The notes beneath the pieces are model-generated. The model was not told the origin of the DNA, ran no database searches, and saw nothing but the letters and a program-made list of their open reading frames with translations. A stretch of DNA of 64,000 nt, taken from the NCBI GenBank assembly GCA_013115145.1, contig JAAPAO010000018.1:62001-126000 (forward strand), given 5' to 3'. Position 1 is the stretch's first letter. Every line of letters starts with the position of its first letter. Position numbers and translations under genes: made by a program. The stretch is from Perkinsus chesapeaki. Taxonomy: Eukaryota; Perkinsozoa; Perkinsida; Perkinsidae. Positions 1 through 64,000 of this stretch are shown here, piece after piece.

Positions 1-2582
1 AACTTATAGAAATATACAACGTAAATGTTACACAAGAAACCGGATGACCGAGAACTCATAGAAGTAGATTACAAATTGTAAGATTTTAAAAGTAGAGTCT
101 TACAAATATTTCATTTCCTTTATGAAATATATTCTTATAAATGCCTATAATGCGTTGCCTCTCTGCATTCAATAATCCTTTAAACTTTCAACCTAGTCGT
201 TATATCTTCGTTTACCTCATATAAACCATACACCACCATCATCGATCAAGTCACGTGTGCTGATTGTGTCCAATCCTGTCCCCTTCCTACCCCTTGGCAT
301 TCTTTTCCTTATCATCATCACTATCCTCCACCGCCTCACATGACTTGCTAAACCCGGCTGTTGCTCCTGTTCTCATCTTCGAGCTCACACTACAATCCAT
401 CACCCCGGCTCGACTAGTATCATTCTCCCCCTTAAACCTGTCCATGAGCTCATCCAGCCCCTTAGCCCTCTCCGTCAGCCCCGCAGCAGTCTCTATATCA
501 GTGTCGCTCTCCCAAGTGCTCTCAGCATACCCAAGACCACACCATTTACACAGATATTCAGTCGCGCCAGAATCGCCCATGCGAACTGCTAGTATCTTTT
601 CGACGGTAACATAAGCTGGATTTATCAAACCCGAACCTAAACAGGTGATGACGATGTAGAGCCAATCGCGAGTGAGCGCGAAATCCCAGGCACGCTGATT
701 TACGCGCAACTTGAACGCACTTGAAATGACCCAGAAATTGTTCTGATAACATATCACTGGAGGGCAGCCCCATCAAAACCATCAACACGCTCTATGCACT
801 TTCAATTTCCTATTTTCCTGTGACAATACCGAAACACTCCTATAAGACCTCCTTCATAAATGAGCCAGTCTTACCTGTGAACGATGCCTCCTTAAGATTC
901 GCATGCCTCTGAGGAGTATCCTCTCGAGACCCTCGATGATTCTTCTGATTGAAATTTCGCATCTTGGTTGATCTCTGGTCGCCCTAACCCAAACCCTTCC
1001 CTCCCTCCCGCCAGCCCTCCCCCCGACTACCTCCAAATCAATCATCTCATCATCCGGCACCCACATCACATGAAGATAGCTCAGATGAGCAAACTTACAA
1101 AGATACTCGAAACCACGACCTGAATGTCGTTCCACAAATTCCCCGCCCATGACCATCTTACCCAGCGCCCGTCTTCCTATTATCTTTTCTATCTTCGGTA
1201 CCTCTGCCGCCTTCTCCGGACTAACCTCCTCGATGTCGGTATCAAAACCATCACCTGCCATGAACGCCATCAAGAATCCACACTTCCCCACAGCATAAGC
1301 ATCTATTCATGAAGCCTCTGTATTAGTTTTCTAACCCTTGGCGTTTGGTGTTCTCTATCCCACCTAACACATTGATCTGACAAGCCTCTTCTTGACCCCC
1401 CATCATCTCTATCTAGAGACTGTCATATATCTCCCTATCCAGTTGTGATGATGATGCCGTTTAAGATAAGTGTGCACTCAGTAGTATCCTTCCAGGTATT
1501 GGACAACACCCAACGTTCGACCATCACAAGACACCAATCCAATTAAGCAACCAAATTTTCTCAGAATTCACTTCTCACCCCCAACACATGGCCGTGTAGC
1601 AACGAGCGCTCAGTCCAACCAAGAGCTCGAGTGGGAATCGTACGAGAGTCTACGTTCGCCTTTGTCTGACTTGAGGAACTGCATTAGTATCCTAAGTTAT
1701 ATATATAGAAGAAATGATGAACAGCAAGCTCTCATGGTCGAAGAGATTACGGCTGCTGCTACTGCCTATTCATGTCCCTCTCTAGATGACTGTCACTTGG
1801 AACCTCCTATATCCGCAAGCATTACAAGTGCACGGCAAAATAGAGTATTTCCCCCCTCAAAAGGATACATCATTAAGGAGAATTGATGAATCACTTTCAC
1901 CAAGCTGCTTCCATCCTCCCCCTTACTACCAGCAAATCGAGCGTCCCGTCCACCACCGCCGTCATCAGACTCGTAATCATCCTCCAACATCTCATCTTCC
2001 GATTCGCCACTACTGGCTGAAGATGATGAAGAGCTTGCTTCCTCTTCGTCATCATCATCATCATCATCGCTATCATCCTTGGTCTGCCGCCTAGCCTTGC
2101 CCCTTAGCCCTCCTCGATTACCCACACCTTGGCCGCGACGGAGAACGCGTCGCTTAGATTGGGGTGGTGAAAGCTCTCTATCTTCATCCTCTTCATCACT
2201 GAAGGTAACTGAAGACAGATTACAGTGTGAGTCGAGCAGTGGTGGATGAGGTAGACCTAATATCCCCCCCTATACCAATACAGTCCTTCCCTATCCCCCC
2301 TATACCAATACAGTCCTTCCCTATCCCCCCTATATTACACCGTTTATCCACTCCAAAGTCCCTAGCCTTCTCTTTACCGAACATCTCATCCAACGGTTGA
2401 TCATCATCATCCTCATCTTTAATTCTGCACACAACTCTGTCCCCGTCCTCCCTTCCCCCATCCCCCTACTTCCTCAATCTCTGTGACCTCTTCTTCACCG
2501 GCGGCTTATCCTCCTCCTCATCACTGTCGCTGCTCAGCTCCTTTATTTTCCTTCTCGGTCTCTTCTTACCACTCCGTGTCAT
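1..2582 (-). CDS. CHD-type chromatin remodeller, N-terminal part (3' end outside window)
   Basis: Multi-exon gene read leftwards; the ATPase part would lie beyond base 1. The likely start (ATG ending at 2580) opens a basic then acidic stretch beginning MTRSGKKRPRRK. Exons around 1793-2125 encode a very acidic, Ser-rich segment. The first chromodomain is at about 1020-1240 (GFEYLCKFAHLSYLHVMW) and the second at about 480-620 (EYLCKWCGLGYAESTWE, the classical Y-x-W-K-W cage pattern). Paired chromodomains after an acidic N-terminus are the CHD1/CHD family layout; these bind methylated histone tails and recruit a SNF2 ATPase. No helicase motif is visible because the window ends. Exon limits are approximate, and the segment at 2220-2432 carries a 33-nt coding repeat. 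I am confident of the chromodomains and less so of the subfamily. Confidence 0.75.
2264..2336 (-). repeat. 33-nt tandem repeat in the CHD N-terminal region
   Basis: Two full copies and part of a third of a C-rich 33-nt unit (core ACAGTCCTTCCCTATCCCCC on the plus strand). Read on the minus strand it gives repeated GIGKDCIGIG. The unit is a multiple of three, so copy changes would keep the frame if this part is coding. Confidence 0.7.
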
Positions 2583-2899
2583 CGGCACTACCATCCCCAA
2601 GACTCATCCCAGCTCACCAGCAAAGCCCCTACCTCCGGGGTCCTCCAGACACTTCTTAGTTGTCTTCACTCGATCCCTTTTCAACACTGCCAGCTTGCTC
2701 TGAAAGCCACTACCTGCCTCCCTCCCGGCCATCATGTCTTCAACCTACTGCATTTGTCCGAGGCTTGTGCCATGATCCTGTATTCAACTCTTGGTCCTCG
2801 AACTTACTACTATTGAAGAAGTTATCAAGAGCGCTGCCCCAAACTCGAGCTGTTGTTGCCGGTGAAGGAGTTGGCCTAAAAGGGAATAGGTAATACTGA

Positions 2900-3321
2900 A
2901 AAACTTAAGAACTGATAATACTATCAAACCTACTCTACAGCCATATTAATAATATTTCAGTACATCACCACACCATTACGCCACACTTCCCCTCTCTCTT
3001 CCACTAGCACTGGACCTTCCATATTTCGGCCCGATCTTCCAGCCGTATCAGGACCAAATTTACCCGACGACACGCATTGCAACATAAACCGATGTCCATT
3101 TCCAATCACATCACCCGAAGTGTCTTCCGAACAATTCGTCGATCGGAATATTTTTTCCCAAATTAATAATTCCCCTACCGAGCCCATCGGTCCTGTCCTC
3201 TACGGATGCCCTACTTCTTTTCACTTGTCCCAATCGGCTTGTCATCATCACTATCATAATCCTCATCATCAGACCCCAATCTCTTCTTCTCCTCCAACGA
3301 CAGTATACTTGGTGTCGCCAT
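2900..3321 (-). CDS. Small unrecognised acidic protein
   Basis: An ATG at 3321 opens a coding-like exon, MATPSILSLEEKKRLGSDDE, continuing with an Asp-rich DYDSDDDKP stretch and ending near 3213. A short GT-AG intron appears to follow (donor GTAGGG), then an exon reading GIINLGKNIPIDELFGRHFG. The product is small, charged and probably intracellular. I do not recognise a family. It sits on the same strand as the CHD and SPFH genes. The exon join and the 3' end are uncertain. Confidence 0.35.
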
Positions 3322-3985
3322 TACCAGTTTCGAAGGCGACCTGTCTCATTTATTACCCATTGAACTCAATACACAGAAAAGGAATATGAAACACAAAATC
3401 AACAACATCAACAATAGTAATAACAGTCTGTCCTCTACGCCTTAGGCGCGCTGCTGCCACCGTTGAGATATACACTAGGATCCACACCAACCAACACTTG
3501 TCCAACCAGATCATCATTAGGCTGAACTCCTCCACCTTGTAGGGCGTCATACCTAAAATGGTATCAACAATCAGTACAGCACAAGCTTATACCGAAGGCA
3601 CTACACATACAGTGCGCGTCATCTGAAACTGGGCGGACGATTTTCTCACCAATTAGAACCAATTTTCTCCAGATACATTCTCCGTTGAAATGCACGAGCT
3701 TACCCTTACTCATTAATGCATCTCTATGTGCTATTACGAACTCTGTCATTTCATACATACGTCGGTACTAGTAATTATTATTTTGGACATTTCGTAATAA
3801 GAAGTATACAAGATAATAATACTATTAACACTGCCGGTACTTCGCCCACTACTTCTACAGTAATAGTAAAATCGAATCTTAATAGTGCAATGTTGAATAA
3901 GCAATTCTCAGTGTTCAGTGTGGTACTAGCAAGGGAAAGAAGGCAAGTAAATTGACCAAACTTCCAAACCCGAAATCCATCCTTA
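3322..3985. other. AT-rich stretch without a supported gene
   Basis: Only short open frames in all readings. It may hold the 3' end of SPFH1 or its untranslated region. I see no RNA gene or repeat. Confidence 0.4.
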
Positions 3986-6528
3986 TATCCCCAACGATTT
4001 CAAAACGAAGGATCATATATCCCAGTTCGAATATTTTCCCGCGCGCCACAAAACTCACCATATGTATTGCAAGAGTTCCGTATTATTAAGTGCCAATGAT
4101 GACTTGACTTCAGTAAATGCTCTAGTCTCAGCCGTTATATATTGCTCGAGCACCGCAGCTGCAGCCTGACCTTCTTGTAACTACTTACAACACCTTATCC
4201 CTCTACAGTGTCGTCGACGTTGTGTTATTACTGTCTTCATAGCTTGTCCTTGTGCCCTCGATACTGTTGCATTAGCCTGCGCTGCAGCTATAATACGATC
4301 AGTCTTCATACCGACCTTTGCTGCATCACGGAGATTGATATTACCTAGTAACATACTATTATATAGGCTAGAGAGGCAAGTAAGACCATAGGCACAACAA
4401 AGTTAAGAGATTGTAAAAGCGGTATAGGCAAGAAGATTGCAACGTGAACCCACACGGCGGTGCCGGCGGCGAGCATGCTGCCGGGTACCCTAGTAACACG
4501 CTGCTCGTGTCCTGATATGGGAAATACTACATACTAAAAAATTGCCATTCATACTCTGATACCGGCTTAAGGCAGGCCAATGATCGGAATGATGATGACT
4601 GTGATAAGTTAATACCCGAGTGATGATCGGCTAAATCACTGCTACAGTTTTATTCAGATAGTGCTCCCAACGCCAGCAATATGAGTAACTCCTCAGCTAC
4701 ATGTGAAATCCATACCGACTTTTCCCCAAATCTCTTACGAGTAATGTTCTGTTTTGTGTTCGCAGCTGTTAAAACTGAGTCATAGAACTCATCCGGTAGC
4801 TGATCCTCATTAATCTGCAGACCCATGATGGCCGCATGAAAATTTTTCTAAAAAATACAACCAATAACACACTCGCTCACAGGCAACAATAATTCCGACA
4901 TGCGAGCCCTTCCTTAGCTGCACTAGATATCCTGTACCGACCCAGGCACCCCAGTGCGTCTAAACATCTCATTATTTGACCACAGCCCGTTGTTACAGAG
5001 TTAACCCCTAGTTCATCCTAGCATGCTTTCTCCATCAAATGTTATAATTAGGTTTCTGTAAGAATTTCTCTCACTTCAGCCCCACCAATACATACCCGTC
5101 GCTCCGAAGCACATGAGCTACGTGTTCAAATATCATATCAATGTTATAATTATTAGTGATTACAGAAGATACCTTTCTACATTACCAGCGTATCATACCG
5201 ATAGAGCTCAGCTACACTACATCATACAGTACGATTCGTACCAGTCGAGTTATTTACAGATCTAACTATTGCTCCGAATGACATGAATTCGAAGATCGTC
5301 AATCTCGTGTCCTACCCTGAAGTGTTGATCCAAGTAACTCATCATTCCGCGGGCAATCATCTCCTTACTGTTGAAAAATTGGTAGGCACTAAACTGTGTG
5401 GCATACCTACCAACAAAGACTTTCATTCCCGCGCGCCACGAAATAGCAAGCCTACTCAGTAGCGAGATGGTTAGCTACTAATGTGAAGGTCTTCTCGAAA
5501 TCCTGGCCAAGCTCCATATAAAGGTCGACGGTCTCATCGGGTAAAAGCTGATACCTACAATAATCAACGTGTGGTATCATAGGTTGATTCAAGCACTATT
5601 CCTCTCAAGTAGCTGTGCTAGAATAGGTAAGGAGATAGAGGGATATACTCATGATCCGAGGGAAATACGGTATAAATAGGCAGAAATTGGTATGCTATTC
5701 CCAGTAGCAGGTCTTACTGGAAAGCAACTCCTAAAACTAGAGGGAGGCCATCACTGGTTCTGGCATGAAGAACATCATAATCAGATGTAGAGAATTCAAT
5801 GGTCCTCACCGTCTTAGGATAATACACCTGCAAAAATGCCCTCACCAGGGATCGAACCAGGAACCTTTCTCTTACGAAATACGCGAATGGACCGATAGTG
5901 TAAAGGCCCGATTCCACATAAGGCTTCGATGCAACATGCTTGAGGATATTGTCGTACTTAACACCAATCTCTGTTGCTGGAACTCTTGAGAATGACAATG
6001 CCAATAGCTAAGAGAAGAAGACAAAGTGAAGGGAATCATGCACGAAACATTGACCTAAATCACGCTAATCTTTCGTTTCATTTTCACAGTTAAGCGCGAA
6101 TTAAGTTACATAATATTAATCTGGCTGCATAGTACATAACAGCTGATACATATCTTTATATAACGAAAGGAACATGTTAATATATAGAATACGCACAACG
6201 CTCAATACAATCAAGGTTTCGACATGCATTATCCACCATAGTGTTTTTCGTTGAGTAAATGTCAGTCATCCATTTCGTGACGCATATTAAAATATGAAGC
6301 TGCTTAAGGCTGGAGCAGATGACTTATGCCAGCAGACAGGACAGGAGTCCCTTATGCACCAAAGCTATAGATGCGAATACTGTTAGAAATTACAACCTTT
6401 TTAAGAAGGCTATAGATAAGCCATAGATATCATAAGATGAGCAACACACCCATCCTACTAGAGGGACTTACCACTATTGCAACAATCAGTAATGGAGACC
6501 ACAGTATCAACTTTTGAATGTTATTCAT
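3986..6528 (-). CDS. SPFH/Band-7 domain membrane protein 1
   Basis: Multi-exon gene. Exons checked for frame: 6528-6472, 6007-5876, 5827-5718, 5554-5456, 5406-5316. More exons lie at about 4740-4880 (GLQINEDQLPDEFYDSVL), 4200-4335 (DAAKVGMKTDRIIAAAQANA) and 4060-4140 (TELLQYIW). The N-terminus is a hydrophobic anchor (MNNIQKLILWSPLLIVAIV), followed by the Band-7 signature (RTIEFS, then ARTSDGLPLVLGVAFQ) and an Ala/Gln-rich helical tail typical of prohibitin/stomatin/flotillin-like scaffolds. Such proteins oligomerise on membranes. It lies directly beside a second SPFH gene on the same strand, probably an old tandem pair. Two of its introns carry the AATTTCGTGGCGCGC word and one begins with a tRNA T-arm-like stretch. 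The 3' end is uncertain. Confidence 0.8.
4038..4058 (-). repeat. GCGCG-word copy 1, in an SPFH1 intron
   Basis: Minus strand reads GTTTTGTGGCGCGCGGG, beginning four bases after a GTGAG donor that follows the codons for TELLQYIW. It differs from the consensus at three positions. A TTCGA box follows 7 nt after the G-C core. Confidence 0.7.
5407..5455 (-). other. 49-nt SPFH1 intron carrying the word (copy 2 at 5428-5444)
   Basis: GTAGG donor and TAG acceptor. Joining 5456 to 5406 keeps the SPFH1 frame (ATE then YATQFSAYQ). ATTTCGTGGCGCGCGGG starts at nucleotide 12 of the intron, in the sense of transcription. Confidence 0.85.
5828..5875 (-). other. 48-nt SPFH1 intron with tRNA T-arm-like sequence
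   Basis: GTAAGA donor and CAG acceptor, frame-checked. Right after the donor the minus strand reads AGGTTCCTGGTTCGATCCC. This contains a pol III B-box-like GGTTCGATCC and pairs as a T-arm stem with one mismatch. There is no A box or acceptor partner, so it is not a tRNA gene. Confidence 0.6.
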
Positions 6529-6863
6529 GAACAGTAGGAAACAACAACAACAACTGGGAAACTAATGAAACAAATGACATAACAAGTGCTATTCGGGTTT
6601 CTGGGTTCCCTGCAGTTTTCGGGTTTTCGCTCACTACAGTGGATTACAATAGTATTTCCCAGTCATAGAGGGAGCTGCAGATCGTAAACAGACCAGATAT
6701 TCGCCTCCTCTCTGAACATCACCAGTATCCGAAAGCAACATCGCCTCCATAAACTACTATACCGAATACATTGCCACACTATAACATAATATCCTTCCCT
6801 TCCGAAGAGAAACACAGTCGATAGTCACTTTACAATTTATCATTGGTAGACTAATCCTCGTCA

Positions 6864-9800
6864 TCATAGCTCATCATGGACTCTAGCTGTCTGCTTAACC
6901 GGAGACGATCCCAAACCCATAACAACAGACCCTCCACGACGGGTGCCTGTTGCACTCTTAAGCTCAAGATACTTGGAAAACTCAGAAGGTGCGAGCCGCA
7001 GTTGCTCAGAGAGGTGTTGGTATCTGAAAGATACGCTTTACGCACCCGTAAGATTTCCATATTCCCTACGCTGCCGCCTTAGTGGCCTGTTTCATCCTAA
7101 AGGCCTCCTGCATAGCCTCGGCTATTATGACCCTCGCCTTTGCCTCACCAGTTGCTGTTATGTTGGCGATACGAGCCTGAGAATATAATTGGTTCAGAAT
7201 CCAAAAGGCTAAAAGATGCAAGAGTAGAACTGATGGGAATTCTCAGAGATTTATCAGCGACATATAGGCCGCCAATCGCTGTGCAGTATGGTAAATACTA
7301 TATGTATCAGTTTGATGGGAAACTAACATAATTTCGAAGATTCCCTCAAGTTTTTGAATGAAACAAACGGAGTACGATAACTACAAAAACTACTTGCAAC
7401 AAACTTATACATTAACAATTCCCTCCTCTCAGTAGGACAGTTATTTTACCGATAGAGGTGGTCTAGACTACAGGTACGTGATACAATTTAATGGACATAA
7501 ACGAAAATACGGTATGGAGCTTATTCGCCGACATTCAATATACTCTACCAGTTAACATTCTATTGTGCAGCATCTTCGAAAGTATCCACACTCCAAGTTC
7601 CGTCACGAAGCCCGCGCAAAAACGAACTTTTTCAACCAATTTTCCAACGAAAGTATCTCCTTATTTCTTCCAGGTCACTCATTATCTCAATCCTACCTGA
7701 TTCTGTGCCAGCATGACCTCAATACTCTGCCTAACGCCAGCAACTTCCTGTGCATACTCATTAATAACCTTCTGTTGCTCTGCAACCTGATTAAAGATGC
7801 CCACCACGATAAATCTACAACCACACACATTCCTACCTGAATAGCCGTGATGGTGTCCTCGTAACTTGTCACGAAGTCCGTACGAAGGATCTGAAAACAT
7901 TCTTGCCAACCCGAAACGCCGGCATATATCTCAAAGCTGCTGCCCCTCCATAAAGACGGCAGCGACCGCCAACCTTGAGGCACGGTCTCAGAATATCTGC
8001 TCACCATCTCCCGTTAAATGTTGTAATTTCATTGCTGGAGGGCTGGACTGAGACGTTCTATAGTGTTTCGAGAAAAAACAATCCATTCAAATTTTCCCCG
8101 GAAATTTACCGAACATGTTCTTTTTTTGAAAGATTTCCCAACACCGTGACAGACTAAAACTATCAACAAAAGCATACCAACATCCGGAACCCACCGGTAT
8201 TTGTCTCCAGCCGAGAATCGAACCCGCGACCTCCACTTACCTGGAAGAAGCGTATCTTACTGCCCGCGCCTTGGCTTATGAAAGTGTTATTCAAGACACT
8301 TTCCATAGTGTCAGATATACGCTTTCGATCTTGCCAGAAATCTTGCGGCACGAATCTAAATTTCGCACTGTGAAGATTTTCTCATCCTCCCTTATTACCT
8401 TTGCGCTGTATTCGACACTGCGTTCCTAGCCAGAAGCCTGTACCGCACTAAAGCAGGGCCGAGGCCACCGAAAGACACGTAGACATCATGTAGATACTCT
8501 GGGTCGAACTGGAACCTGAGATGATATTACTCCGACCCAAGCAGAATTGATGGTCTTACTGAAGGGAACATGATATAGTAATGGGCTGTCCACCGCTATC
8601 GGGATCTGATTTGTCAGCACCGGTCCCTAAACACGTGGCGTAAAGCTGAGAGCTTTGCAATGATGTGTTGGGGTTGAGCGATCAGAGAGACTTGTTTAGT
8701 TCCATATACAAATTAATAAGCATGTATGTATGTCCAAAAAACATAGCGACTACATGTTAGTCATACTGGTAATGATGTCATTGTCGCTCAGAACCAAAGC
8801 ATAGCCAAGCCGTATTCGCCGAGGTATTTCGAAAGCTCCCGATCCGTCGTGTGCCCACAAAGTAATGTCCATAACCTCAGACAGGCGTACCCGTCGGTGC
8901 TTAAGAATTTCACGACTTTTCCCGCCAGAGACGTACTGTGGGAAACAAATGATATATCTCTCAGCAAGGGGTTTAGTCTCCATTCCTGATGTCTGAGCAC
9001 GTAGTAAGATATCATCGCTCGGTTAAGGTCGTTTTGAGTACACGTCATCTCTATCGCGGCGACTTACTCGTATTAACAGCCAATGGGCCAGTAAAGGCTA
9101 TTGTGGTGTATGTAGCTGGGAACTTAACAAATGTCTGGAATGGCCATACCTATACAGAGCGCACATACTCCCCAAAAGATATGGTTGGACCTACCACATG
9201 CCTGCCTCCTCTATAGACACCGCCCTCTTCGGGAACAGAGCCAGTTATCATGTTACGCAGGATACCGACCTCATTGACTTCCAAAGTGGCCGTAAAGAAC
9301 ACCCAGAAGATAACAAAGAGAATAATGGCGACAACAGTGGACCATATGATGTTCTTCGTAGTACGGCCGCAGTCCCAACCGGTCCAATGCCAATCGTCAT
9401 TGTGATGACGAGTCTCCCCACCAGCTGTATGGTGATGGTCAAACCCAAATGCGGCGCGAAGACGGTCACGAATCTGACCTCATATGTATCTTCCTCGCTT
9501 CAAGCTGAGATACTCTCTACCTGTGATGACACATCAGCCCCTCCTCCTCCTTGTTGTTGTCCAAGCGGAGCTTGATAAGCTGGCTGTGGCGCAGATTGCT
9601 GTACTGGTGGCTGAGCCGGGCCACCAAATCGGAATACATTCCCAGTCGGTGGTGGTCCTCCTCCTGCTCCCTGTGGAGGTTGTATAGGTGGCTGAGGCTC
9701 CCCACTAGGCCTTCCACGCACTGCGCCAGGCCTATTAACATTGTACAATAGCAAAGGGTTCTCTGGATTCTCGCCGGTCCCTAATAAACAGCGTTATGTA

Positions 9801-9868
9801 CAACCATGCTATACACCCGTACCAGGCCTATTGGAATCGTTTTCGCCTGTGGCGCCGGTGTTGCTCAT
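6864..9868 (-). CDS. SPFH/Band-7 domain membrane protein 2 with Pro/Gln-rich N-terminus
   Basis: Starts at ATG 9868-9866 (MSNTGATGENDSNRPG); a short intron then leads into a Pro/Gln/Gly-rich exon (to about 9520). The next exon (about 9230-9470) has a His/Trp-rich patch and a transmembrane helix (WSTVVAIILFVIFWVFF), then VNEVGILRNMITGS and GRHVVGPTISF. Later exons read TFVKFPATYTTIAFT, FDPEYLHDVYVSFGG (about 8440-8520), a helical block ending GSKIRFFQ (8241), NQVAEQQKVINEYAQEVAG (about 7700-7800) and EAKARVIIAEAMQEAFRMKQ (about 7090-7160), ending ARVHDEL and a TGA at 6864-6866. The order (anchor, Band-7 domain, Ala-rich coiled tail) is that of stomatin/flotillin-type scaffolds. The intron after GSKIRFFQ opens with a tRNA T-arm-like stretch (8203-8240). 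Exon edges are approximate; the family call is firm. Confidence 0.78.
8203..8240 (-). other. tRNA T-arm-like sequence at the start of an SPFH2 intron
   Basis: Directly after the GTAAGT donor the minus strand reads GGTCGCGGGTTCGATTCTCGG, a B-box match with a mostly paired stem. It shares the layout GTAAG-N-G...AGGT-N4-GGTTCGAT with the SPFH1 intron at 5828-5875 although the two introns are at different places in the protein. Confidence 0.55.
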
Positions 9869-10384
9869 GAATGCTTTTTAAATAGATAAAAAACTCAACT
9901 TAGACTATGCTAGCCTTGGCGATATTGCCGTGTATCCAGTCACATTGAAAGGCGGAGCGAAGCGATTTTTGTTTACATTTTTGTTATAACACTTTTCATG
10001 CCTATCCCCGTTTACATGGCAGCAGTAGCAGGTATACCGTCAGAGTGGAATCTAAGCCTTTGTCCTTTAGCGGTCGATGAGCTGAACAACCACTGCAGAG
10101 GAAGGTAATATCTTTGGCGGCATGAAAGGGGGAAATAGGGATTAAAGTGAGAGGAACGTTTTGAGTGGAGGTTAATGAAGAGAGTTTTAAGGCGAATGGG
10201 ATATTAAATAGAGATGTTAGAATATATTTCTCTTGCAACTAGGCTAACCTCGAAAGTATCTTGTTTATGTTAACCTTATACGTATCTTTCGGCTGATATG
10301 TTCGCTCTGTAATCTACTCATACCCGGGCCTTAACTGCACTGCCTTAATAAAGAATACCGTACTGCACTGCCGTCCAACACGTT
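9869..10384. other. Intergenic stretch, upstream side of SPFH2
   Basis: No convincing open frame on either strand, and no repeat or RNA gene that I can support. It should contain the SPFH2 promoter. Confidence 0.4.
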
Positions 10385-12396
10385 TTGCTATTCGTGTGTC
10401 CTCTACCAAGCGTCAAACTCCTTCCATTGAGCTCCACAATGATGCGCCACATTCTCAGTGCTCGCCAGCACTTGCTCGATTCCGATATACGCAAGCTTGG
10501 CTCAGCTGTGGGCAAGCCCGGCGAAGGTGTTAATAACAAGAGCGCGGTTATGAGAGATAACGTAGCCAGGCAGATAGAGAAGGCTACAGTGGTCGAGGAT
10601 CCTAGCAAAGGCGTAATGAGGCTAGGTCAGAGGTATTGGTAATTGGACCTTTATAGGGAGGCGTTCTCCTACAGCTTATAAAGGCCACTGATATTAGTAA
10701 GCCAGCAGCAGCCTCGGCAACCTATGAGGCATCTAAGGCAGCTGGTGGGGGTGGAGGGAAAAGAGTACTCTTATTACAGGCTACAGATGGCACACAGAAG
10801 GTAGTATAAGAAGGTTGGTTATAGTGGAGGTTGGAGATGCCTGCTCAAAGCTGCTTAATTAGTGAACAGTGCTGCTGCCTTCAGAGGTTACCAGGGAATG
10901 TACGATAATCTTGGCCTTGGGTTCCGCCACCCGCCACCTAGATATCACTGCTGAAAATCCGTTGATGTCGATCCAGTATATAGCTGTTCGTGCGACAGTT
11001 GTGATGATAAGGGTATCTTAGGTTAGCTGTCTTGAAGTGGACAAAGTGGATGCCCTTAACTTAGGCCTTCCACCAGGTGATGTGCCGATGATCAATCTCG
11101 TAATAGCAACCCCGTAGGTACTAAACTGCTATTAGATAGCACTACTGAGGTTATGAATGGCCAAGTCCTCCTCCGGCCGAATAAGGTAACCGAAGCAGTG
11201 AAGGTGACGGTGCAGGATGGATATGATAGGTTAAAGTGCTTGGGGGGACTGTGGAGAGATTAGTAGAGGCTTGGAAGGCTAATAAACTGGCGGCTGAGGT
11301 GAAAACCCGAAACCCGAAAACCCGAATTATAATCTTCTCAGTCTCGATTCGGTTCCGCTGGAGAGTCCACTCGAGCACGAGATGCTAATTCCGATGGCCC
11401 ACCGAAATTCGTGTCGTTTGCCGACCGTAATAAGATGCATAAAAGACAAAATATGAAGGCAGCCGTTACCACTGACAGTAAGTTGTCAGCATTTAGCCTG
11501 ATAGGATGCTGCCCTTTGGATGCCTAGCTTCATCATCATCTACGAACAATGGGCCATCAGCAGCTGAACCGGCTCCTACGGCCAGGTTTACTCGAGAGGA
11601 GTTGGGGGAGTCAACCGTGCCACAAGCAGCCGTACCGGAAATTGTAGGTTAATAAGACTGCATAGTAGCGGGTCATTGCATTTGCCAGGCTAAAGTGTCG
11701 AAGGACGCCTTTAAGAGCAAATACGACCATGGTAGGGCTGATAGGGGCGCTGGAGGGCACAGTGTGGTGGTCAGGTCAAGGATCGGCTAGAAGGGCTCAT
11801 GTTGGAAAGCATACTAGAAGGAATGAGGCACGAGCATTGGAGGCAGAATATAGCAGACCATCGGCTGGAGGTTGGCTGCCTTCATGAAGGTAGCTGGCAA
11901 TTTGTCAACCTCAGGAGCATCTTTGGGAGCGTACATTAATTTGAGAAAGTCGGATGATATGGCTGCTGCCATGGTGATGATGCGTTGGGTAGCGCTATAA
12001 GATAGAAGAACTTCCGTTTAGTTGCTATCCGAGGAGGAGGCCTTACCTCCGGAGCCACCAAGGCAGAGCTACGGAGGAAAAGGGAAGGGTCGATATAATG
12101 GTAAGGTGTTAGGTGGGTGGCTCATCCAGCCACAAGAAAACGTACAGTTGTCGAAACGCGTGCAGGGTGAATACTACCTAGTGGGAAAATGGAATCAGTT
12201 GCGTTTTTTGGGGGGGCAGTATCTCACGCTGGTCTATGTATTTCTGGTTAGATGACCATTACCAGCCACACAAGAAGGGCAAGGGTGGGAAGCACGGCGG
12301 GAAAGGGTCTCATAGTAAAGGCGGTGGCAAGGGGGGCGGTGGTAAAGGGCACAGCAAAGGAGGGAGAGGAGGAAAGGGTAAAGGAAGATGGTGATG
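10385..12396 (+). pseudogene. Decayed coding-like region ending in a Gly/Lys-rich tail
   Basis: Broken frames on the plus strand look protein-like: ARQHLLDSDIRKLGSAVGKP at about 10460, DGPPKFVSFADRNKMHKRQN at about 11395, EPPRQSYGGKGKGRYNG at about 12045, and a final open stretch from about 12250 to a TGA rich in GGK/GHSK and ending GKGRW. Stops and frame changes interrupt them and the joins do not resolve into clean introns. It may be an old mobile-element or repeat-family gene. The tail recurs at 21457-21541, which supports a dispersed origin. Function unknown. Confidence 0.4.
12308..12396 (+). repeat. Gly/Lys-rich coding tail, copy 1
   Basis: About 85 bp nearly identical to 21457-21541, with a handful of substitutions. 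Both encode HSKGGGKGGGGKGHSKGG and end GKGRW plus a TGA. Confidence 0.85.
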
Positions 12397-12399
12397 ATG

Positions 12400-13815
12400 A
12401 TGCAAATCGTTCAAGTTTCCAGAGCGAAAGCGGCTTCCATGTTACCTGATAGTAGTCAATGATGTTATCGGATATCTTCAGAGGACTAAAGTCTAAGACA
12501 GGAGTGCATTAGCTATACGAATCGGAGGCTATTAAGTTATTTCAACTCCTTTGCGATGAGGCCCATCAGCCTTATTCAACTGTGCCCTCGGGCTTAAGTA
12601 GAAAATATACCCCGAATGAAGGAAAAAGAAGAAACGTTATATTTCTTTCTGTAGATTCTCGACGTGGTGCTATTCTCTGACTCAACTTGTGTTGCCACTT
12701 TCAACCTCCTTCCACCTTCCGCACCATTCGTCATTGGACTGATTGGCTTGAGCCTAAAGAACTCTCCCGAATTGGTCTCTCAACGAACAGTTGCCTAAAG
12801 CGGAATTTTCCGGCAGTCCAAATAGCTACAGGCCTCCTTCAATTCCGCCCCCTTAAGAACTGTTTCTTCTACATTCCATAACGGATGTACGCATGAGCCA
12901 TGTGAGTTGTTTGATGATGATGCAACTTTATAGTTTTCAATCGAACACCGATGACTTGGAGGTTAAAGGAGGAGGTCAAAACTAGGGAGTAGCTTTATGT
13001 TTTACATTCAATATTGACTCTATGTAACCAGTGGTCATCATCAACCCTTAGCATGTCTTATAGCGTCACACGATCCACAGCACAGCCAGTGTATCTCTCA
13101 CAATGCTCTTCTGATGCTAAAGTTTGCAATATCAAGGTTACTTTGAGGGTGCTCTGTTCGAGTTGAATTAGACTCACCTCATGAACTCGCACGAATTGAT
13201 CGTTACTACTAATGCCAAGTAAAGCCTGGACTAGTCAGAGGCTGCCCATCATCATACATTGGAACACTTCAACTGCCTTATCTCGAGCACATGAGCATGA
13301 AGCGGCCTATGACGAGATATCTACTTGTGTTGTCCGAGTTCAGCTTCATCAGAACGCTTCAATAACCCCATTGTTTCATCGTTTTTCAACTGCGAGCTCC
13401 AGCATGCTTCAACATCGAGGAGTGAGCCATGTTACGTTGGGTAAATTCAACGAACTTCATAATAATTCTTGGCTCGCGTGAAGCCCCGAGTAGATGAGAG
13501 ATGCCACTAGGTGCAGTGCATGTCACAGAATGGGTCCATAATGGACCGTCCATTGTCCTGTAGAACGCGCGTATAGAACTGTTCGCCTATGGGATAAACC
13601 TAGAGCCTGGACACCTGTATAATCGGAGGGTTAATACTACACAAGCTGTTACGTGGAGGATATCAGCATAGTCCATTAACAAAATCCGTTCACAGGCATA
13701 CAGTCCTCCAAATAAATTTGAGATATTCTCAAATGTTATCATAACTCTACAACGGGATCGAGTTTAAGGCTTATTTTCGTGTACACAAGTGAAGTGTAGG
13801 CCAGAGGAGTAGCAG
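12400..13815. other. Gene-poor stretch
   Basis: Only short, unsupported open frames (the longest is 89 codons, at 13212). I see no domain, RNA gene or strong repeat. Confidence 0.4.
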
Positions 13816-13875
13816 TGGATGATGATGATGAATCATCACCGATGATGAATCATCATTGGTGATGATGATGATGGT
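13816..13875. repeat. GAT/ATC simple repeat with inverted symmetry
   Basis: Runs of GATGATGAT alternate with AATCATCA in a 60-bp block, giving overlapping inverted repeats (for example TGATGATGAATCATCA) that could fold into hairpins. Confidence 0.7.
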
Positions 13876-14208
13876 GCTCTTCGCAATGTGCTGTAAGCAA
13901 TACATAATGTATGACAAATAACAGTGTCAATGAACAATGTCAATGAGTGTCATAGTTGACTATTAAGATACCTGTTAACGGGGTGCACGGCGACGAGAGG
14001 AATCTCTACGATTGACGAACACCACAACGGGACTATACCCGATTGTAAAGAAAGCTTTGCGCAAGCGTAGCTAACGTACAACAATCGATAGACTAACCAG
14101 AAATTGCACAGAAGAGCGCGCCAAGGCTTTTTGGCTCTGGACACGGCTCCTTGTGCCTCTCTAACAATACCCATAAATCCAACATACAAAGAATCTCACC
14201 GTAGTGAA

Positions 14209-14718
14209 CTACAGAAAGCAATACCACGTGGACTGTGATTGTCCTTCTCCGGTATGAAATAAGTTAACCGAGAGTTCGCCGCCTAATCTCAGCTCAAGTC
14301 GACGTTCTCCAGGAACGTTGCGCACAATGCCCATGAAACGCTCTGGGTCCCACGAGCTTACTACATAAAAGGGATTGCTTTGCTGCACAGAACTTGCCAC
14401 GGCTTGCCGAAATCTTTCACGGTAAAGACGACCTTCTGGCACATTCGTCCATACAAGACGGAAGACCTCGATACTATCTTGAGAGTATCGAATGCGCGCG
14501 GTGATTGGTGAAGCTCCCGGCCCATAAGGAATCAGAGACAGATCAACCTCGTCGCCGGTACGAAAGCTCATTTCGAACTTCATGGTGGGTCCTTCAGTCA
14601 AGCCAAAGTCAGCGTAGTGGAAGAACCCTACAAAGGTTTGCCCCTCGAGGATTGCGTTGACCGTAGGCAGCAACAGCGATGGAGAGAATGCCGCAATGAT
14701 CAAGGAGAATGCGAACAT
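14209..14718 (-). CDS. Small secreted protein of unknown function
   Basis: A single-exon frame of 169 codons. It opens with a signal peptide (MFAFSLIIAAFSPSLLLPTVNA) and a likely cleavage after NA. The mature part is beta-rich, with alternating charged and hydrophobic residues (KFEMSFRTGDEVDLSLIPYG, then RRLELRLGGELSVNLF) and few cysteines. I recognise no family. Its size and style resemble the secreted protein at 33322-34122, though similarity is not clear by eye. An 11-copy 39-bp tandem array begins 84 bp upstream of the ATG, so it lies in the promoter or 5' leader. A downstream exon cannot be ruled out. Confidence 0.6.
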   Translation of the reverse strand: MFAFSLIIAAFSPSLLLPTVNAILEGQTFVGFFHYADFGLTEGPTMKFEMSFRTGDEVDLSLIPYGPGASPITARIRYSQDSIEVFRLVWTNVPEGRLYRERFRQAVASSVQQSNPFYVVSSWDPERFMGIVRNVPGERRLELRLGGELSVNLFHTGEGQSQSTWYCFL

Positions 14719-14801
14719 TTCGAAAGCAACAGTAGAAGTGTCGTGTGATACCGATGTGCTTAGCTTTTGGCCGCACGCTATGTGAACATCCGGGTGCGTG
14801 A

Positions 14802-15237
14802 TGCTCTAGTTGGCTGACATTAAAATCCATTTAGAGAGTCAGCTCTAGTTGGCTGACATTAAAATTCATTTAGAGAGTCAGCTCTAGTTGGCTGACATAA
14901 AATTTTATTCAGAGAGTCAGCTCTAGTTGGCTGACATTAAAATTCACTCAGAGAGTCAGCTCTAGTTGGCTGACATAAAATTTTATTTAGAGAGTCAGCT
15001 CTAGTGGGCTGACATGAAATTTTATTTCAAGAGTCAGCTCTAGTTGGCTGACATTAAAATCCACTTAGAGAGTCAGCTCTAGTTGGCTGACATTAAAATC
15101 CATTTAGAGAGTCAGCTCTAGTTGGCTGACATAAAATTTTATTTAGAGAGTCAGCTCTAGTTGGCTGACATTAAAATCCATTTAGAGAGTCAGCTCTAGT
15201 TGGCTGACATTAAAATCCATTTAGAGAGTCAGCTCTC
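14802..15237. repeat. 39-bp tandem array, 11 copies
   Basis: Unit starts fall exactly every 39 bp at 14802, 14841, 14880 and so on to 15192, with a partial copy at 15231 and no indels. Two sequence types occur: one with CATTAAAATCCATTTAG (copies 1, 7, 8, 10, 11, and 2 and 4 with changes), one with CATAAAATTTTATTTAG (3, 5, 9, and 6 changed). Every junction holds an inverted repeat GTCAGC-8 nt-GCTGAC. The array lies just upstream of the secreted-protein gene at 14718. Confidence 0.95.
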
Positions 15238-15459
15238 ATTCTCTGCTTTGTTCATTTTATCAATAATATCATTAATAACAAAGTTCTACTTTCCTCATTT
15301 CCATCGATGAGCAACGACCTTAACAGAAGACAAAGGGCCAGGCTTAGTCGGGACCGATGGGTAATATAGCCTCAGCAAAGATGAGGCTTACTAACTTCGG
15401 TATTCCAAGTTGTACTTCTAATTAGATTGCTCATCATAGTGCCGTTCAAAACAATATGC

Positions 15460-17175
15460 AGGAGCATATCTCCGCCCTCCAAAGGCAGGTTGCGGAACTC
15501 ATTTCTGACGTTGTTCGCAAAGACTCGGAAATACATTGGCTGGTGAGCAGCAAATTTCCCATTGCCGTGACTTCATAATCATTTGTTGATGTGAATATTT
15601 CTGGCTTTCAGGTAAACACTGTTCGTGATCAAGCCCACATTACCGATAATCTACATGACCACGAAAAAACTTCTACTACTGACATTCTGGAGGAAAAGGA
15701 CAGCGTGAGGAAGAATGCCGAGACTCAGACTACGAATACGAATACGAGTGCCACTCAGCACACTGCAGGCGCTCAGTACTACTCAGTACGTACGATAACG
15801 CGATCTTTCTACTGTAGCGCTCACACCCAGACAGAGACAAAGCTTTCTCAACAAGAGTCTGGCGTTCAGACAGAAAAGGATCATCAATGCAATATTGGTA
15901 CTCAGACGCTCGAAAGTAATATCGGGCTAAGAGCCCTTAGTGAGTCCCCTCACCTACTCTGATGATGCAATATAGGAATAAATGTTGATAGCACAAATAG
16001 AGAAAATAGGAGCACGTTGGAGCGGCTTTCTCACGAGCTCGCTGAAGCAAAGGTAACACCTCAAAAGAGTGTATTATGTAGCTCTGTATTTAAGGGCCAG
16101 ATCAAGCAAATGGCTGAGTCGCAAGAAAATACATTCGAGTATGCTAGGTCTCTGTTGGTAAGTTGGCACAGGGCACTCTCTGTGGTTTATCTAGTACACC
16201 GTGTTACATGAGTTCCATACCTTATTGACCTTAATGTCAGAGAACTGCACAGCAAAACCACAAGGATATGATCGACGATTTGAAGGGCGATCACAAACGA
16301 AAAGAAGATGAATTTCGGAAGGAGATCGATCGCATGCGTAGCGAATACGAGGCTAAGATAAGAAATAAGGTGAGTCTGAGTCTGTGACAGTCTACCATGG
16401 ACGGAAGGTTTGTGAGCATGGGTCGGGTCTGTATTTCGTCTTCCCTCAGGAAGTGCTGTTGATGAATCATGTTACCCATCATCGCAACAAACCCGAGGCC
16501 CCAGGTAGCAGGGAACCAGAGGCCCCACGTAGCAGGGAACCAGAGGCTCCACGTAGCGGGGAAGCCCAGGCCTCACGTAGCAGGGAACTAGAGATCCAAC
16601 CTAGCAAGGAACCAGAGGCCCAACCTAGCAGGGAACCAGAGGCCCAACCTAGGGAATCGCCCCCGGCACCAGAACTGCTGGTAGTACCAATATGGTATCT
16701 TTTTGGCAAAAAGGTTTTGCAGCTATCCGTATATCCTATATCCATGGTACGTCGCATCGTTAAGTCATTTCAGGGGAATGTCGTCCACCTTGGATGCGTC
16801 TCGTGTTGTACCATTGAACAGGAAGGGCGCCGAGGAATCCTATTCAATAACACTTCTCAGTTTAGTAAGAAGAGCGTTCTTATCACGTTTCCAGGGAGCA
16901 ATAAGAATTATGAGGTCATTCTGGAAGCGAAACAGTCCAGAGTGTTTCATTTGACTGCTGACTTTCATAGTATGAAAGAAGCTTATCTTACATCTGAAAT
17001 TGGTGAGCCCAAAGTCTTGCCATTCCTATGGAGAAGCCTCCCTCGCTTCGAAGACCACATACGCACTACGCGAACGCCCCACGCCAAATCGTCAGCGAAG
17101 TCCGATGAGCCCCCGAAGAAGAAGGCCAAAATGTCGACACCCGTTCGGCAATCCCGAAGACTGCAGAATCATTGA
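15460..17175 (+). CDS. Coiled-coil protein with TQT motif ladder and basic tail
   Basis: Multi-exon. The first visible exon (about 15430-15543) reads MQEHISALQRQVAELISDVV and ends at a GTGAGC donor. The next (from 15612) holds three TQT motifs and one VQT: AETQTT, AHTQTE, GVQTEK and GTQTLE. The frame then leads to coiled-coil exons at about 15985-16157 (LERLSHELAEAK) and 16240-16370 (DDLKGDHKRKEDEFRKEIDR). The last part has seven 8-residue EPEAPRSR-type repeats, a globular-looking region and a basic end (PPKKKAKMSTPVRQSRR), a likely nuclear signal. TQT clusters next to coiled coils are the pattern of dynein light chain LC8 partners. No orthologue recognised; exon edges are approximate. Confidence 0.55.
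16495..16656 (+). repeat. 24-bp coding tandem repeat
   Basis: Seven units of the type GAGGCCCCACGTAGCAGGGA plus 4 nt, in frame, giving EAPRSREP-like octapeptides that drift to EAQPSREP. Confidence 0.85.
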
Positions 17176-17739
17176 CAATCAATCACTGATTTGGAACCAG
17201 ACAATTCCGGAAGTTATTATGCCTTCAGCATGCGCCTAGCTCCTTCGGTGCTGACCGGTCTCCAATTTCAGCAGACATGCAGTCGTTTCTTGTGCTCGTT
17301 TCTTGTGCTCGTTTCTTACTGGAATTTGAACCCGAAGTTTTGCGTTGATCGTGTCAATAGGGATGTATCGCACGGCAGGTTTTTCGAGGGACCCATGACA
17401 TGGGTATCGATCAGTTGTGATCGTGTAGACTCCACGTTGTAGAGTGGTTACGAACTGTTAAAACGTTCCGTTCATTCTCAGTGACTCATTGCCAATGAGT
17501 CATTGATAGATGGAGGCAGAATGATCAAGTTACTCACTGTGACTCACAGTCTGTGAGTAGAACAGACAATATAGTAAGGAAAACCTGCCTGGGACAGTGA
17601 CTCACAGAGGGCGAGCAATAAGTATACTAGCATAATCGTAACTATAATCAGGTAGACTACTGAGTGCAATCGGGAATACCTTAAGATATACAGACCGGAA
17701 ATGAGACCACGCTCGCGTTAACGGAGCGAAGTTTGACAG
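17176..17739. promoter_or_regulatory. Palindrome-rich upstream region of the MULE-like gene
   Basis: Contains TGACTCATTG-C-CAATGAGTCA (17482-17502, a perfect 10-bp inverted repeat), the nested palindrome TACTCACTGTGACTCACAGT with its continuation to 17559, and another AGTGACTCACAG near 17596. The shared TGACTCA/GTGACTCAC core suggests a bZIP-type site cluster or remnants of element ends. No gene. Confidence 0.5.
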
Positions 17740-20700
17740 ATGTACGAGCGTCATCCATCAGAGTTTTTTTCGTTACACACTTCGAACATGTATTACCCGA
17801 GACGTGAATGGCAGCAAGTCAAGACGTACGACATTCAGGGCGAAGAATCTGACCCTTTTTGGGATGCCTTGGTCCACTACATGCCGGACTATTCGTGTAA
17901 AAAGCAGTACGTGCCATCTAATCCGAACGAAATAAGATGGGAGTGTGCTGAGCATGTGGAATGTGACAAGAAAATCAGAATAGTCAAGGATGGGGCGCAA
18001 ATGAAGATATCGGTGTCTGGTAACACATTTGGAAAAGCCTTCTACTACACAACGTCCTTCATAGGTCAGGACACGGGAGAGCCTCGGGACTTGGAGCGTC
18101 TAAGGTTGCCACCACACATCGAGCAGTACATCCTGAATGCTGCGTCTAGAGGAGAAAACGCCTCGCATGTTTTGGCGCATGCGACACATAAATACCCAGC
18201 ATTCGAGGAAAGGTTGACACAATCAAGGGTACGTACATTGCTGCGCTATCTATTTTAGGCCAATATCCTGAGTTCCTTTTTACAGGTGCAGAACCTGATA
18301 TCATCTTTTCGGACGAGACGCGATGGAATTCCACGGGTTGCTAACTTGTTCGAGCTTGATAGCGCATTTGCTGACTATCGAATTACTCCGGCCACCCTGG
18401 AAAGTGTGAAGGACAATCGTTCGTTGCCGAGCAAGATTGTTCATCTGGGAACGAACTTCGAATCTTCGAGTTTCGTTTGCGCTTTGTCCAGCACAGGTAG
18501 GCTCTTCTCACGAGTTTATAATGTCATCTTGGAATGAGCAGGTCATGATGGCCCCAACTCGACTTTAGAGTGTAGTTTCTCCTTGTTAGATATGCTCGTA
18601 TCCCTTAAGTGGTTTCTAGACTCATGCAGTGACGGGTTCCCATTATACATGGATGCGCAGCAGAAAGTTATTCGTGGCAAGCCGAAGCTCGTGTGGATGG
18701 GAAGCTCGCGGACACGGTACTGGTAAATTGAATTTATAAATCTTGTTCGTTCCTACTAGGAGTTTCCTAATTGGAGGCCAGCTGTGAATTTCTTGCAGGT
18801 ATGACAATAGAAGAAAGAAGTATACCCACTCGTTCGTTCCGTTCCTTTGGGCAATTGTCCCGGAAGAATCCGCAGCGGTATACAGTTTCATGCTAGAGAA
18901 ACTGGATGAGCTGGTGCAAGCGCTTTCGAGCGATGAGAAAACACTCTCGGATGTTATCAACCTCTGTGTGCATGACGCTCATCTAGGGGCGATCAGCGCG
19001 TGTGAGGAAAAGCTTCCCGAAATTCGCAACGGTAAGCTGTCCGTGCTCAGGAGCATTTTTCTTCCGTTTATGTGCATACCTATTGCCGGTTCGCACGGCT
19101 AGTCTTTCTACCGCCTGATTATCAGTATTTGCGATGAGACTCAGTGCCGACTTCTCTCAGCTCGATGCTTTTACCATTTTTCGAAGAACATCCGAGACAA
19201 TAAAAAGAAGCTAGGACCAGCGTTTGACCAGGTAACCACTAACTACAGTCCGTGATCGCAGTCCGACCCGTCTACATAGTCGTATTAGGATTTTACACAT
19301 TAGGTTGAGAAATGTATATTCCCGTTACATATTTCGAGTACTGATGAGTTATTCCGATTGCTTGCCGATGCGTTGATTCATGAAGCACATGCGGAGTCGG
19401 AAGAAGCTGGCGTATACCTCGAAAGTACTTTGGACACTGACAGATTCGGCTATCCGAATATAGCTATAACAGCCAAAGGACTTCGGGGTAACCAGGTAAG
19501 AATGCGAAGTTGGAGATGCCAACTTGGCATGACCTGTGAATCACAGGCTGTGATAGTATCACAGTGATACTCTAAGCAAGTTCAGGTTCTGAACAACATT
19601 GTTGAGTCGATGAACTCTATTATGTCTAAAGCACTCGATGGCGAAAGTTTCGATGTCATGATATTCGTCAGAGAGGCGATTCTGGTAGACACTGTCAATG
19701 GCGCTTTAGCGAAATGCGCTGAACGTAGCTTTGTTCTACCTGATTCTGCCATGGCAGATAATGGAGTCCATACGCAAATCTAGTCCGCAGTGTTTCGTAA
19801 GACGGCCAACGCCAGTGATAATGAGGGAATATCATCCAGAAATGCGACAGCTCGGCACATCAATGTTTAATCGGGAGGAGTTTAAAGAAGTAGTTTCCCT
19901 CCGTGGATATGTTATCTCTACTATTGCCGTATTCCGGACTCATTTACTATGAAGGACTGTGAATTGGATCATCCTTTTTCTGTCAGGTCACAGACCTGGT
20001 CTCAGATAGAATAGACCTTGGCGAAGACACACGCTGCTTTTTATTCCCGGCCCATAGGACTGGTGCTACGGCGGCCACACCTTTCACAGCAGAACGCATC
20101 AGTGAATTTTTGGACGGGACGTTATTAGGCGAGTTTCAGGAAGGTAACTATGTGCTGTTACCTCATTTATCTAGTACTCCTTGTCTCAATTCCTTATTCT
20201 ATCCATTTCTAACTACTGCTCAGGTGCAGAAGAACTCGGAGTCGTTGACCTTCTGAAGACGTATTACTGCTATCATCTGGTAACCATTGCTCGCCCGAGC
20301 GCGCAAGCAGTGGTCGTGGCCTGCACCTGCAAAGAAAACAGGGATTGGTCATTGTGCAAGCATACCTACTGCGCTGAAGTTTGTGTGGGAAGCCAACTGA
20401 AGTAAAGAAAGGTTCAACGCGTTTCTCGGTATTAAAGACTTTTGCTACCTTTACCTCCAGATTCGCACCAGGGCAGCACCGAATCCCAACTATAAGGCGT
20501 GGCCGTCGCTCCACCAAGAGAAGAGGGCCATTAGAGCGTACATATTCGGGGATCTCTGCTCCTTCATCCGAAGCTCCAAGTACATCTCCGACAAGGGCTA
20601 GACCTGCAAGCTCCACCCCCATCATTTCCCAAAACATCGAGTGGGAGACATTGGGTGACATAGCTAATAATGACAGCGGAGTCGAGCCAACTTGTCAAAG

Positions 20701-21025
20701 CAATGAGAGTATTCATCGTCTTGCACCAGAAAATGATGATCTGACTTGGGAACTTTCAAATAGCTTCGAAGTGGCGAGGAGCTCAGGTGCGGTAGTACAA
20801 GACTGCAGCGAGGACGAGCTCAGTGACTCCATTGCAAGTACAGAGATCGTCTCTCCGCTGGAATCTCGATCTTCTTCGAGCAAGTCACATCGAGCAGATA
20901 ACCCAGAATCTCCCCGCCGAGTATCAAGGCGAGTGACATTCTCATCCTCCCCTACTCACTCGAATCAAGATGAATCACTTGATCCCTTATCTAATCTTCG
21001 TTGGGAGAATTTACATGAACTCTAA
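17740..21025 (+). CDS. MULE transposase-like protein with SWIM zinc finger, multi-exon
   Basis: Exons recognised: 17740-18229, 18286-18496, 18541-18725, about 18797-19038, about 19135-19231, about 19302-19495, about 19587-19720 and later pieces to 21025. The N-terminal exon has a Cys/His patch typical of MULE DNA-binding regions. Core motifs follow: HSFVPFLWAIVPEESAAVYS, then CDETQC...ARCFYHFSKNIRDNKKKLG (the C-x-x-H helix after the second acidic residue), and late a SWIM finger (ACTCKENRDWSLCKH). The tail is Ser/Pro/Arg-rich. Several introns are 44-57 nt with clean GT-AG ends, so this is a spliced gene rather than a bare element, suggesting domestication. Some junctions (near 19038-19135, 19720-19790 and 20375) do not resolve, so partial decay is possible. 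Confidence 0.65.
19525..19575. repeat. Chain of short palindromes inside a MULE-like gene intron
   Basis: Consecutive perfect inverted repeats: CCTGTGA-A-TCACAGG, TGTGATA-G-TATCACA and GTATCAC-A-GTGATAC, overlapping end to end within one intron (about 19496-19586). Confidence 0.75.
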
Positions 21026-21456
21026 TTGTACCAGTTCCGTTTCGTTCCGGAAAGACCTGTTGGTAAGTTTTTAGACTAGAGTTGACTTTCTGGTAAATTT
21101 TGGTACCTGCGGTCAACATAAACTATGTAAGTTTCACAATATTCGAGCTGTACTCATGGAATTCAATCGTGACTGTTTCATAGACTTTCCCCATAAAGCT
21201 TCTGTGTTGAGTATGTAGTCGAATAAATTCGTCATATCTGCGTCAGGGTTGCGGTTGGCCCCAAGGTATGAAGTGACCTCAGAATTGCAAGTTCACCTCA
21301 GTTTAGACTTCATAACCTAAAGCTACCATTGGATAACTCAGGATTAGTAAGTCACATCACATTAGCAGGATCACCTCATACTTACGCTTCCACCTCAGCC
21401 TACCTCATTCACCTCAGTTTAACAAATCCACCTCACTTTAGCCTGTTCCCCCCCTC
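21026..21456. other. Intergenic stretch with a CACCTCA cluster
   Basis: No gene. Between about 21290 and 21440 the heptamer CACCTCA recurs six times, twice within the longer word TTCACCTCAGTTTA. Confidence 0.5.
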
Positions 21457-21541
21457 ATAGCAAAGGTGGTGGTAAGGGGGGCGGTGGTAAAGGGCACAGC
21501 AAAGGAGGGAGAGGAGGAAAAGGTAAAGGAAGATGGTGATG
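21457..21541 (+). repeat. Gly/Lys-rich coding tail, copy 2
   Basis: Near-identical to 12308-12396 including the TGA, but with no coding-like sequence in front of it. A displaced gene or element fragment. Confidence 0.85.
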
Positions 21542-21898
21542 CCTTAAAGCATCGACGTTCCAACTGTTTTCTGGTGCAGATGAAACTCTTGAGTTACTAG
21601 CAGTCAATTACGTTCATCGTAGTAATGGCGAGATTGCACCTGCCCAACGCTGAGCAGGCTGCAGCACCCATTAGCTGAGGGATACGTACGACGATAAGCA
21701 GACGATGCAGCAGAGATACGTTCGTAAGGAATGCCTCCTCACTTGCTTGGCCCTTTATTGCAACTACATAATAAGGTGTAACCCTACTTCCTCGTCTTTC
21801 GACCTTTCACTTGTGTTGGCATCACGGTGGCACCGGAGGGAGCTAAATAGACTCGCAGAGCTAATAGCCGATCCTACCACCAGCGGCAGCAGCTTTCC

Positions 21899-23615
21899 AT
21901 GATTTGCCTCCTCCTTCCTCTGGTCCATCTGGGCCTCTCTATAGTCTCCTCCCAGCCTCCCTCCGATTGCCTTCGCATAGGCAGCTTATCCGAGACCAGT
22001 GATTCACGAATGTTTGAACTGCCCCATAGATTCGATGAGGTCGGCCTTCAACCATATCCACATTTCGCCAGGTTGTATCAGATCCGGACTGGCAATAGTA
22101 GCAATATAACAAGCTCTAGCAACTGTGGCATGCATTTCACTGTCGGAGACACCCTCTGCATCGGAGCGAGAGAGCTCACCGTGAGCGCCGCCGCCGCCAC
22201 CGTGGCATCGGTGAAAGATAGGTTAAATGAGGCTGCTCAGGTTCGCCGTAAGTGGGGCCTTGTTATACAACTCGGAAGCGATCATCGTGCTTATCTCGGT
22301 CAAAACTTCACTTGGGGAACTTGTCAACTTAATGATGAGGATGGCCGCCGACAACGGAGAGTTCTCATGCAAGGCCTGCACCATGATAGCCGACTTTATC
22401 TAGACGGCACTGGACAAAGGCAGGCTTCAGACGGTACCGAAGTCCACGCGTCTGTTTGCCATGGCAGGTTACTGGTGACCCATCCTTCAAAGCGTTTGGT
22501 CTATCTCTACCATTCGATACCATCTCACTTCACTCACGCTGGCAACAGGAAGCGTGTTGACGTACGAAATCTGCAAGCTTATCAAGCTTATCGCTGCCCA
22601 GGTTGTCGCCGGTGAAGACGGCAAGCTCCTGTACCCCTCTGACATAGCACTTCTCGAATTTAACGGTGTCACCAGCACTGGCCAGCCTGGTGCACGAGCT
22701 CCATGTGATTACTACTGAGAGTCTTTCAGGTCGTTACTATGGCTACGTAGTCGTCTGTGATATGCACGCTCATCGCGTTGTCCTCTATCCTCCGCCTGGC
22801 ACAGCATCTCCAGCTAGCATGGCTCGAGTAATAGCCGGATCAAGTAGGCACCCTTGGCTCTGTATCGTCATACCGAGTCAGCAGGCGGCGGTCTTCCCGG
22901 TGCTGATCTTTCATCACTAAACAGCCCCAATGCGATTGCCATTGATCCCGATGCTCCCCTCTCTGAACTTCCCTACTCTAGCCTGTTCATCTCTGATTCC
23001 GGCAACGATCGAATAGTCCGCTGGAGGTTCGGTGCTGTACGCGGAGAGATAGTAGCGTTCACCAATGCTCGTGATTTGCTCCTTCGACCCTCTGGCTTGT
23101 TCGTGGCAACCTCCACTGAAGTACTACTGCTACAAGGCAGGTCCTCTGACACCTGCCCTGTTCTTTCATCTCTGATGAACCAATTTGGGAATGACCAATG
23201 CACGGCCGTTGACCAGAAAGCCGAAACTTCTTCGACCTCTCTGGCTCCCCTGAGGTTATCCATCAACGTTGAGAGCTACCCCCGTCATCTCCTCCGGGAA
23301 AACCGCACTAAACTCGCTCCGACTGTGACCTCTGTCGACGCCGAAGCAAGTGAGGTCTACACATTCGCCGCGCCCGGAAAAGTATCCTTCGGGCAATCTC
23401 CAGATAGCCTTGTTATTGTCAGCGATGGTGGTAACGATACCTCCCTGGGATGGGTCAACATCGATACCGAGTTATCATTTTCGTGTGGCGGTTGTTCTGC
23501 GCTTGTTGTGAATGCAGAAGTCTATAGTAAAGACTGCACCATGTTCTCAATACAACCTGCAAGTGGTGAGCTTGTGGAGTGGCATAACCATGATTGTGTC
23601 TCAAGAAAGGACTGA
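21899..23615 (+). CDS. Secreted NHL-repeat protein
   Basis: Exons 21899-22561, 22602-22689, 22730-22843 and 22882-23615, separated by introns of 40, 40 and 38 nt, all GT-AG and frame-checked (533 codons including the stop). It opens with a signal peptide (MICLLLPLVHLGLSIVSSQ). NHL-type beta-propeller blades are seen in YYGYVVVCDMHAHRVVLYPP, followed by ARVIAGS, and in NSPNAIAIDPD followed by LFISDSGNDRIVRW. NHL propellers bind proteins or carbohydrates; a secreted one suggests a role outside the cell or in the secretory pathway. Several cysteines lie in the C-terminal part. An upstream exon cannot be excluded. Confidence 0.75.
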
Positions 23616-23879
23616 TGCCGTGTGATTTGTTGCGTTGCTTCCTAGTAACCGAGCTGAACTATACAAGTATGAGGTAAAGCTACTGTGGCAATGAGCCTGG
23701 ACAGCACACGCAGTTCAAGACCTGCAACCGCAATTCGATTGGGGCGGCATATGTGAGCTATTTCAATCGTTCGCCTCTTATTCGGTAATAACGTATCTGC
23801 CAGTACTCCTGTGAGCATAAGCCAAACTACTTCTCTGAGGTAAGTGGACATTATTTGCACCTTTGCGCATCAATGCATT

Positions 23880-24262
23880 ATTCGTTTAGTTTGTGCAGAG
23901 TAACTCAGTTCAACACAACAATCAATTCCTAGCTGAAGCTCTGTCCTGCATAATAAACATGAACCGTCACATTCGCCGCCATACAACAATTGAACTTATG
24001 GCCGAAAACTTGTCGATCGCTGTCCAGGTTATACGATAATCATTTGACTGGTCTGGTTCGACTTGCCATCTCATCCAAGTGATGCCTGAAAACATCAACC
24101 TACCAAACTTCCCTTCCTGAGGTTATCTTTTCCTAGAAGAATGGTAAAGGCTCACATTGTCTGTCATTAATGCTCTTCTCCTGGATTTCCTCAGCACTGA
24201 GCAAACCGTTAACATAAACGGACTTACTTTCGACGACGATCTTATGGTTCAACGAGTTTTGC
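23880..24262 (+). CDS. Unrecognised exons, plus strand
   Basis: Two coding-like pieces: FLAEALSCIINMNRHIRRHT continuing to LSIAVQ before a possible donor near 24028, and NALLLDFLSTEQTVNINGLT continuing to VLLERFE, ending near 24269. They look helical. I cannot join them cleanly or name a family. They may belong to a gene following the NHL gene. Confidence 0.3.
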
Positions 24263-24269
24263 TGGAAAG

Positions 24270-25860
24270 GTTTGAGTAATCTACATGCCTTGGAGCCCGT
24301 GGAGGATGAACAGCTCACCCACGATCCTTGCAGTGCCCGCCAGACATCTCCTATCGATTGCAACGGTGGGAGAGACCCTACCGAGCTGAAACGCAGACGC
24401 GTCAACGTATCCTTCTTTACATCGTCGCCTGACCAATACTTTCGGTTGGATAGGCTAAGAGTCTCCCTAAGACATACTGCTGGTCTCCTGATCCTTGTCT
24501 TTTTTCTCATGAGTCATTCCGCCTTTCGCGTCTACTCTGTTGTGATCGGGTTGTGGGTCACTAGAAATCTTGATACATATGTCGGAGGAAAGGCTGTCGC
24601 ATGCATCTGATGCACAATTATTTATCTATCATTATGGTCTACACTGCAAGGTGTGAAGGTAAGCGCCATTCGTGACAGCAACGAAACTATCTAAAAATGT
24701 GCGCCGTTGAAACAACAACAGCGCTGTGCCGTCGCTGGTGACTCCAGGCATCAGACGTATTTTCCAACCAAGCCGCACCTGGCGGTCTTCCGATTATTCG
24801 TTGTCCACTTTCACGCAGTGTCAAGCAGCGAATCGCGGGATCTGCGCTCATTGTCATCATTTGCCTAAAGCACCACAGGATCTATTGGCCGTGACGCCCA
24901 CATAAAGCTGTACCACTGGTTCCTTTCCATATCCGTTCGCCGTTTTCTGAGGTTAACCAGGACAGCCAAATCATCATGCAGGCTGGTGGCTCGATCGATC
25001 TCCATCGTGGCGGGTATAATTCTCTCGGTGAGAGACTTACTCAGCCTTTTTCGTCCTTCTAAGACGGTTTTCCGCCTGACGACTCACAAAGCCTCAGACC
25101 AGAAACAGCAACGCTTTCCTGACCAGCTGGCTTCCTGGGCATACGAACGTTCCATCTTCTCCAACTCGTAACACTCTTCCAGCATCTTCCACTTCCTTTC
25201 AGACCGGCTGCGAATTCTCTTCAGTTTACTGCAGAATCTGCTCGCCATGGTAACAAATCGTCTCATTGATACCTGCCAACTTCATCGCATGATGAACACC
25301 CTTCCATCTCTCCTCTATCGAAAATGTTCCGCAATTTTAACAGCTTCTTCCCAGCGTATTTCTCGCGTTGTATGACAGCACTTTCGTATCTATAAAACAC
25401 AGTTGGTCGTGCCCAGTCTCGCTCTCTGCACGCTTTCTCTTCCTTGACTATCGTGCCATGCACGACTGCTGTGCGGATTGCCTGAAATACTCGGTATCTG
25501 TGCAGAAGCGAGAACGCGCGACCGCTGCTCTAATCCTTATACTTCCACATGTCGTCCAACTGCAGTGTGAAGCAGTTATCGGCTGTCGCGTTCACTGTAG
25601 GTAAGAGACCGAGCCTGTGGGCGACTCCTTGGGACCGGATGTTGTCGTTTCGACAGTAAATTAGGAGCTCTGTCACATTATCGCCCTCACAGAGCTCTCG
25701 TTTGACCTAAAAATGCCTCAAACATCAAGTTTAATCTCGAATCCTCAAGCAGCTTGCTGAACGTAGCCCTACAAAGTCGAGCATAACTATAACAGCTGTG
25801 GTGACAAGCCCTTTTCCCTCTGCCCATTGTGCAAGCCAATATGAGACATCCAGAAATTGA
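24270..25860. other. Unresolved coding-like region
   Basis: Short open frames on both strands. On the minus strand, KWKMLEECYELEKMERSYAQ (about 25110-25200) and YESAVIQREKYAGKKLLKLR (about 25310-25400) look like helical exons. On the plus strand, 24470-24570 encodes a hydrophobic segment. Strand and gene limits cannot be decided by eye. Confidence 0.3.
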
Positions 25861-27320
25861 TAGGGAGTATCAGTTTTGGGGCAGACCCGACCGAACTTCT
25901 CGAACCTGTCGTGACAGTTGAGGTGTGAAAACCCGCTCGACTGGTAACCATATCATTCCGGCCAGCTTCCGTGTCCCGTCTTCTGCGTCAAGCCATATCC
26001 CACTGTAGTAGGCGAGCTTGTCAATGAGTAGCTGCTTCCATTTTACTATGCATTCCTGAACCTCCCTCTTGTGCACATACCTAGAAAAGCTGGTAGCCCT
26101 TTCCCTGATGGATGTCGATGTTACTGAGTTATATCACTCCTTCGAATGCCCGTATCTCTCAGTCGGTCGCGGTTAGCTCTGAGGGTCCTAATGTCAACTC
26201 TTCGTGGATTCTCGATCCTCTTGTCAAGCCTACTCCTTGAGAATCTTCCAGTCATCCATCACCAGAGGTTGGCAGTAGAACTGCGTGGCGCCCAAAGGCA
26301 CTTTCCAGGCCTTGAAGGTCCCGTCATTCTCAAGACACTTGGGAATGTCCTGAGCCGGACACCTACAGGAGATGGTGAGCAGCGTGTGGTGTTGGCTGAG
26401 ACCCCTCACTTTAAGCACAAGCCATCAGGAGGTAGAAGCCTCGGGGGCGTCGAGCTCGCACCAATGAAGAGGACGCCATCAGATGTCCCAAGGATCATCA
26501 TCAGACACGGTGGTCGAGAGTGAATCCCCGTGTCAGTGATAATAATCATCGGTACCTTGGGAACGAGGCAATGTCACACGCTCATAGGGGGCTCTCCTTT
26601 GAGGTTCTCCACAGGTGCTACTTTGAAGCATGGTCGAATATACATTTAACACACGGATGAGACGATCGCTGTACTAACCTCCTGGAGCGCCCCATCCGTG
26701 GGAAGGTGGAGAGTGCCCGTGCCTTCCTCTACGATCCAGACGTGATCTAACGATACTTCTTCATCGAGCCCCGAGATATTCGACATCGGCCGTCGGACCA
26801 GAAATCTGGAAGGACATTGCGATTGTTTTAATTGCGATAGCATCGGGAGCGCCGGCTCAGAGGCTGGAGGAGAGGCGAAAGCACTCCTGTGAAGAGCAGC
26901 GTGGGACTTTCAAGCGAACTGCCACAATCGTGAGTGTGAGAGTTGATTCAGGCAGAGGGAGCCGAATGACTCACATATCAATATTGCATTTCCCGTCAAT
27001 ATTTAGAGTGAGCCTTGCAAGTTCATCATGCAAGAACTCAACCTGATCGATAGATCATTGGTTTGGCTTTATCATTTCGACCTCAGCTTCCTCCACTGCA
27101 GCCTCTTGAACGGACATGAGAACTTTGTAAACTTGTTCAATGTGACTTGATTCCGCAAAAACCCGCATATAATGGCGGAACTGCCACACGGCAAGAGGCC
27201 AGTCAATGACTGGCGATCATGGTCGAGCATTGGGCCTACGGATGTAGTAGGACTTCCATATGCCTCGATACGCAAGTTAAGTTGTGTAGGTTCTTCCTTG
27301 GCAGATCCACGGCTTCGCTG
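25861..27320 (-). CDS. Unrecognised minus-strand exons, perhaps continuing the sirtuin transcript
   Basis: Coding-like pieces on the minus strand: LNLRIEAYGSPTTSVGPMLD (about 27180-27270), VLMSVQEAAVEEAEVEMIKP (about 27060-27120), VEFLHDELARLTLNIDGKCN (about 26980-27040), SLDHVWIVEEGTGTLHLPTD (about 26700-26760) and KWKQLLIDKLAYYSGIWLDA (about 25980-26040). Many have plausible short introns between them. They follow the sirtuin on the same strand and could be its extension or a separate gene. No domain recognised. Confidence 0.3.
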
Positions 27321-27329
27321 GTACACAAC

Positions 27330-29170
27330 GTCTGTGAGGGATATCGAATCATTTTGGAGCTGATAGGCTTACCTTCTTCCTGATCATGGCTGGGCTCGAC
27401 TGGGAGGAAGGATCCAAGTTGGATGGAGGCTCGATGTGGCCCTAGCGGGGCACCTGGGGTCTCGGCCTGTTAGAAAACGAAGTCGAGGAAGCGTATCTTT
27501 CTAACATATGCATACTTGCGATGCCTGGAGACTGTCGGTGAGCTTAGGAGCCCTCTCGGGTTTAAAGGTAAGTTCTGCCACTTCATCATCAATGACAAGC
27601 TCCTGCGGGAGGATCCCATCTTCACGTTGCTGGTGCGATACAACTCTCTCCCAAAGCAAAGTGGGCTGCACGACGCTTCGTAATACAGTTGGAACTGCTT
27701 GTTTACATTCCTAATGTGGGCTTCAACACCTTTCATCTCGAGCTCGATTAGCTCTTCCAGCCACCCACACATCTCGCTTAGCCGAGTAATCGAAGCGTCA
27801 CAGTCACCTAAATCTTCGGTTCCTGGTCACCTAGCCCTGAGCCAGGCATACCAAGCATTGCTACGTCACGGTAGTTGTCGTCCAGGTGGAAGCGGAAGCC
27901 TCTGTTACCAAAAGTGGGAGGGTTCAAAGGATCGGCCAACCTAAAGGGAACATAGCACGGCCACAATCGAAGTGTTCCAACAAGCCAGCGGGCTCTTTAT
28001 TGATGAGAACGCGAGGTGTGGACCGAGGTACAGAGCCAATGAGGCCGGCAAAAGGCATAACTCTGAGTGAAGTGCCCATCACGATGAGGAGATCACAACT
28101 GGGAAAATCATCCAAAACCAGCTCCCGGTAACTGGCAACCGAAACTATATGAGCTGCCACAGAGAAGCCGTACTGGTCTTTTATTTTCTCTTTGAAAAAG
28201 GTCACGTCTGGCTTCACTAACCCTTGGCAGTTTAAACATCGAGGAGGAGTCACCCGTTCCGAATCCTTATTCGATATCCTAGCCCGATACCTGCTGTGCA
28301 CAATTTGTGCTGCACAAGCAGAACAAGCGATGACACTCACCATCGGATATCATGCTGTGAGTTGCAATCAATGCAATGACAGTCCGAGAACGAGCCATGC
28401 CAGAAGACCACCTTTTCTGATGTCAAGCCGCACCCGTGCTCGAGACCGTCTATGTTTTGGGTATATACCCTAATCTTCCGATACGAGAGAAGAATTCGGT
28501 ATGAGAGCTCGCCTGCCTGAGTAACATTCCTTTCTTCTCTAGGAGTCTTATGAAATAGTGTGCTCTTGTTGGTAAGTACTGCCCAGGGAAAAGGTCTGGT
28601 ACTAAAGTCGTGAAGGGTTCAGGATTGCCTTTAAAGTAACTGATACACAATGTGGGTAACATACACGGTTCAGCAAGATGCAGGTAACCACTCTCGAGAT
28701 TAGGAAGGCGGAATGTAGCGATCGCGGAAGCTGGACTGAAGGTGACTTCACGAAACATGACAATCAACAACAACCTCACTGTATCGCGATAATATTTCGA
28801 GGAAATGCGGTTTAGCTAGCAATACACTGAATTGCGAAGTTAATAGCTTCAAGTGGTCATTCATGCTGTAATGTGAACCGGCGAGATACATCCCAAACTG
28901 GATACTTTATGTCAAACATAGCCTCTGGGCGGGGTAGGTCGAAGTGACCAAGTCTGGCATAGAGCCCACTAGTGGGGGATCGGAAGTCGGGTATCCCAGA
29001 CGAAACGGAGATCCCAGCCCCTGCCATTACGATGATGCGACCTAGCAGACAGGAGTAACGGTGCTGTGGTTAGCGACTCCGACTGGAGGTAGCTTACGGC
29101 AAGCCCCTGACTTGAGTAGTTCTGTCAGACTCCTTGGTCCAGGCCTCAACCCAAGAAGTGCCGAGCTGCG
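27330..29170 (-). CDS. SIRT2-type NAD-dependent protein deacylase with C-terminal extension
   Basis: Sir2-family enzyme removing acyl groups from lysine with NAD. The sequence gives LTELLKSGAC, then RRIIVMAGAGISVSSGIPDF and RSPTSGLYARLG (NAD-binding GAGIS and PDFR, about 28950-29035). After a 266-nt intron comes YFKGNPEPF...HYFIRLLEKKG (28639-28517), then YTQNIDGLEHG...VVFWHGSF (catalytic His, 28469-28341), zinc cysteines CHCIDC and CLNC, VKPDVTFF and LLIVMGTSLRV...PRVLINKE. C-terminal SIRT2-like blocks are YRDVAMLG and GDCDASITRLSEMCGWLEEL. The intron at 28470-28516 is GC-AG. After the core the frame continues through LLWERVVSHQQREDGILPQE and AETPGAPLGPHRASIQLG, an extension absent from human SIRT2. 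The first exon is unresolved. All catalytic motifs are present. Confidence 0.9.
28470..28516 (-). other. GC-AG intron in the sirtuin gene
   Basis: Exon ends ...CTCAG, the intron starts GCAGGC and ends GATTAG. Joining gives LLRVYTQNID, matching the conserved LLRCYTQNID of SIRT2. No GT donor nearby keeps this match. Confidence 0.8.
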
Positions 29171-29280
29171 TCTTAAGGGGATGGGTATAGACACAGGCTG
29201 AGCAGCGAGCAGCGAGGTCGAGGTATTTCCATATAATACGAGATTATGCAGTTGTCCGAAATACTAGCATTGTCACGTCT

Positions 29281-30040
29281 TTAGTATGCCACCTCTGACA
29301 TTCGCTTCGCAGCATGTGGAAGCTCCGGGGGAGAGAAAGACTCTACTTCAAAGTTCTGTCCCTCAATCAGTGCTCGGGGATGAGTGTGAAGCGAGCTGAA
29401 AATGTACGGGAATATATGGCGAGTATAGCAAGCAATCACGTTTGCTCTCCAAGCTGGGTTGTTATTCTGTATCTGACATGCGTGCGTTGAGCAAGTAGTT
29501 GAGCTTCGAAGAGTCCTCACGCGAAATACGCCTCCACATGGGTTCTCTCGCTGGAGCGTATCGATAGAACGCTTTCAATTCGCCCACTGCATGGTCCAAT
29601 GATTTCACTGACCTTTTCTGGAGGGTTAGTACTAATAAGTATCCTGCGAAGGTCAGGTTGAAAGTTTGAGTTACCGTGCCCGAAACTGGTAGCAGCCCTA
29701 CCACTGTCCAGCTGACCGTGAGTCTTTGCGCGCCATTGGCCGGAGGCACTCCATTACGCCGAACGAATACTTCCTAGCGAGATCCATCGACGTCGACTTG
29801 GCAAGCAGAAGGAGAGCATCGAGCACCCCGAAATCCAAAAACTGAATTTCACACAATGGACTCGGTCGGCTCGGTAAGAGGTCACCAAGTCGAGTCCGCG
29901 GGCCGATTTACTGGGTACCACATTGAGGCTCACCTGAGTGTGCAAAGCCGATGAATCCTTACGCGAAGGATGTGCCACCAGTTTGGAGTTCCTACCCGAA
30001 GGTCTTCTGGATTCGCGATTTCGGCAGTGACCCATTCGAT
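29281..30040 (-). CDS. Unrecognised minus-strand gene
   Basis: Coding-like segments: TFNLTFAGYLLVLTLQKRSV followed by KSLDHAVGELKAFYRYAPAR (29470-29690), then, after a probable intron, AWRANVIACYTRHIFPYIFS and EVESFSPPELPHAAKRMSEV to a stop at 29281. Composition looks real, but I recognise no family. Upstream pieces to 30172 are doubtful because a 102-codon plus-strand frame (29951-30259) is equally plausible there. Confidence 0.35.
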
Positions 30041-30647
30041 GGCCGACCGAGTATACAGGCTTCGCGACCGACCGTCAGAGATGGGTTCATTGAAAGGGTC
30101 CACACACGTCCAGAGCAAATTAGAACTATCAAGTTCACAAGTTTGGCAAATGACAGCCACGACGCAGTTCACGCTACCGTTGAGGATTTGAGTGGCAGGC
30201 TATTCCCGTTGATTCATCGGCACGGGAACGAAATATGTCGTATCTATCACAGGCCGTGAATGTCGACTCAGGCTGATGCTGACATGAATATTAGCGAGGA
30301 CGTCGATATCTTACATTTCTTCCAATTGCCTGCTAAAGCCGTTACATGCAGGGCCGCATAGCACCACACGTATCTTAAGATGAAGACAGCAACCAGGGCT
30401 AAAATGCTCTACTCGTTATCTACCCGATCCTTCATCTGATTGTAACGGATTAGCTCTTCTATTCGGATACGCGCTAGTCTGACGAAAAGAGGCACGCAAG
30501 CTTCACTTGGGTAGTCGGCCTTCGCCTCTCACTCTGCCATAGCGCTTGTACCAAGTGTCCAGTTCAGCGAAATGAATCCATTATCGGTGTTAATCGGCTC
30601 TCTACATCTTTCCAATGTACTCTTCCACGTAGCAAGTCGCGTCCACT
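30041..30647. other. Region without a supported gene
   Basis: Contains the competing plus frame 29951-30259 (FWIRDFGSDPFDG...) and otherwise stop-rich DNA. No RNA gene or repeat seen. Confidence 0.35.
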
Positions 30648-32106
30648 CTATCTGATTATGCTGCGTTCTGGGGACTTTCGCATTGAGACTCGGCGACCCA
30701 CATGTGACTTTGAAGGTTTAAAACAAACATATAAAAAGACCCTGTTGGTCATGAAGATTTTGCCAGATGGCGAGATTGCAAGCCTTGAGGATGACAGCTC
30801 GCACTCATGACAGACTAGGTCCTCCAGCAGCGCGTCTGATGAATCATCGCTTTGTGTTTCAACTAGTGCTTGCCAGCTCACACCTCGTACGAGCTCACAA
30901 AAAGGAGTTCTTTCTTCTGAGGGTACCCCACTAATCGAGACATATGCCCCACCGGCTTTGAGAACTCTTTTCACTTGCCCGATCGCGGCCGTAGCGATGG
31001 AAGCGTTGTCCTTACTATAGAGAATGCAGTCCATAAGACCTAGGCAGATAAATAGAATACATCGTGGCTTCACAGACGACTCTAACCTTTATCTACGACC
31101 AAAGAAAAGTGTCCGCCAGGGAGATCGTGTGCTTCCGCAAAGCCTTGTTGATAGTTAACACCGTCCCGGGGATGCGATTCCACTGAAGAATCCCTCGACG
31201 TTTTAAGAGTGAGTTTTGCGTGAGGTAACAGAACAGCGCCCTGGGAGCAAAAAACCTACCCATTCCGGCAATCGCTGTATCGCTCGCATCCATAGCTGTG
31301 ACCTGACAACCAAACGTCATCAGCTTGTTCTCGGTGGATCGGGGTGGAAATAGCAAACAAGTGCAAGTCTAATAAGCAATAAATAGAAAGCTTTCACCAT
31401 GCTTACCGCTGTGTATCCGATGGTTATGAGCTCTTGAGGTAGTCTACTATTACCACAGCCAAGAACCTGATGGTATAAGGCTGATATCCAAATTGGGTAA
31501 TTCAGCTGGGCTAGGCTATCTACAGGGGCTCGGAACCCCACCTTCGGATAGAAGGTTTTCACAACCGATTAAGTGTTGCCCAAGTGTTACCAGGGCGTTG
31601 GCGTCCCTGCAATCATATGATAGCCTCGTAGCAGTCTCGAAGCCGTCATCGCTGAAAATTTGGTCGCTAGTAGGCGTCGGCAACGAGCGTGAAGATATAG
31701 GCTCCAGTCTGTCAAAATGCAATTACGTGCATACTGAACTTCAGTTACTTAAGTATATGTACTGTATGATATATGTTACTACCACACCACCCGCTAGTGT
31801 GATCTACACCATGGAAAGGTTACTCTAGCCCAGTATAAGTACAAGTAAAATACCGTGATGAGGACAAAGAACATTCCGTGACGGATACGCATGGTACCTT
31901 GGTCTAAGTATATCGTTGAAGTCGGCCTGTATCTCACTGAATGACGCGAGCCACTCGAAATCGCTGCCGAAAACACCTTTTTGGTAAGCGGCTTCCCACT
32001 GGGCGCAGTCAATCAAATTCGAGAAGTGTCGCTCGACCTGAGCCCATGCAAGCAGTGTAAAGATCGTCAAATAAACTCGACTGGCCAATGCTATGGTCAT
32101 ACGCAC
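30648..32106 (-). CDS. METTL13/EEF1AKMT-like methyltransferase with hydrophobic N-terminus
   Basis: Class I SAM-dependent methyltransferase related to the METTL13 / EEF1AKMT4 group, which methylate eEF1A lysine or its N-terminus. The first exon (to about 31886) has a hydrophobic start (MRMTIALASRVYLTIFTLLA) and then the family box WEAAYQKGVFGSDFEWLASF. Motif I is VLGCGNSRLPQELITIGY (about 31410-31470), ended by a GTAAGC donor. The acidic strand reads VTAMDASDTAIAGMG (about 31255-31300). The family block HFSLVVDKG, LMDCILYSKDN lies at about 31020-31130, and VKRVLKAGGAYVSIS at about 30930-30970. The N-terminal hydrophobic stretch is unusual for this family and may be a signal anchor. Exon edges between 31310 and 31880 are approximate. 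Confidence 0.75.
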
Positions 32107-33321
32107 GGTAACGTTCGCTCGAGTGTTGTGGTACGTACGTCCGCCACTATGTTATGCTCTTTGGATGGTGTGGAGCTATGGCTCAGCCTATATCGCGGCT
32201 TAAACTTCTGGCTCATGTAAACGGAGTAACAATTATACACCGACCGTACTGGGGCAAGGCCCGCATCGCGTCAGTACTCCAACGGAACTGTAATTCGTTA
32301 CAGACGGTAGGCATCTTTCTAGGCACGCGCTTTGTCATCCAGGCTCGTGTTCAGCGCTTTTGTGTTCTTTCTACAGTTATAAAGAATCGATTGAACACGG
32401 GCATCACGTGCCTGTTGCACATACACTCATACAGTGCGGAATTATTGTGGTATCTTCTGATACGAAATAGAGTACCAGTACAGCGGTGTGACACAGCTCT
32501 ATGAAAAGAAAGCTACCTACATCTACGGACGAATGAGGTTGCCCGCAATCGTTGCAAGATACTGGGTTACAGCGAGACCGGATTTGCGGAGCTCTCCATT
32601 AACCGCGCTAATTCAACACTAATTGCGAGGGAATAAACATGAAATCACAGATATTTGGCACATCGTTGAAGTAAGGACCCATGAAATATCCACAGCTAAG
32701 GAGCATGCGTAATGCACGGAGCCGAGAGGTAGATAACTGGAGTGTTCCTTCAATCGAGACACGCTTCGTAATTTAACGTAACTCAGTAGCTTATAGCAGC
32801 GGATTCACCATTAAATGCCATCACTGTAACATCTGTAGGACACAGTGTACGGCCTGACCACTGGGGGAACTCAACATGACTACGGGTAGAGATATATGAG
32901 AGAAAAAACAATGAGCAATGAACAGCCGAGAGCGTGCGTACAACTAATCGCTAACGCTCATAGCTAATGGCTGCCCGCACGCATACTCACCACTAACAGC
33001 GCGCTTGGCCGCACAACAGCATAGTATAATACTCAGAAAACGAAACTTCATTTGCCTGTGTATCAAAACTTGACCCCCTGCGCAAGCTTCTACCCCCGTA
33101 GAATCCTCTCGATTCAACTCAGAATGAACAACAAAACCCTTATAGACGGAAACGCACGCAGATTGGGGACAGCGCAACATGTTCGCCCTGTCACCGAGCG
33201 TGGCACAGCTACGAGCGGCTTTCGATGAACAAAAGGTCACGTGTTGAATTGTGGTGGAAATTTGACTCGTACAGCACACGAAGAACTGTATCCCATTGTG
33301 GTTTGTAGTTAGCTGAAAGTC
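32107..33321. other. Intergenic stretch
   Basis: No supported gene. A long minus-strand frame reaching in from 33771 is the shadow of the secreted-protein gene at 33322. I see no repeat or RNA gene. Confidence 0.4.
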
Positions 33322-34122
33322 GTGATGCTCCATTGTCTCACCATCATCATTGCTGTCACTGCTACCTTCGGTATTGTGCGTGGGCAGTATGTGGATAGCA
33401 CTATTCCCGAAGGCCGCTATGTGGATAGTAACAACCAATCTCAGTTTCGTGTATATGCTGAACAGAGTATTGACGGCTATTTGGCAACCGACACGTTTAA
33501 ATTTCTCTTCTTTTACGTACGTTATGTTGTGGACCAAACAACAGGCAAGATGAGCCTCGAGGGTGAGCCCTTCCGGAGGGATCCTGGAAAGTTCCCATTC
33601 GCCTTTCCCCTTTGGACGATGAGCTATAATAGGAGCTTGAGGGAGGTCCATCTTACCGCGTATACGTATCGTGTACGCTTTCGGTTGGTCACTAACAAAA
33701 CTGTATATCATGATGATAGGGAGGTTCTCTCGACCACTCCTAGCCCTACAATATCTTATCTGGTTCAGCATCTCCCCCTCGACAAGCCACTTTGCCTGTC
33801 CAGGGAAGTCCCCACGATGCCTTTCGACCCGTCAAGGTTCACTTTTGGATCCAAGCATCTTAGCGGTATCCTAAATTATAACGATTTGGTATGGGCAAAC
33901 ATTCGTGATATGAAGTATAGCCTACGGAAACGCTCCGATGGAGCCATATACGTGATACCCGATTTCCCGCCTTATTATCGGTTCCCATTTATGTACTTCA
34001 ACTTCACATTGGAATATCATACCACGACGAGCTCACTGATGATGGCCACTAAAAACGCAGTGCACCACCCAGATGGGTCAACGGTCCCCCAGCGAAGAGT
34101 TTTCAATGCCGGCGCGTGCTGA
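33322..34122 (+). CDS. Secreted protein of unknown function
   Basis: Single-exon frame of 266 codons with a signal peptide (MMLHCLTIIIAVTATFGIVR, then GQ) and several N-glycosylation sequons (NQS, NRS, NKT, NFT). The mature protein begins with a near-repeat, QYVDSTIPEGRYVDS, and is rich in aromatic residues and beta-prone stretches (YTYRVRFRLVTNKTVYHD). It has few cysteines. No family recognised; probably lineage-specific. A 275-codon antisense frame overlaps it but lacks such features. It is followed by about 500 bp without a gene before the retrotransposon. Confidence 0.65.
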   Translation: MMLHCLTIIIAVTATFGIVRGQYVDSTIPEGRYVDSNNQSQFRVYAEQSIDGYLATDTFKFLFFYVRYVVDQTTGKMSLEGEPFRRDPGKFPFAFPLWTMSYNRSLREVHLTAYTYRVRFRLVTNKTVYHDDREVLSTTPSPTISYLVQHLPLDKPLCLSREVPTMPFDPSRFTFGSKHLSGILNYNDLVWANIRDMKYSLRKRSDGAIYVIPDFPPYYRFPFMYFNFTLEYHTTTSSLMMATKNAVHHPDGSTVPQRRVFNAGAC

Positions 34123-34632
34123 TGCTCGACCGGGAAACTGATTGCATATTCGTCATTCAGCTCGACCTCGAGTCTGAGAATTTTATCATAGGACTTCTAT
34201 AATGATTCATTATTATCGCACAAGCTCGCTAAATACCGGGCTTCCTTCTTCGTATACGGGAGCTTAGAAGCTTGGTGGCTCGGTAGCGGTTCATCATAGC
34301 CACGATGTTATGGTTTATGTGTAGCCCTCAACCATTGATACTCGACACCTATCTGACTCCTTATCGAGGTTCGTCTGCATCAACGCTGAGAGCCGAGAGA
34401 GCGTTTCATGTACGGTCTTCGTAGTTGTGCTGGTCACCTTCGCTACGAAGTTTGCGTAGTCACACCTATGCTCGCCAAGACTGTTTTTTGAACCTTACTC
34501 TCAGCTTCGAGCTGAAGTGTAACCTTGGATTACACCGGGCACCGAACTTCACCGGAAACAGTTTGCAGTGGGGAGGGACTACGAAGACGAATTCTCAAGA
34601 CGGTTTGCACCTGAGAGGGGTTGCGTCACGTA
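34123..34632. other. Gap between the secreted-protein gene and the retrotransposon
   Basis: No convincing gene. Ends in the CGTA target site of the LTR element. Confidence 0.4.
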
Positions 34633-34785
34633 TGTAACACAATTGTAACACAATATTGTTGATTACTGTCCCTAGTATCATTAAGCTAAGCTATGGCTAA
34701 GTCCTTATTTATATACTAGCATTATTATACTCAAATATATATTATCCAATATTATAGGATATTGAGTTGTTCCCTTTGGGTAACA
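34633..34785 (+). repeat. 5' LTR
   Basis: Begins with a direct repeat of TGTAACACAAT. It has a TATA-like TTATTTATATAC at 34706-34717, which may drive the element. Confidence 0.97.
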
Positions 34786-34787
34786 TT

Positions 34788-34800
34788 TGGTAGCAGCTCC
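34788..34800 (+). other. Primer binding site
   Basis: TGGTAGCAGCTCC, two bases after the LTR. The first nine bases complement the 3' end of eukaryotic initiator tRNA-Met (...CUGCUACCA). Confidence 0.75.
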
Positions 34801-34879
34801 TTGTTAAGACTTCGCCCTCTTTAACGCCATTTACTGATACTATTGGTTTCTCTGGTTACATATTGTGATATTATATACG

Positions 34880-36094
34880 ATGTCTACCCCTTCACGTTAT
34901 ACGGCTCTACCCCCGACCTATGATGGTAATACTAGTTTTTCCGCGTGGGAAAAACGGTTTCGTTTGTGCGTGCGTGCAAATGGTTGGTCAAGCGAAGACG
35001 CGCTTTTGAAGTTGCCCACGTTGCTCTCAGATAGTGCCCTTTCAACATGGGTTGGGTTACCAGATTCCGATATCGCCACACTGGACTCTGCATTGAAGGC
35101 TCTACGGAATGAACTATCACCTGAGACCTTTGTAAGTTTTGATTTATTTCAAACTCGACGTTGGAATCAGAATGCTGAGTCCTTAGATGATTATGGTTTT
35201 GCTCTTGGTACTTTATTGGATCAAAGTGGTCTGAATCTATCAACTCAATCACGTGAGTCTCTGCTTACGTCTAGGTTTATAAGCGGCCTACCGTCTTCTA
35301 TTCAGAAGGACATGCGAAAGTCTCGAGAAGCTACCACTAGCTTTAAAGAAGCTGTGAGGGCTGCTAAGAGACTGTATACTATACAATTAGCTTCGAGAGA
35401 TATGGATCCGTTTCAGGCCTCTCCAATATCACAAGGCTCGCCTGCTTTACCTTTAAATGTTTTCCCCGTCTCTAATCTTCCGTCGTCGACTGCTACTACA
35501 CCCCCTACAAGCAATGGTTCGTCTCCAGCTCCTTTACAAGTCCCACGAAATGATAATGCTCCCTCAGTACAAGCTTTGAATGGTTTGAACGGTGTCAGTA
35601 CCATTAATGCTATTTCTGATCTAGCCAATGCTATGGTTAGCTTTATTAATGGGAAGTCTCGGGGACATTCAGGAAATTCGACTGCGTCTAGCAATCGTAA
35701 TTTTTCCCGTAATGGTAACCAGATTCGTTGTGATTATTGTGGTATTCAAGGCCACAAATGGCGCAATTGTAGAAAATTGCAAGCATCCCTAAGGAATGGT
35801 GGAAATCCTAGAGATCGCTTTGTTAATGGGAATCGAGATAATTCCTTTCAATCTCGCCCACAGTTCAGTGACCGTTCCCAACAACTTGGATATATTAACT
35901 ATGCATCGACTACGCCGACTGTAGGTTCCTCTCCGAGTCCTTTTCAACCTCCTCAATATGGTTCGTCAACGCCCCCGTCTCCTCCAGGCTTACTTCCGGC
36001 CCCTCAGGGAAACGACAACGGGACTACTACTGCGGAGGAAGCGGTAGCCCCCAATGTTATGTACCTCCAGAGAAATGCGAACGAGAGTCATTAG
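34880..36094 (+). CDS. gag: Retrotransposon Gag
   Basis: 404 codons from the ATG at 34880, preceded by only about 95 nt of leader after the LTR. The N-terminal half is helical and capsid-like (SAWEKRFRLCVRANGW). A Pro/Ser/Asn-rich linker follows. One zinc knuckle lies near residue 290 (CDYCGIQGHKWRNC, CX2CX4HX4C), the usual nucleocapsid RNA-binding motif. The tail is Pro-rich. The frame ends at a TAG (36092-36094) that overlaps the -1 frame continuing into pol. A heptamer G GGA AAC, in the gag reading phase, lies 79 nt before the stop. Confidence 0.9.
   Translation: MSTPSRYTALPPTYDGNTSFSAWEKRFRLCVRANGWSSEDALLKLPTLLSDSALSTWVGLPDSDIATLDSALKALRNELSPETFVSFDLFQTRRWNQNAESLDDYGFALGTLLDQSGLNLSTQSRESLLTSRFISGLPSSIQKDMRKSREATTSFKEAVRAAKRLYTIQLASRDMDPFQASPISQGSPALPLNVFPVSNLPSSTATTPPTSNGSSPAPLQVPRNDNAPSVQALNGLNGVSTINAISDLANAMVSFINGKSRGHSGNSTASSNRNFSRNGNQIRCDYCGIQGHKWRNCRKLQASLRNGGNPRDRFVNGNRDNSFQSRPQFSDRSQQLGYINYASTTPTVGSSPSPFQPPQYGSSTPPSPPGLLPAPQGNDNGTTTAEEAVAPNVMYLQRNANESH
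36007..36052 (+). promoter_or_regulatory. Predicted -1 ribosomal frameshift signal (gag-pol)
   Basis: Slippery heptamer GGGAAAC (36007-36013) in the phase G GGA AAC. After a 6-nt spacer, GGG (36020-36022) can pair with CCC (36048-36050). Inside, CTACTGC (36027-36033) pairs with GCGGTAG (36041-36047), with one G-U, around a 7-nt loop. The -1 frame is open from here into pol. Confidence 0.8.
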
Positions 36095-39000
36095 TGGCTT
36101 CCGTTGGTAGTGAAGGCCATAATATTATTTCTTTTGGTTGTAAAATTCGTGATAAAGATGTGGATTTGGTTATTGATACTGGTTCTCCTTATAATTTGAT
36201 ATCTACATCGTTCTATGCTTCTTTGGGCTGTGCTTTTCCGATAAATTATGACACTTCTATGCTTCCGTCTTTACATTCAGCAAGTGGTCATGGTATTACT
36301 GTGGTTGGCTCTGTTATTTTACCTATTACTATCCCGACAAATTTATATTCTGGTTTTATTAGAGAAACTTTTTTGGTAGTTGATAATTTGGTGTCTATCC
36401 CTATTTTGGTTGGTCGTCGGTTCTTGAAAGATGCTCGTGCTACAATTGATTTCGGGCAAAATGTTCCTGTTCTTTCTATCCCTGGATTATCTGGTATAAA
36501 ATTACATAAGGCTACCTCTTTGGAATATGGTACTTTACTTACTTCTTCGGTTATTGATTCTCCTCTAGAGACTCCGACAACATCTACATCTACTCCTATT
36601 AATGATATTGATTCGACTAATTCACCGAATTTACCGCCAACAGCAGCGACTTTACCCCCAGATCTTCGAGTACTACGAGTCGTGAAAGACGAAGGATGGA
36701 TTTCCCTATTTCTGACAGAGAATGTGGTTACTAAGGAAGTTCGTTTTACAGCTGAGATTTTACCTGGTGTGGTACCTCCTATTAGCAGTGCTAACTTTTC
36801 TCGCTTCTCTGCTCTACATAAAAATATGGAAACGGCAACCAAACCCGAATGGCAAGCTAGTGATATTATTTGGAATGACTGGATATCTAGTGGTAAAGTG
36901 CGACCTCTTACAGAAGCAGAACATTCTTCAGTGGTTTCGGTACAAAACTTTTATGTCGTCCGTGGTAAAAGGTATAGAGTGGTATTAACAGCTATTTACC
37001 CTAATCGGTTTCTTCAGCGAGATTTGGCTCTTCCTCAAGAGAAGATTGATGAAGTTTTGACTGGTATGAGAGCATACCAATCTCATTGTATTTTAGATTT
37101 GAAGGATGCGTTCCTGGGAATTTCCCTAGGAACTGTGCTAAGTGATGTTACTACTGTTAACGTTGTATATAGTGATGGACATGCAATCCTCTGTAAATTT
37201 CTGTTTCTTCCTTATGGATTAGCGTTATCGCCATGGTGTCTGGAAATGAGTGTCAGGGATTCCCTCTCATATTTCCGCTCCACTGTGATACACTCTTCCA
37301 GGATTTTCCTTACATCTTATATGGATGATATAGTCCTTTGCTGCTCACGGTCTGCGTATTCTTTTATGTTGCACCTTCGTGATCTCTTAATAAAGAGAGG
37401 TTTTGAGGTGCCGAAAAAGATCAGCGATGGAAAGCTGTCTTGCTCGACATGAAGAGTAAATCTGCATCACACTTTACTTTTAATGATGTTTCTCGATTAG
37501 TAGGAGTCATTCCTAAGTTTCCTGTCTATACTGCATGGCTGCGTACTTTTGCTAATAAAGTACAATCTATTTGTTCTTCCTCGATGCCATCTACTGATAA
37601 GTCTTCTCGCCTAAGCTCTCTCGATCCTCATTTAACTGCTCTTGTTACTCGCTTTATTGATTTTGCCGTTACTTGTAAACCATTACAATTCCCTTTATAT
37701 GTATCATCTTCCGATCCGATTAGTATTTATACCGATGCTAGCAAGTATTGTATGGGCTATATTATTACACAATTTGATAAAGTTGTTGCTTCTGAGAATT
37801 ATTTATTCCCATCGAGGCACATACCTCTTAATATTTCCTTCAAGGAAATGATGTGTATTCGTTTTGCCTTATCTGCTATTTCTAAATTACAATGTATTAC
37901 TCGTAAGACATATTCTGTAAATCTGTTTAGCGATTCCGCCCTCCGTGTATCTATTATCAAAAATGGCCGTATTCATGGGATCTCCCAGGCCAATCGTAAT
38001 CATAGTGAACTAATTCGTAGAGAATTTAGTATTATTCAAGAGCTGTTATGTAATATTCAGCCTTTTCATATTTTCCATGTAAAAGGTGAATTTAATCCAG
38101 CAGATGCGCTCACTAGGTGTGATTTCTTATCATATCTGGTAAGTAATTTCTATGGTGATGTACTGGATGAGACTAATGAAGCTAAAAGCCCAAGAGCTAT
38201 AAATTCTACTACTTCGACTTCCGATACTGCATCGTCTGCGACAACTTCAAGTCCGGTTCTATTTATTGATGGTCTCCCACCTAATTTTGGTACCCCCATT
38301 AACTTCAACGATATTTTGAATGCACAAAAGGCTGATTCTAGTCTTCCTGCTCTTGATGGTTGCAACTTCACGCTGATTAATGGTCTGGTTTATAAGAAGA
38401 ATAATAAAGGGCAACCATCTATCTATATTCCGTTGTCTCTAAGACCGAAGGTGTTAGCTTTATTCCATGATACTCTCTGTGGAGTACATGCCAATTCTCA
38501 GCGAATGATGGATTCATTGAGAAAACTATATTATTGGAAAGGCATGCAAGAGGATGTTAATTATTGGGTTAACAGTTGCGCTGTATGTCAACAATATCGC
38601 AGGTCTACGCCTAATACTGCCAAGTTATACAGCTTACAAGCCCATTATCCCCTTGAGGTTATTAGTATGGATTATCTTTATGTTGATGGTCGATGGTTAT
38701 TAACGGTTCAAGATATTTTTTCGAAGTTTCTTACTTCATTTGTTCTACCAGTAGGACAGTCTCCATCAGCTTCAACGACTATTACCTCATTGTTAGACTA
38801 TTTTTCTGCTTATGGTGTACCAAAAAGGGTATACTGTGATAATGGTTCCCATTTCAAGAATCATAAAGTGGTAGACTTCTTATCAAGGTTCAATTGTACG
38901 ATGTTTCATAGTCCACCATATCATCCTGCATCTCATGGTGGTATTGAGAAGGCTAACTCAACTATTCTTGGGCTTATTAGAAAGTCTGGTGTGGGTCAAG

Positions 39001-39962
39001 ACTGGTCAGCTTATCTGCCTCTTCTCGTATTGTCTTATAATTGCCAGAAGAATGATACCACAGGTTTTCCTCCTTATACTTTGTTTTTTGGTAGAGAAGC
39101 ACCGTCGCCCCTATCCTTACCATCAACTGGTCCAACTACTGCAACTTCTTCGTACAACGAATACTATGATGCTATCAGTGATGGTATACGATCTACTTCG
39201 GCGACAGCTTCACAACATACGCTTCAAGCTGTATCCAGGAGACAGGCTTATCGTAAGGTTAATGATGTTAATATTCCCACTAATGGATATGTTTGGTATT
39301 ATAATCCGGTGAGATCAAGTAAACCATCCCCTAAGTGGTTGGGTCCTTTTCGGTGTACTGGTGTATCAATTCAGTCCCCTAGCTTGGTTACTCTGATCGA
39401 CTCTAATGGTAAATCGTTTGTTGTTCATCGCAACCAAATTAGGCCTGTTACTACTACTCTACGATTACCACCTGTGACTACTAGTTCTACGACTTCGGCA
39501 TCCACCACACCTGCGTCAGATTTGGCTCCTGCATCATACCAAGCTTCACGTACGCGTGTTGATTTTCACACGCCGTGCACACACTTTACTGAAGAGGTAG
39601 ATGATGATGTTGCACCCGGACCACTTCTTGGTCACCAGAATGAAGGTGAAGCTATAATTCCTCCTGCTCCGGTGACTCCAGCTTATGCAGATAATGATGA
39701 TATACCCCCTGCTCCGGTGACCCCAGCTGATGAAGGTGATTTAGCTCATGCTGGCATTGATGCTGCTGACTATCATAATGCGTTGTCGGATAACTCGGAT
39801 GCTATTTCTGCTCATGAAAATGTTTCCCATCATACTAGCACTGATGATGATGATGACAATGATGATAACCAAAGTGTTATTTCGGAGCATTCTGTTGATA
39901 GTGATATACGATTCTCTCGTGTGTCTGGTCGTCGTATTCGAATTCCAGCCCGTTATTGTTAG
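36013..39962 (+). pseudogene. pol: Retrotransposon Pol, with a frame break in reverse transcriptase
   Basis: Reached by -1 frameshift from gag. The aspartic protease motif is VIDTGSPYNLIS (about 36170). Reverse transcriptase includes CILDLKDAFLGISL, LPYGLALSPWCLEM and YMDD at 37318-37329. About 28 codons later, at an A5 run (37414-37418), the frame must shift by -1 to continue in the frame from 37440 to 39962. RNase H follows (ISIYTDASKYCMGY, SFKEMMCIRFAL, NPADALTR), then integrase: an HHCC finger (H...H, SCAVC), the catalytic acids in SMDYLYVDG, VYCDNGSHF and HPASHGGIEKAN, and a GPF-type C-terminal domain. The tail is acidic (DDDDDNDD). Apart from the A-run break no stop interrupts it. Confidence 0.88.
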
Positions 39963-39992
39963 TACTTGTTTTCACTCTTTTCCTCAATCGTT

Positions 39993-40002
39993 GAAGGGGA
40001 AG
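39993..40002 (+). other. Polypurine tract
   Basis: GAAGGGGAAG two bases before the 3' LTR, the expected plus-strand primer site. Confidence 0.8.
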
Positions 40003-40004
40003 TC

Positions 40005-40157
40005 TGTAACACAATTGTAACACAATATTGTTGATTACTGTCCCTAGTATCATTAAGCTAAGCTATGGCTAAGTCCTTATTTATATACTAGCATTATTAT
40101 ACTCAAATATATATTATCCAATATTATAGGATATTGAGTTGTTCCGTTTGGGTAACA
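40005..40157 (+). repeat. 3' LTR
   Basis: Matches the 5' LTR at 152 of 153 positions. Followed by the CGTA duplication. Confidence 0.97.
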
Positions 40158-40161
40158 CGTA

Positions 40162-40639
40162 GTAGCTGCGCACGCACGCGCTGACCAGTGCGCTCGCCTC
40201 GATCTCGACATATCATGGCGCTCAGTGAGCACCATTCACAGTAGTATATTATTAGTCTGCTACTGCAATCGAGCATGTCATCAGCTCTTTACCAATCAAG
40301 AATAGCTTTCCAACTTGGAGGGACTTTGAGGAGGGGGCACCCGGGAGGAAGGACTCCGGGCGCGCGCAAAACCACGAATTACTGACCATCGTCACGCGCC
40401 ACGAAACTCCATTAACGCGTCGTACTTCAACCGTTCCCTTATTGGCTCAGTCTTATATCTCTTCTAAGAGGTACTCACGTATTTCAACTATCGAATTTAG
40501 ATACAATGCCCTCTGTAAGGGGGCCTTATGGGGCGAGTCTTCAAACTAGTCTCTCCATCTCAACCGTTCCCTTACCCTGGAGGGATTAGAGTATAGTTTT
40601 AGTTTTTGGTGTCTTTGTTTTCACCGTACTTTAATAACT
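40162..40639. other. Upstream region of the acylated Gln-rich protein gene
   Basis: No gene. It holds a diverged copy of the GCGCG word (40393-40408, minus strand AGTTTCGTGGCGCGTG). Confidence 0.45.
40393..40408 (-). repeat. GCGCG-word copy 3
   Basis: Minus strand AGTTTCGTGGCGCGTG, in the 5' flank of the acylated protein gene and antisense to it. Confidence 0.6.
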
Positions 40640-41287
40640 ATGGGCAATCTCTGCTGCTGTTTCGATGGCCCCACTACGGGTACCACCGTCCCCCCTGCGG
40701 CCACGACTACCGTGACTCGCAGCACCTATGCAGCTCCAGCTGCCCCACAGAACTACAACTACGCACAAGAGGAAGTGAAGCCATATGTCCCTCAGCAACA
40801 ACAACAACAACAGCCTCATCAAATAGTCCTACCTGACGGTCGTGTGGCTATCCTCGGCACTGATGGTCAGTACTACCCCGTTGCCCAAAACCAACAGAAT
40901 ATGCCTCAGCAACAGCCTGTTGCCCAGAACCAGCAGTACGTACCCCAACAGCAGCAACAGCCTGTTGCCCAGAACCAGCAGTACGTGCCCCAGCAGCAAC
41001 CTATGATGGCAGGCCAGCCACCTATGCCGCAAAATCACGTGGTAGAGACGCATACCACTACTATTATTGATCACTCGGCCGCCCCTGCTGCTGCCCCGCA
41101 GCCCGACATGGGCCTTGGCACTGCTATGCTAGCTGGTACTGCTGGATTCCTCGGAGGTATGATGATGGGCAGCGCCATGGAGCAGCCTTCCAGTACCGTG
41201 ATCGTTGAGCAGAGCCCATTGGTAATCGAGGACAGCCCTACCGTAATTGAGGAGACTATTGTCATCGACGACGATGACGATTGGTGA
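40640..41287 (+). CDS. Dually acylated Gln-rich low-complexity protein
   Basis: 215 codons, one exon. The start MGNLCCCFDG is a textbook N-myristoylation signal (Gly2) with a Cys cluster for palmitoylation, so the protein is predicted on the cytosolic face of a membrane. The middle is Gln-rich with near-perfect repeats of PVAQNQQYVPQQQQQ, a prion-like composition. Then comes a Gly/Met/Ala-rich helix, GLGTAMLAGTAGFLGGMMMG, and an acidic tail ending IVIDDDDDW. The Gly-rich helix resembles those that bury in membranes. No family name assigned. Confidence 0.75.
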   Translation: MGNLCCCFDGPTTGTTVPPAATTTVTRSTYAAPAAPQNYNYAQEEVKPYVPQQQQQQQPHQIVLPDGRVAILGTDGQYYPVAQNQQNMPQQQPVAQNQQYVPQQQQQPVAQNQQYVPQQQPMMAGQPPMPQNHVVETHTTTIIDHSAAPAAAPQPDMGLGTAMLAGTAGFLGGMMMGSAMEQPSSTVIVEQSPLVIEDSPTVIEETIVIDDDDDW

Positions 41288-41700
41288 TTGCCTACCCTAT
41301 AGGAGTGTTCGGGGCCTCTGGCAAGCTAAGGATGGCTCGGCAGCAGCAGCCTCGACAACTCCCTCGCTGGTTGATATTGTTTTCCCCTGTTGTTGGCCGT
41401 TACTAACCGCCGTGTTGGTTATTCATGGCTACGATTTATTTTCATCGTTTACAATACACCGAGCTGTTTCGGAGAGTAAATGTAACTTTCACTGGACTGG
41501 TAGTAGTAATTCTCGTTTGCCTCCACCACTGTGTCTTCCCGTAGGAGCAGTGTGTCCGATGAGACGACAAGGTGATTCAGTAGTAACAACCTGGTAGTTG
41601 AATACGATTAGATTTATTACTGGTTCCCTCTATGCGGACTTGCGTTCTAGTGGGCATATCCGAATCGACATGGCAGTTCCTACCGGGTTTATCGGCTACC
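41288..41700. other. Short intergenic region before NIP7
   Basis: No gene supported; contains the NIP7 promoter side. Confidence 0.4.
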
Positions 41701-42591
41701 ATGAGAGCTCTTACTGAAGATGAGACCCGCCAAGTGTTTGAGAAGCTGAAAAAGTTCCTCGGTTCTAACCTCCAGCTCTTGGTTGATCGGGCCGATGGCG
41801 AGAACTATGTATTCAGGCTGCATAAGGATAGGTAGCATTAATCTTTGTAGCGTGGGGTGATGATGACGCCGGCTGCGGTAGGGTATTCTACATGTCGGAG
41901 AATCTTCTACGTAAGGCTCAGCACATTCCCAGGAAATGTCTGCTGTCGGCTGGTGTGTGCTTTGGGAAGTTTACACATTCCAGGAAGTTCAGGCTGCACA
42001 TCACTTGTCTAGATTACCTTGCCAAGCTGGCCACGGTAGTAGTGGTAGGGGGAGGAGAAGGAGAAGGTTGTTATGGTTTGGTTTTTAGCATAAGATTTGG
42101 GTCAAGCCTACAGGCGAGCAGAGTTACGTTTATGGCAACCATGTGGTTAAGGTAATATTCATTACTTATCGATTTACTTGATTTATGGAACTGGGAGGGA
42201 ATAAATTATAGAAATGCAAGACAATAGGTTATTAATGTGTAAAATAGTGCTTTGTACCAGTAATACTGGGCCCTGCCTGCGCTAGTGCTACCGAGTTGGC
42301 TTTAAGAGCGTCTTTGCCGCCATCGTTATTGCCCATTGATGCATGCCAGGCTCACTTGCGTCGGGTAACCGAGGACACCCCTGCCAACACTGGTGTGGTA
42401 ATCCTTAATGAGCAAGATGTTCCCCTGGGCTTTGGTGTTACCGCTAAGAGCGTTGGAGAGTGCCGTACTGCCGGACCGGAACAGATCGTTGTGTAGTGCA
42501 TTTAGGGGGAGGGGGATGTGATGTGGCGGAAATCAGGTATCATCAATCCGATATCGGAGAGTATCTTCGCGAAGAAGCCAACCTCGTATAG
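41701..42591 (+). CDS. NIP7: 60S ribosome biogenesis factor NIP7
   Basis: Five exons, frame-checked: 41701-41831, 41882-42035, 42095-42151, 42350-42492, 42537-42591; 179 residues, one fewer than human NIP7. NIP7 binds pre-rRNA through a C-terminal PUA domain and is needed for 27S/60S maturation in the nucleolus. Matches to the family: [20 protein letters not shown] at the start, [39 protein letters not shown], and [17 protein letters not shown] in the PUA part, ending [14 protein letters not shown]. Introns are 50, 59, 198 and 44 nt. The ATG at 41701 is chosen because the family begins MRPLTEEE; an in-frame upstream extension exists but is not conserved. Confidence 0.95.
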
Positions 42592-42702
42592 TTACACTGG
42601 ATACTCCTACCAACGTCGTTTCTCTTCCACATTGATAAGTGTTGTAGTTGTGTTACATGGTTTGGGTGGTATTCACTGAGCTAGGAGGTTTATTGCTCAT
42701 CG

Positions 42703-44389
42703 ATGGGTGTCGAGACAAGCCCGTTCCTGTCGCCACAGGAGCTGCCGGCCTACGAGTCAGCAGCCATGAAGAATCTGGTGAGCCACTCCTTGTCCGCTTT
42801 GCTTCACGGTACCCCTCAGACGACCCTAGAAGGCCACGATTACTCTACACCACTCAGCACAGTTTTCAACATCGTCAATACAATGGTCGGCCTCGGTAGT
42901 CCTCCCGTCCTCTCGAGTCCACCAGTATTTGCTATTTAGGTATGTTCGCTCTACCATTTGTCTTCAGTGTTGTGGGGTACTTCACTGGCACTATAATTTT
43001 CATAGGCTCTGTCTTGGCATCCTATCTCTCGGCGTAGGTCGTCCACCACCTCTTCCCTCCGTTCTCTCAATTTGCCATAGGTACGTCTTGACGATGATAC
43101 TGTCAGGGTACTTGGATGAATACAGCTACTATGCATTAGCGACTCGACTCTTCAAAGGCCATACCATGTCCGTGGCTATCGATGTCGTTCTTGCGGTAGT
43201 GCTCTTTGGTGTAAGTAACTGGTGGGGCGGCACATCTCGATTTCCCGCCTCGGCTTGAAAATGTCCTCCCTCAACAGGCGCAGTAGCAACAACAAGAATT
43301 TCGGCGGAGTTTCACGGAGATCTCATTTCGTCACCGAGCGTCCTGAAATACCAACTCTGCTCGCCAAACCCTTCCTTGATGTGTTTTAGGTTATTAGCAT
43401 GACCTTCGTTGTATCATTTGATTCGATACACTATTACTTTCCGGCCATCCCACGGTGGATGCTGGGAGGCATGGCGGCCATGGCTGGTTGGGCGGCATCC
43501 CTGCCGAGGTCCCTTCACGGTGTAAGGTTCGCCTCCTACACCGGGGTAGGGCTTATGTTGCTTATATGGTTCTCTGTGGTCTTTACGGCCATCGTCTCAC
43601 CACATACCATCGATACCGTGGATGAGGAATTGATCCCGGCACCGCTGGACACCACGAGGTCGTGGGTTCCATTCTCCCAGGTACCATTTTTAATATATTG
43701 ATACACATGTAATTCTGTAACTTCAGGCGGCTTCAGCGGGTATCTTCTCATTTATAATGCACATAAACCTTCCGTGCCTCCACGGTGAGCTAAAGCCGGT
43801 GGATCGTCCTAAGATGCCCATCCTATTGGCGATAGCTTTGGCGTGGGCATTCGCTATGTACATCATTTTTGCCGTCTGTGCTTCGTCCAGTCCACTCTTT
43901 CTGTATGGGCGGGCGCCAGACCTCTTGACGACTATGCCACGCACCCCTTTGTTTGATGCTTGCCGAGTCCTCATGGCATTTGTTAACATCACCAAGACGC
44001 CACTGCTGTTGCACCCATTGAGACAGATTGTTGACACGAGACTTAATGTGCCCCAACAGTTGAACTGGTTCGCTACATCTGCCATCATAATAATCTCCTA
44101 CTGTCTATTCTTATGGTTCAACTCCCTTGTCGAGGCTGTGTCTATCATTTCTGCTATTTGCTCAATTTTGACAGTCCAATGGTTCCCGGCAATGTGCCTG
44201 TGGGCGTCGGCCGCCATAGACAGCAAACGGCGAAGTGGAGGAGATCGTCTCCTTCCTCGCATTTCTGACTATCATTCATGTCTTTGGTCAATTAGAACGC
44301 GTCGTATCGTAGCGGTTATATTGGGGCTGCTCGGTGTGGTGGTGTTAGGTTTGAGTGGCCCATCAATTCTATATCTCATAACGAAGTGA
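42703..44389 (+). CDS. AAAP-family amino-acid transporter (SLC38/AVT-like)
   Basis: Five exons: 42703-42895, 42940-43033, 43081-43210, 43390-43680 and 43727-44389; 456 residues, frame-checked, introns 44-179 nt. The family entry motif is clear: TVFNIVNTMVGLGMFALPFV, where helix 1 is broken at GLG. Helix 5 onward reads AASAGIFSFIMHINLPCLHG then ELKPVDRPK, the conserved His-containing segment, then many hydrophobic helices to a stop at 44387. About ten to eleven membrane spans in all. Members move neutral or cationic amino acids with protons or sodium, at the plasma membrane or vacuole; substrate is not predictable here. It starts about 110 bp after NIP7 on the same strand. Confidence 0.85.
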
Positions 44390-44502
44390 CTTTTTACAGA
44401 GTACAGTGAACATTGCTTATATTGTGAAGCATTTCTATTCGCCATTGACTTGCGTTCATCAGTTCCCAAAAACGCGAAAGACGAAAGGCAGAGAAACGTG
44501 AA

Positions 44503-46608
44503 TCATTTCCGAGCCCGCAGCTTATCAATACGATTGGTAAAGGCGCCGTCATCCTGAGTAGGCCAGTCTTCGTAGACGGTGAACTTCAGCTGCTGTAGCT
44601 TGTCGGAGCTCTCGCTACCCTTGCCTATGGTGGGGAAGGTGTGGACGATAATGTAGACATAGGGCGCACTGCTGCGACATAGGATAACCTTTTCGAGAGT
44701 GTAGGGCAAGGAAGCTGCATCTAAGGCTTGATGGAACCATGAGACGGGCTCTAGGAGGTAGGCAGAGTGGCGGCCTACTAGATGGTAACCGACACAATAG
44801 AGACGATTCGGTGCCAAGACTTGACTAAGCTCGAACTGCAGGGCTTCGGACCAACAATGGTCATAGAGCATCACGTAGACATCGCAGTCGGTGGGGAGCT
44901 CAGCGATAGGTGATATCTTTGTAGAGAGCTTATGCTTGGAGAGGAGCGCGGTCTCGATAGGGTCATCTGTTCTAACGAAAAGCTTCCAGTCTGGAAAGAC
45001 CTCTATCAGCCTGCTAGACCAGCATAGGGAAGGTCCCTCCTGGACCAGGGCCTTAGCTGTTGATGAGAGGCCCAGGCTTAGGGCGCAGGCTCGAAGATAT
45101 TTGGCGACTTGAATGTCTACACGCTCTTGACGTTTGGTGTGCTCGATAACCGACAGGTCTATGGGAGAGAGCCCAACGCTCCGGTAGTCAGAGAAGTCGA
45201 GCGTCTCCTCGTTGATGGACTCGTCGAACGAGACAACGATGAAGTACACAGCCGAGCTCGGTGAGTTGTAGTTGAAAGCTGCCAAAGACCTTCCACCGGC
45301 CTCTCTAGCATAGAAGGCAAACCGGAAAAGCTCCTCGTGCTTCCACCTTTCCCCCACGTTGCTGTAGCTGAAGTTCCATAACAGCAACCGAGGCTTCTCA
45401 GACAACTTTAGGATGGTCTTGAAGTCTTCTCGGAGGCCGCTTCTACGTCTACTGCGTAAATTAAGCATCCCCTCTTCACAGCACCATACTATACCGGGCA
45501 CTTCGACAACTTCACCTTCGTCAAGCCAGTGCCGAGGCCTCGGTATCGACTCCCAGAGCATGCCCAAGCCGGCAGTTGAGAAGACCTCCTGCGCCTCATG
45601 TCCCAAAGGCGTGTGGGGTGCTGTGATGTAGGCCGTCTCGATCCCTGCCTTGCTGCAGAGATCAAGAGCTCCGTCGGCCATCCACCGAGGGTACGCTAAT
45701 CCAGTATCTCGCTGCTTCTCGACATTCACATCAATCCGTTCCGTCCACAGAGCTTCACTGCCATCGAGAACCAGTGAAGGCAGCTCGCTTGGCGGTAAAT
45801 CGTCACCGCGCCACGTAATTGCAGACAGGAACATCATCGGGGAGCTCCGAGGGTTGTGGCGATACCGCAGGCAATCGAGCCATCGAAGGTGCAGCCCTGG
45901 TTTACCAGCCTCGACGATTGACTCGAGATAGTCCTTGACATTAAACCAGTGCTCCAAGGGGTAGGTCTCGCCAATGCCCCTCAACGAGAAGGATATGGCC
46001 AAGACGCACGGCGACGCCATGAACCCGCTCTCGAGCAAGAATTTGAGATCGTCCCTCTTCCTCCTGCCAGTCTTGTAGCCATCTCGACCAAAGCTGCCGT
46101 TATAGTCAAGATAAATGCAGCGGAGCAAATGACCATCGGGCAGCCGATGCTCGAGGCCACCGTTAGGGCGAAGGAGGTCGTGGGAGGTCCCGTGCACGGT
46201 GACCAAAGTTTGGTACTTCTGCTTCATGGAGGAGAGCGCCTGGTCGTCGGGATTCGGTATGACAATCGACGAGGGAGGCACACCAGCCCCGTCAATGAGA
46301 GCTTCGGTGGTTAGAAGATGATCCGTGTCAAGGACCAGGCATGTCCCATCAGATGCGGTAGACACCGACACAACGGATGCGATGTAACTGAACAATGGAA
46401 GTGATTCTACGGCGACAGGTGTGGCCACCGACCTGTTGATCCTTTTCTTCAAGTCCTTCTCTGGCTCGTATGGCAGGCCTGTTGCCTTTAAGCGCGCAAG
46501 GTCGGATGGCATCACACTAGGGATGACCTCTGCCTTAGAGTTGTGGACTATCTCGAACACGACATTAAAGAGTATAGTCAATTGTAGTTTACGAAAGAGT
46601 GACAGCAT
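44503..46608 (-). CDS. Intronless 701-residue protein, possible methyltransferase-like N-domain
   Basis: One uninterrupted frame. The N-terminus is mildly hydrophobic. A Rossmann-like pattern is seen at residues 80-110 (CLVLDTDHLLTTEALIDGAG then SSIVIPNPD), with LRCIYLDYNGSFG near residue 165, where class I methyltransferases of the phage and protist hypothetical type have an acidic D-Y/F-x-G. The rest, with many Trp and Tyr (WTERIDVNVEKQRDTGLAYP, WCCEEGMLNLRSRRRSG), is not recognised. Lack of introns stands out because its neighbours have four or five each. That may mean retroposition, transfer or simple intron loss. It faces the transporter gene tail to tail. Confidence 0.6.
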   Translation of the reverse strand: MLSLFRKLQLTILFNVVFEIVHNSKAEVIPSVMPSDLARLKATGLPYEPEKDLKKRINRSVATPVAVESLPLFSYIASVVSVSTASDGTCLVLDTDHLLTTEALIDGAGVPPSSIVIPNPDDQALSSMKQKYQTLVTVHGTSHDLLRPNGGLEHRLPDGHLLRCIYLDYNGSFGRDGYKTGRRKRDDLKFLLESGFMASPCVLAISFSLRGIGETYPLEHWFNVKDYLESIVEAGKPGLHLRWLDCLRYRHNPRSSPMMFLSAITWRGDDLPPSELPSLVLDGSEALWTERIDVNVEKQRDTGLAYPRWMADGALDLCSKAGIETAYITAPHTPLGHEAQEVFSTAGLGMLWESIPRPRHWLDEGEVVEVPGIVWCCEEGMLNLRSRRRSGLREDFKTILKLSEKPRLLLWNFSYSNVGERWKHEELFRFAFYAREAGGRSLAAFNYNSPSSAVYFIVVSFDESINEETLDFSDYRSVGLSPIDLSVIEHTKRQERVDIQVAKYLRACALSLGLSSTAKALVQEGPSLCWSSRLIEVFPDWKLFVRTDDPIETALLSKHKLSTKISPIAELPTDCDVYVMLYDHCWSEALQFELSQVLAPNRLYCVGYHLVGRHSAYLLEPVSWFHQALDAASLPYTLEKVILCRSSAPYVYIIVHTFPTIGKGSESSDKLQQLKFTVYEDWPTQDDGAFTNRIDKLRARK
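45804..45822 (-). repeat. GCGCG-word copy 11 (diverged), in the 701-residue frame
   Basis: Minus strand GCAATTACGTGGCGCGGTG, coding for AITWRG. Two bases short and one changed against the consensus; may be chance. Confidence 0.4.
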
Positions 46609-46649
46609 GCTTTGTGAAACTTGGCTACATTATCTACCACAAGCCGTTC

Positions 46650-46667
46650 TTGCGCGCCTCGTAATTC
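46650..46667 (-). repeat. GCGCG-word copy 12 (diverged), between two genes
   Basis: Minus strand GAATTACGAGGCGCGCAA, between the SLX4 stop and the 701-residue frame. Shares the GCGCGCAAGA ending with copy 9. Confidence 0.4.
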
Positions 46668-46712
46668 TCCTTCCGCTTGACGCATCCATCTTATCTCCAT
46701 CGGCAGGGTCTT

Positions 46713-49265
46713 CTACGCTCTAGCTGCATGCCTTGGTGGCCCTCGTGGCTTCCGAGTTGCGTGCCTTTGTGTTCCAGCTTGGAGGGTGTTGCAAAACTGC
46801 ACACCCTGTTCCTCCAGCAGTTCTCTCAGTAGCGTTTGGTCGCACACTAGAGAAGGGTCCTGAGAGCGAGTTACCATTGACCGAGACCAACATGGTTACC
46901 TGCTCCTTTAGGCGGTTTGCCAGATCAGTGATGTCGATGGTCTCAAAGAGCAGCATGCGTTGCCAGATATCAGCGTCCTTCCTGATGGCATGGACGAGAG
47001 CCTTCTTATTCGTCTTACGCTTCTCATCGGCCTCTCGCTTCTTCTCTGAGCATCCCAGCGTCCGCCCAGCCGCTTCAAACTTCGGTTACCTTCCCGGGAT
47101 TTCTTTGCCGGTGACTTCTTCTGTCTTTTCCTCTTCGGCAGTTCCGGCTCGGCCATGGAGCTCTCCGCCACCGCAGCACTTCCCTTGTCGACATACCTAT
47201 CAACATGCGTGCAGAGTAGCCTCAAGCTCCGAGTGTACTTGGCGATCTCACCGAGGGTCCTTATCATGTTCCCCCTGCTGGTGGTGCCAGCTGTGACCTT
47301 CAAGCCGAAAAACGACATCCATCGTTTCAGCTCCTCGTCCTTCAGCGTGTCCCACGCCATAGAGTCAAGGACGGACCTCCCAGCTCGGGCGTCCGCGGCA
47401 CTCTCCACCGCCGCTCGAGGCTCAGCGGAGCCCTTGGAAGAGCCAGTTTCCGGAAGGGCGCCTTGGGAGCTGCCGCCCACCATCACAGCTCCGGCGAACG
47501 CGTCATCCGACATGAAGGGATCAGACAAGCTGGCCGCCGCCGCCGTTGCCTCATCGTCGTAAGGTAGGGTAGACTCTCCAGGCGGCTCCGGCACACCGAG
47601 GCTGGCCAGTGACAGCCGAGCACGCTTCCAGCTACCGTTGGCCCATCGGCTCACATCAGAGCCTCTCCTCATGGCACCCAAAGCCTTGATGCGCTCGACA
47701 AGTGGAAGGGCGTCCAGCCAAGCGGTGTCATCCTCGCTGGGGGCATCCCCGGCACTGGAGGCCTTCGCTGGGGTGGTAGAGATGCTGCCACCGGAGAGGC
47801 ACTGGATGTCATCGTCATCATCACTGAACGCTAATGGCAGCTGGCTGGGAGGTCCTCTTGAGTGCTCATCTCCCATCATCGACAGTTCGTCCGCACTAAC
47901 TTCAATAATCGGTGAGGATGGCACGTGGTCCAAATCAATGTCCCAATCGAGCTCCTGACTGCCCTCCTGTTGAACAGTTGCCGATGTGGCCACACTACAC
48001 CGGAAGTGTGCAGGGCCCTCATTATCTGACACCATCTCATTCGGCGTCAGAGCCAGAGCCTCGGGGACCGGCTCCTCTTCATCGTCCATGAGCTCCGTCT
48101 GGTCAATGTCCTGTTGAGGCTCCACTGGCTGCTGAGGGCTCTCCTGTGGCTCACAGAAATGAGTGAGCTGCATATTCCGGGCGAGTGACGGAGACGGCTC
48201 TGCTGCCGGCGGCGGCGTGTCTTCTGCCGGCACCTTAGGCCTCGGATGCTTCTTGAAGAGCTCCTCGAGGTATCGTTTAACTGCGTCCAGCCGCACCCCC
48301 TTGGCCTTGTTGCGCTCCACACCGGCGTACAACCGACTTAGAAAATCTACGGCATTATTCGCAAAATAATGAAGGTCATCTCGGCTATCTGAAAGACAGG
48401 GCATGACCGCGCGCCACGAAATCCCGAGGCTTACAGACACGAGGGTCAAGGTACTTCGTCAGAGTGCTTTCAAGCTCGTCAGCGGTCGCGACCAACTCGG
48501 TATTCGACATAACGAAGAGTTCATCGTAATCGTCCAAGAAGCCAGGAACGGTGGGATAGTTCGACAAATACGGCCCGTGCTGGTCCAACACTCTGGGGAA
48601 GGGGCTCGGGAGGCCTTCCTGAAAGAACCGTTTTGGAGGGACCATTGTGTCCGCTTACCGGCCTCGCCGGGATTTCCAGGGATGATGCGCTCGCCTTTGA
48701 ATTCCCCTCAGCTGGCTGAGGGCAAACAATAAAGAAGGAGCGGCAAGCGGGTTGGGAGGTTACTTTGGCATTGGTCCCGAGAGCTGGTCGTTCCGAAGGT
48801 GCCAGTAGGTCATCTACACAGCAGTAGCTGATTCTGCCCATAATTCGTATCACAGCGGCCTCTCTGTCAGCATAGGGATTCGTAAAGGTCATAAGATTGG
48901 CCTCGTCATTGGCCTGGGAGATATCGACCACCTTCACCTTTGATGGCCGGGGGGATGGCGAGTCCGGGCCGCCGGGACTCAGGAGCTCCACGGGTACTTC
49001 GTGTAGGACATTGAGGAGCCTCTCTTTCTCCAACTGGAGCCTATCGAACCCCTAGACCGCGCGCCACGAAATTGGGATCCTACGTGGCTATCTTGCGGTC
49101 TGCGGTAGCAATCCTCCTTTTGATGAGCTCGACCTCCGCGACGGTCCAGGCCGCGCCGTTCTTGGGCTTGAAATACTTGGTAATATCATCCTGCTCCATG
49201 TCCAGCTCATCCAAGCATCTTGGGAGCCCCCTAGTCTTCCGTCTGGTATTCTTACGTGGAGGCAT
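46713..49265 (-). CDS. SLX4: SLX4-like structure-specific nuclease scaffold with PIP box
   Basis: Six exons: 49265-49084, 49040-48659, 48618-48435, 48388-47090, 47045-46900, 46859-46713; 779 residues, frame-checked, introns 40-46 nt. SLX4 organises SLX1 and other nucleases at branched DNA. Family evidence: EELKRWMSFFGLKVTAGTTS followed by RGNMIRTLGEI, like FGVRPLPKRQMVLKLKEI of animal SLX4; and at the C-terminus IWQRMLLFETIDITDLANRL with LLRELLEEQGVQFC, like the SLX1-binding domain. The long middle is disordered and acidic. The N-terminus is basic (MPPRKNTRRKTRG) and carries QDDITKYF, an exact Q-x-x-I-x-x-Y-F PCNA-binding box. No UBZ finger or BTB domain is seen. Introns 1 and 3 each contain the GCGCG word. 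Confidence 0.8.
48389..48434 (-). other. 46-nt SLX4 intron 3 carrying the word (copy 4)
   Basis: GTAAGC donor, CAG acceptor. ATTTCGTGGCGCGCGGTC begins at nucleotide 13. Confidence 0.9.
49041..49083 (-). other. 43-nt SLX4 intron 1 carrying the word (copy 5)
   Basis: GTAGG donor, TAG acceptor. AATTTCGTGGCGCGCGGTC begins at nucleotide 11 and is followed 5 nt later by GGTTCGATAG, a B-box-like end. Confidence 0.9.
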
Positions 49266-49337
49266 TATACGCTGACAATGGTGGGCCAATGGAACGTGTA
49301 GCCCCAACACAAGCGATGAACGGAGAATGAAAAACAA

Positions 49338-50867
49338 CTACTCACTAATATGCAGTGGGGGGAGATAACACAATTGGAACGAAAAATTCAGAACTGGTCG
49401 GAGCTGTGGTGAAATGATCTTCTATTGGGGATGCGGCCCGCCGTCGGTGGGCGGTACGTCAAACTCGGCGCCGGCTTCTGAGCCGGACTCTCCAACTCTG
49501 CCCAAGCGTGCATGGTCTAGATGGTCTTTATGGAGAGAGCTGCTGCTGTGACCTGACAGGGATGACACTATGGCATAGTCCATAGATAAATCGATGCGTG
49601 TTTTAAGGAGTCAAATTTGCTATTAAAACATAACATGGCGGCTATCTTGCTGATGGAGTTCTTCATCCGTATTTCCGAACTCCACGATAAGCCCTAGGTG
49701 CCTCACCTTTGAGTAGAGCAGCGACTGGCTCTGGCCTCTCATCAATGGGTGCGCTGACAAAGCTATCACCGAGGCTCCCGCGGCCCGAGGATCCAAAAGA
49801 GCTGGCCATCGGCGGTGGGACAACGAAGGACGATTGCGAGCCGAGAGAGAATACCGAAGATTGCCGACTGATAAGAACGAAGAACCCTCCTAGGATCTGC
49901 ACGGCTGCGCCTGCTGCCTACAACTCGTAGTTCATAGGTGAGTTCGAATGTGGCCGATCAGTTGGGCTCATGTCCAAAGATCTCGCTTGGAAGTCATCGG
50001 CGTCAAGATCGCTACCTGACAAAACAGTCCTTGTGGTGTGGTCATTCTTCGTAGTGCGCAAAGATACGAGCCTTACCAACATCTATTGTAAGAGTCTCCT
50101 CATCTGCCTCGCTCGCTTGGGGTTGGTAGCTTGGCGCACGTAGGGAGGCTGAATACAACAGGCCAGTGCAATGGACGCTCGCAATCCCAGTTCAAGGCAG
50201 CCTCTAACAACAGTAATATACAATGACAGCAAGAGCAACCCCCGAAGGTACGGACGAATGACAAGGTTTCGACCTGCCTGTCAATTATCGACGAGGCAAT
50301 CAAGAAGTGCTTACATCGTGACGGCCTCTCAGTAACCGTCTCGGCGTAATCGCTGGTGGGAGAGGAAGGCTCTTCATGGGGGTAACGACCAAGATGAGGA
50401 TCAAATGCTGATGAGAACGACTACAACACTTGATGGGGGCTGGGCGAGATCACCTTCGTTGACGAACTGAGGCACCTTTTGAACCTCCGAGAGGAGCATG
50501 TCGTTGGAGAGGACATGTGGGGCGAAATGTATCCATTCCTCGTTCACTAAGGACGGTCTCCATGGGCAGGAGCAACGAACCTACGAACGACCCAGGCTCG
50601 AATCCCCCCTGCGGCATCTCTCTACCCAATGGTAGTGGTCGGCTATCAAACCAGTTGTAGGATCACGCCTGGAGTAGTGCACCACCATACCATTATATAT
50701 CTGACATTAGTCCACGTATTTCGCGGCGCGCGAGAATATCGACCACCTTAAATGTTGGTTCGTGTGGATGTACTCTTCTCCGTCGTGGCCGATTACGATG
50801 GACTTCGAACCCTTCGCTAAAGTCGGCTAGGACCAGATACCACTCTCTCGCCAGTTCGCAGATTCCT
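49338..50867. other. Region without a complete recognised gene
   Basis: A minus-strand frame at 49663-49902 (SSFGSSGRGSLGDSFVSAPI) looks coding and disordered but stands alone. A frame at 50693-50926 follows the histidine phosphatase and could be its alternative end; it contains word copy 10 at 50716-50734. Otherwise nothing supported. Confidence 0.35.
50716..50734 (+). repeat. GCGCG-word copy 10
   Basis: Plus strand GTATTTCGCGGCGCGCGAG, one change in the core. The only clear copy on the plus strand, antisense to the phosphatase. Confidence 0.5.
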
Positions 50868-51899
50868 TCACCTACTTTGTCGTTTTCTCTCCACCAGAGC
50901 TCTAAACGCCTTAATAACTCCACCATGGCAGACTATAATAACACGTAGGCCAGCGCTGCCCTTCTGAAGATGCTTGATGACACTCTCGACCCTCAAACAC
51001 AGATTCGCAATACCTGCCACCACAGGAACAGTAGAACACCGCCACCACGGCGGCGGAGAAGGTGGCGCCTTACTTTCCCCTCCGCTGGGCTGGAAGTAGA
51101 AGCTGTCTCTGTCCTGGCGTTCGATCTCATCTGCATGTTCCCTTCTCCTTTCCATTTTAGACTTGTTTGCCAGCACACCACGGTCACGCTCTCTGAGGGC
51201 CACCAGAAGTTAGAACCGTTTCCCAACTTTAAGGCTCAGACGCTCGTCCCATTTCAATGGGAAAATTGTTTGCTTTGTGAGCAAATATAGGAAAAGTGGT
51301 TAGTTTCCTGGCCTGGCTGAGAAAGGAATCCAGCCGTCTGGAACCGTCGAGTTGAACTCACGGGTAGAGAGATATTAGGAATACGAAATCACGCTGGAAA
51401 GCAACTTCCATATAATCGTAAGATGCGGGCAATGCTGCCCAGTGCTCGGTGGGCCACTGAGCTCCCCTACCTTAGGAAGAACTCGGTCCTCCATTCAGCT
51501 TCTTGTATATGAAGATAAGCAGCCGTCTCCATTGCTCTGATGTATTCACTGGTCAAACATATATCAAACGCTTCACCTGACGGAGGGCCTTCACCTCCCA
51601 CGGCCAAATCGCTCCACTATCCCTCACCAACATGGTCCTTGATCCATTTTCCAGCGGCCTCAGCCTGAGCTCGACCACGGTCTGTCAGACGGTACTTGGA
51701 GTTGTGGCGTGCCCTAAACCCACTGGTCCAAGGGTTGGGAGCATCTCCTTGCTGGGCCTGACATGCCGGCTCAGAACGCTGAGATGACGCCACTCAAGAT
51801 TCCTACCATCTTCTGGGCTAGGTTGCCCTCGCTCTCACCGTGGCGGACCAGGATGAGATCAACAGGCATGTTCTTGTAGGCGAGACGCCAGGAGGCCAT
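50868..51899 (-). CDS. Histidine phosphatase (phosphoglycerate mutase-like)
   Basis: Multi-exon. Likely start MASW at 51899. The catalytic motif VDLILVRHGESEGNLAQK lies in the first exon (about 51800-51860). Further exons: YRLTDRGRAQAEAAGKWIKD (about 51650-51700), FDICLTSEYIRAMETAAYLH (about 51510-51570; the RA-x-x-TA acid/base region), RERDRGVLANK and SFYFQPSGGES (about 51080-51190), and the second histidine in VIIVCHGGVIKAFRAL (about 50890-50940). This is the full order of a 2H phosphatase of the PGAM branch with the RERD and PPGGES-type loops. Substrate unknown; phosphatase more likely than mutase. A stop follows ERKRQSR at 50870, but a further intron could extend it to 50693. Confidence 0.8.
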
Positions 51900-54400
51900 C
51901 AAAATGCAAGGATGATGCGGTAAAGGAGAACTAAGAGCTGCAACAAACTGCCTCCGACGATCGCAAGACAGAGTAAAAGGAAACACTGACGCACATGCTA
52001 CAAAGCCTGCTCTCGCAAGGCTGCACGTATGGTGTCAACATTGGACTCGAGGACCATGCCTCCCATCACGACTTCGTCCAATACGTAATTAGCCTAATTA
52101 CCGGGACACTGAGGCAGAGGCAGTAAAGAGGGCTACCTACCTTGTCGAAATGGTAAACCAAATCTAGCTCACATACACTATCGAAGCTGCTGTCTAATAC
52201 CTGAAGTCGATGGCAAGATGGTTAAGTGCAAAATGTCCATTGGCCATCTGGAGAGTAGGATAGGAATGATAACTACTGAAGCTGGCGCATGGGTTTCTTC
52301 CTGTAGGCTAGGAAGAAGGTAAACAAAATAGCAAGGCTCACAAATTTTCCGAGAAGTTCCGGAAAAGGAAGGAAAAAGCTGATTAGAAGCGATTGCCGGG
52401 TGGCTGCTGCTGCCTGCCTCTCCAAGACTCAGACCAGCAGTATCGAAACATCGAATACAGCCACATGCCATATTTTAATACTATTGGGCTGATTGTTGGT
52501 GCATTTGTTTGGACACCCTACCTGTACGAGAACCTGTATAAGATCTAGTACAGCCAGATCACTCTCGGTTTCATCGACAATAAAGGCGAAGTAAAGAGTA
52601 GCAAAGTGCCTGAGCGATACAGTTCACGAAGTCAGTGCCACAGAAGAGACACTTGTAGATAATCCTAACATTCCTTCTAGATCCTCTTCGATCGTTCACA
52701 TCTATAAGCTCAGGGAGAGCCTCGGAGACGATGCAACAGCAACTATCATCTGGTCTAAAGAAGAGGCAATTTTATGGCGCGTGACGGAGCTGACCGCCGA
52801 CCTTGCTCTGAGAATGGCATGGACTCTGTGGATGAGCGGTTGTCGAGCAGCCAAAGGAATCGCTGTGTAAAAGCGAGCCAGTCGCGTCTTGCCACCGTTG
52901 TTGAAGACTAGCGCTGCTAGAATCATTATACAACAAAAACAGCAACAGCCCAGTGGGAGGCAGTTGAACTAGGATGCCGTATAGGTTGCCTAAGAATATT
53001 AACCCCCTGGAGAGCTTCGGACGGTCTGCACTGAATCCACCCTCCCCTGTGGGATGCCAGGAGCACAATACGAGTAGATGTGAAATGTCCATCTCATTAT
53101 AGTGTACAAAATAGTTACAATAGATCCTCTTCGTCAAGTTGATCAGCAACGGTATGGCTTCCTTCAATGGACGCTAATGCCAACTCTACCTGGAAGAGGA
53201 CAAACCTGGAGTAAAGTTCGTGATGGAACACAGTGAACACTTTTAGCGTGGAGAAAGGATGCTGGAAATCATCAGTCTAGGCACAGGGGAGTTCGGTCTA
53301 GGCACATTTACCCTGAATCCTGGACCGTACGTTCTCGCATCGTCAGATGTAATATAGAAGGAGACTTGGTGGATGCAAGATGCGATAGGAGAGCATCAAA
53401 CGCGAACACAAAGGATGTTTCCTGCCACTAGGGACATATCTCTATTATATTCCAGCACTAGAGATCTCCCAAGGAACACCTTTATACCCAGATGATATCC
53501 TGCATATGCCACCGACCTGATCTCGAGCCCACTTGGCCTCCTCCTTGCTGTCCGCCTCCAGCAATGGCATCTGCCTCAACGTGGAGTCCACTCCGAGCTC
53601 ACGTAGCCGACCACCCATCGCGGACCCGCCGCTTGATTCCCCCGTCAGGAGTATCACCGCTGAGGAAGTCCATACGGTCGCCAAATAGAGCTGGTCTTAC
53701 CATACGCAAAACGGCCCAGTCTGATCTCACTGTTGACTTTGGTGTCCAATAGCACCCTAAGTTCTCGCGCTGCAGCAAGGGGAAGGTCTACACTGTCCGT
53801 AATGGTGTCCGCGGTAAACAGTGTCTCGAGTAGACGAATACAGGGCAGGTGATCGGGGCCATGGTGAAGGAAGGATGCCAGGAGGCAGTTGATAGTGGAG
53901 TCACGTAGGGGCTGAAAATGGAGGCAATACATTCCGAAGGGCCGGCAGTAGAGAGAGACGCTCCAAATCGTTCCCCGGAATTCACAAGTCCAGAACCGAG
54001 TCGTGGTTGCAGAACTCCGTGTTGCCTTCATCAATGAGTCATTTGCGCTGACAATTTCTACAAGTGATAGCTAGCACCTTCGATGGCCTGTGGACATCAG
54101 TTATCGGAGCCTCAAGAGCCGTGAATTTCGGTGCGCGTGACGCATTCGATTCCTACATCATCTATGCCATCATCTCCTTGTTTACTAATCCATTCAGTCA
54201 TCAACTCCGCTGCTGCCCTCATAACCCTCTCATCTTCACTAGGTGGCATTAACATACACTTCTCTGCCAGCAAAGGGGCAAAGACCCGACTGATAGCGGA
54301 TGGCCTGAAGGGGACAAGGACGGCAGCCATCCAACCAGCAAGTGATGTGCCCAGCACCTATCTGGCTCCTCCCGATTGCCCTCCATAGCACTAAGCACAT
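51900..54400 (-). CDS. Unrecognised coding-like fragments, alpha-helical
   Basis: Minus-strand pieces look like exons of a helical-repeat protein: RVMRAAAELMTEWISKQGDD (about 54150-54260), RDSTINCLLASFLHHGPDHL (about 53840-53900), DLPLAAARELRVLLDTKVNS (about 53720-53790) and VELALASIEGSHTVADQLDE (about 53120-53190). Between them lie short possible introns. Composition suggests HEAT/ARM-like helices, but I cannot name the protein or join the exons. 51990-52690 holds nothing I can support. Confidence 0.35.
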
Positions 54401-54727
54401 CCAACACCCTTAAAGTTACCCTTAATGGGAGTGCAGAGGTATTCAACAATGAGACCAGAGTATCTGAGAGAGCGGTAATAACATACTGCCGAGGTGGCTC
54501 GTTTGACCCCGCGGCCGCACATATTCCTGAACGAAGCCGTTGCCGCTGAAGAGTAACTTAGACTATGTATCAAGGTGGTTGATGGAGCAATAGAAAACCA
54601 GTACTTAGAGCTGTCGTACGATATCCCCTCTCACTAACAAATTCTGGCGCGCCACGAAATTCCAGGGGTGGTGCCTCCCTAGGCCCATTTTGCACAGACT
54701 GCCCTCGGATTCTGCTGATGCTGCTGC
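54401..54727. other. 3' flank of the 54728-55483 gene, with word copy 6
   Basis: Contains the GCGCG word at 54646-54661 (minus AATTTCGTGGCGCGCC), 67 nt after the stop at 54728-54730. It could sit in a longer intron starting at the GTGCAA near 54698, but no downstream exon is certain. Confidence 0.45.
54646..54661 (-). repeat. GCGCG-word copy 6
   Basis: Contains the exact 14-mer GCGCGCCACGAAAT shared with copies 2, 4 and 5. Confidence 0.85.
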
Positions 54728-55483
54728 TTACCCCTTCTTCTCACCTTCCAGTTTCCTGTCCCTCCTACTGTAGCACTTGAGCTTCTGCCGTACAGCAATA
54801 AGGCCCCTCTCAACCTCCCCATAGTCGCCATTTTCCATAACATTACTCACATAAACCACAGCCTCATCAAAAGAAGCTTCACGGAGCTCTAAGGCTGTAA
54901 GCGCCCGCACTGGATGGGCATCCTCTGGAGGAGCGTCCTCCATCACCATCCGCCGCCTCTGGGCCTTCAGCAACTGAACCTCCTTCCTCTGCAGTTCGAC
55001 CAGATACCGGGCCAAGCTGGTGCCGGTAAGCCCCCTATATGTCACTGCGTTCGGGTCCCTGATGCCACTCTGCGAGGCCTCTTCCAGCACAGTCTGACCG
55101 TGGACAGTGGCGGTGGGAATGCCAGGCAACACTACCTTCACTTCAGAAATCTCCTCCTGAATGTAGCTCAGATCTGAGTGGGCTTGCAGGATGTACTATT
55201 GACTATTAAAAAAACTACAAGTTAAGCGGAAGAATGATGCAAGACAGGAAGTTTTCGGAGGTAGCTTTCCACCGGTAAGATGGCAGAGGTGAATGTCACC
55301 GCGGCACTCCTCGGCTTTCCTAATTTCCAACGCGGCTGCTTCACGTGGTAGTGCCTCCTGAGGACTGCTCTGTCGAGTTCTTGCAACTAGATTGGCGGTT
55401 TTCTCCCCGGAGATTTCCATTGCAGTTTTCCACATTTTAATTATACTAGCAACAAACTCCACCTCAGCAAAGGAAACAATCAT
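54728..55483 (-). CDS. Small helical protein downstream of the USP gene
   Basis: Two exons. The first, from about 55483 (MIVSFAEVEFVASIIKMWKT), runs through KAEECRGDIH. The second (about 55190-54728) reads LQAHSDLSYIQEEISEVKVV, DPNAVTYRGLTGTSLARYL, KEVQLLKAQRRRMVMEDAPP and ends LKCYSRRDRKLEGEKKG. It is helical and charged. It begins 5 bp after the TAA that closes the USP-A frame, where a CTAAC-polypyrimidine-CTGAG pattern resembles a 3' splice site; it might therefore be the last part of USP-A instead. No family recognised. Confidence 0.45.
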
Positions 55484-55488
55484 TGTTA

Positions 55489-58400
55489 GGAAGTAGTACT
55501 TGCAATAGCAGCTGCGGCTGCAGGACCCGAGGGGACCTCTGCTGCGCGCTGAGGAGGAGGCGGTGACCGGAGCGGAGGCAAGTCTCTGAAGATGCTTCCC
55601 TGCAACCCACCCTCGTTCCTGGCTGGCCGGGAAGGTCTCTCGCTGCTAACAACCGCAATATCATCGTCATCGTCAATCTCCATTAGGTCCACTGATTCTG
55701 CCTTTTTCCGTGCCTCCATCGCTGCTCGGTGGTCATCCAGAGCTTTAAAAATTTGAGGGCATCTGTCCTCGAAGGATAGACTCTCATCGAAAACGTGAAC
55801 ATAGATCGACGTGTGCTTCGGCCGGTGGCAGATGTCCCCCATGACCTCATCATCCCCAATAGGCCTTGGCTCCACCGCTTGGTCGGTATTAAGAATGACC
55901 CTAAAGCACTGGGGCGGCTGGTCTATCACACTTTGCCCAAGTAAAAGCATCTTTAAGTCGTAGCCGGTGCACTCGCTACTAACTTCCTTCAAATCATCCA
56001 GCCGGCCTCCCCGCGACCTCGACGTACCATCGCCCCGCCGCACTTGCATAGCGATATCATCATAAACCATGTGGGCCTTAGCATTGCCCGAAGACGGGGG
56101 CAGCAAGCTCAGCAGTTCGCTGGTCTCCGTGGTAGAGGTACAGCAGCCCTTGTCACAGACGGGGGGGTCGAGGACGAGCTCGTTCTTGTCGCCATCTCGC
56201 CGTACCTGATCTTCCAGATGCTCCGGGGTTACTCCTGAAAAGCCACTGGCAGCCCCGAGCGGTTTTATAGATCCTCCGGCACTGTGATGATGAAGTGTGT
56301 ACACATACTGTATCTTGCATTTTGCGTTGTGTGTGTCGTATCCTTCTTCAGCGCTGCAATGACTACTTTATATTAATGTTTTTACTTGTCACAAAAACCT
56401 CTCAAACGGACCCTGTTGAGTTGTATAACCCGCAGGCACAGTGCTTAGCACAAGCTCATTTATAATCGCCATAAAGACATTATCAATTTTGTGCCACGAG
56501 CGATACAATATTTTTCGAGCTGGCATCAAATTTCCGCAAGGATATGCAGTAGATTTCCGAAACACATGACTCCTGCAAAGATTCGTTCGAGCTCACCTTG
56601 GCAAGACTCCCATCATTCGACACATACTTCTTCTCCAAATACTTTCCCACCTCCTCATCCAACACCACCACCCACTTATTTTCACAATGCCCTCTACCTC
56701 GAGGATCGAACCTCAGCAGGCCATGCTGGCAATACATCAAACTGTAATATATCTCCCTTACGGAATCTATTCGGGCCTTCTTTGGCCCGTCTTCCTTTTC
56801 CTTCTTCGCCTCGTCACCGAATTGCGACAGATACTCCCGCCAAGACGTAAACCATCTTTTAGGTAGCAAATAGGACCAGCTGCTCCCCTCCAGATCGGAC
56901 GGCAGGTCCTCCAGCGCCACCTTCCCCCCGCTCTCCAGCAACCCTTTACATTTCTCCTTTTCCTCCAAAGCGACCAGCTCCGCCTCCAGCCTCTCCTTCG
57001 TGCATTCTGGACACAGAGGCTCTGATGGCTGCACCCACCGGTCGATCTGCAACTTCGGCAGCGCGCCGGGCAATTCAACAGCGAGCTGCTCCGAGGCGTC
57101 CAGGAGCTTCTCTAAGACCTTGATTTCCCGAGACACATACTGCGATCCTTCCGCGTGGTTGGAGGTCTTCCCATGCGGACATACAAGCCCCTCGCTCAGG
57201 TCCGAGACCTCCGGAACCTCCTCCTTCGCGCCCCTGACCAAGTGATTGACCACGAACCTCCAAAAGCGCACGTTATCCCAGACGAGGTTCCCTCTCGGAG
57301 CAACTTTAAGTGATATCTTCAACCTGCTGGTAGCCGCCTTCGTCCCTCCTATCGGCACACTCGGCAACTTGGTCTTATTAATGACGGCCAGCGACGGCTT
57401 CCTCTGTCCATTCCCCTTGCCACTGCTGCTCTTCGATGGTGTTGCCAACACTACCACACATGTCTCCTCCAATTCACGCAAGCATTGCACTTTCTGATGA
57501 AGGTCCGAGCAGCACTCAAAGCAGAGGGCTTCGGATGCTGGAGTCACCGCAGCCTCGAACTCAGGCTGTAGTAGGGCAGCTGGTATCACCTTCACTGCGC
57601 CACGAAATGTCGCCAGAGGATCCACTTTGCCGTGCGAACATCCCACACCCGAACAGAGCGAGTTGCCGTTGGTTGCCTTCACAGGCGATTCGCCAACGGC
57701 CACACAGCCGGACTGCTTCTCCGACCGCGCGCCACCAAATTGTTCTTTTAATTTTTCTGCCACATCATCGCCGGCGCACCAGCTTGATACGAACTGGGAT
57801 GGAATAAAGTAAAGCGAGTCAAGAGAGGCGCCGGCCTCGCTGGACTGGCCGAGCGCAGTCAAGGTTGACATCACGGAGGTAAGTTGACTCTTCCGATTAG
57901 CCACTGCCGTCTCAACGGCTTTCGATGCCTGCTCCATGAGTTGGATTTCAGAGGTGACCTGGAGAGGTTGAAGCATGCATCTCATATTTTAAAAGATATG
58001 CTACCTTCTGGTTGATCTCATCGACCTCTTCCCTCAGCCACTTCGGTATCTCTCTTCCCTCTTGTTTAATCGCATCATCATCCATCCCCACTACATCCTC
58101 CCGTGCGTACACCAACATATATGCCGTCTTCGAAGCCCCTCTGGGAGCCTCCGGAGATGCCTCATCGATCATCCTCTCCAAACTAGCTGGCGATGACCCT
58201 CCCTTCACCGACTGCCCACTTGCCGTCGTGCAAGCGTCCTCATCTTCCCCCGGACTTTTCGTTCCCGATTTTTTCCTACTCCCTTTGCTGAGTCTTCGTC
58301 TTTTCTTAGGCGCCGATTCCTTCACCGCCCATTCGTGCGGCTCCACCCTCTCATCGTTGAACGCCATCCACCCTCCTGCAGCCTCCCCAGTCAGCAGCGT

Positions 58401-60795
58401 CGCCGTGTAATGGCCAGAGTTTGCCGAGGCGCCGTGGTGCTCCAAGACCCCCGTGCACCTGTATCTTGCGCGCCCCGAAATTGCCTCGCCCTCGTCCGTA
58501 ATGAAGGGTGTTAAGTCCAAATCCTCCAGCGGGAAGTCGACCTCCGCCGCCAACCGTCTTCGTTCGCCATTCTCAAACATGTACCGCTGGATGATAATAC
58601 AAAGATGCTCCGGGCACTTTTCTATTTTCTGCACTCTCACAGCCTCCCCTCGCCCACTGCAATTCAAGCACTGATAGTCGCTGAAGTTTTCCTGCTCGAA
58701 CGTCCTCGCCAGGGACTCCTCAAGTCGCAGAGGTTCCGCAGAGTCCAAACAAATCCGGAGTTCGGCGAGGCGCTCCGATCGATGCACGCTGTTGCCACAC
58801 GTGTTGCACTGCGTACTGTAGCGAATGCTACCGCAAAAGATATCTTGGATGAAGTTGGGGGAGCCCGAGGGGATCTGCAATACTCATCTCTGGAGACGTA
58901 CGACTGCCCAAATTACCGCACTCTCAATCGTACTGAACAGCATGGTTGCCAGCTCGCTGGTATCCTCCTGCACTCCCGAGTCAAGCTGCAAAGATTCTCT
59001 CCAACGTCGCCAAGGTCTTCTTCAATCGCTCCTTACCTTACACGCCTTTATGAACGCCTCCACAGATCCCTTGCACGTAGCTGACACTCCCTCCTCCATT
59101 TCAGCAAATAGTACCTAAGACGGAGGCTCTAAAGAGAAGTCCACAGCCACCACGGAACTGTCAAGGGAATATCGAATGAAGGAAAAGGGAGATAACGAAG
59201 AATAAAGAAATTCAATTGTTAGACGATTACCGTAGGAAGGGAACAAGCCTATTTGAAGCCCCAGTGTGTCGGGCACCTTCCTGAGGTCTCGTAAATACTG
59301 TGCACGATGTGATCATGTGGAATTTTGCGACGATTGGTTTATCCATGAAAACATCGACGACTATCGGACGAACCAATGCAAGTGTCGCTTTCCAGTGGAA
59401 GGCTGGAACAGCTCAAGACAGCGCGATGGTTGAACTGAAGCCGATCGGATGAGCGAGATCTTTGAGAAGCTCCCATGAATGATGATATATTATCCCCCCA
59501 CAGCAAACATTTAATAGTATTACTCCACTACCTACTGTAGTCTACCCCTTCCTCCCCCCCTTTGTTGCTTCACATACCGTCTCGTATACTATCCGTTTAC
59601 TAGACTAGCCCCATGTTCCCCGAACAAGTTAATTCCACCGATTAAAGGCTGCTGCTGCTGCCCTTCTCGAACAATACCAATCCCGAGCACCAGAGTCATG
59701 TTGGCTCTGTTATCTGCCTCACCTCACAGTAGCCCTATTCCTATATACACCTCATCACAGCCCATTCTAAACCGCCCCTGCCTCAGCATCCCCCCTTCTA
59801 CTACCTGCATCGTCCTTAACCACGTTCCCTTCCCCTCCTCTATCGGTGGTATACTGTAAATGCCATACCGAAATGGTTTGATGGCATAGAGAGCTTGAAG
59901 CAGGGCATTCGCGTAGCAAGTGGCGCCGAGGTTACGCAGCCCCGCGTATTGTCCTGAAGGCATTCATGTCAGTTACACATCGAGTTCGTTTTTTGTCACA
60001 ATTTTTACGAACTTCCCCTCAGAACCGACCCGGGCACCATCAACAGTACCTTCCCTGAGCTGCTCAATATTCCTGTCCAATCCCAACTCGACCTTCAGGA
60101 ATCGGGGCGACCACAAGCCCTCCTTTCGATTTGTTGCCGACTGAAAATGAACAATATTAGAGGAATTATCAACAACATTTCAACCGCTGGCCGGTTCGGT
60201 GAAGCTGGTGGAGAGCTTCACCATTTGAAACTCGTTAATGCATTTCGTCTACTATCATCCAATGCTCATCGCGGTTGAGCTCTACCACCAACAATTTCAA
60301 CGCTCTTAATACTGCAAACTAGCACAGAGCTCATACCGCTCCCTCACCAAGCACCTCAGAATTTATGGTACACCCATTCCACAGCCCCATCTTTAAATGA
60401 ATAAGCACAGGCGCAGTGAACCGCCCCCCTTACTACCATAAAATCGAGAGGATCGTCCTTATGCCGTTGACTTGACTTCGGCGTCGTCCACTTCAACTTC
60501 GATAGGCTAAAACATGCCCACCTCACAGGCTCAGAGGAAACCCCGAAGCTGCCCGTTTCACCTCGGAAGGTTATAATACGGCAGGAGCGTGTCTGGCTTG
60601 TCTGCAACTGGTGCCTCCTCCTCCTCCGGGAAGCAGTTGAATTTCACACCAGCTGCATTCGAAGATGCCATCTCGATAATCGAAGCTCCCGAAGCTGAAT
60701 CTTTTGACACTATCTTTGATAGAGATATTGTGCGTAAAAATCCGACGATTCCTCCGCCGCTTTCCAAGCTCATAGTAATAGTGACTTCTACACAA
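55489..60795 (-). CDS. USP48-like ubiquitin carboxyl-terminal hydrolase A
   Basis: Multi-exon deubiquitinase. N-terminal exons near 60560-60795 and 60000-60144 ([20 protein letters not shown]). The Cys box [20 protein letters not shown] is at about 59885-59950, with the catalytic Cys in ATCY. The zinc ribbon has [10 protein letters not shown] and CLNCSGRG (58880-58640). The His box is [15 protein letters not shown] and the acidic residue lies in [14 protein letters not shown] (about 58330-58430). After the catalytic domain come Cys/His modules ([37 protein letters not shown]) like those in USP48. A C-terminal block ([23 protein letters not shown]) is shared with the next USP gene. Active-site residues are all present. 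Three copies of the GCGCG word lie in its coding exons and none in the paralogue. Exon joins are approximate. Confidence 0.82.
57597..57608 (-). repeat. GCGCG-word copy 7, in the USP-A frame
   Basis: Minus strand ACATTTCGTGGCGCAGTG, coding for ATFRGAV. Here the core is TGGCGCAGTG, which matches a tRNA A box. Confidence 0.55.
57723..57742 (-). repeat. GCGCG-word copy 8, in the USP-A frame
   Basis: Minus strand CAATTTGGTGGCGCGCGGTC, 19 of 20 positions identical with SLX4 intron 1, coding for QFGGARS. Confidence 0.8.
58468..58483 (-). repeat. GCGCG-word copy 9, in the USP-A frame
   Basis: Minus strand CAATTTCGGGGCGCGC, one change. It codes for AISGRAR, inside a short stretch that the paralogous USP-B lacks. 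Confidence 0.75.
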
Positions 60796-60985
60796 CAGAA
60801 TAGGATACAGTCAAACGTATACTAACCACGCAACTTATACAACTGTTATCATTCCACATTCGCACACAACTGTCATACTAGAGCTCCCCTGCCTCCTCCT
60901 TTCGCCTCATCATCAGGTGCTGCTCTGCACATCTCCTCCCGCTCGCCATGAAATTGATTTATACCACATTTCCTTCGCATTTCCT

Positions 60986-63900
60986 TCAAGAGAATGACTC
61001 GTGGAATATACTTCCAACCAGACCGCCTTCAGCCCTCAGATTCCTCCTTCGCCGTCGATCCGCAGCAGCAGTCGATGCCGTGGTTTTCTCACTTCTCTTA
61101 ATCTTACTCGCCGGCTCACTAGTAACCGTCGGTGATGGGGTTGATGACGGCATACCCGTCGCTGTCTGCTCGCTCTTAGACACCCACAGCTTTGCCAGCT
61201 TAGGATGCCGGCAAAGATACCCGAATCGAGCGTCATCAGCCAGCTCTCTCTCCTCCGGGGCGGACTCACCGTCCTTACAGTACTGAAGAACCAGTTTGAC
61301 TCGGACATTCTTGGGCACAAACCCTCGAGTCAACACCTGCAGTCTCATATCGTAGCCACTTGTATTGGGGCAGATACCCTCAAGAGTGCCAAGACGGATC
61401 CCTCGACTGGCCGATCCTCCCCACTCCTTCGAGCGGACCTCCAAGTCAACCGCGTCAAAGACGGGAAAAGGCATACCGTCCTCGGCGAATTCGGGGGTGG
61501 AGGGCATTTCTACCACCCCACTCCTAACAGCACCGAGACCAGTGGTAGAGCCAGCTCCAACCAGGTAGTTAGCGTTGAGCTTGTCGGTGGCCATGTCGGT
61601 CCCTCCGCCTTTACCGCGGCCTTTGCTGCTTGCGCACACCGGGCAAGGCTGGGCATCACCTGGAAGCCAGGTCTCCATACGAAGCTTCGGCACCAGAGTC
61701 GGCAGCCTCGAACACAAACGCTCCGATTGCTCGATAGCCCTCTCGATGAGCCGCCGTGACCGAAGTACTCTAGTCGTTGATGTTGGCTTGTTTGTAGCAA
61801 GGTTACCATGTTCACAGACACAGCTGCCACAGAGGTCCACTTCGCCCAGAGAGCTCGGAGCAGTCGATACCGTATCCGATCCCTCCGAGTCACCATTGCT
61901 CGGCGACGGACTCGGTGCCCAGTAAGATGAACGCGACGACAAGGGAACAGCGGTCGGGCGAGGCTCCCTTAGTTTGGCTCGCACCAAAGTCTGCCAAATA
62001 GCATCATTAGGAACACCCATGGCAGCAGCGGCAGGACGAGGCGAGGTGTTCGGCGTTGAAGGTGGCGTCGGCTGATGCTGTTGCTGCTTCCTCTGACGGC
62101 CGCCACCAGAAGCCTTCCGGCCTCCCTGGCCGACAGTGGCCACCGTGGCGAGCTTGATTCGAGGCAGAGACTTGTACCATACCCATACACTACTGGCGGT
62201 CGGCGTACTTGAAGGGTCCGGCTGCAGTCGCTGGCATGTCTCATTGAACTCCCTCAAATCCGCAGTAAGATCGTGAAGATCTCTACAACACTCTACACAT
62301 AAACCATCCTTGCTCGCCAACGGCACCATAGCAGATCGCAGTGACTCTGACACTTCCTCTTTAGCCAACACTCGACAACGATTGGCAAATACACTCAGAG
62401 GGTCAACACGATCATGTTTGCACTTCATCTCCACCTTCAATGACTCCAGCACGTCACGGCTGCCCTCCTCCTGCTCGGTGCTATGCATGCCTGCCTCAGC
62501 CAGAAGAGCCCTCACCACATCGGTGCCCTTAGACCACTCCTTCAAAGCCAATGCCGGAACAAACACCAAATCGCCGATGCTCTTCACATTTTCATACGAG
62601 TGAGAGAGCCTAGAGATAAGCCCTCTCACTTCCCCCCGCCTCGCCTCTTGAGCCACACTAGCTGCCTCACACAGCTGTTTGTGCACAAACGTCTCCGGCA
62701 GCCTCAATGCATCGTTCTTGCGCTTGATCTCCGCGCCCAGCCACGGCGGCAAATCAGGACACTCCTCCACCTTGTAGCCTTGCTTCACATACAGCACCAT
62801 GTAAGCAGTGTGTGACCTTGCCCGCTCCGGTGCCGTCCGGTAACGCTTCGTGCCCCTCTCAGTTGGAGAGTCAACCTCGTTCGCGGCAACCACATCAGTA
62901 GGCGTAGTCCAGTCAACCTCCCGCACATCACCATCATCAAGCCTCCACCAGACACCAGTATTATGGTCTCTCAGTGTAGCCGTATAGTGCCCAGCATGTG
63001 CCACCGTACTGTGGTGCTCTAAAGCACCGACACAATCGTAAACACCAGCGTTAAACGGTCTCAAGTCCAACCCAATCAATGGGAAAGAGAGCTCCGTGAG
63101 AATCTTACGCCGAACGCCATCGACAAAGACATGGCGGTGCATAGTTATCCATAGGAACGGCGGCGCCGACTTGATCGACTGTCGCCGTGTCGCTTCACAG
63201 TACTTGCCACACGCGCAGCAATAGTAATGTCTGTCGTACGAGAACAACTCGGGGGCAAAGACGTCAGAGACCAAATCCTCGAGATGAATGTCACCACCAG
63301 AGCCAGGGGAATACGGCAGAGGGAGCCTCATTTCAGCAAAGACTTCAGTCTGCTTCGACACCGACCCACAGCTGTGGCAGGTGGTCTCATACATGACCAC
63401 ACCACCAAAGGTCTCTTGAACAAAGTCAGGAACGCCTTTAGGAATCTGAACAGCCGCGACGTGGCGATCTATAACACCACAGCGATGAGCCTACCAGTCG
63501 CTGCAGCCAACTCAGCAACAGCATCGATAGCTCGCTTGGATCCTCATGTGTGGCTGTGTGAATCTTGCACGCTTCAACAAAGGCTGTCACCGAAGATTCG
63601 CAGGTCGCACTTATACCACACTGCATTTCACCAAACAGAACCTACAAAGGCGACAACTACCGAAATACCAAATTAACTACCAAAACCACAACTCAAGCTG
63701 CACAAGAAAGGCTCACCTGCAAAGCCCGCAAACTGGCCGCTTGCTGGCTGAAGCCCGAACTGCGACCGTTAGGCTCGGCGGTGGACAAACTGATTACTGC
63801 TGTACGAAATGGTTTGGTGAAGAAGAGAGCTTGTATAAGGGAGTTCACATAACATGTAGCTCCGAGATTGCGGATGCCGGCATAAGGCCCTACAAAGGAC

Positions 63901-64000
63901 AGAGTCACCAAATAGGAGAGCAAAGACGGCAGCCCTACCGGCCCTCAAAGGCTCAAAGCCTTTATCCAGACCAAGCTCTTTCATCACAAAGTTCTTCTTT
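60986..64000 (-). CDS. USP48-like ubiquitin carboxyl-terminal hydrolase B (5' end outside window)
   Basis: Paralogue of USP-A in the same orientation. The N-terminal exons run off the right edge (MKELGLDKGFEPLRAGR visible to 63987). The Cys box [20 protein letters not shown] is at about 63820-63890. The large exon 63400-60986 holds the zinc ribbon (CHSCGSVSKQ, CCACGKYC), the His box TVAHAGHYTATLRD, WWRLDDGDV, then USP48-type modules (CKHDRVDPLSVF, LCVECCRDL, CVCEHGNLATN, PCPVC) and a C-terminal block NTSGYDMRLQVL...LCRHPKLAKLW ending EGGLVGSIFHESFS. This exon is 804 codons, so B has fewer introns than A. All catalytic residues are present. Confidence 0.88.

Follow-up and report, generated by a model that had tools for sequence, protein, structure and literature searches.

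What is a short word doing at about a dozen places in one 64-kb stretch of the genome of Perkinsus chesapeaki, a member of the Perkinsozoa, which are relatives of dinoflagellates and apicomplexans? An earlier note on this stretch had offered three readings: an introner-like element, a selected protein-binding site and a tRNA-derived element. Setting genome-wide counts beside the anatomy of the copies, their flanks and their placement in genes, we confirm that the word, about 20 bp long and reading AATTTCGTGGCGCGCnnnAAtt, is real and dispersed across the genome at about 1,000-1,100 places, on both strands and in introns as well as coding exons. We further suggest, from the pattern of its sequence and placement, that it is probably a selected, strand-independent DNA recognition site, used mainly within genes, for a putative factor. 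Among the titles and abstracts retrieved for Perkinsus on introners, introns and splice sites, genomes and promoters or motifs, none describes the word.

Copies of the word in the window

The stretch analysed, hereafter the window, is C90:62001-126000. An open frame on C91, another contig of this genome, is 99% identical to FOL47_002800 of P. chesapeaki. All twelve places listed in the earlier note carry the word, 0-5 nt off the coordinates given there, and the four exact 14-mers claimed for the window were found at C90:67431, 110409, 111059 and 116647. A search with the 17-mer at three or fewer mismatches returned 11 sites, where 0.11 would be expected and 100 dinucleotide shuffles gave no more than 2; ten of these are on the earlier list, the eleventh lies at 60939, and ten are on the minus strand. 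The place near 46650 was recovered with a longer pattern and that near 57597 with a position matrix. Above 14 bits this matrix reports 17 copies, 13 of them on the minus strand, including weaker copies at 52768, 54124 and 57058 and a borderline one at 6271 that only the matrix finds. The window is richer in the word than the genome at large, with 11 sites per 64 kb (AATTTCGTGGCGCGCNNNAA, three or fewer mismatches) against about 2.1 from the genome mean. The copies, with two predicted introns that hold them, are as follows.

4038..4055, minus strand: word copy, 27.6 bits; intergenic according to the gene finder
5428..5445, minus strand: word copy with the exact 14-mer, 29.3 bits; a 49-nt GT-AG intron may surround it; intergenic according to the gene finder
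6271..6288, plus strand: borderline word copy from the position matrix, 14.1 bits, may be chance
40391..40408, minus strand: word copy, GTGA-ending variant, 24.3 bits; 17-mer search and matrix
45803..45820, minus strand: word copy, GTGA-ending variant, 23.1 bits; within a 708-aa open frame
46649..46666, minus strand: word copy, 22.0 bits; the ATG of open frame 44503-46608 lies 41-58 bp downstream
48389..48434, minus strand: predicted GT-AG intron of 46 nt that contains the copy at 48406-48423, ends worked out by hand
48406..48423, minus strand: word copy with the exact 14-mer, 28.5 bits; in predicted intron 48389..48434
49041..49083, minus strand: predicted GT-AG intron of 43 nt that contains the copy at 49056-49073, ends worked out by hand
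49056..49073, minus strand: word copy with the exact 17-mer, 28.1 bits; in predicted intron 49041..49083
50717..50734, plus strand: word copy, 27.4 bits; 17-mer search and matrix
52768..52785, plus strand: weaker word copy from the matrix, GTGA-ending variant, 20.1 bits
54124..54141, plus strand: weaker word copy, 18.0 bits; within a minus-strand gene, in an intron predicted to be 46 nt long
54644..54661, minus strand: word copy with the exact 14-mer, 31.4 bits; 17-mer search and matrix
57058..57075, minus strand: weak word copy, 15.5 bits; in open frame 56486-57988
57592..57609, minus strand: word copy with TGGCGCAGTG, 18.6 bits; in open frame 56486-57988
57724..57741, minus strand: word copy, 22.2 bits; in open frame 56486-57988
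58465..58482, minus strand: exonic word copy, 23.6 bits; in a USP-type ubiquitin hydrolase, with P0001 aligning across it apart from one single-residue gap
60938..60955, minus strand: word copy, 21.7 bits; 31-48 nt past the stop codon that ends open frame 60986-63400

Abundance and strand balance across the genome

The earlier note had proposed a genome-wide scan for an excess over expectation, and across the whole assembly (35.4 Mb in 884 contigs) that excess is large. The 14-mer ATTTCGTGGCGCGC has 193 exact matches, against 0 in the reversed control. The pattern AATTTCGTGGCGCGCNNNAA has 57 exact matches, 239 at up to one mismatch (control 0) and 1,149 at up to three (control 33), a density of about one copy per 31 kb. 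The preference for the minus strand that the earlier note described holds within the window but not across the genome, where the 14-mer splits into 89 forward and 104 reverse matches and the looser pattern into 541 and 608; the bias is hence local. Chance in GC-rich DNA is ruled out as the source of the word by the shuffles, the reversed controls and the column-shuffled matrices.

Anatomy and uneven conservation

To describe the unit itself we used a sample of 275,148 bases, made up of the window and 40 regions that surround exact copies; these regions were drawn, in contig order, from the first 100 of the 193 places. In the 51 exact copies of this sample, conservation spans roughly positions 0 to 21 and falls to background level on both sides, giving a unit of about 20 bp with sharp edges whose consensus is AATTTCGTGGCGCGC followed by three free bases and then an A-rich part. 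Above 14 bits, the matrix recovers 104 copies from the sample, compared with 3 from the reversed sequence and, on average, 1.0 with 60 column-shuffled matrices. In the 3' part a one-base shift is tolerated, the ending being displaced to GTGA or RGTGA in 21 of the 104 copies.

The copies do not differ from one another evenly. Across 52 non-exact sites with 1-3 mismatches to the 15-mer, collected under uniform ascertainment, the differences at positions 0 to 14 number 14, 4, 3, 1, 8, 15, 11, 12, 2, 2, 0, 2, 7, 15 and 24 (chi2 84.8, 14 df); the reversed word yields 4 sites in all at the same mismatch level. GGCG is almost fixed, with 0-2 differences at each base, beside 12-24 at positions 0, 5, 7, 13 and 14. 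Part of the excess at positions 13-14 arises because the shifted variant ending adds differences there, and positions 0-12 taken on their own remain uneven (chi2 53.3, 12 df, p 4e-7). One of the CpGs in the word is kept and two are not. A nearly fixed GGCG beside tolerant positions argues for a recognition site rather than uniform, neutral decay, and such position-specific constraint, a fixed core with tolerant positions, is as found in sequence-specific DNA-binding sites.

The same set of copies bears on the suggestion that the word descends from a tRNA, or acts as the A box of an internal Pol III promoter. Six of the 104 copies do read TGGCGCAG, a T-arm follows one copy (L023), separate T-arm modules are dispersed in the genome, and a looser box, GTTCGA, is found after 8 of 103 copies and before 2 of 103. 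On the other side, 62 of the 104 copies read TGGCGCGC; the B box GGTTCRA occurs within 90 nt downstream of 5 of 103 copies and upstream of 3 of 103, with about 2 expected, so that a fixed spacing of A and B boxes is not seen; and ARAGORN reports no tRNA in the window and two in the 40 loci, neither at a word copy. A search of 10 of the 40 loci against Rfam gave two matches with E of 1 or less, both under the gathering scores of their families. The tRNA-derived reading of the earlier note is thus not supported, and we consider a tRNA or Pol III origin the least probable of the explanations weighed here.

Flanks, mobility and clustering

In the introner reading, the word would be the conserved core of a mobile element or micro-transposon that makes or invades introns. 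Introners exist in Amoebophrya and other protists and, like the word, place a repeated sequence in many introns in either orientation (PMC7789003 and PMC9860276). The published criterion for introners is likeness near both splice sites (PMC9860276), and those of Amoebophrya bear inverted and direct repeats at their ends (PMC7789003). Unlike such elements, the word shows similarity that stops short of the splice sites, being confined to about 20 bp in the 51 exact copies, and its flanks are near random. When the 30 nt on each side were compared for 5,356 copy pairs per side against two random controls, 23 left-flank pairs scored at least 10 (9 and 18 in the controls), as did 23 right-flank pairs (19 and 17). 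A small excess on the right persists at higher scores, with 13 pairs at 12 or above (6 and 8) and 7 at 14 or above (3 and 2), so a few copy pairs do have part of the right-hand flank in common. The best of them, L017/L042, is 83% alike over 53 bp that include the word and sequence past a putative 3' splice site, and may be a pair of related genes. Exact copies have almost unrelated surroundings, so that if a unit was copied, it can only have been the 20-bp word itself.

Target-site duplications or terminal inverted repeats mark a subset of introner families. Flanking duplications, for which the earlier note had proposed to look, are not apparent: no target-site duplication stands out among 1,760 combinations of boundary and length in 75 copies scoring at least 22, and no direct repeats are seen in these copies.

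The copies cluster locally, with 13 neighbouring exact pairs closer than 5 kb among the 100 places listed, where about 2.7 are expected. Individual loci hinted at a fixed spacing of about 100 bp between neighbours; we dropped this idea on the genome-wide gap counts, which give 10 direct pairs at gaps of 40-100 and 9 at 101-161, three of these 19 coming from one tandem repeat in C343, and we claim clustering only.

Placement in introns and relative to genes

Placement was scored with a self-trained gene finder, run with the words masked; the reason for training one was that GT-AG pairs in open frames, counted by length, showed only a weak excess at 40-49 nt. It is conservative, calling the copies of L018, L009 and L030 intergenic although the introns of L018 and L009 are supported by homology. 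The intron enrichment that the earlier note had put forward for testing is present: 25 of 104 copies are intronic, against 51 of 507 random positions (Fisher p 0.0003). Coding sequence is not depleted (31 of 104 against 132 of 507; Fisher p 0.47), and 48 of the 104 copies, against 324 of the 507 random positions, are called intergenic. A score combining splice signals with open frames, computed for 102 of the 104 copies (two fell to the locus-end and duplicate filters), exceeds 6 for a fraction of 0.48 of copies and 0.19 of random positions, a moderate separation. Copy-bearing introns have a median length of 45 nt (n=25), against 43 nt for the others (n=509, introns of at least 28 nt). Introns are very short throughout the 40 loci and the window: gene-finder lengths are most frequent at 40-49 nt, and a lesser group sits at 30-34, the minimum of the model.

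Individual genes illustrate this placement. The open frame of a GSK3-like kinase (L018) can be aligned to GSK3 alpha with one 16-residue insertion, to which a 48-nt GT...AG stretch carrying the antisense word corresponds. Excising a 45-nt GT-AG stretch with an antisense word from L035 yields an EF-hand protein that matches solved proteins straight across the junction, and excising a 46-nt stretch, again with an antisense word, from L009 yields a kinase match that spans the junction with a 7-residue gap there. A PDI-like gene in L030 has an apparent sense copy in a 46-nt intron, its name and splice having been judged by eye, and in L016 and L030 adjacent candidate introns of one gene seem to carry the word. 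Within 0-500 nt downstream of predicted gene starts lie 30 of 101 copies, about 18 being expected (Poisson p 0.005); as this excess is only mild, the word is not a simple promoter element.

The enrichment in introns could also reflect recognition in the transcript, by which the word would be an RNA-level splicing or stability element, and some sense copies do end near a plausible branch point when inspected by eye. Against this, intronic copies divide into 12 sense and 13 antisense to their gene and coding copies into 20 and 11, and the sense and antisense words differ as RNA; we judge an RNA element highly improbable.

Copies in coding exons

Copies in exons allow the word to be compared across species at the level of the encoded peptide. 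For five exonic copies set against homologues, four align without a gap and one with a single-residue gap, so that the word is not only strand-independent (541:608) but placed without insertion at these sites. In Listerin (L036), an exact copy encodes FARHEII where P. olseni has FARPEII, gap-free. The protein of L026, which has no Pfam match, contains three exact copies encoding YFQRATKC, FARHEIV and EFRGAQ. The first, in an upstream exon, lies in YFQRATKCM, identical in P. olseni when compared by eye; the second lies in AFARHEIVD, identical in two P. olseni proteins, with FARHEIV also identical in P0010 and no gaps; and at the third P. olseni has EFRGAR and P0010 has EFSGAR, gap-free. The copy in the USP gene of the window encodes AISGRAR, where the homologue P0001 has GISGRRT and the single-residue gap. 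In a Dna2 exon (L020, identified by Pfam), the stretch around a copy that is weaker and diverged adds no residues relative to the solved DNA2, in an alignment that is poor. The earlier note had named identical copies at orthologous places in distant relatives, with no polymorphism, as a refuting outcome; correspondence at orthologous places is found at the peptide level, and for exonic copies only.

We considered whether a protein motif (NFVAR, FRGAR or FARHEI) might be the source of the word. This is ruled out, as copies in open frames, not all of them proven exons, use all three frames and both strands, and many copies are intronic.

The exons also weigh on the introner reading. Normal intron lengths, together with the exons tested, contradict insertion of a 20-bp unit: the five exonic copies show no insertion of the word, and the conservation does not reach the splice sites. 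The intron enrichment, the adjacent introns of L016 and L030 and the few partly shared right-hand flanks would suit a mobile element, as would a RING-type exon (L040:2634) whose spacing at the copy is, by eye, 8 residues longer than in the neighbouring RING and which may hold an 8-residue insertion at the word. With copies in both orientations, similarity that ends at the word, and neither target-site duplications nor lengthened introns, the introner-like element of the earlier note is not borne out, and we consider a micro-transposon very unlikely.

A probable selected recognition site and its main rivals

Of the options raised at the outset, a selected protein-binding site is the best supported, by the uneven conservation, the strand symmetry, the clustering and coding residues that are largely kept in P. 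olseni. Mostly within genes, a sequence-specific protein would bind double-stranded DNA at the word, whichever way the word is oriented; it could be a transcription factor or an architectural or insulator-type protein. New copies would arise by single-base change, and selection would keep the word even where codons are constrained. Several observations count against such a binding site. The lack of depletion in coding sequence is unusual for a regulatory site, and the one-base shift of the 3' part in 21 of 104 copies is unusual for a rigid one; the right-flank excess, led by L017/L042, the possible L040 insertion and an excess near predicted gene starts that is only mild weigh on the same side.

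Known systems offer partial parallels. The RE1/NRSE sites of REST and the sites of CTCF are long sites of multi-finger proteins, about 20 bp in length and present in hundreds to thousands of copies. The word resembles them in its length, its high information and its presence on both strands in introns, exons and intergenic sequence, and differs in being enriched in introns. Bacterial DNA uptake sequences likewise consist of an exact dispersed word, on both strands, in coding and noncoding DNA and with unrelated flanks, as is the case here, but the word is locally clustered and much sparser; we know of no DNA uptake system in P. chesapeaki.

The main rival to binding selection is a biased DNA process, such as methylation-dependent repair or biased conversion of near-matches, that makes and keeps the copies. 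HIP1 (Highly Iterated Palindrome), an 8-bp cyanobacterial palindrome linked to methyltransferases, has been proposed to arise via methylation-dependent mismatch repair and, like the word, is short, dispersed far above chance and of debated function (PMC4390886). The presence of copies on either strand of exonic, intronic and intergenic DNA, the tested exons without insertion and the undepleted coding sequence would all be compatible with such a process. The word departs from HIP1, with its short palindromic form and its link to methyltransferase sites, in being eukaryotic, about 20 bp long and asymmetric, not its own reverse complement; one copy per 31 kb is moreover sparse for biased repair, and the copies cluster locally. 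We regard a HIP1-like origin as unlikely. Slightly less likely still is a self-maintaining eukaryotic word, a counterpart of HIP1 and uptake sequences, in which biased repair, recombination or modification would overwrite similar sequence without insertion and so yield the roughly 1,000 near-identical 20-mers.

If the word is instead a bound site, as we favour, it would be a genome-wide cis-acting word in Perkinsozoa, and its use in exons would mean that, in many genes, the same bases serve both protein evolution and DNA signalling. The word itself is a ready-made bait for finding the putative factor.

Other dispersed words and elements

The loci hold further repeated sequences. A Gypsy-type retroelement at 34630-40157 of the window has near-identical 156-bp ends (98.7%) and reverse transcriptase and integrase frames, with a protease match below the cut-off. 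A second dispersed word, GCGGAGCGAAGCGATT, often then followed by ...TTTACCATTTT, has 338 genome sites at up to one mismatch against 3 in the control (for example L009:2303-2334, L015:585-618 and window 9952-9981). A third, GTTGAGGAAATGCAAGAT, has 286 at up to two mismatches against 1 in the control (for example L012:3418-3455 and L016:867-993); in L016, two inverted copies of it span about 127 bp and resemble the ends of a small MITE. Further short shared words include AAATCGATCAATCGGGCGAGCGCTTTTTACA, the palindromic ATCGATCACGTGATCGATTTGG and TGAAAACCCGAAACCCGAAAACCC, at L012:1016, L014:2104 and L021:1157; at L016:3796 and L035:1452; and at L028:1206 and window 11300.

Dispersed modules of the 3' end of a tRNA comprise a variable loop, a T arm or B box, an acceptor-like strand and an oligo-T, most having no 5' half that is obvious by eye; they occur at L043:1856 and 2187, L014:1665, window 5848 and other sites. 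T-arm matches number 36 in 275 kb, at least one being a real tRNA, compared with the 2 tRNAs of ARAGORN, and strict matches genome-wide number 63, against 0 in the control.
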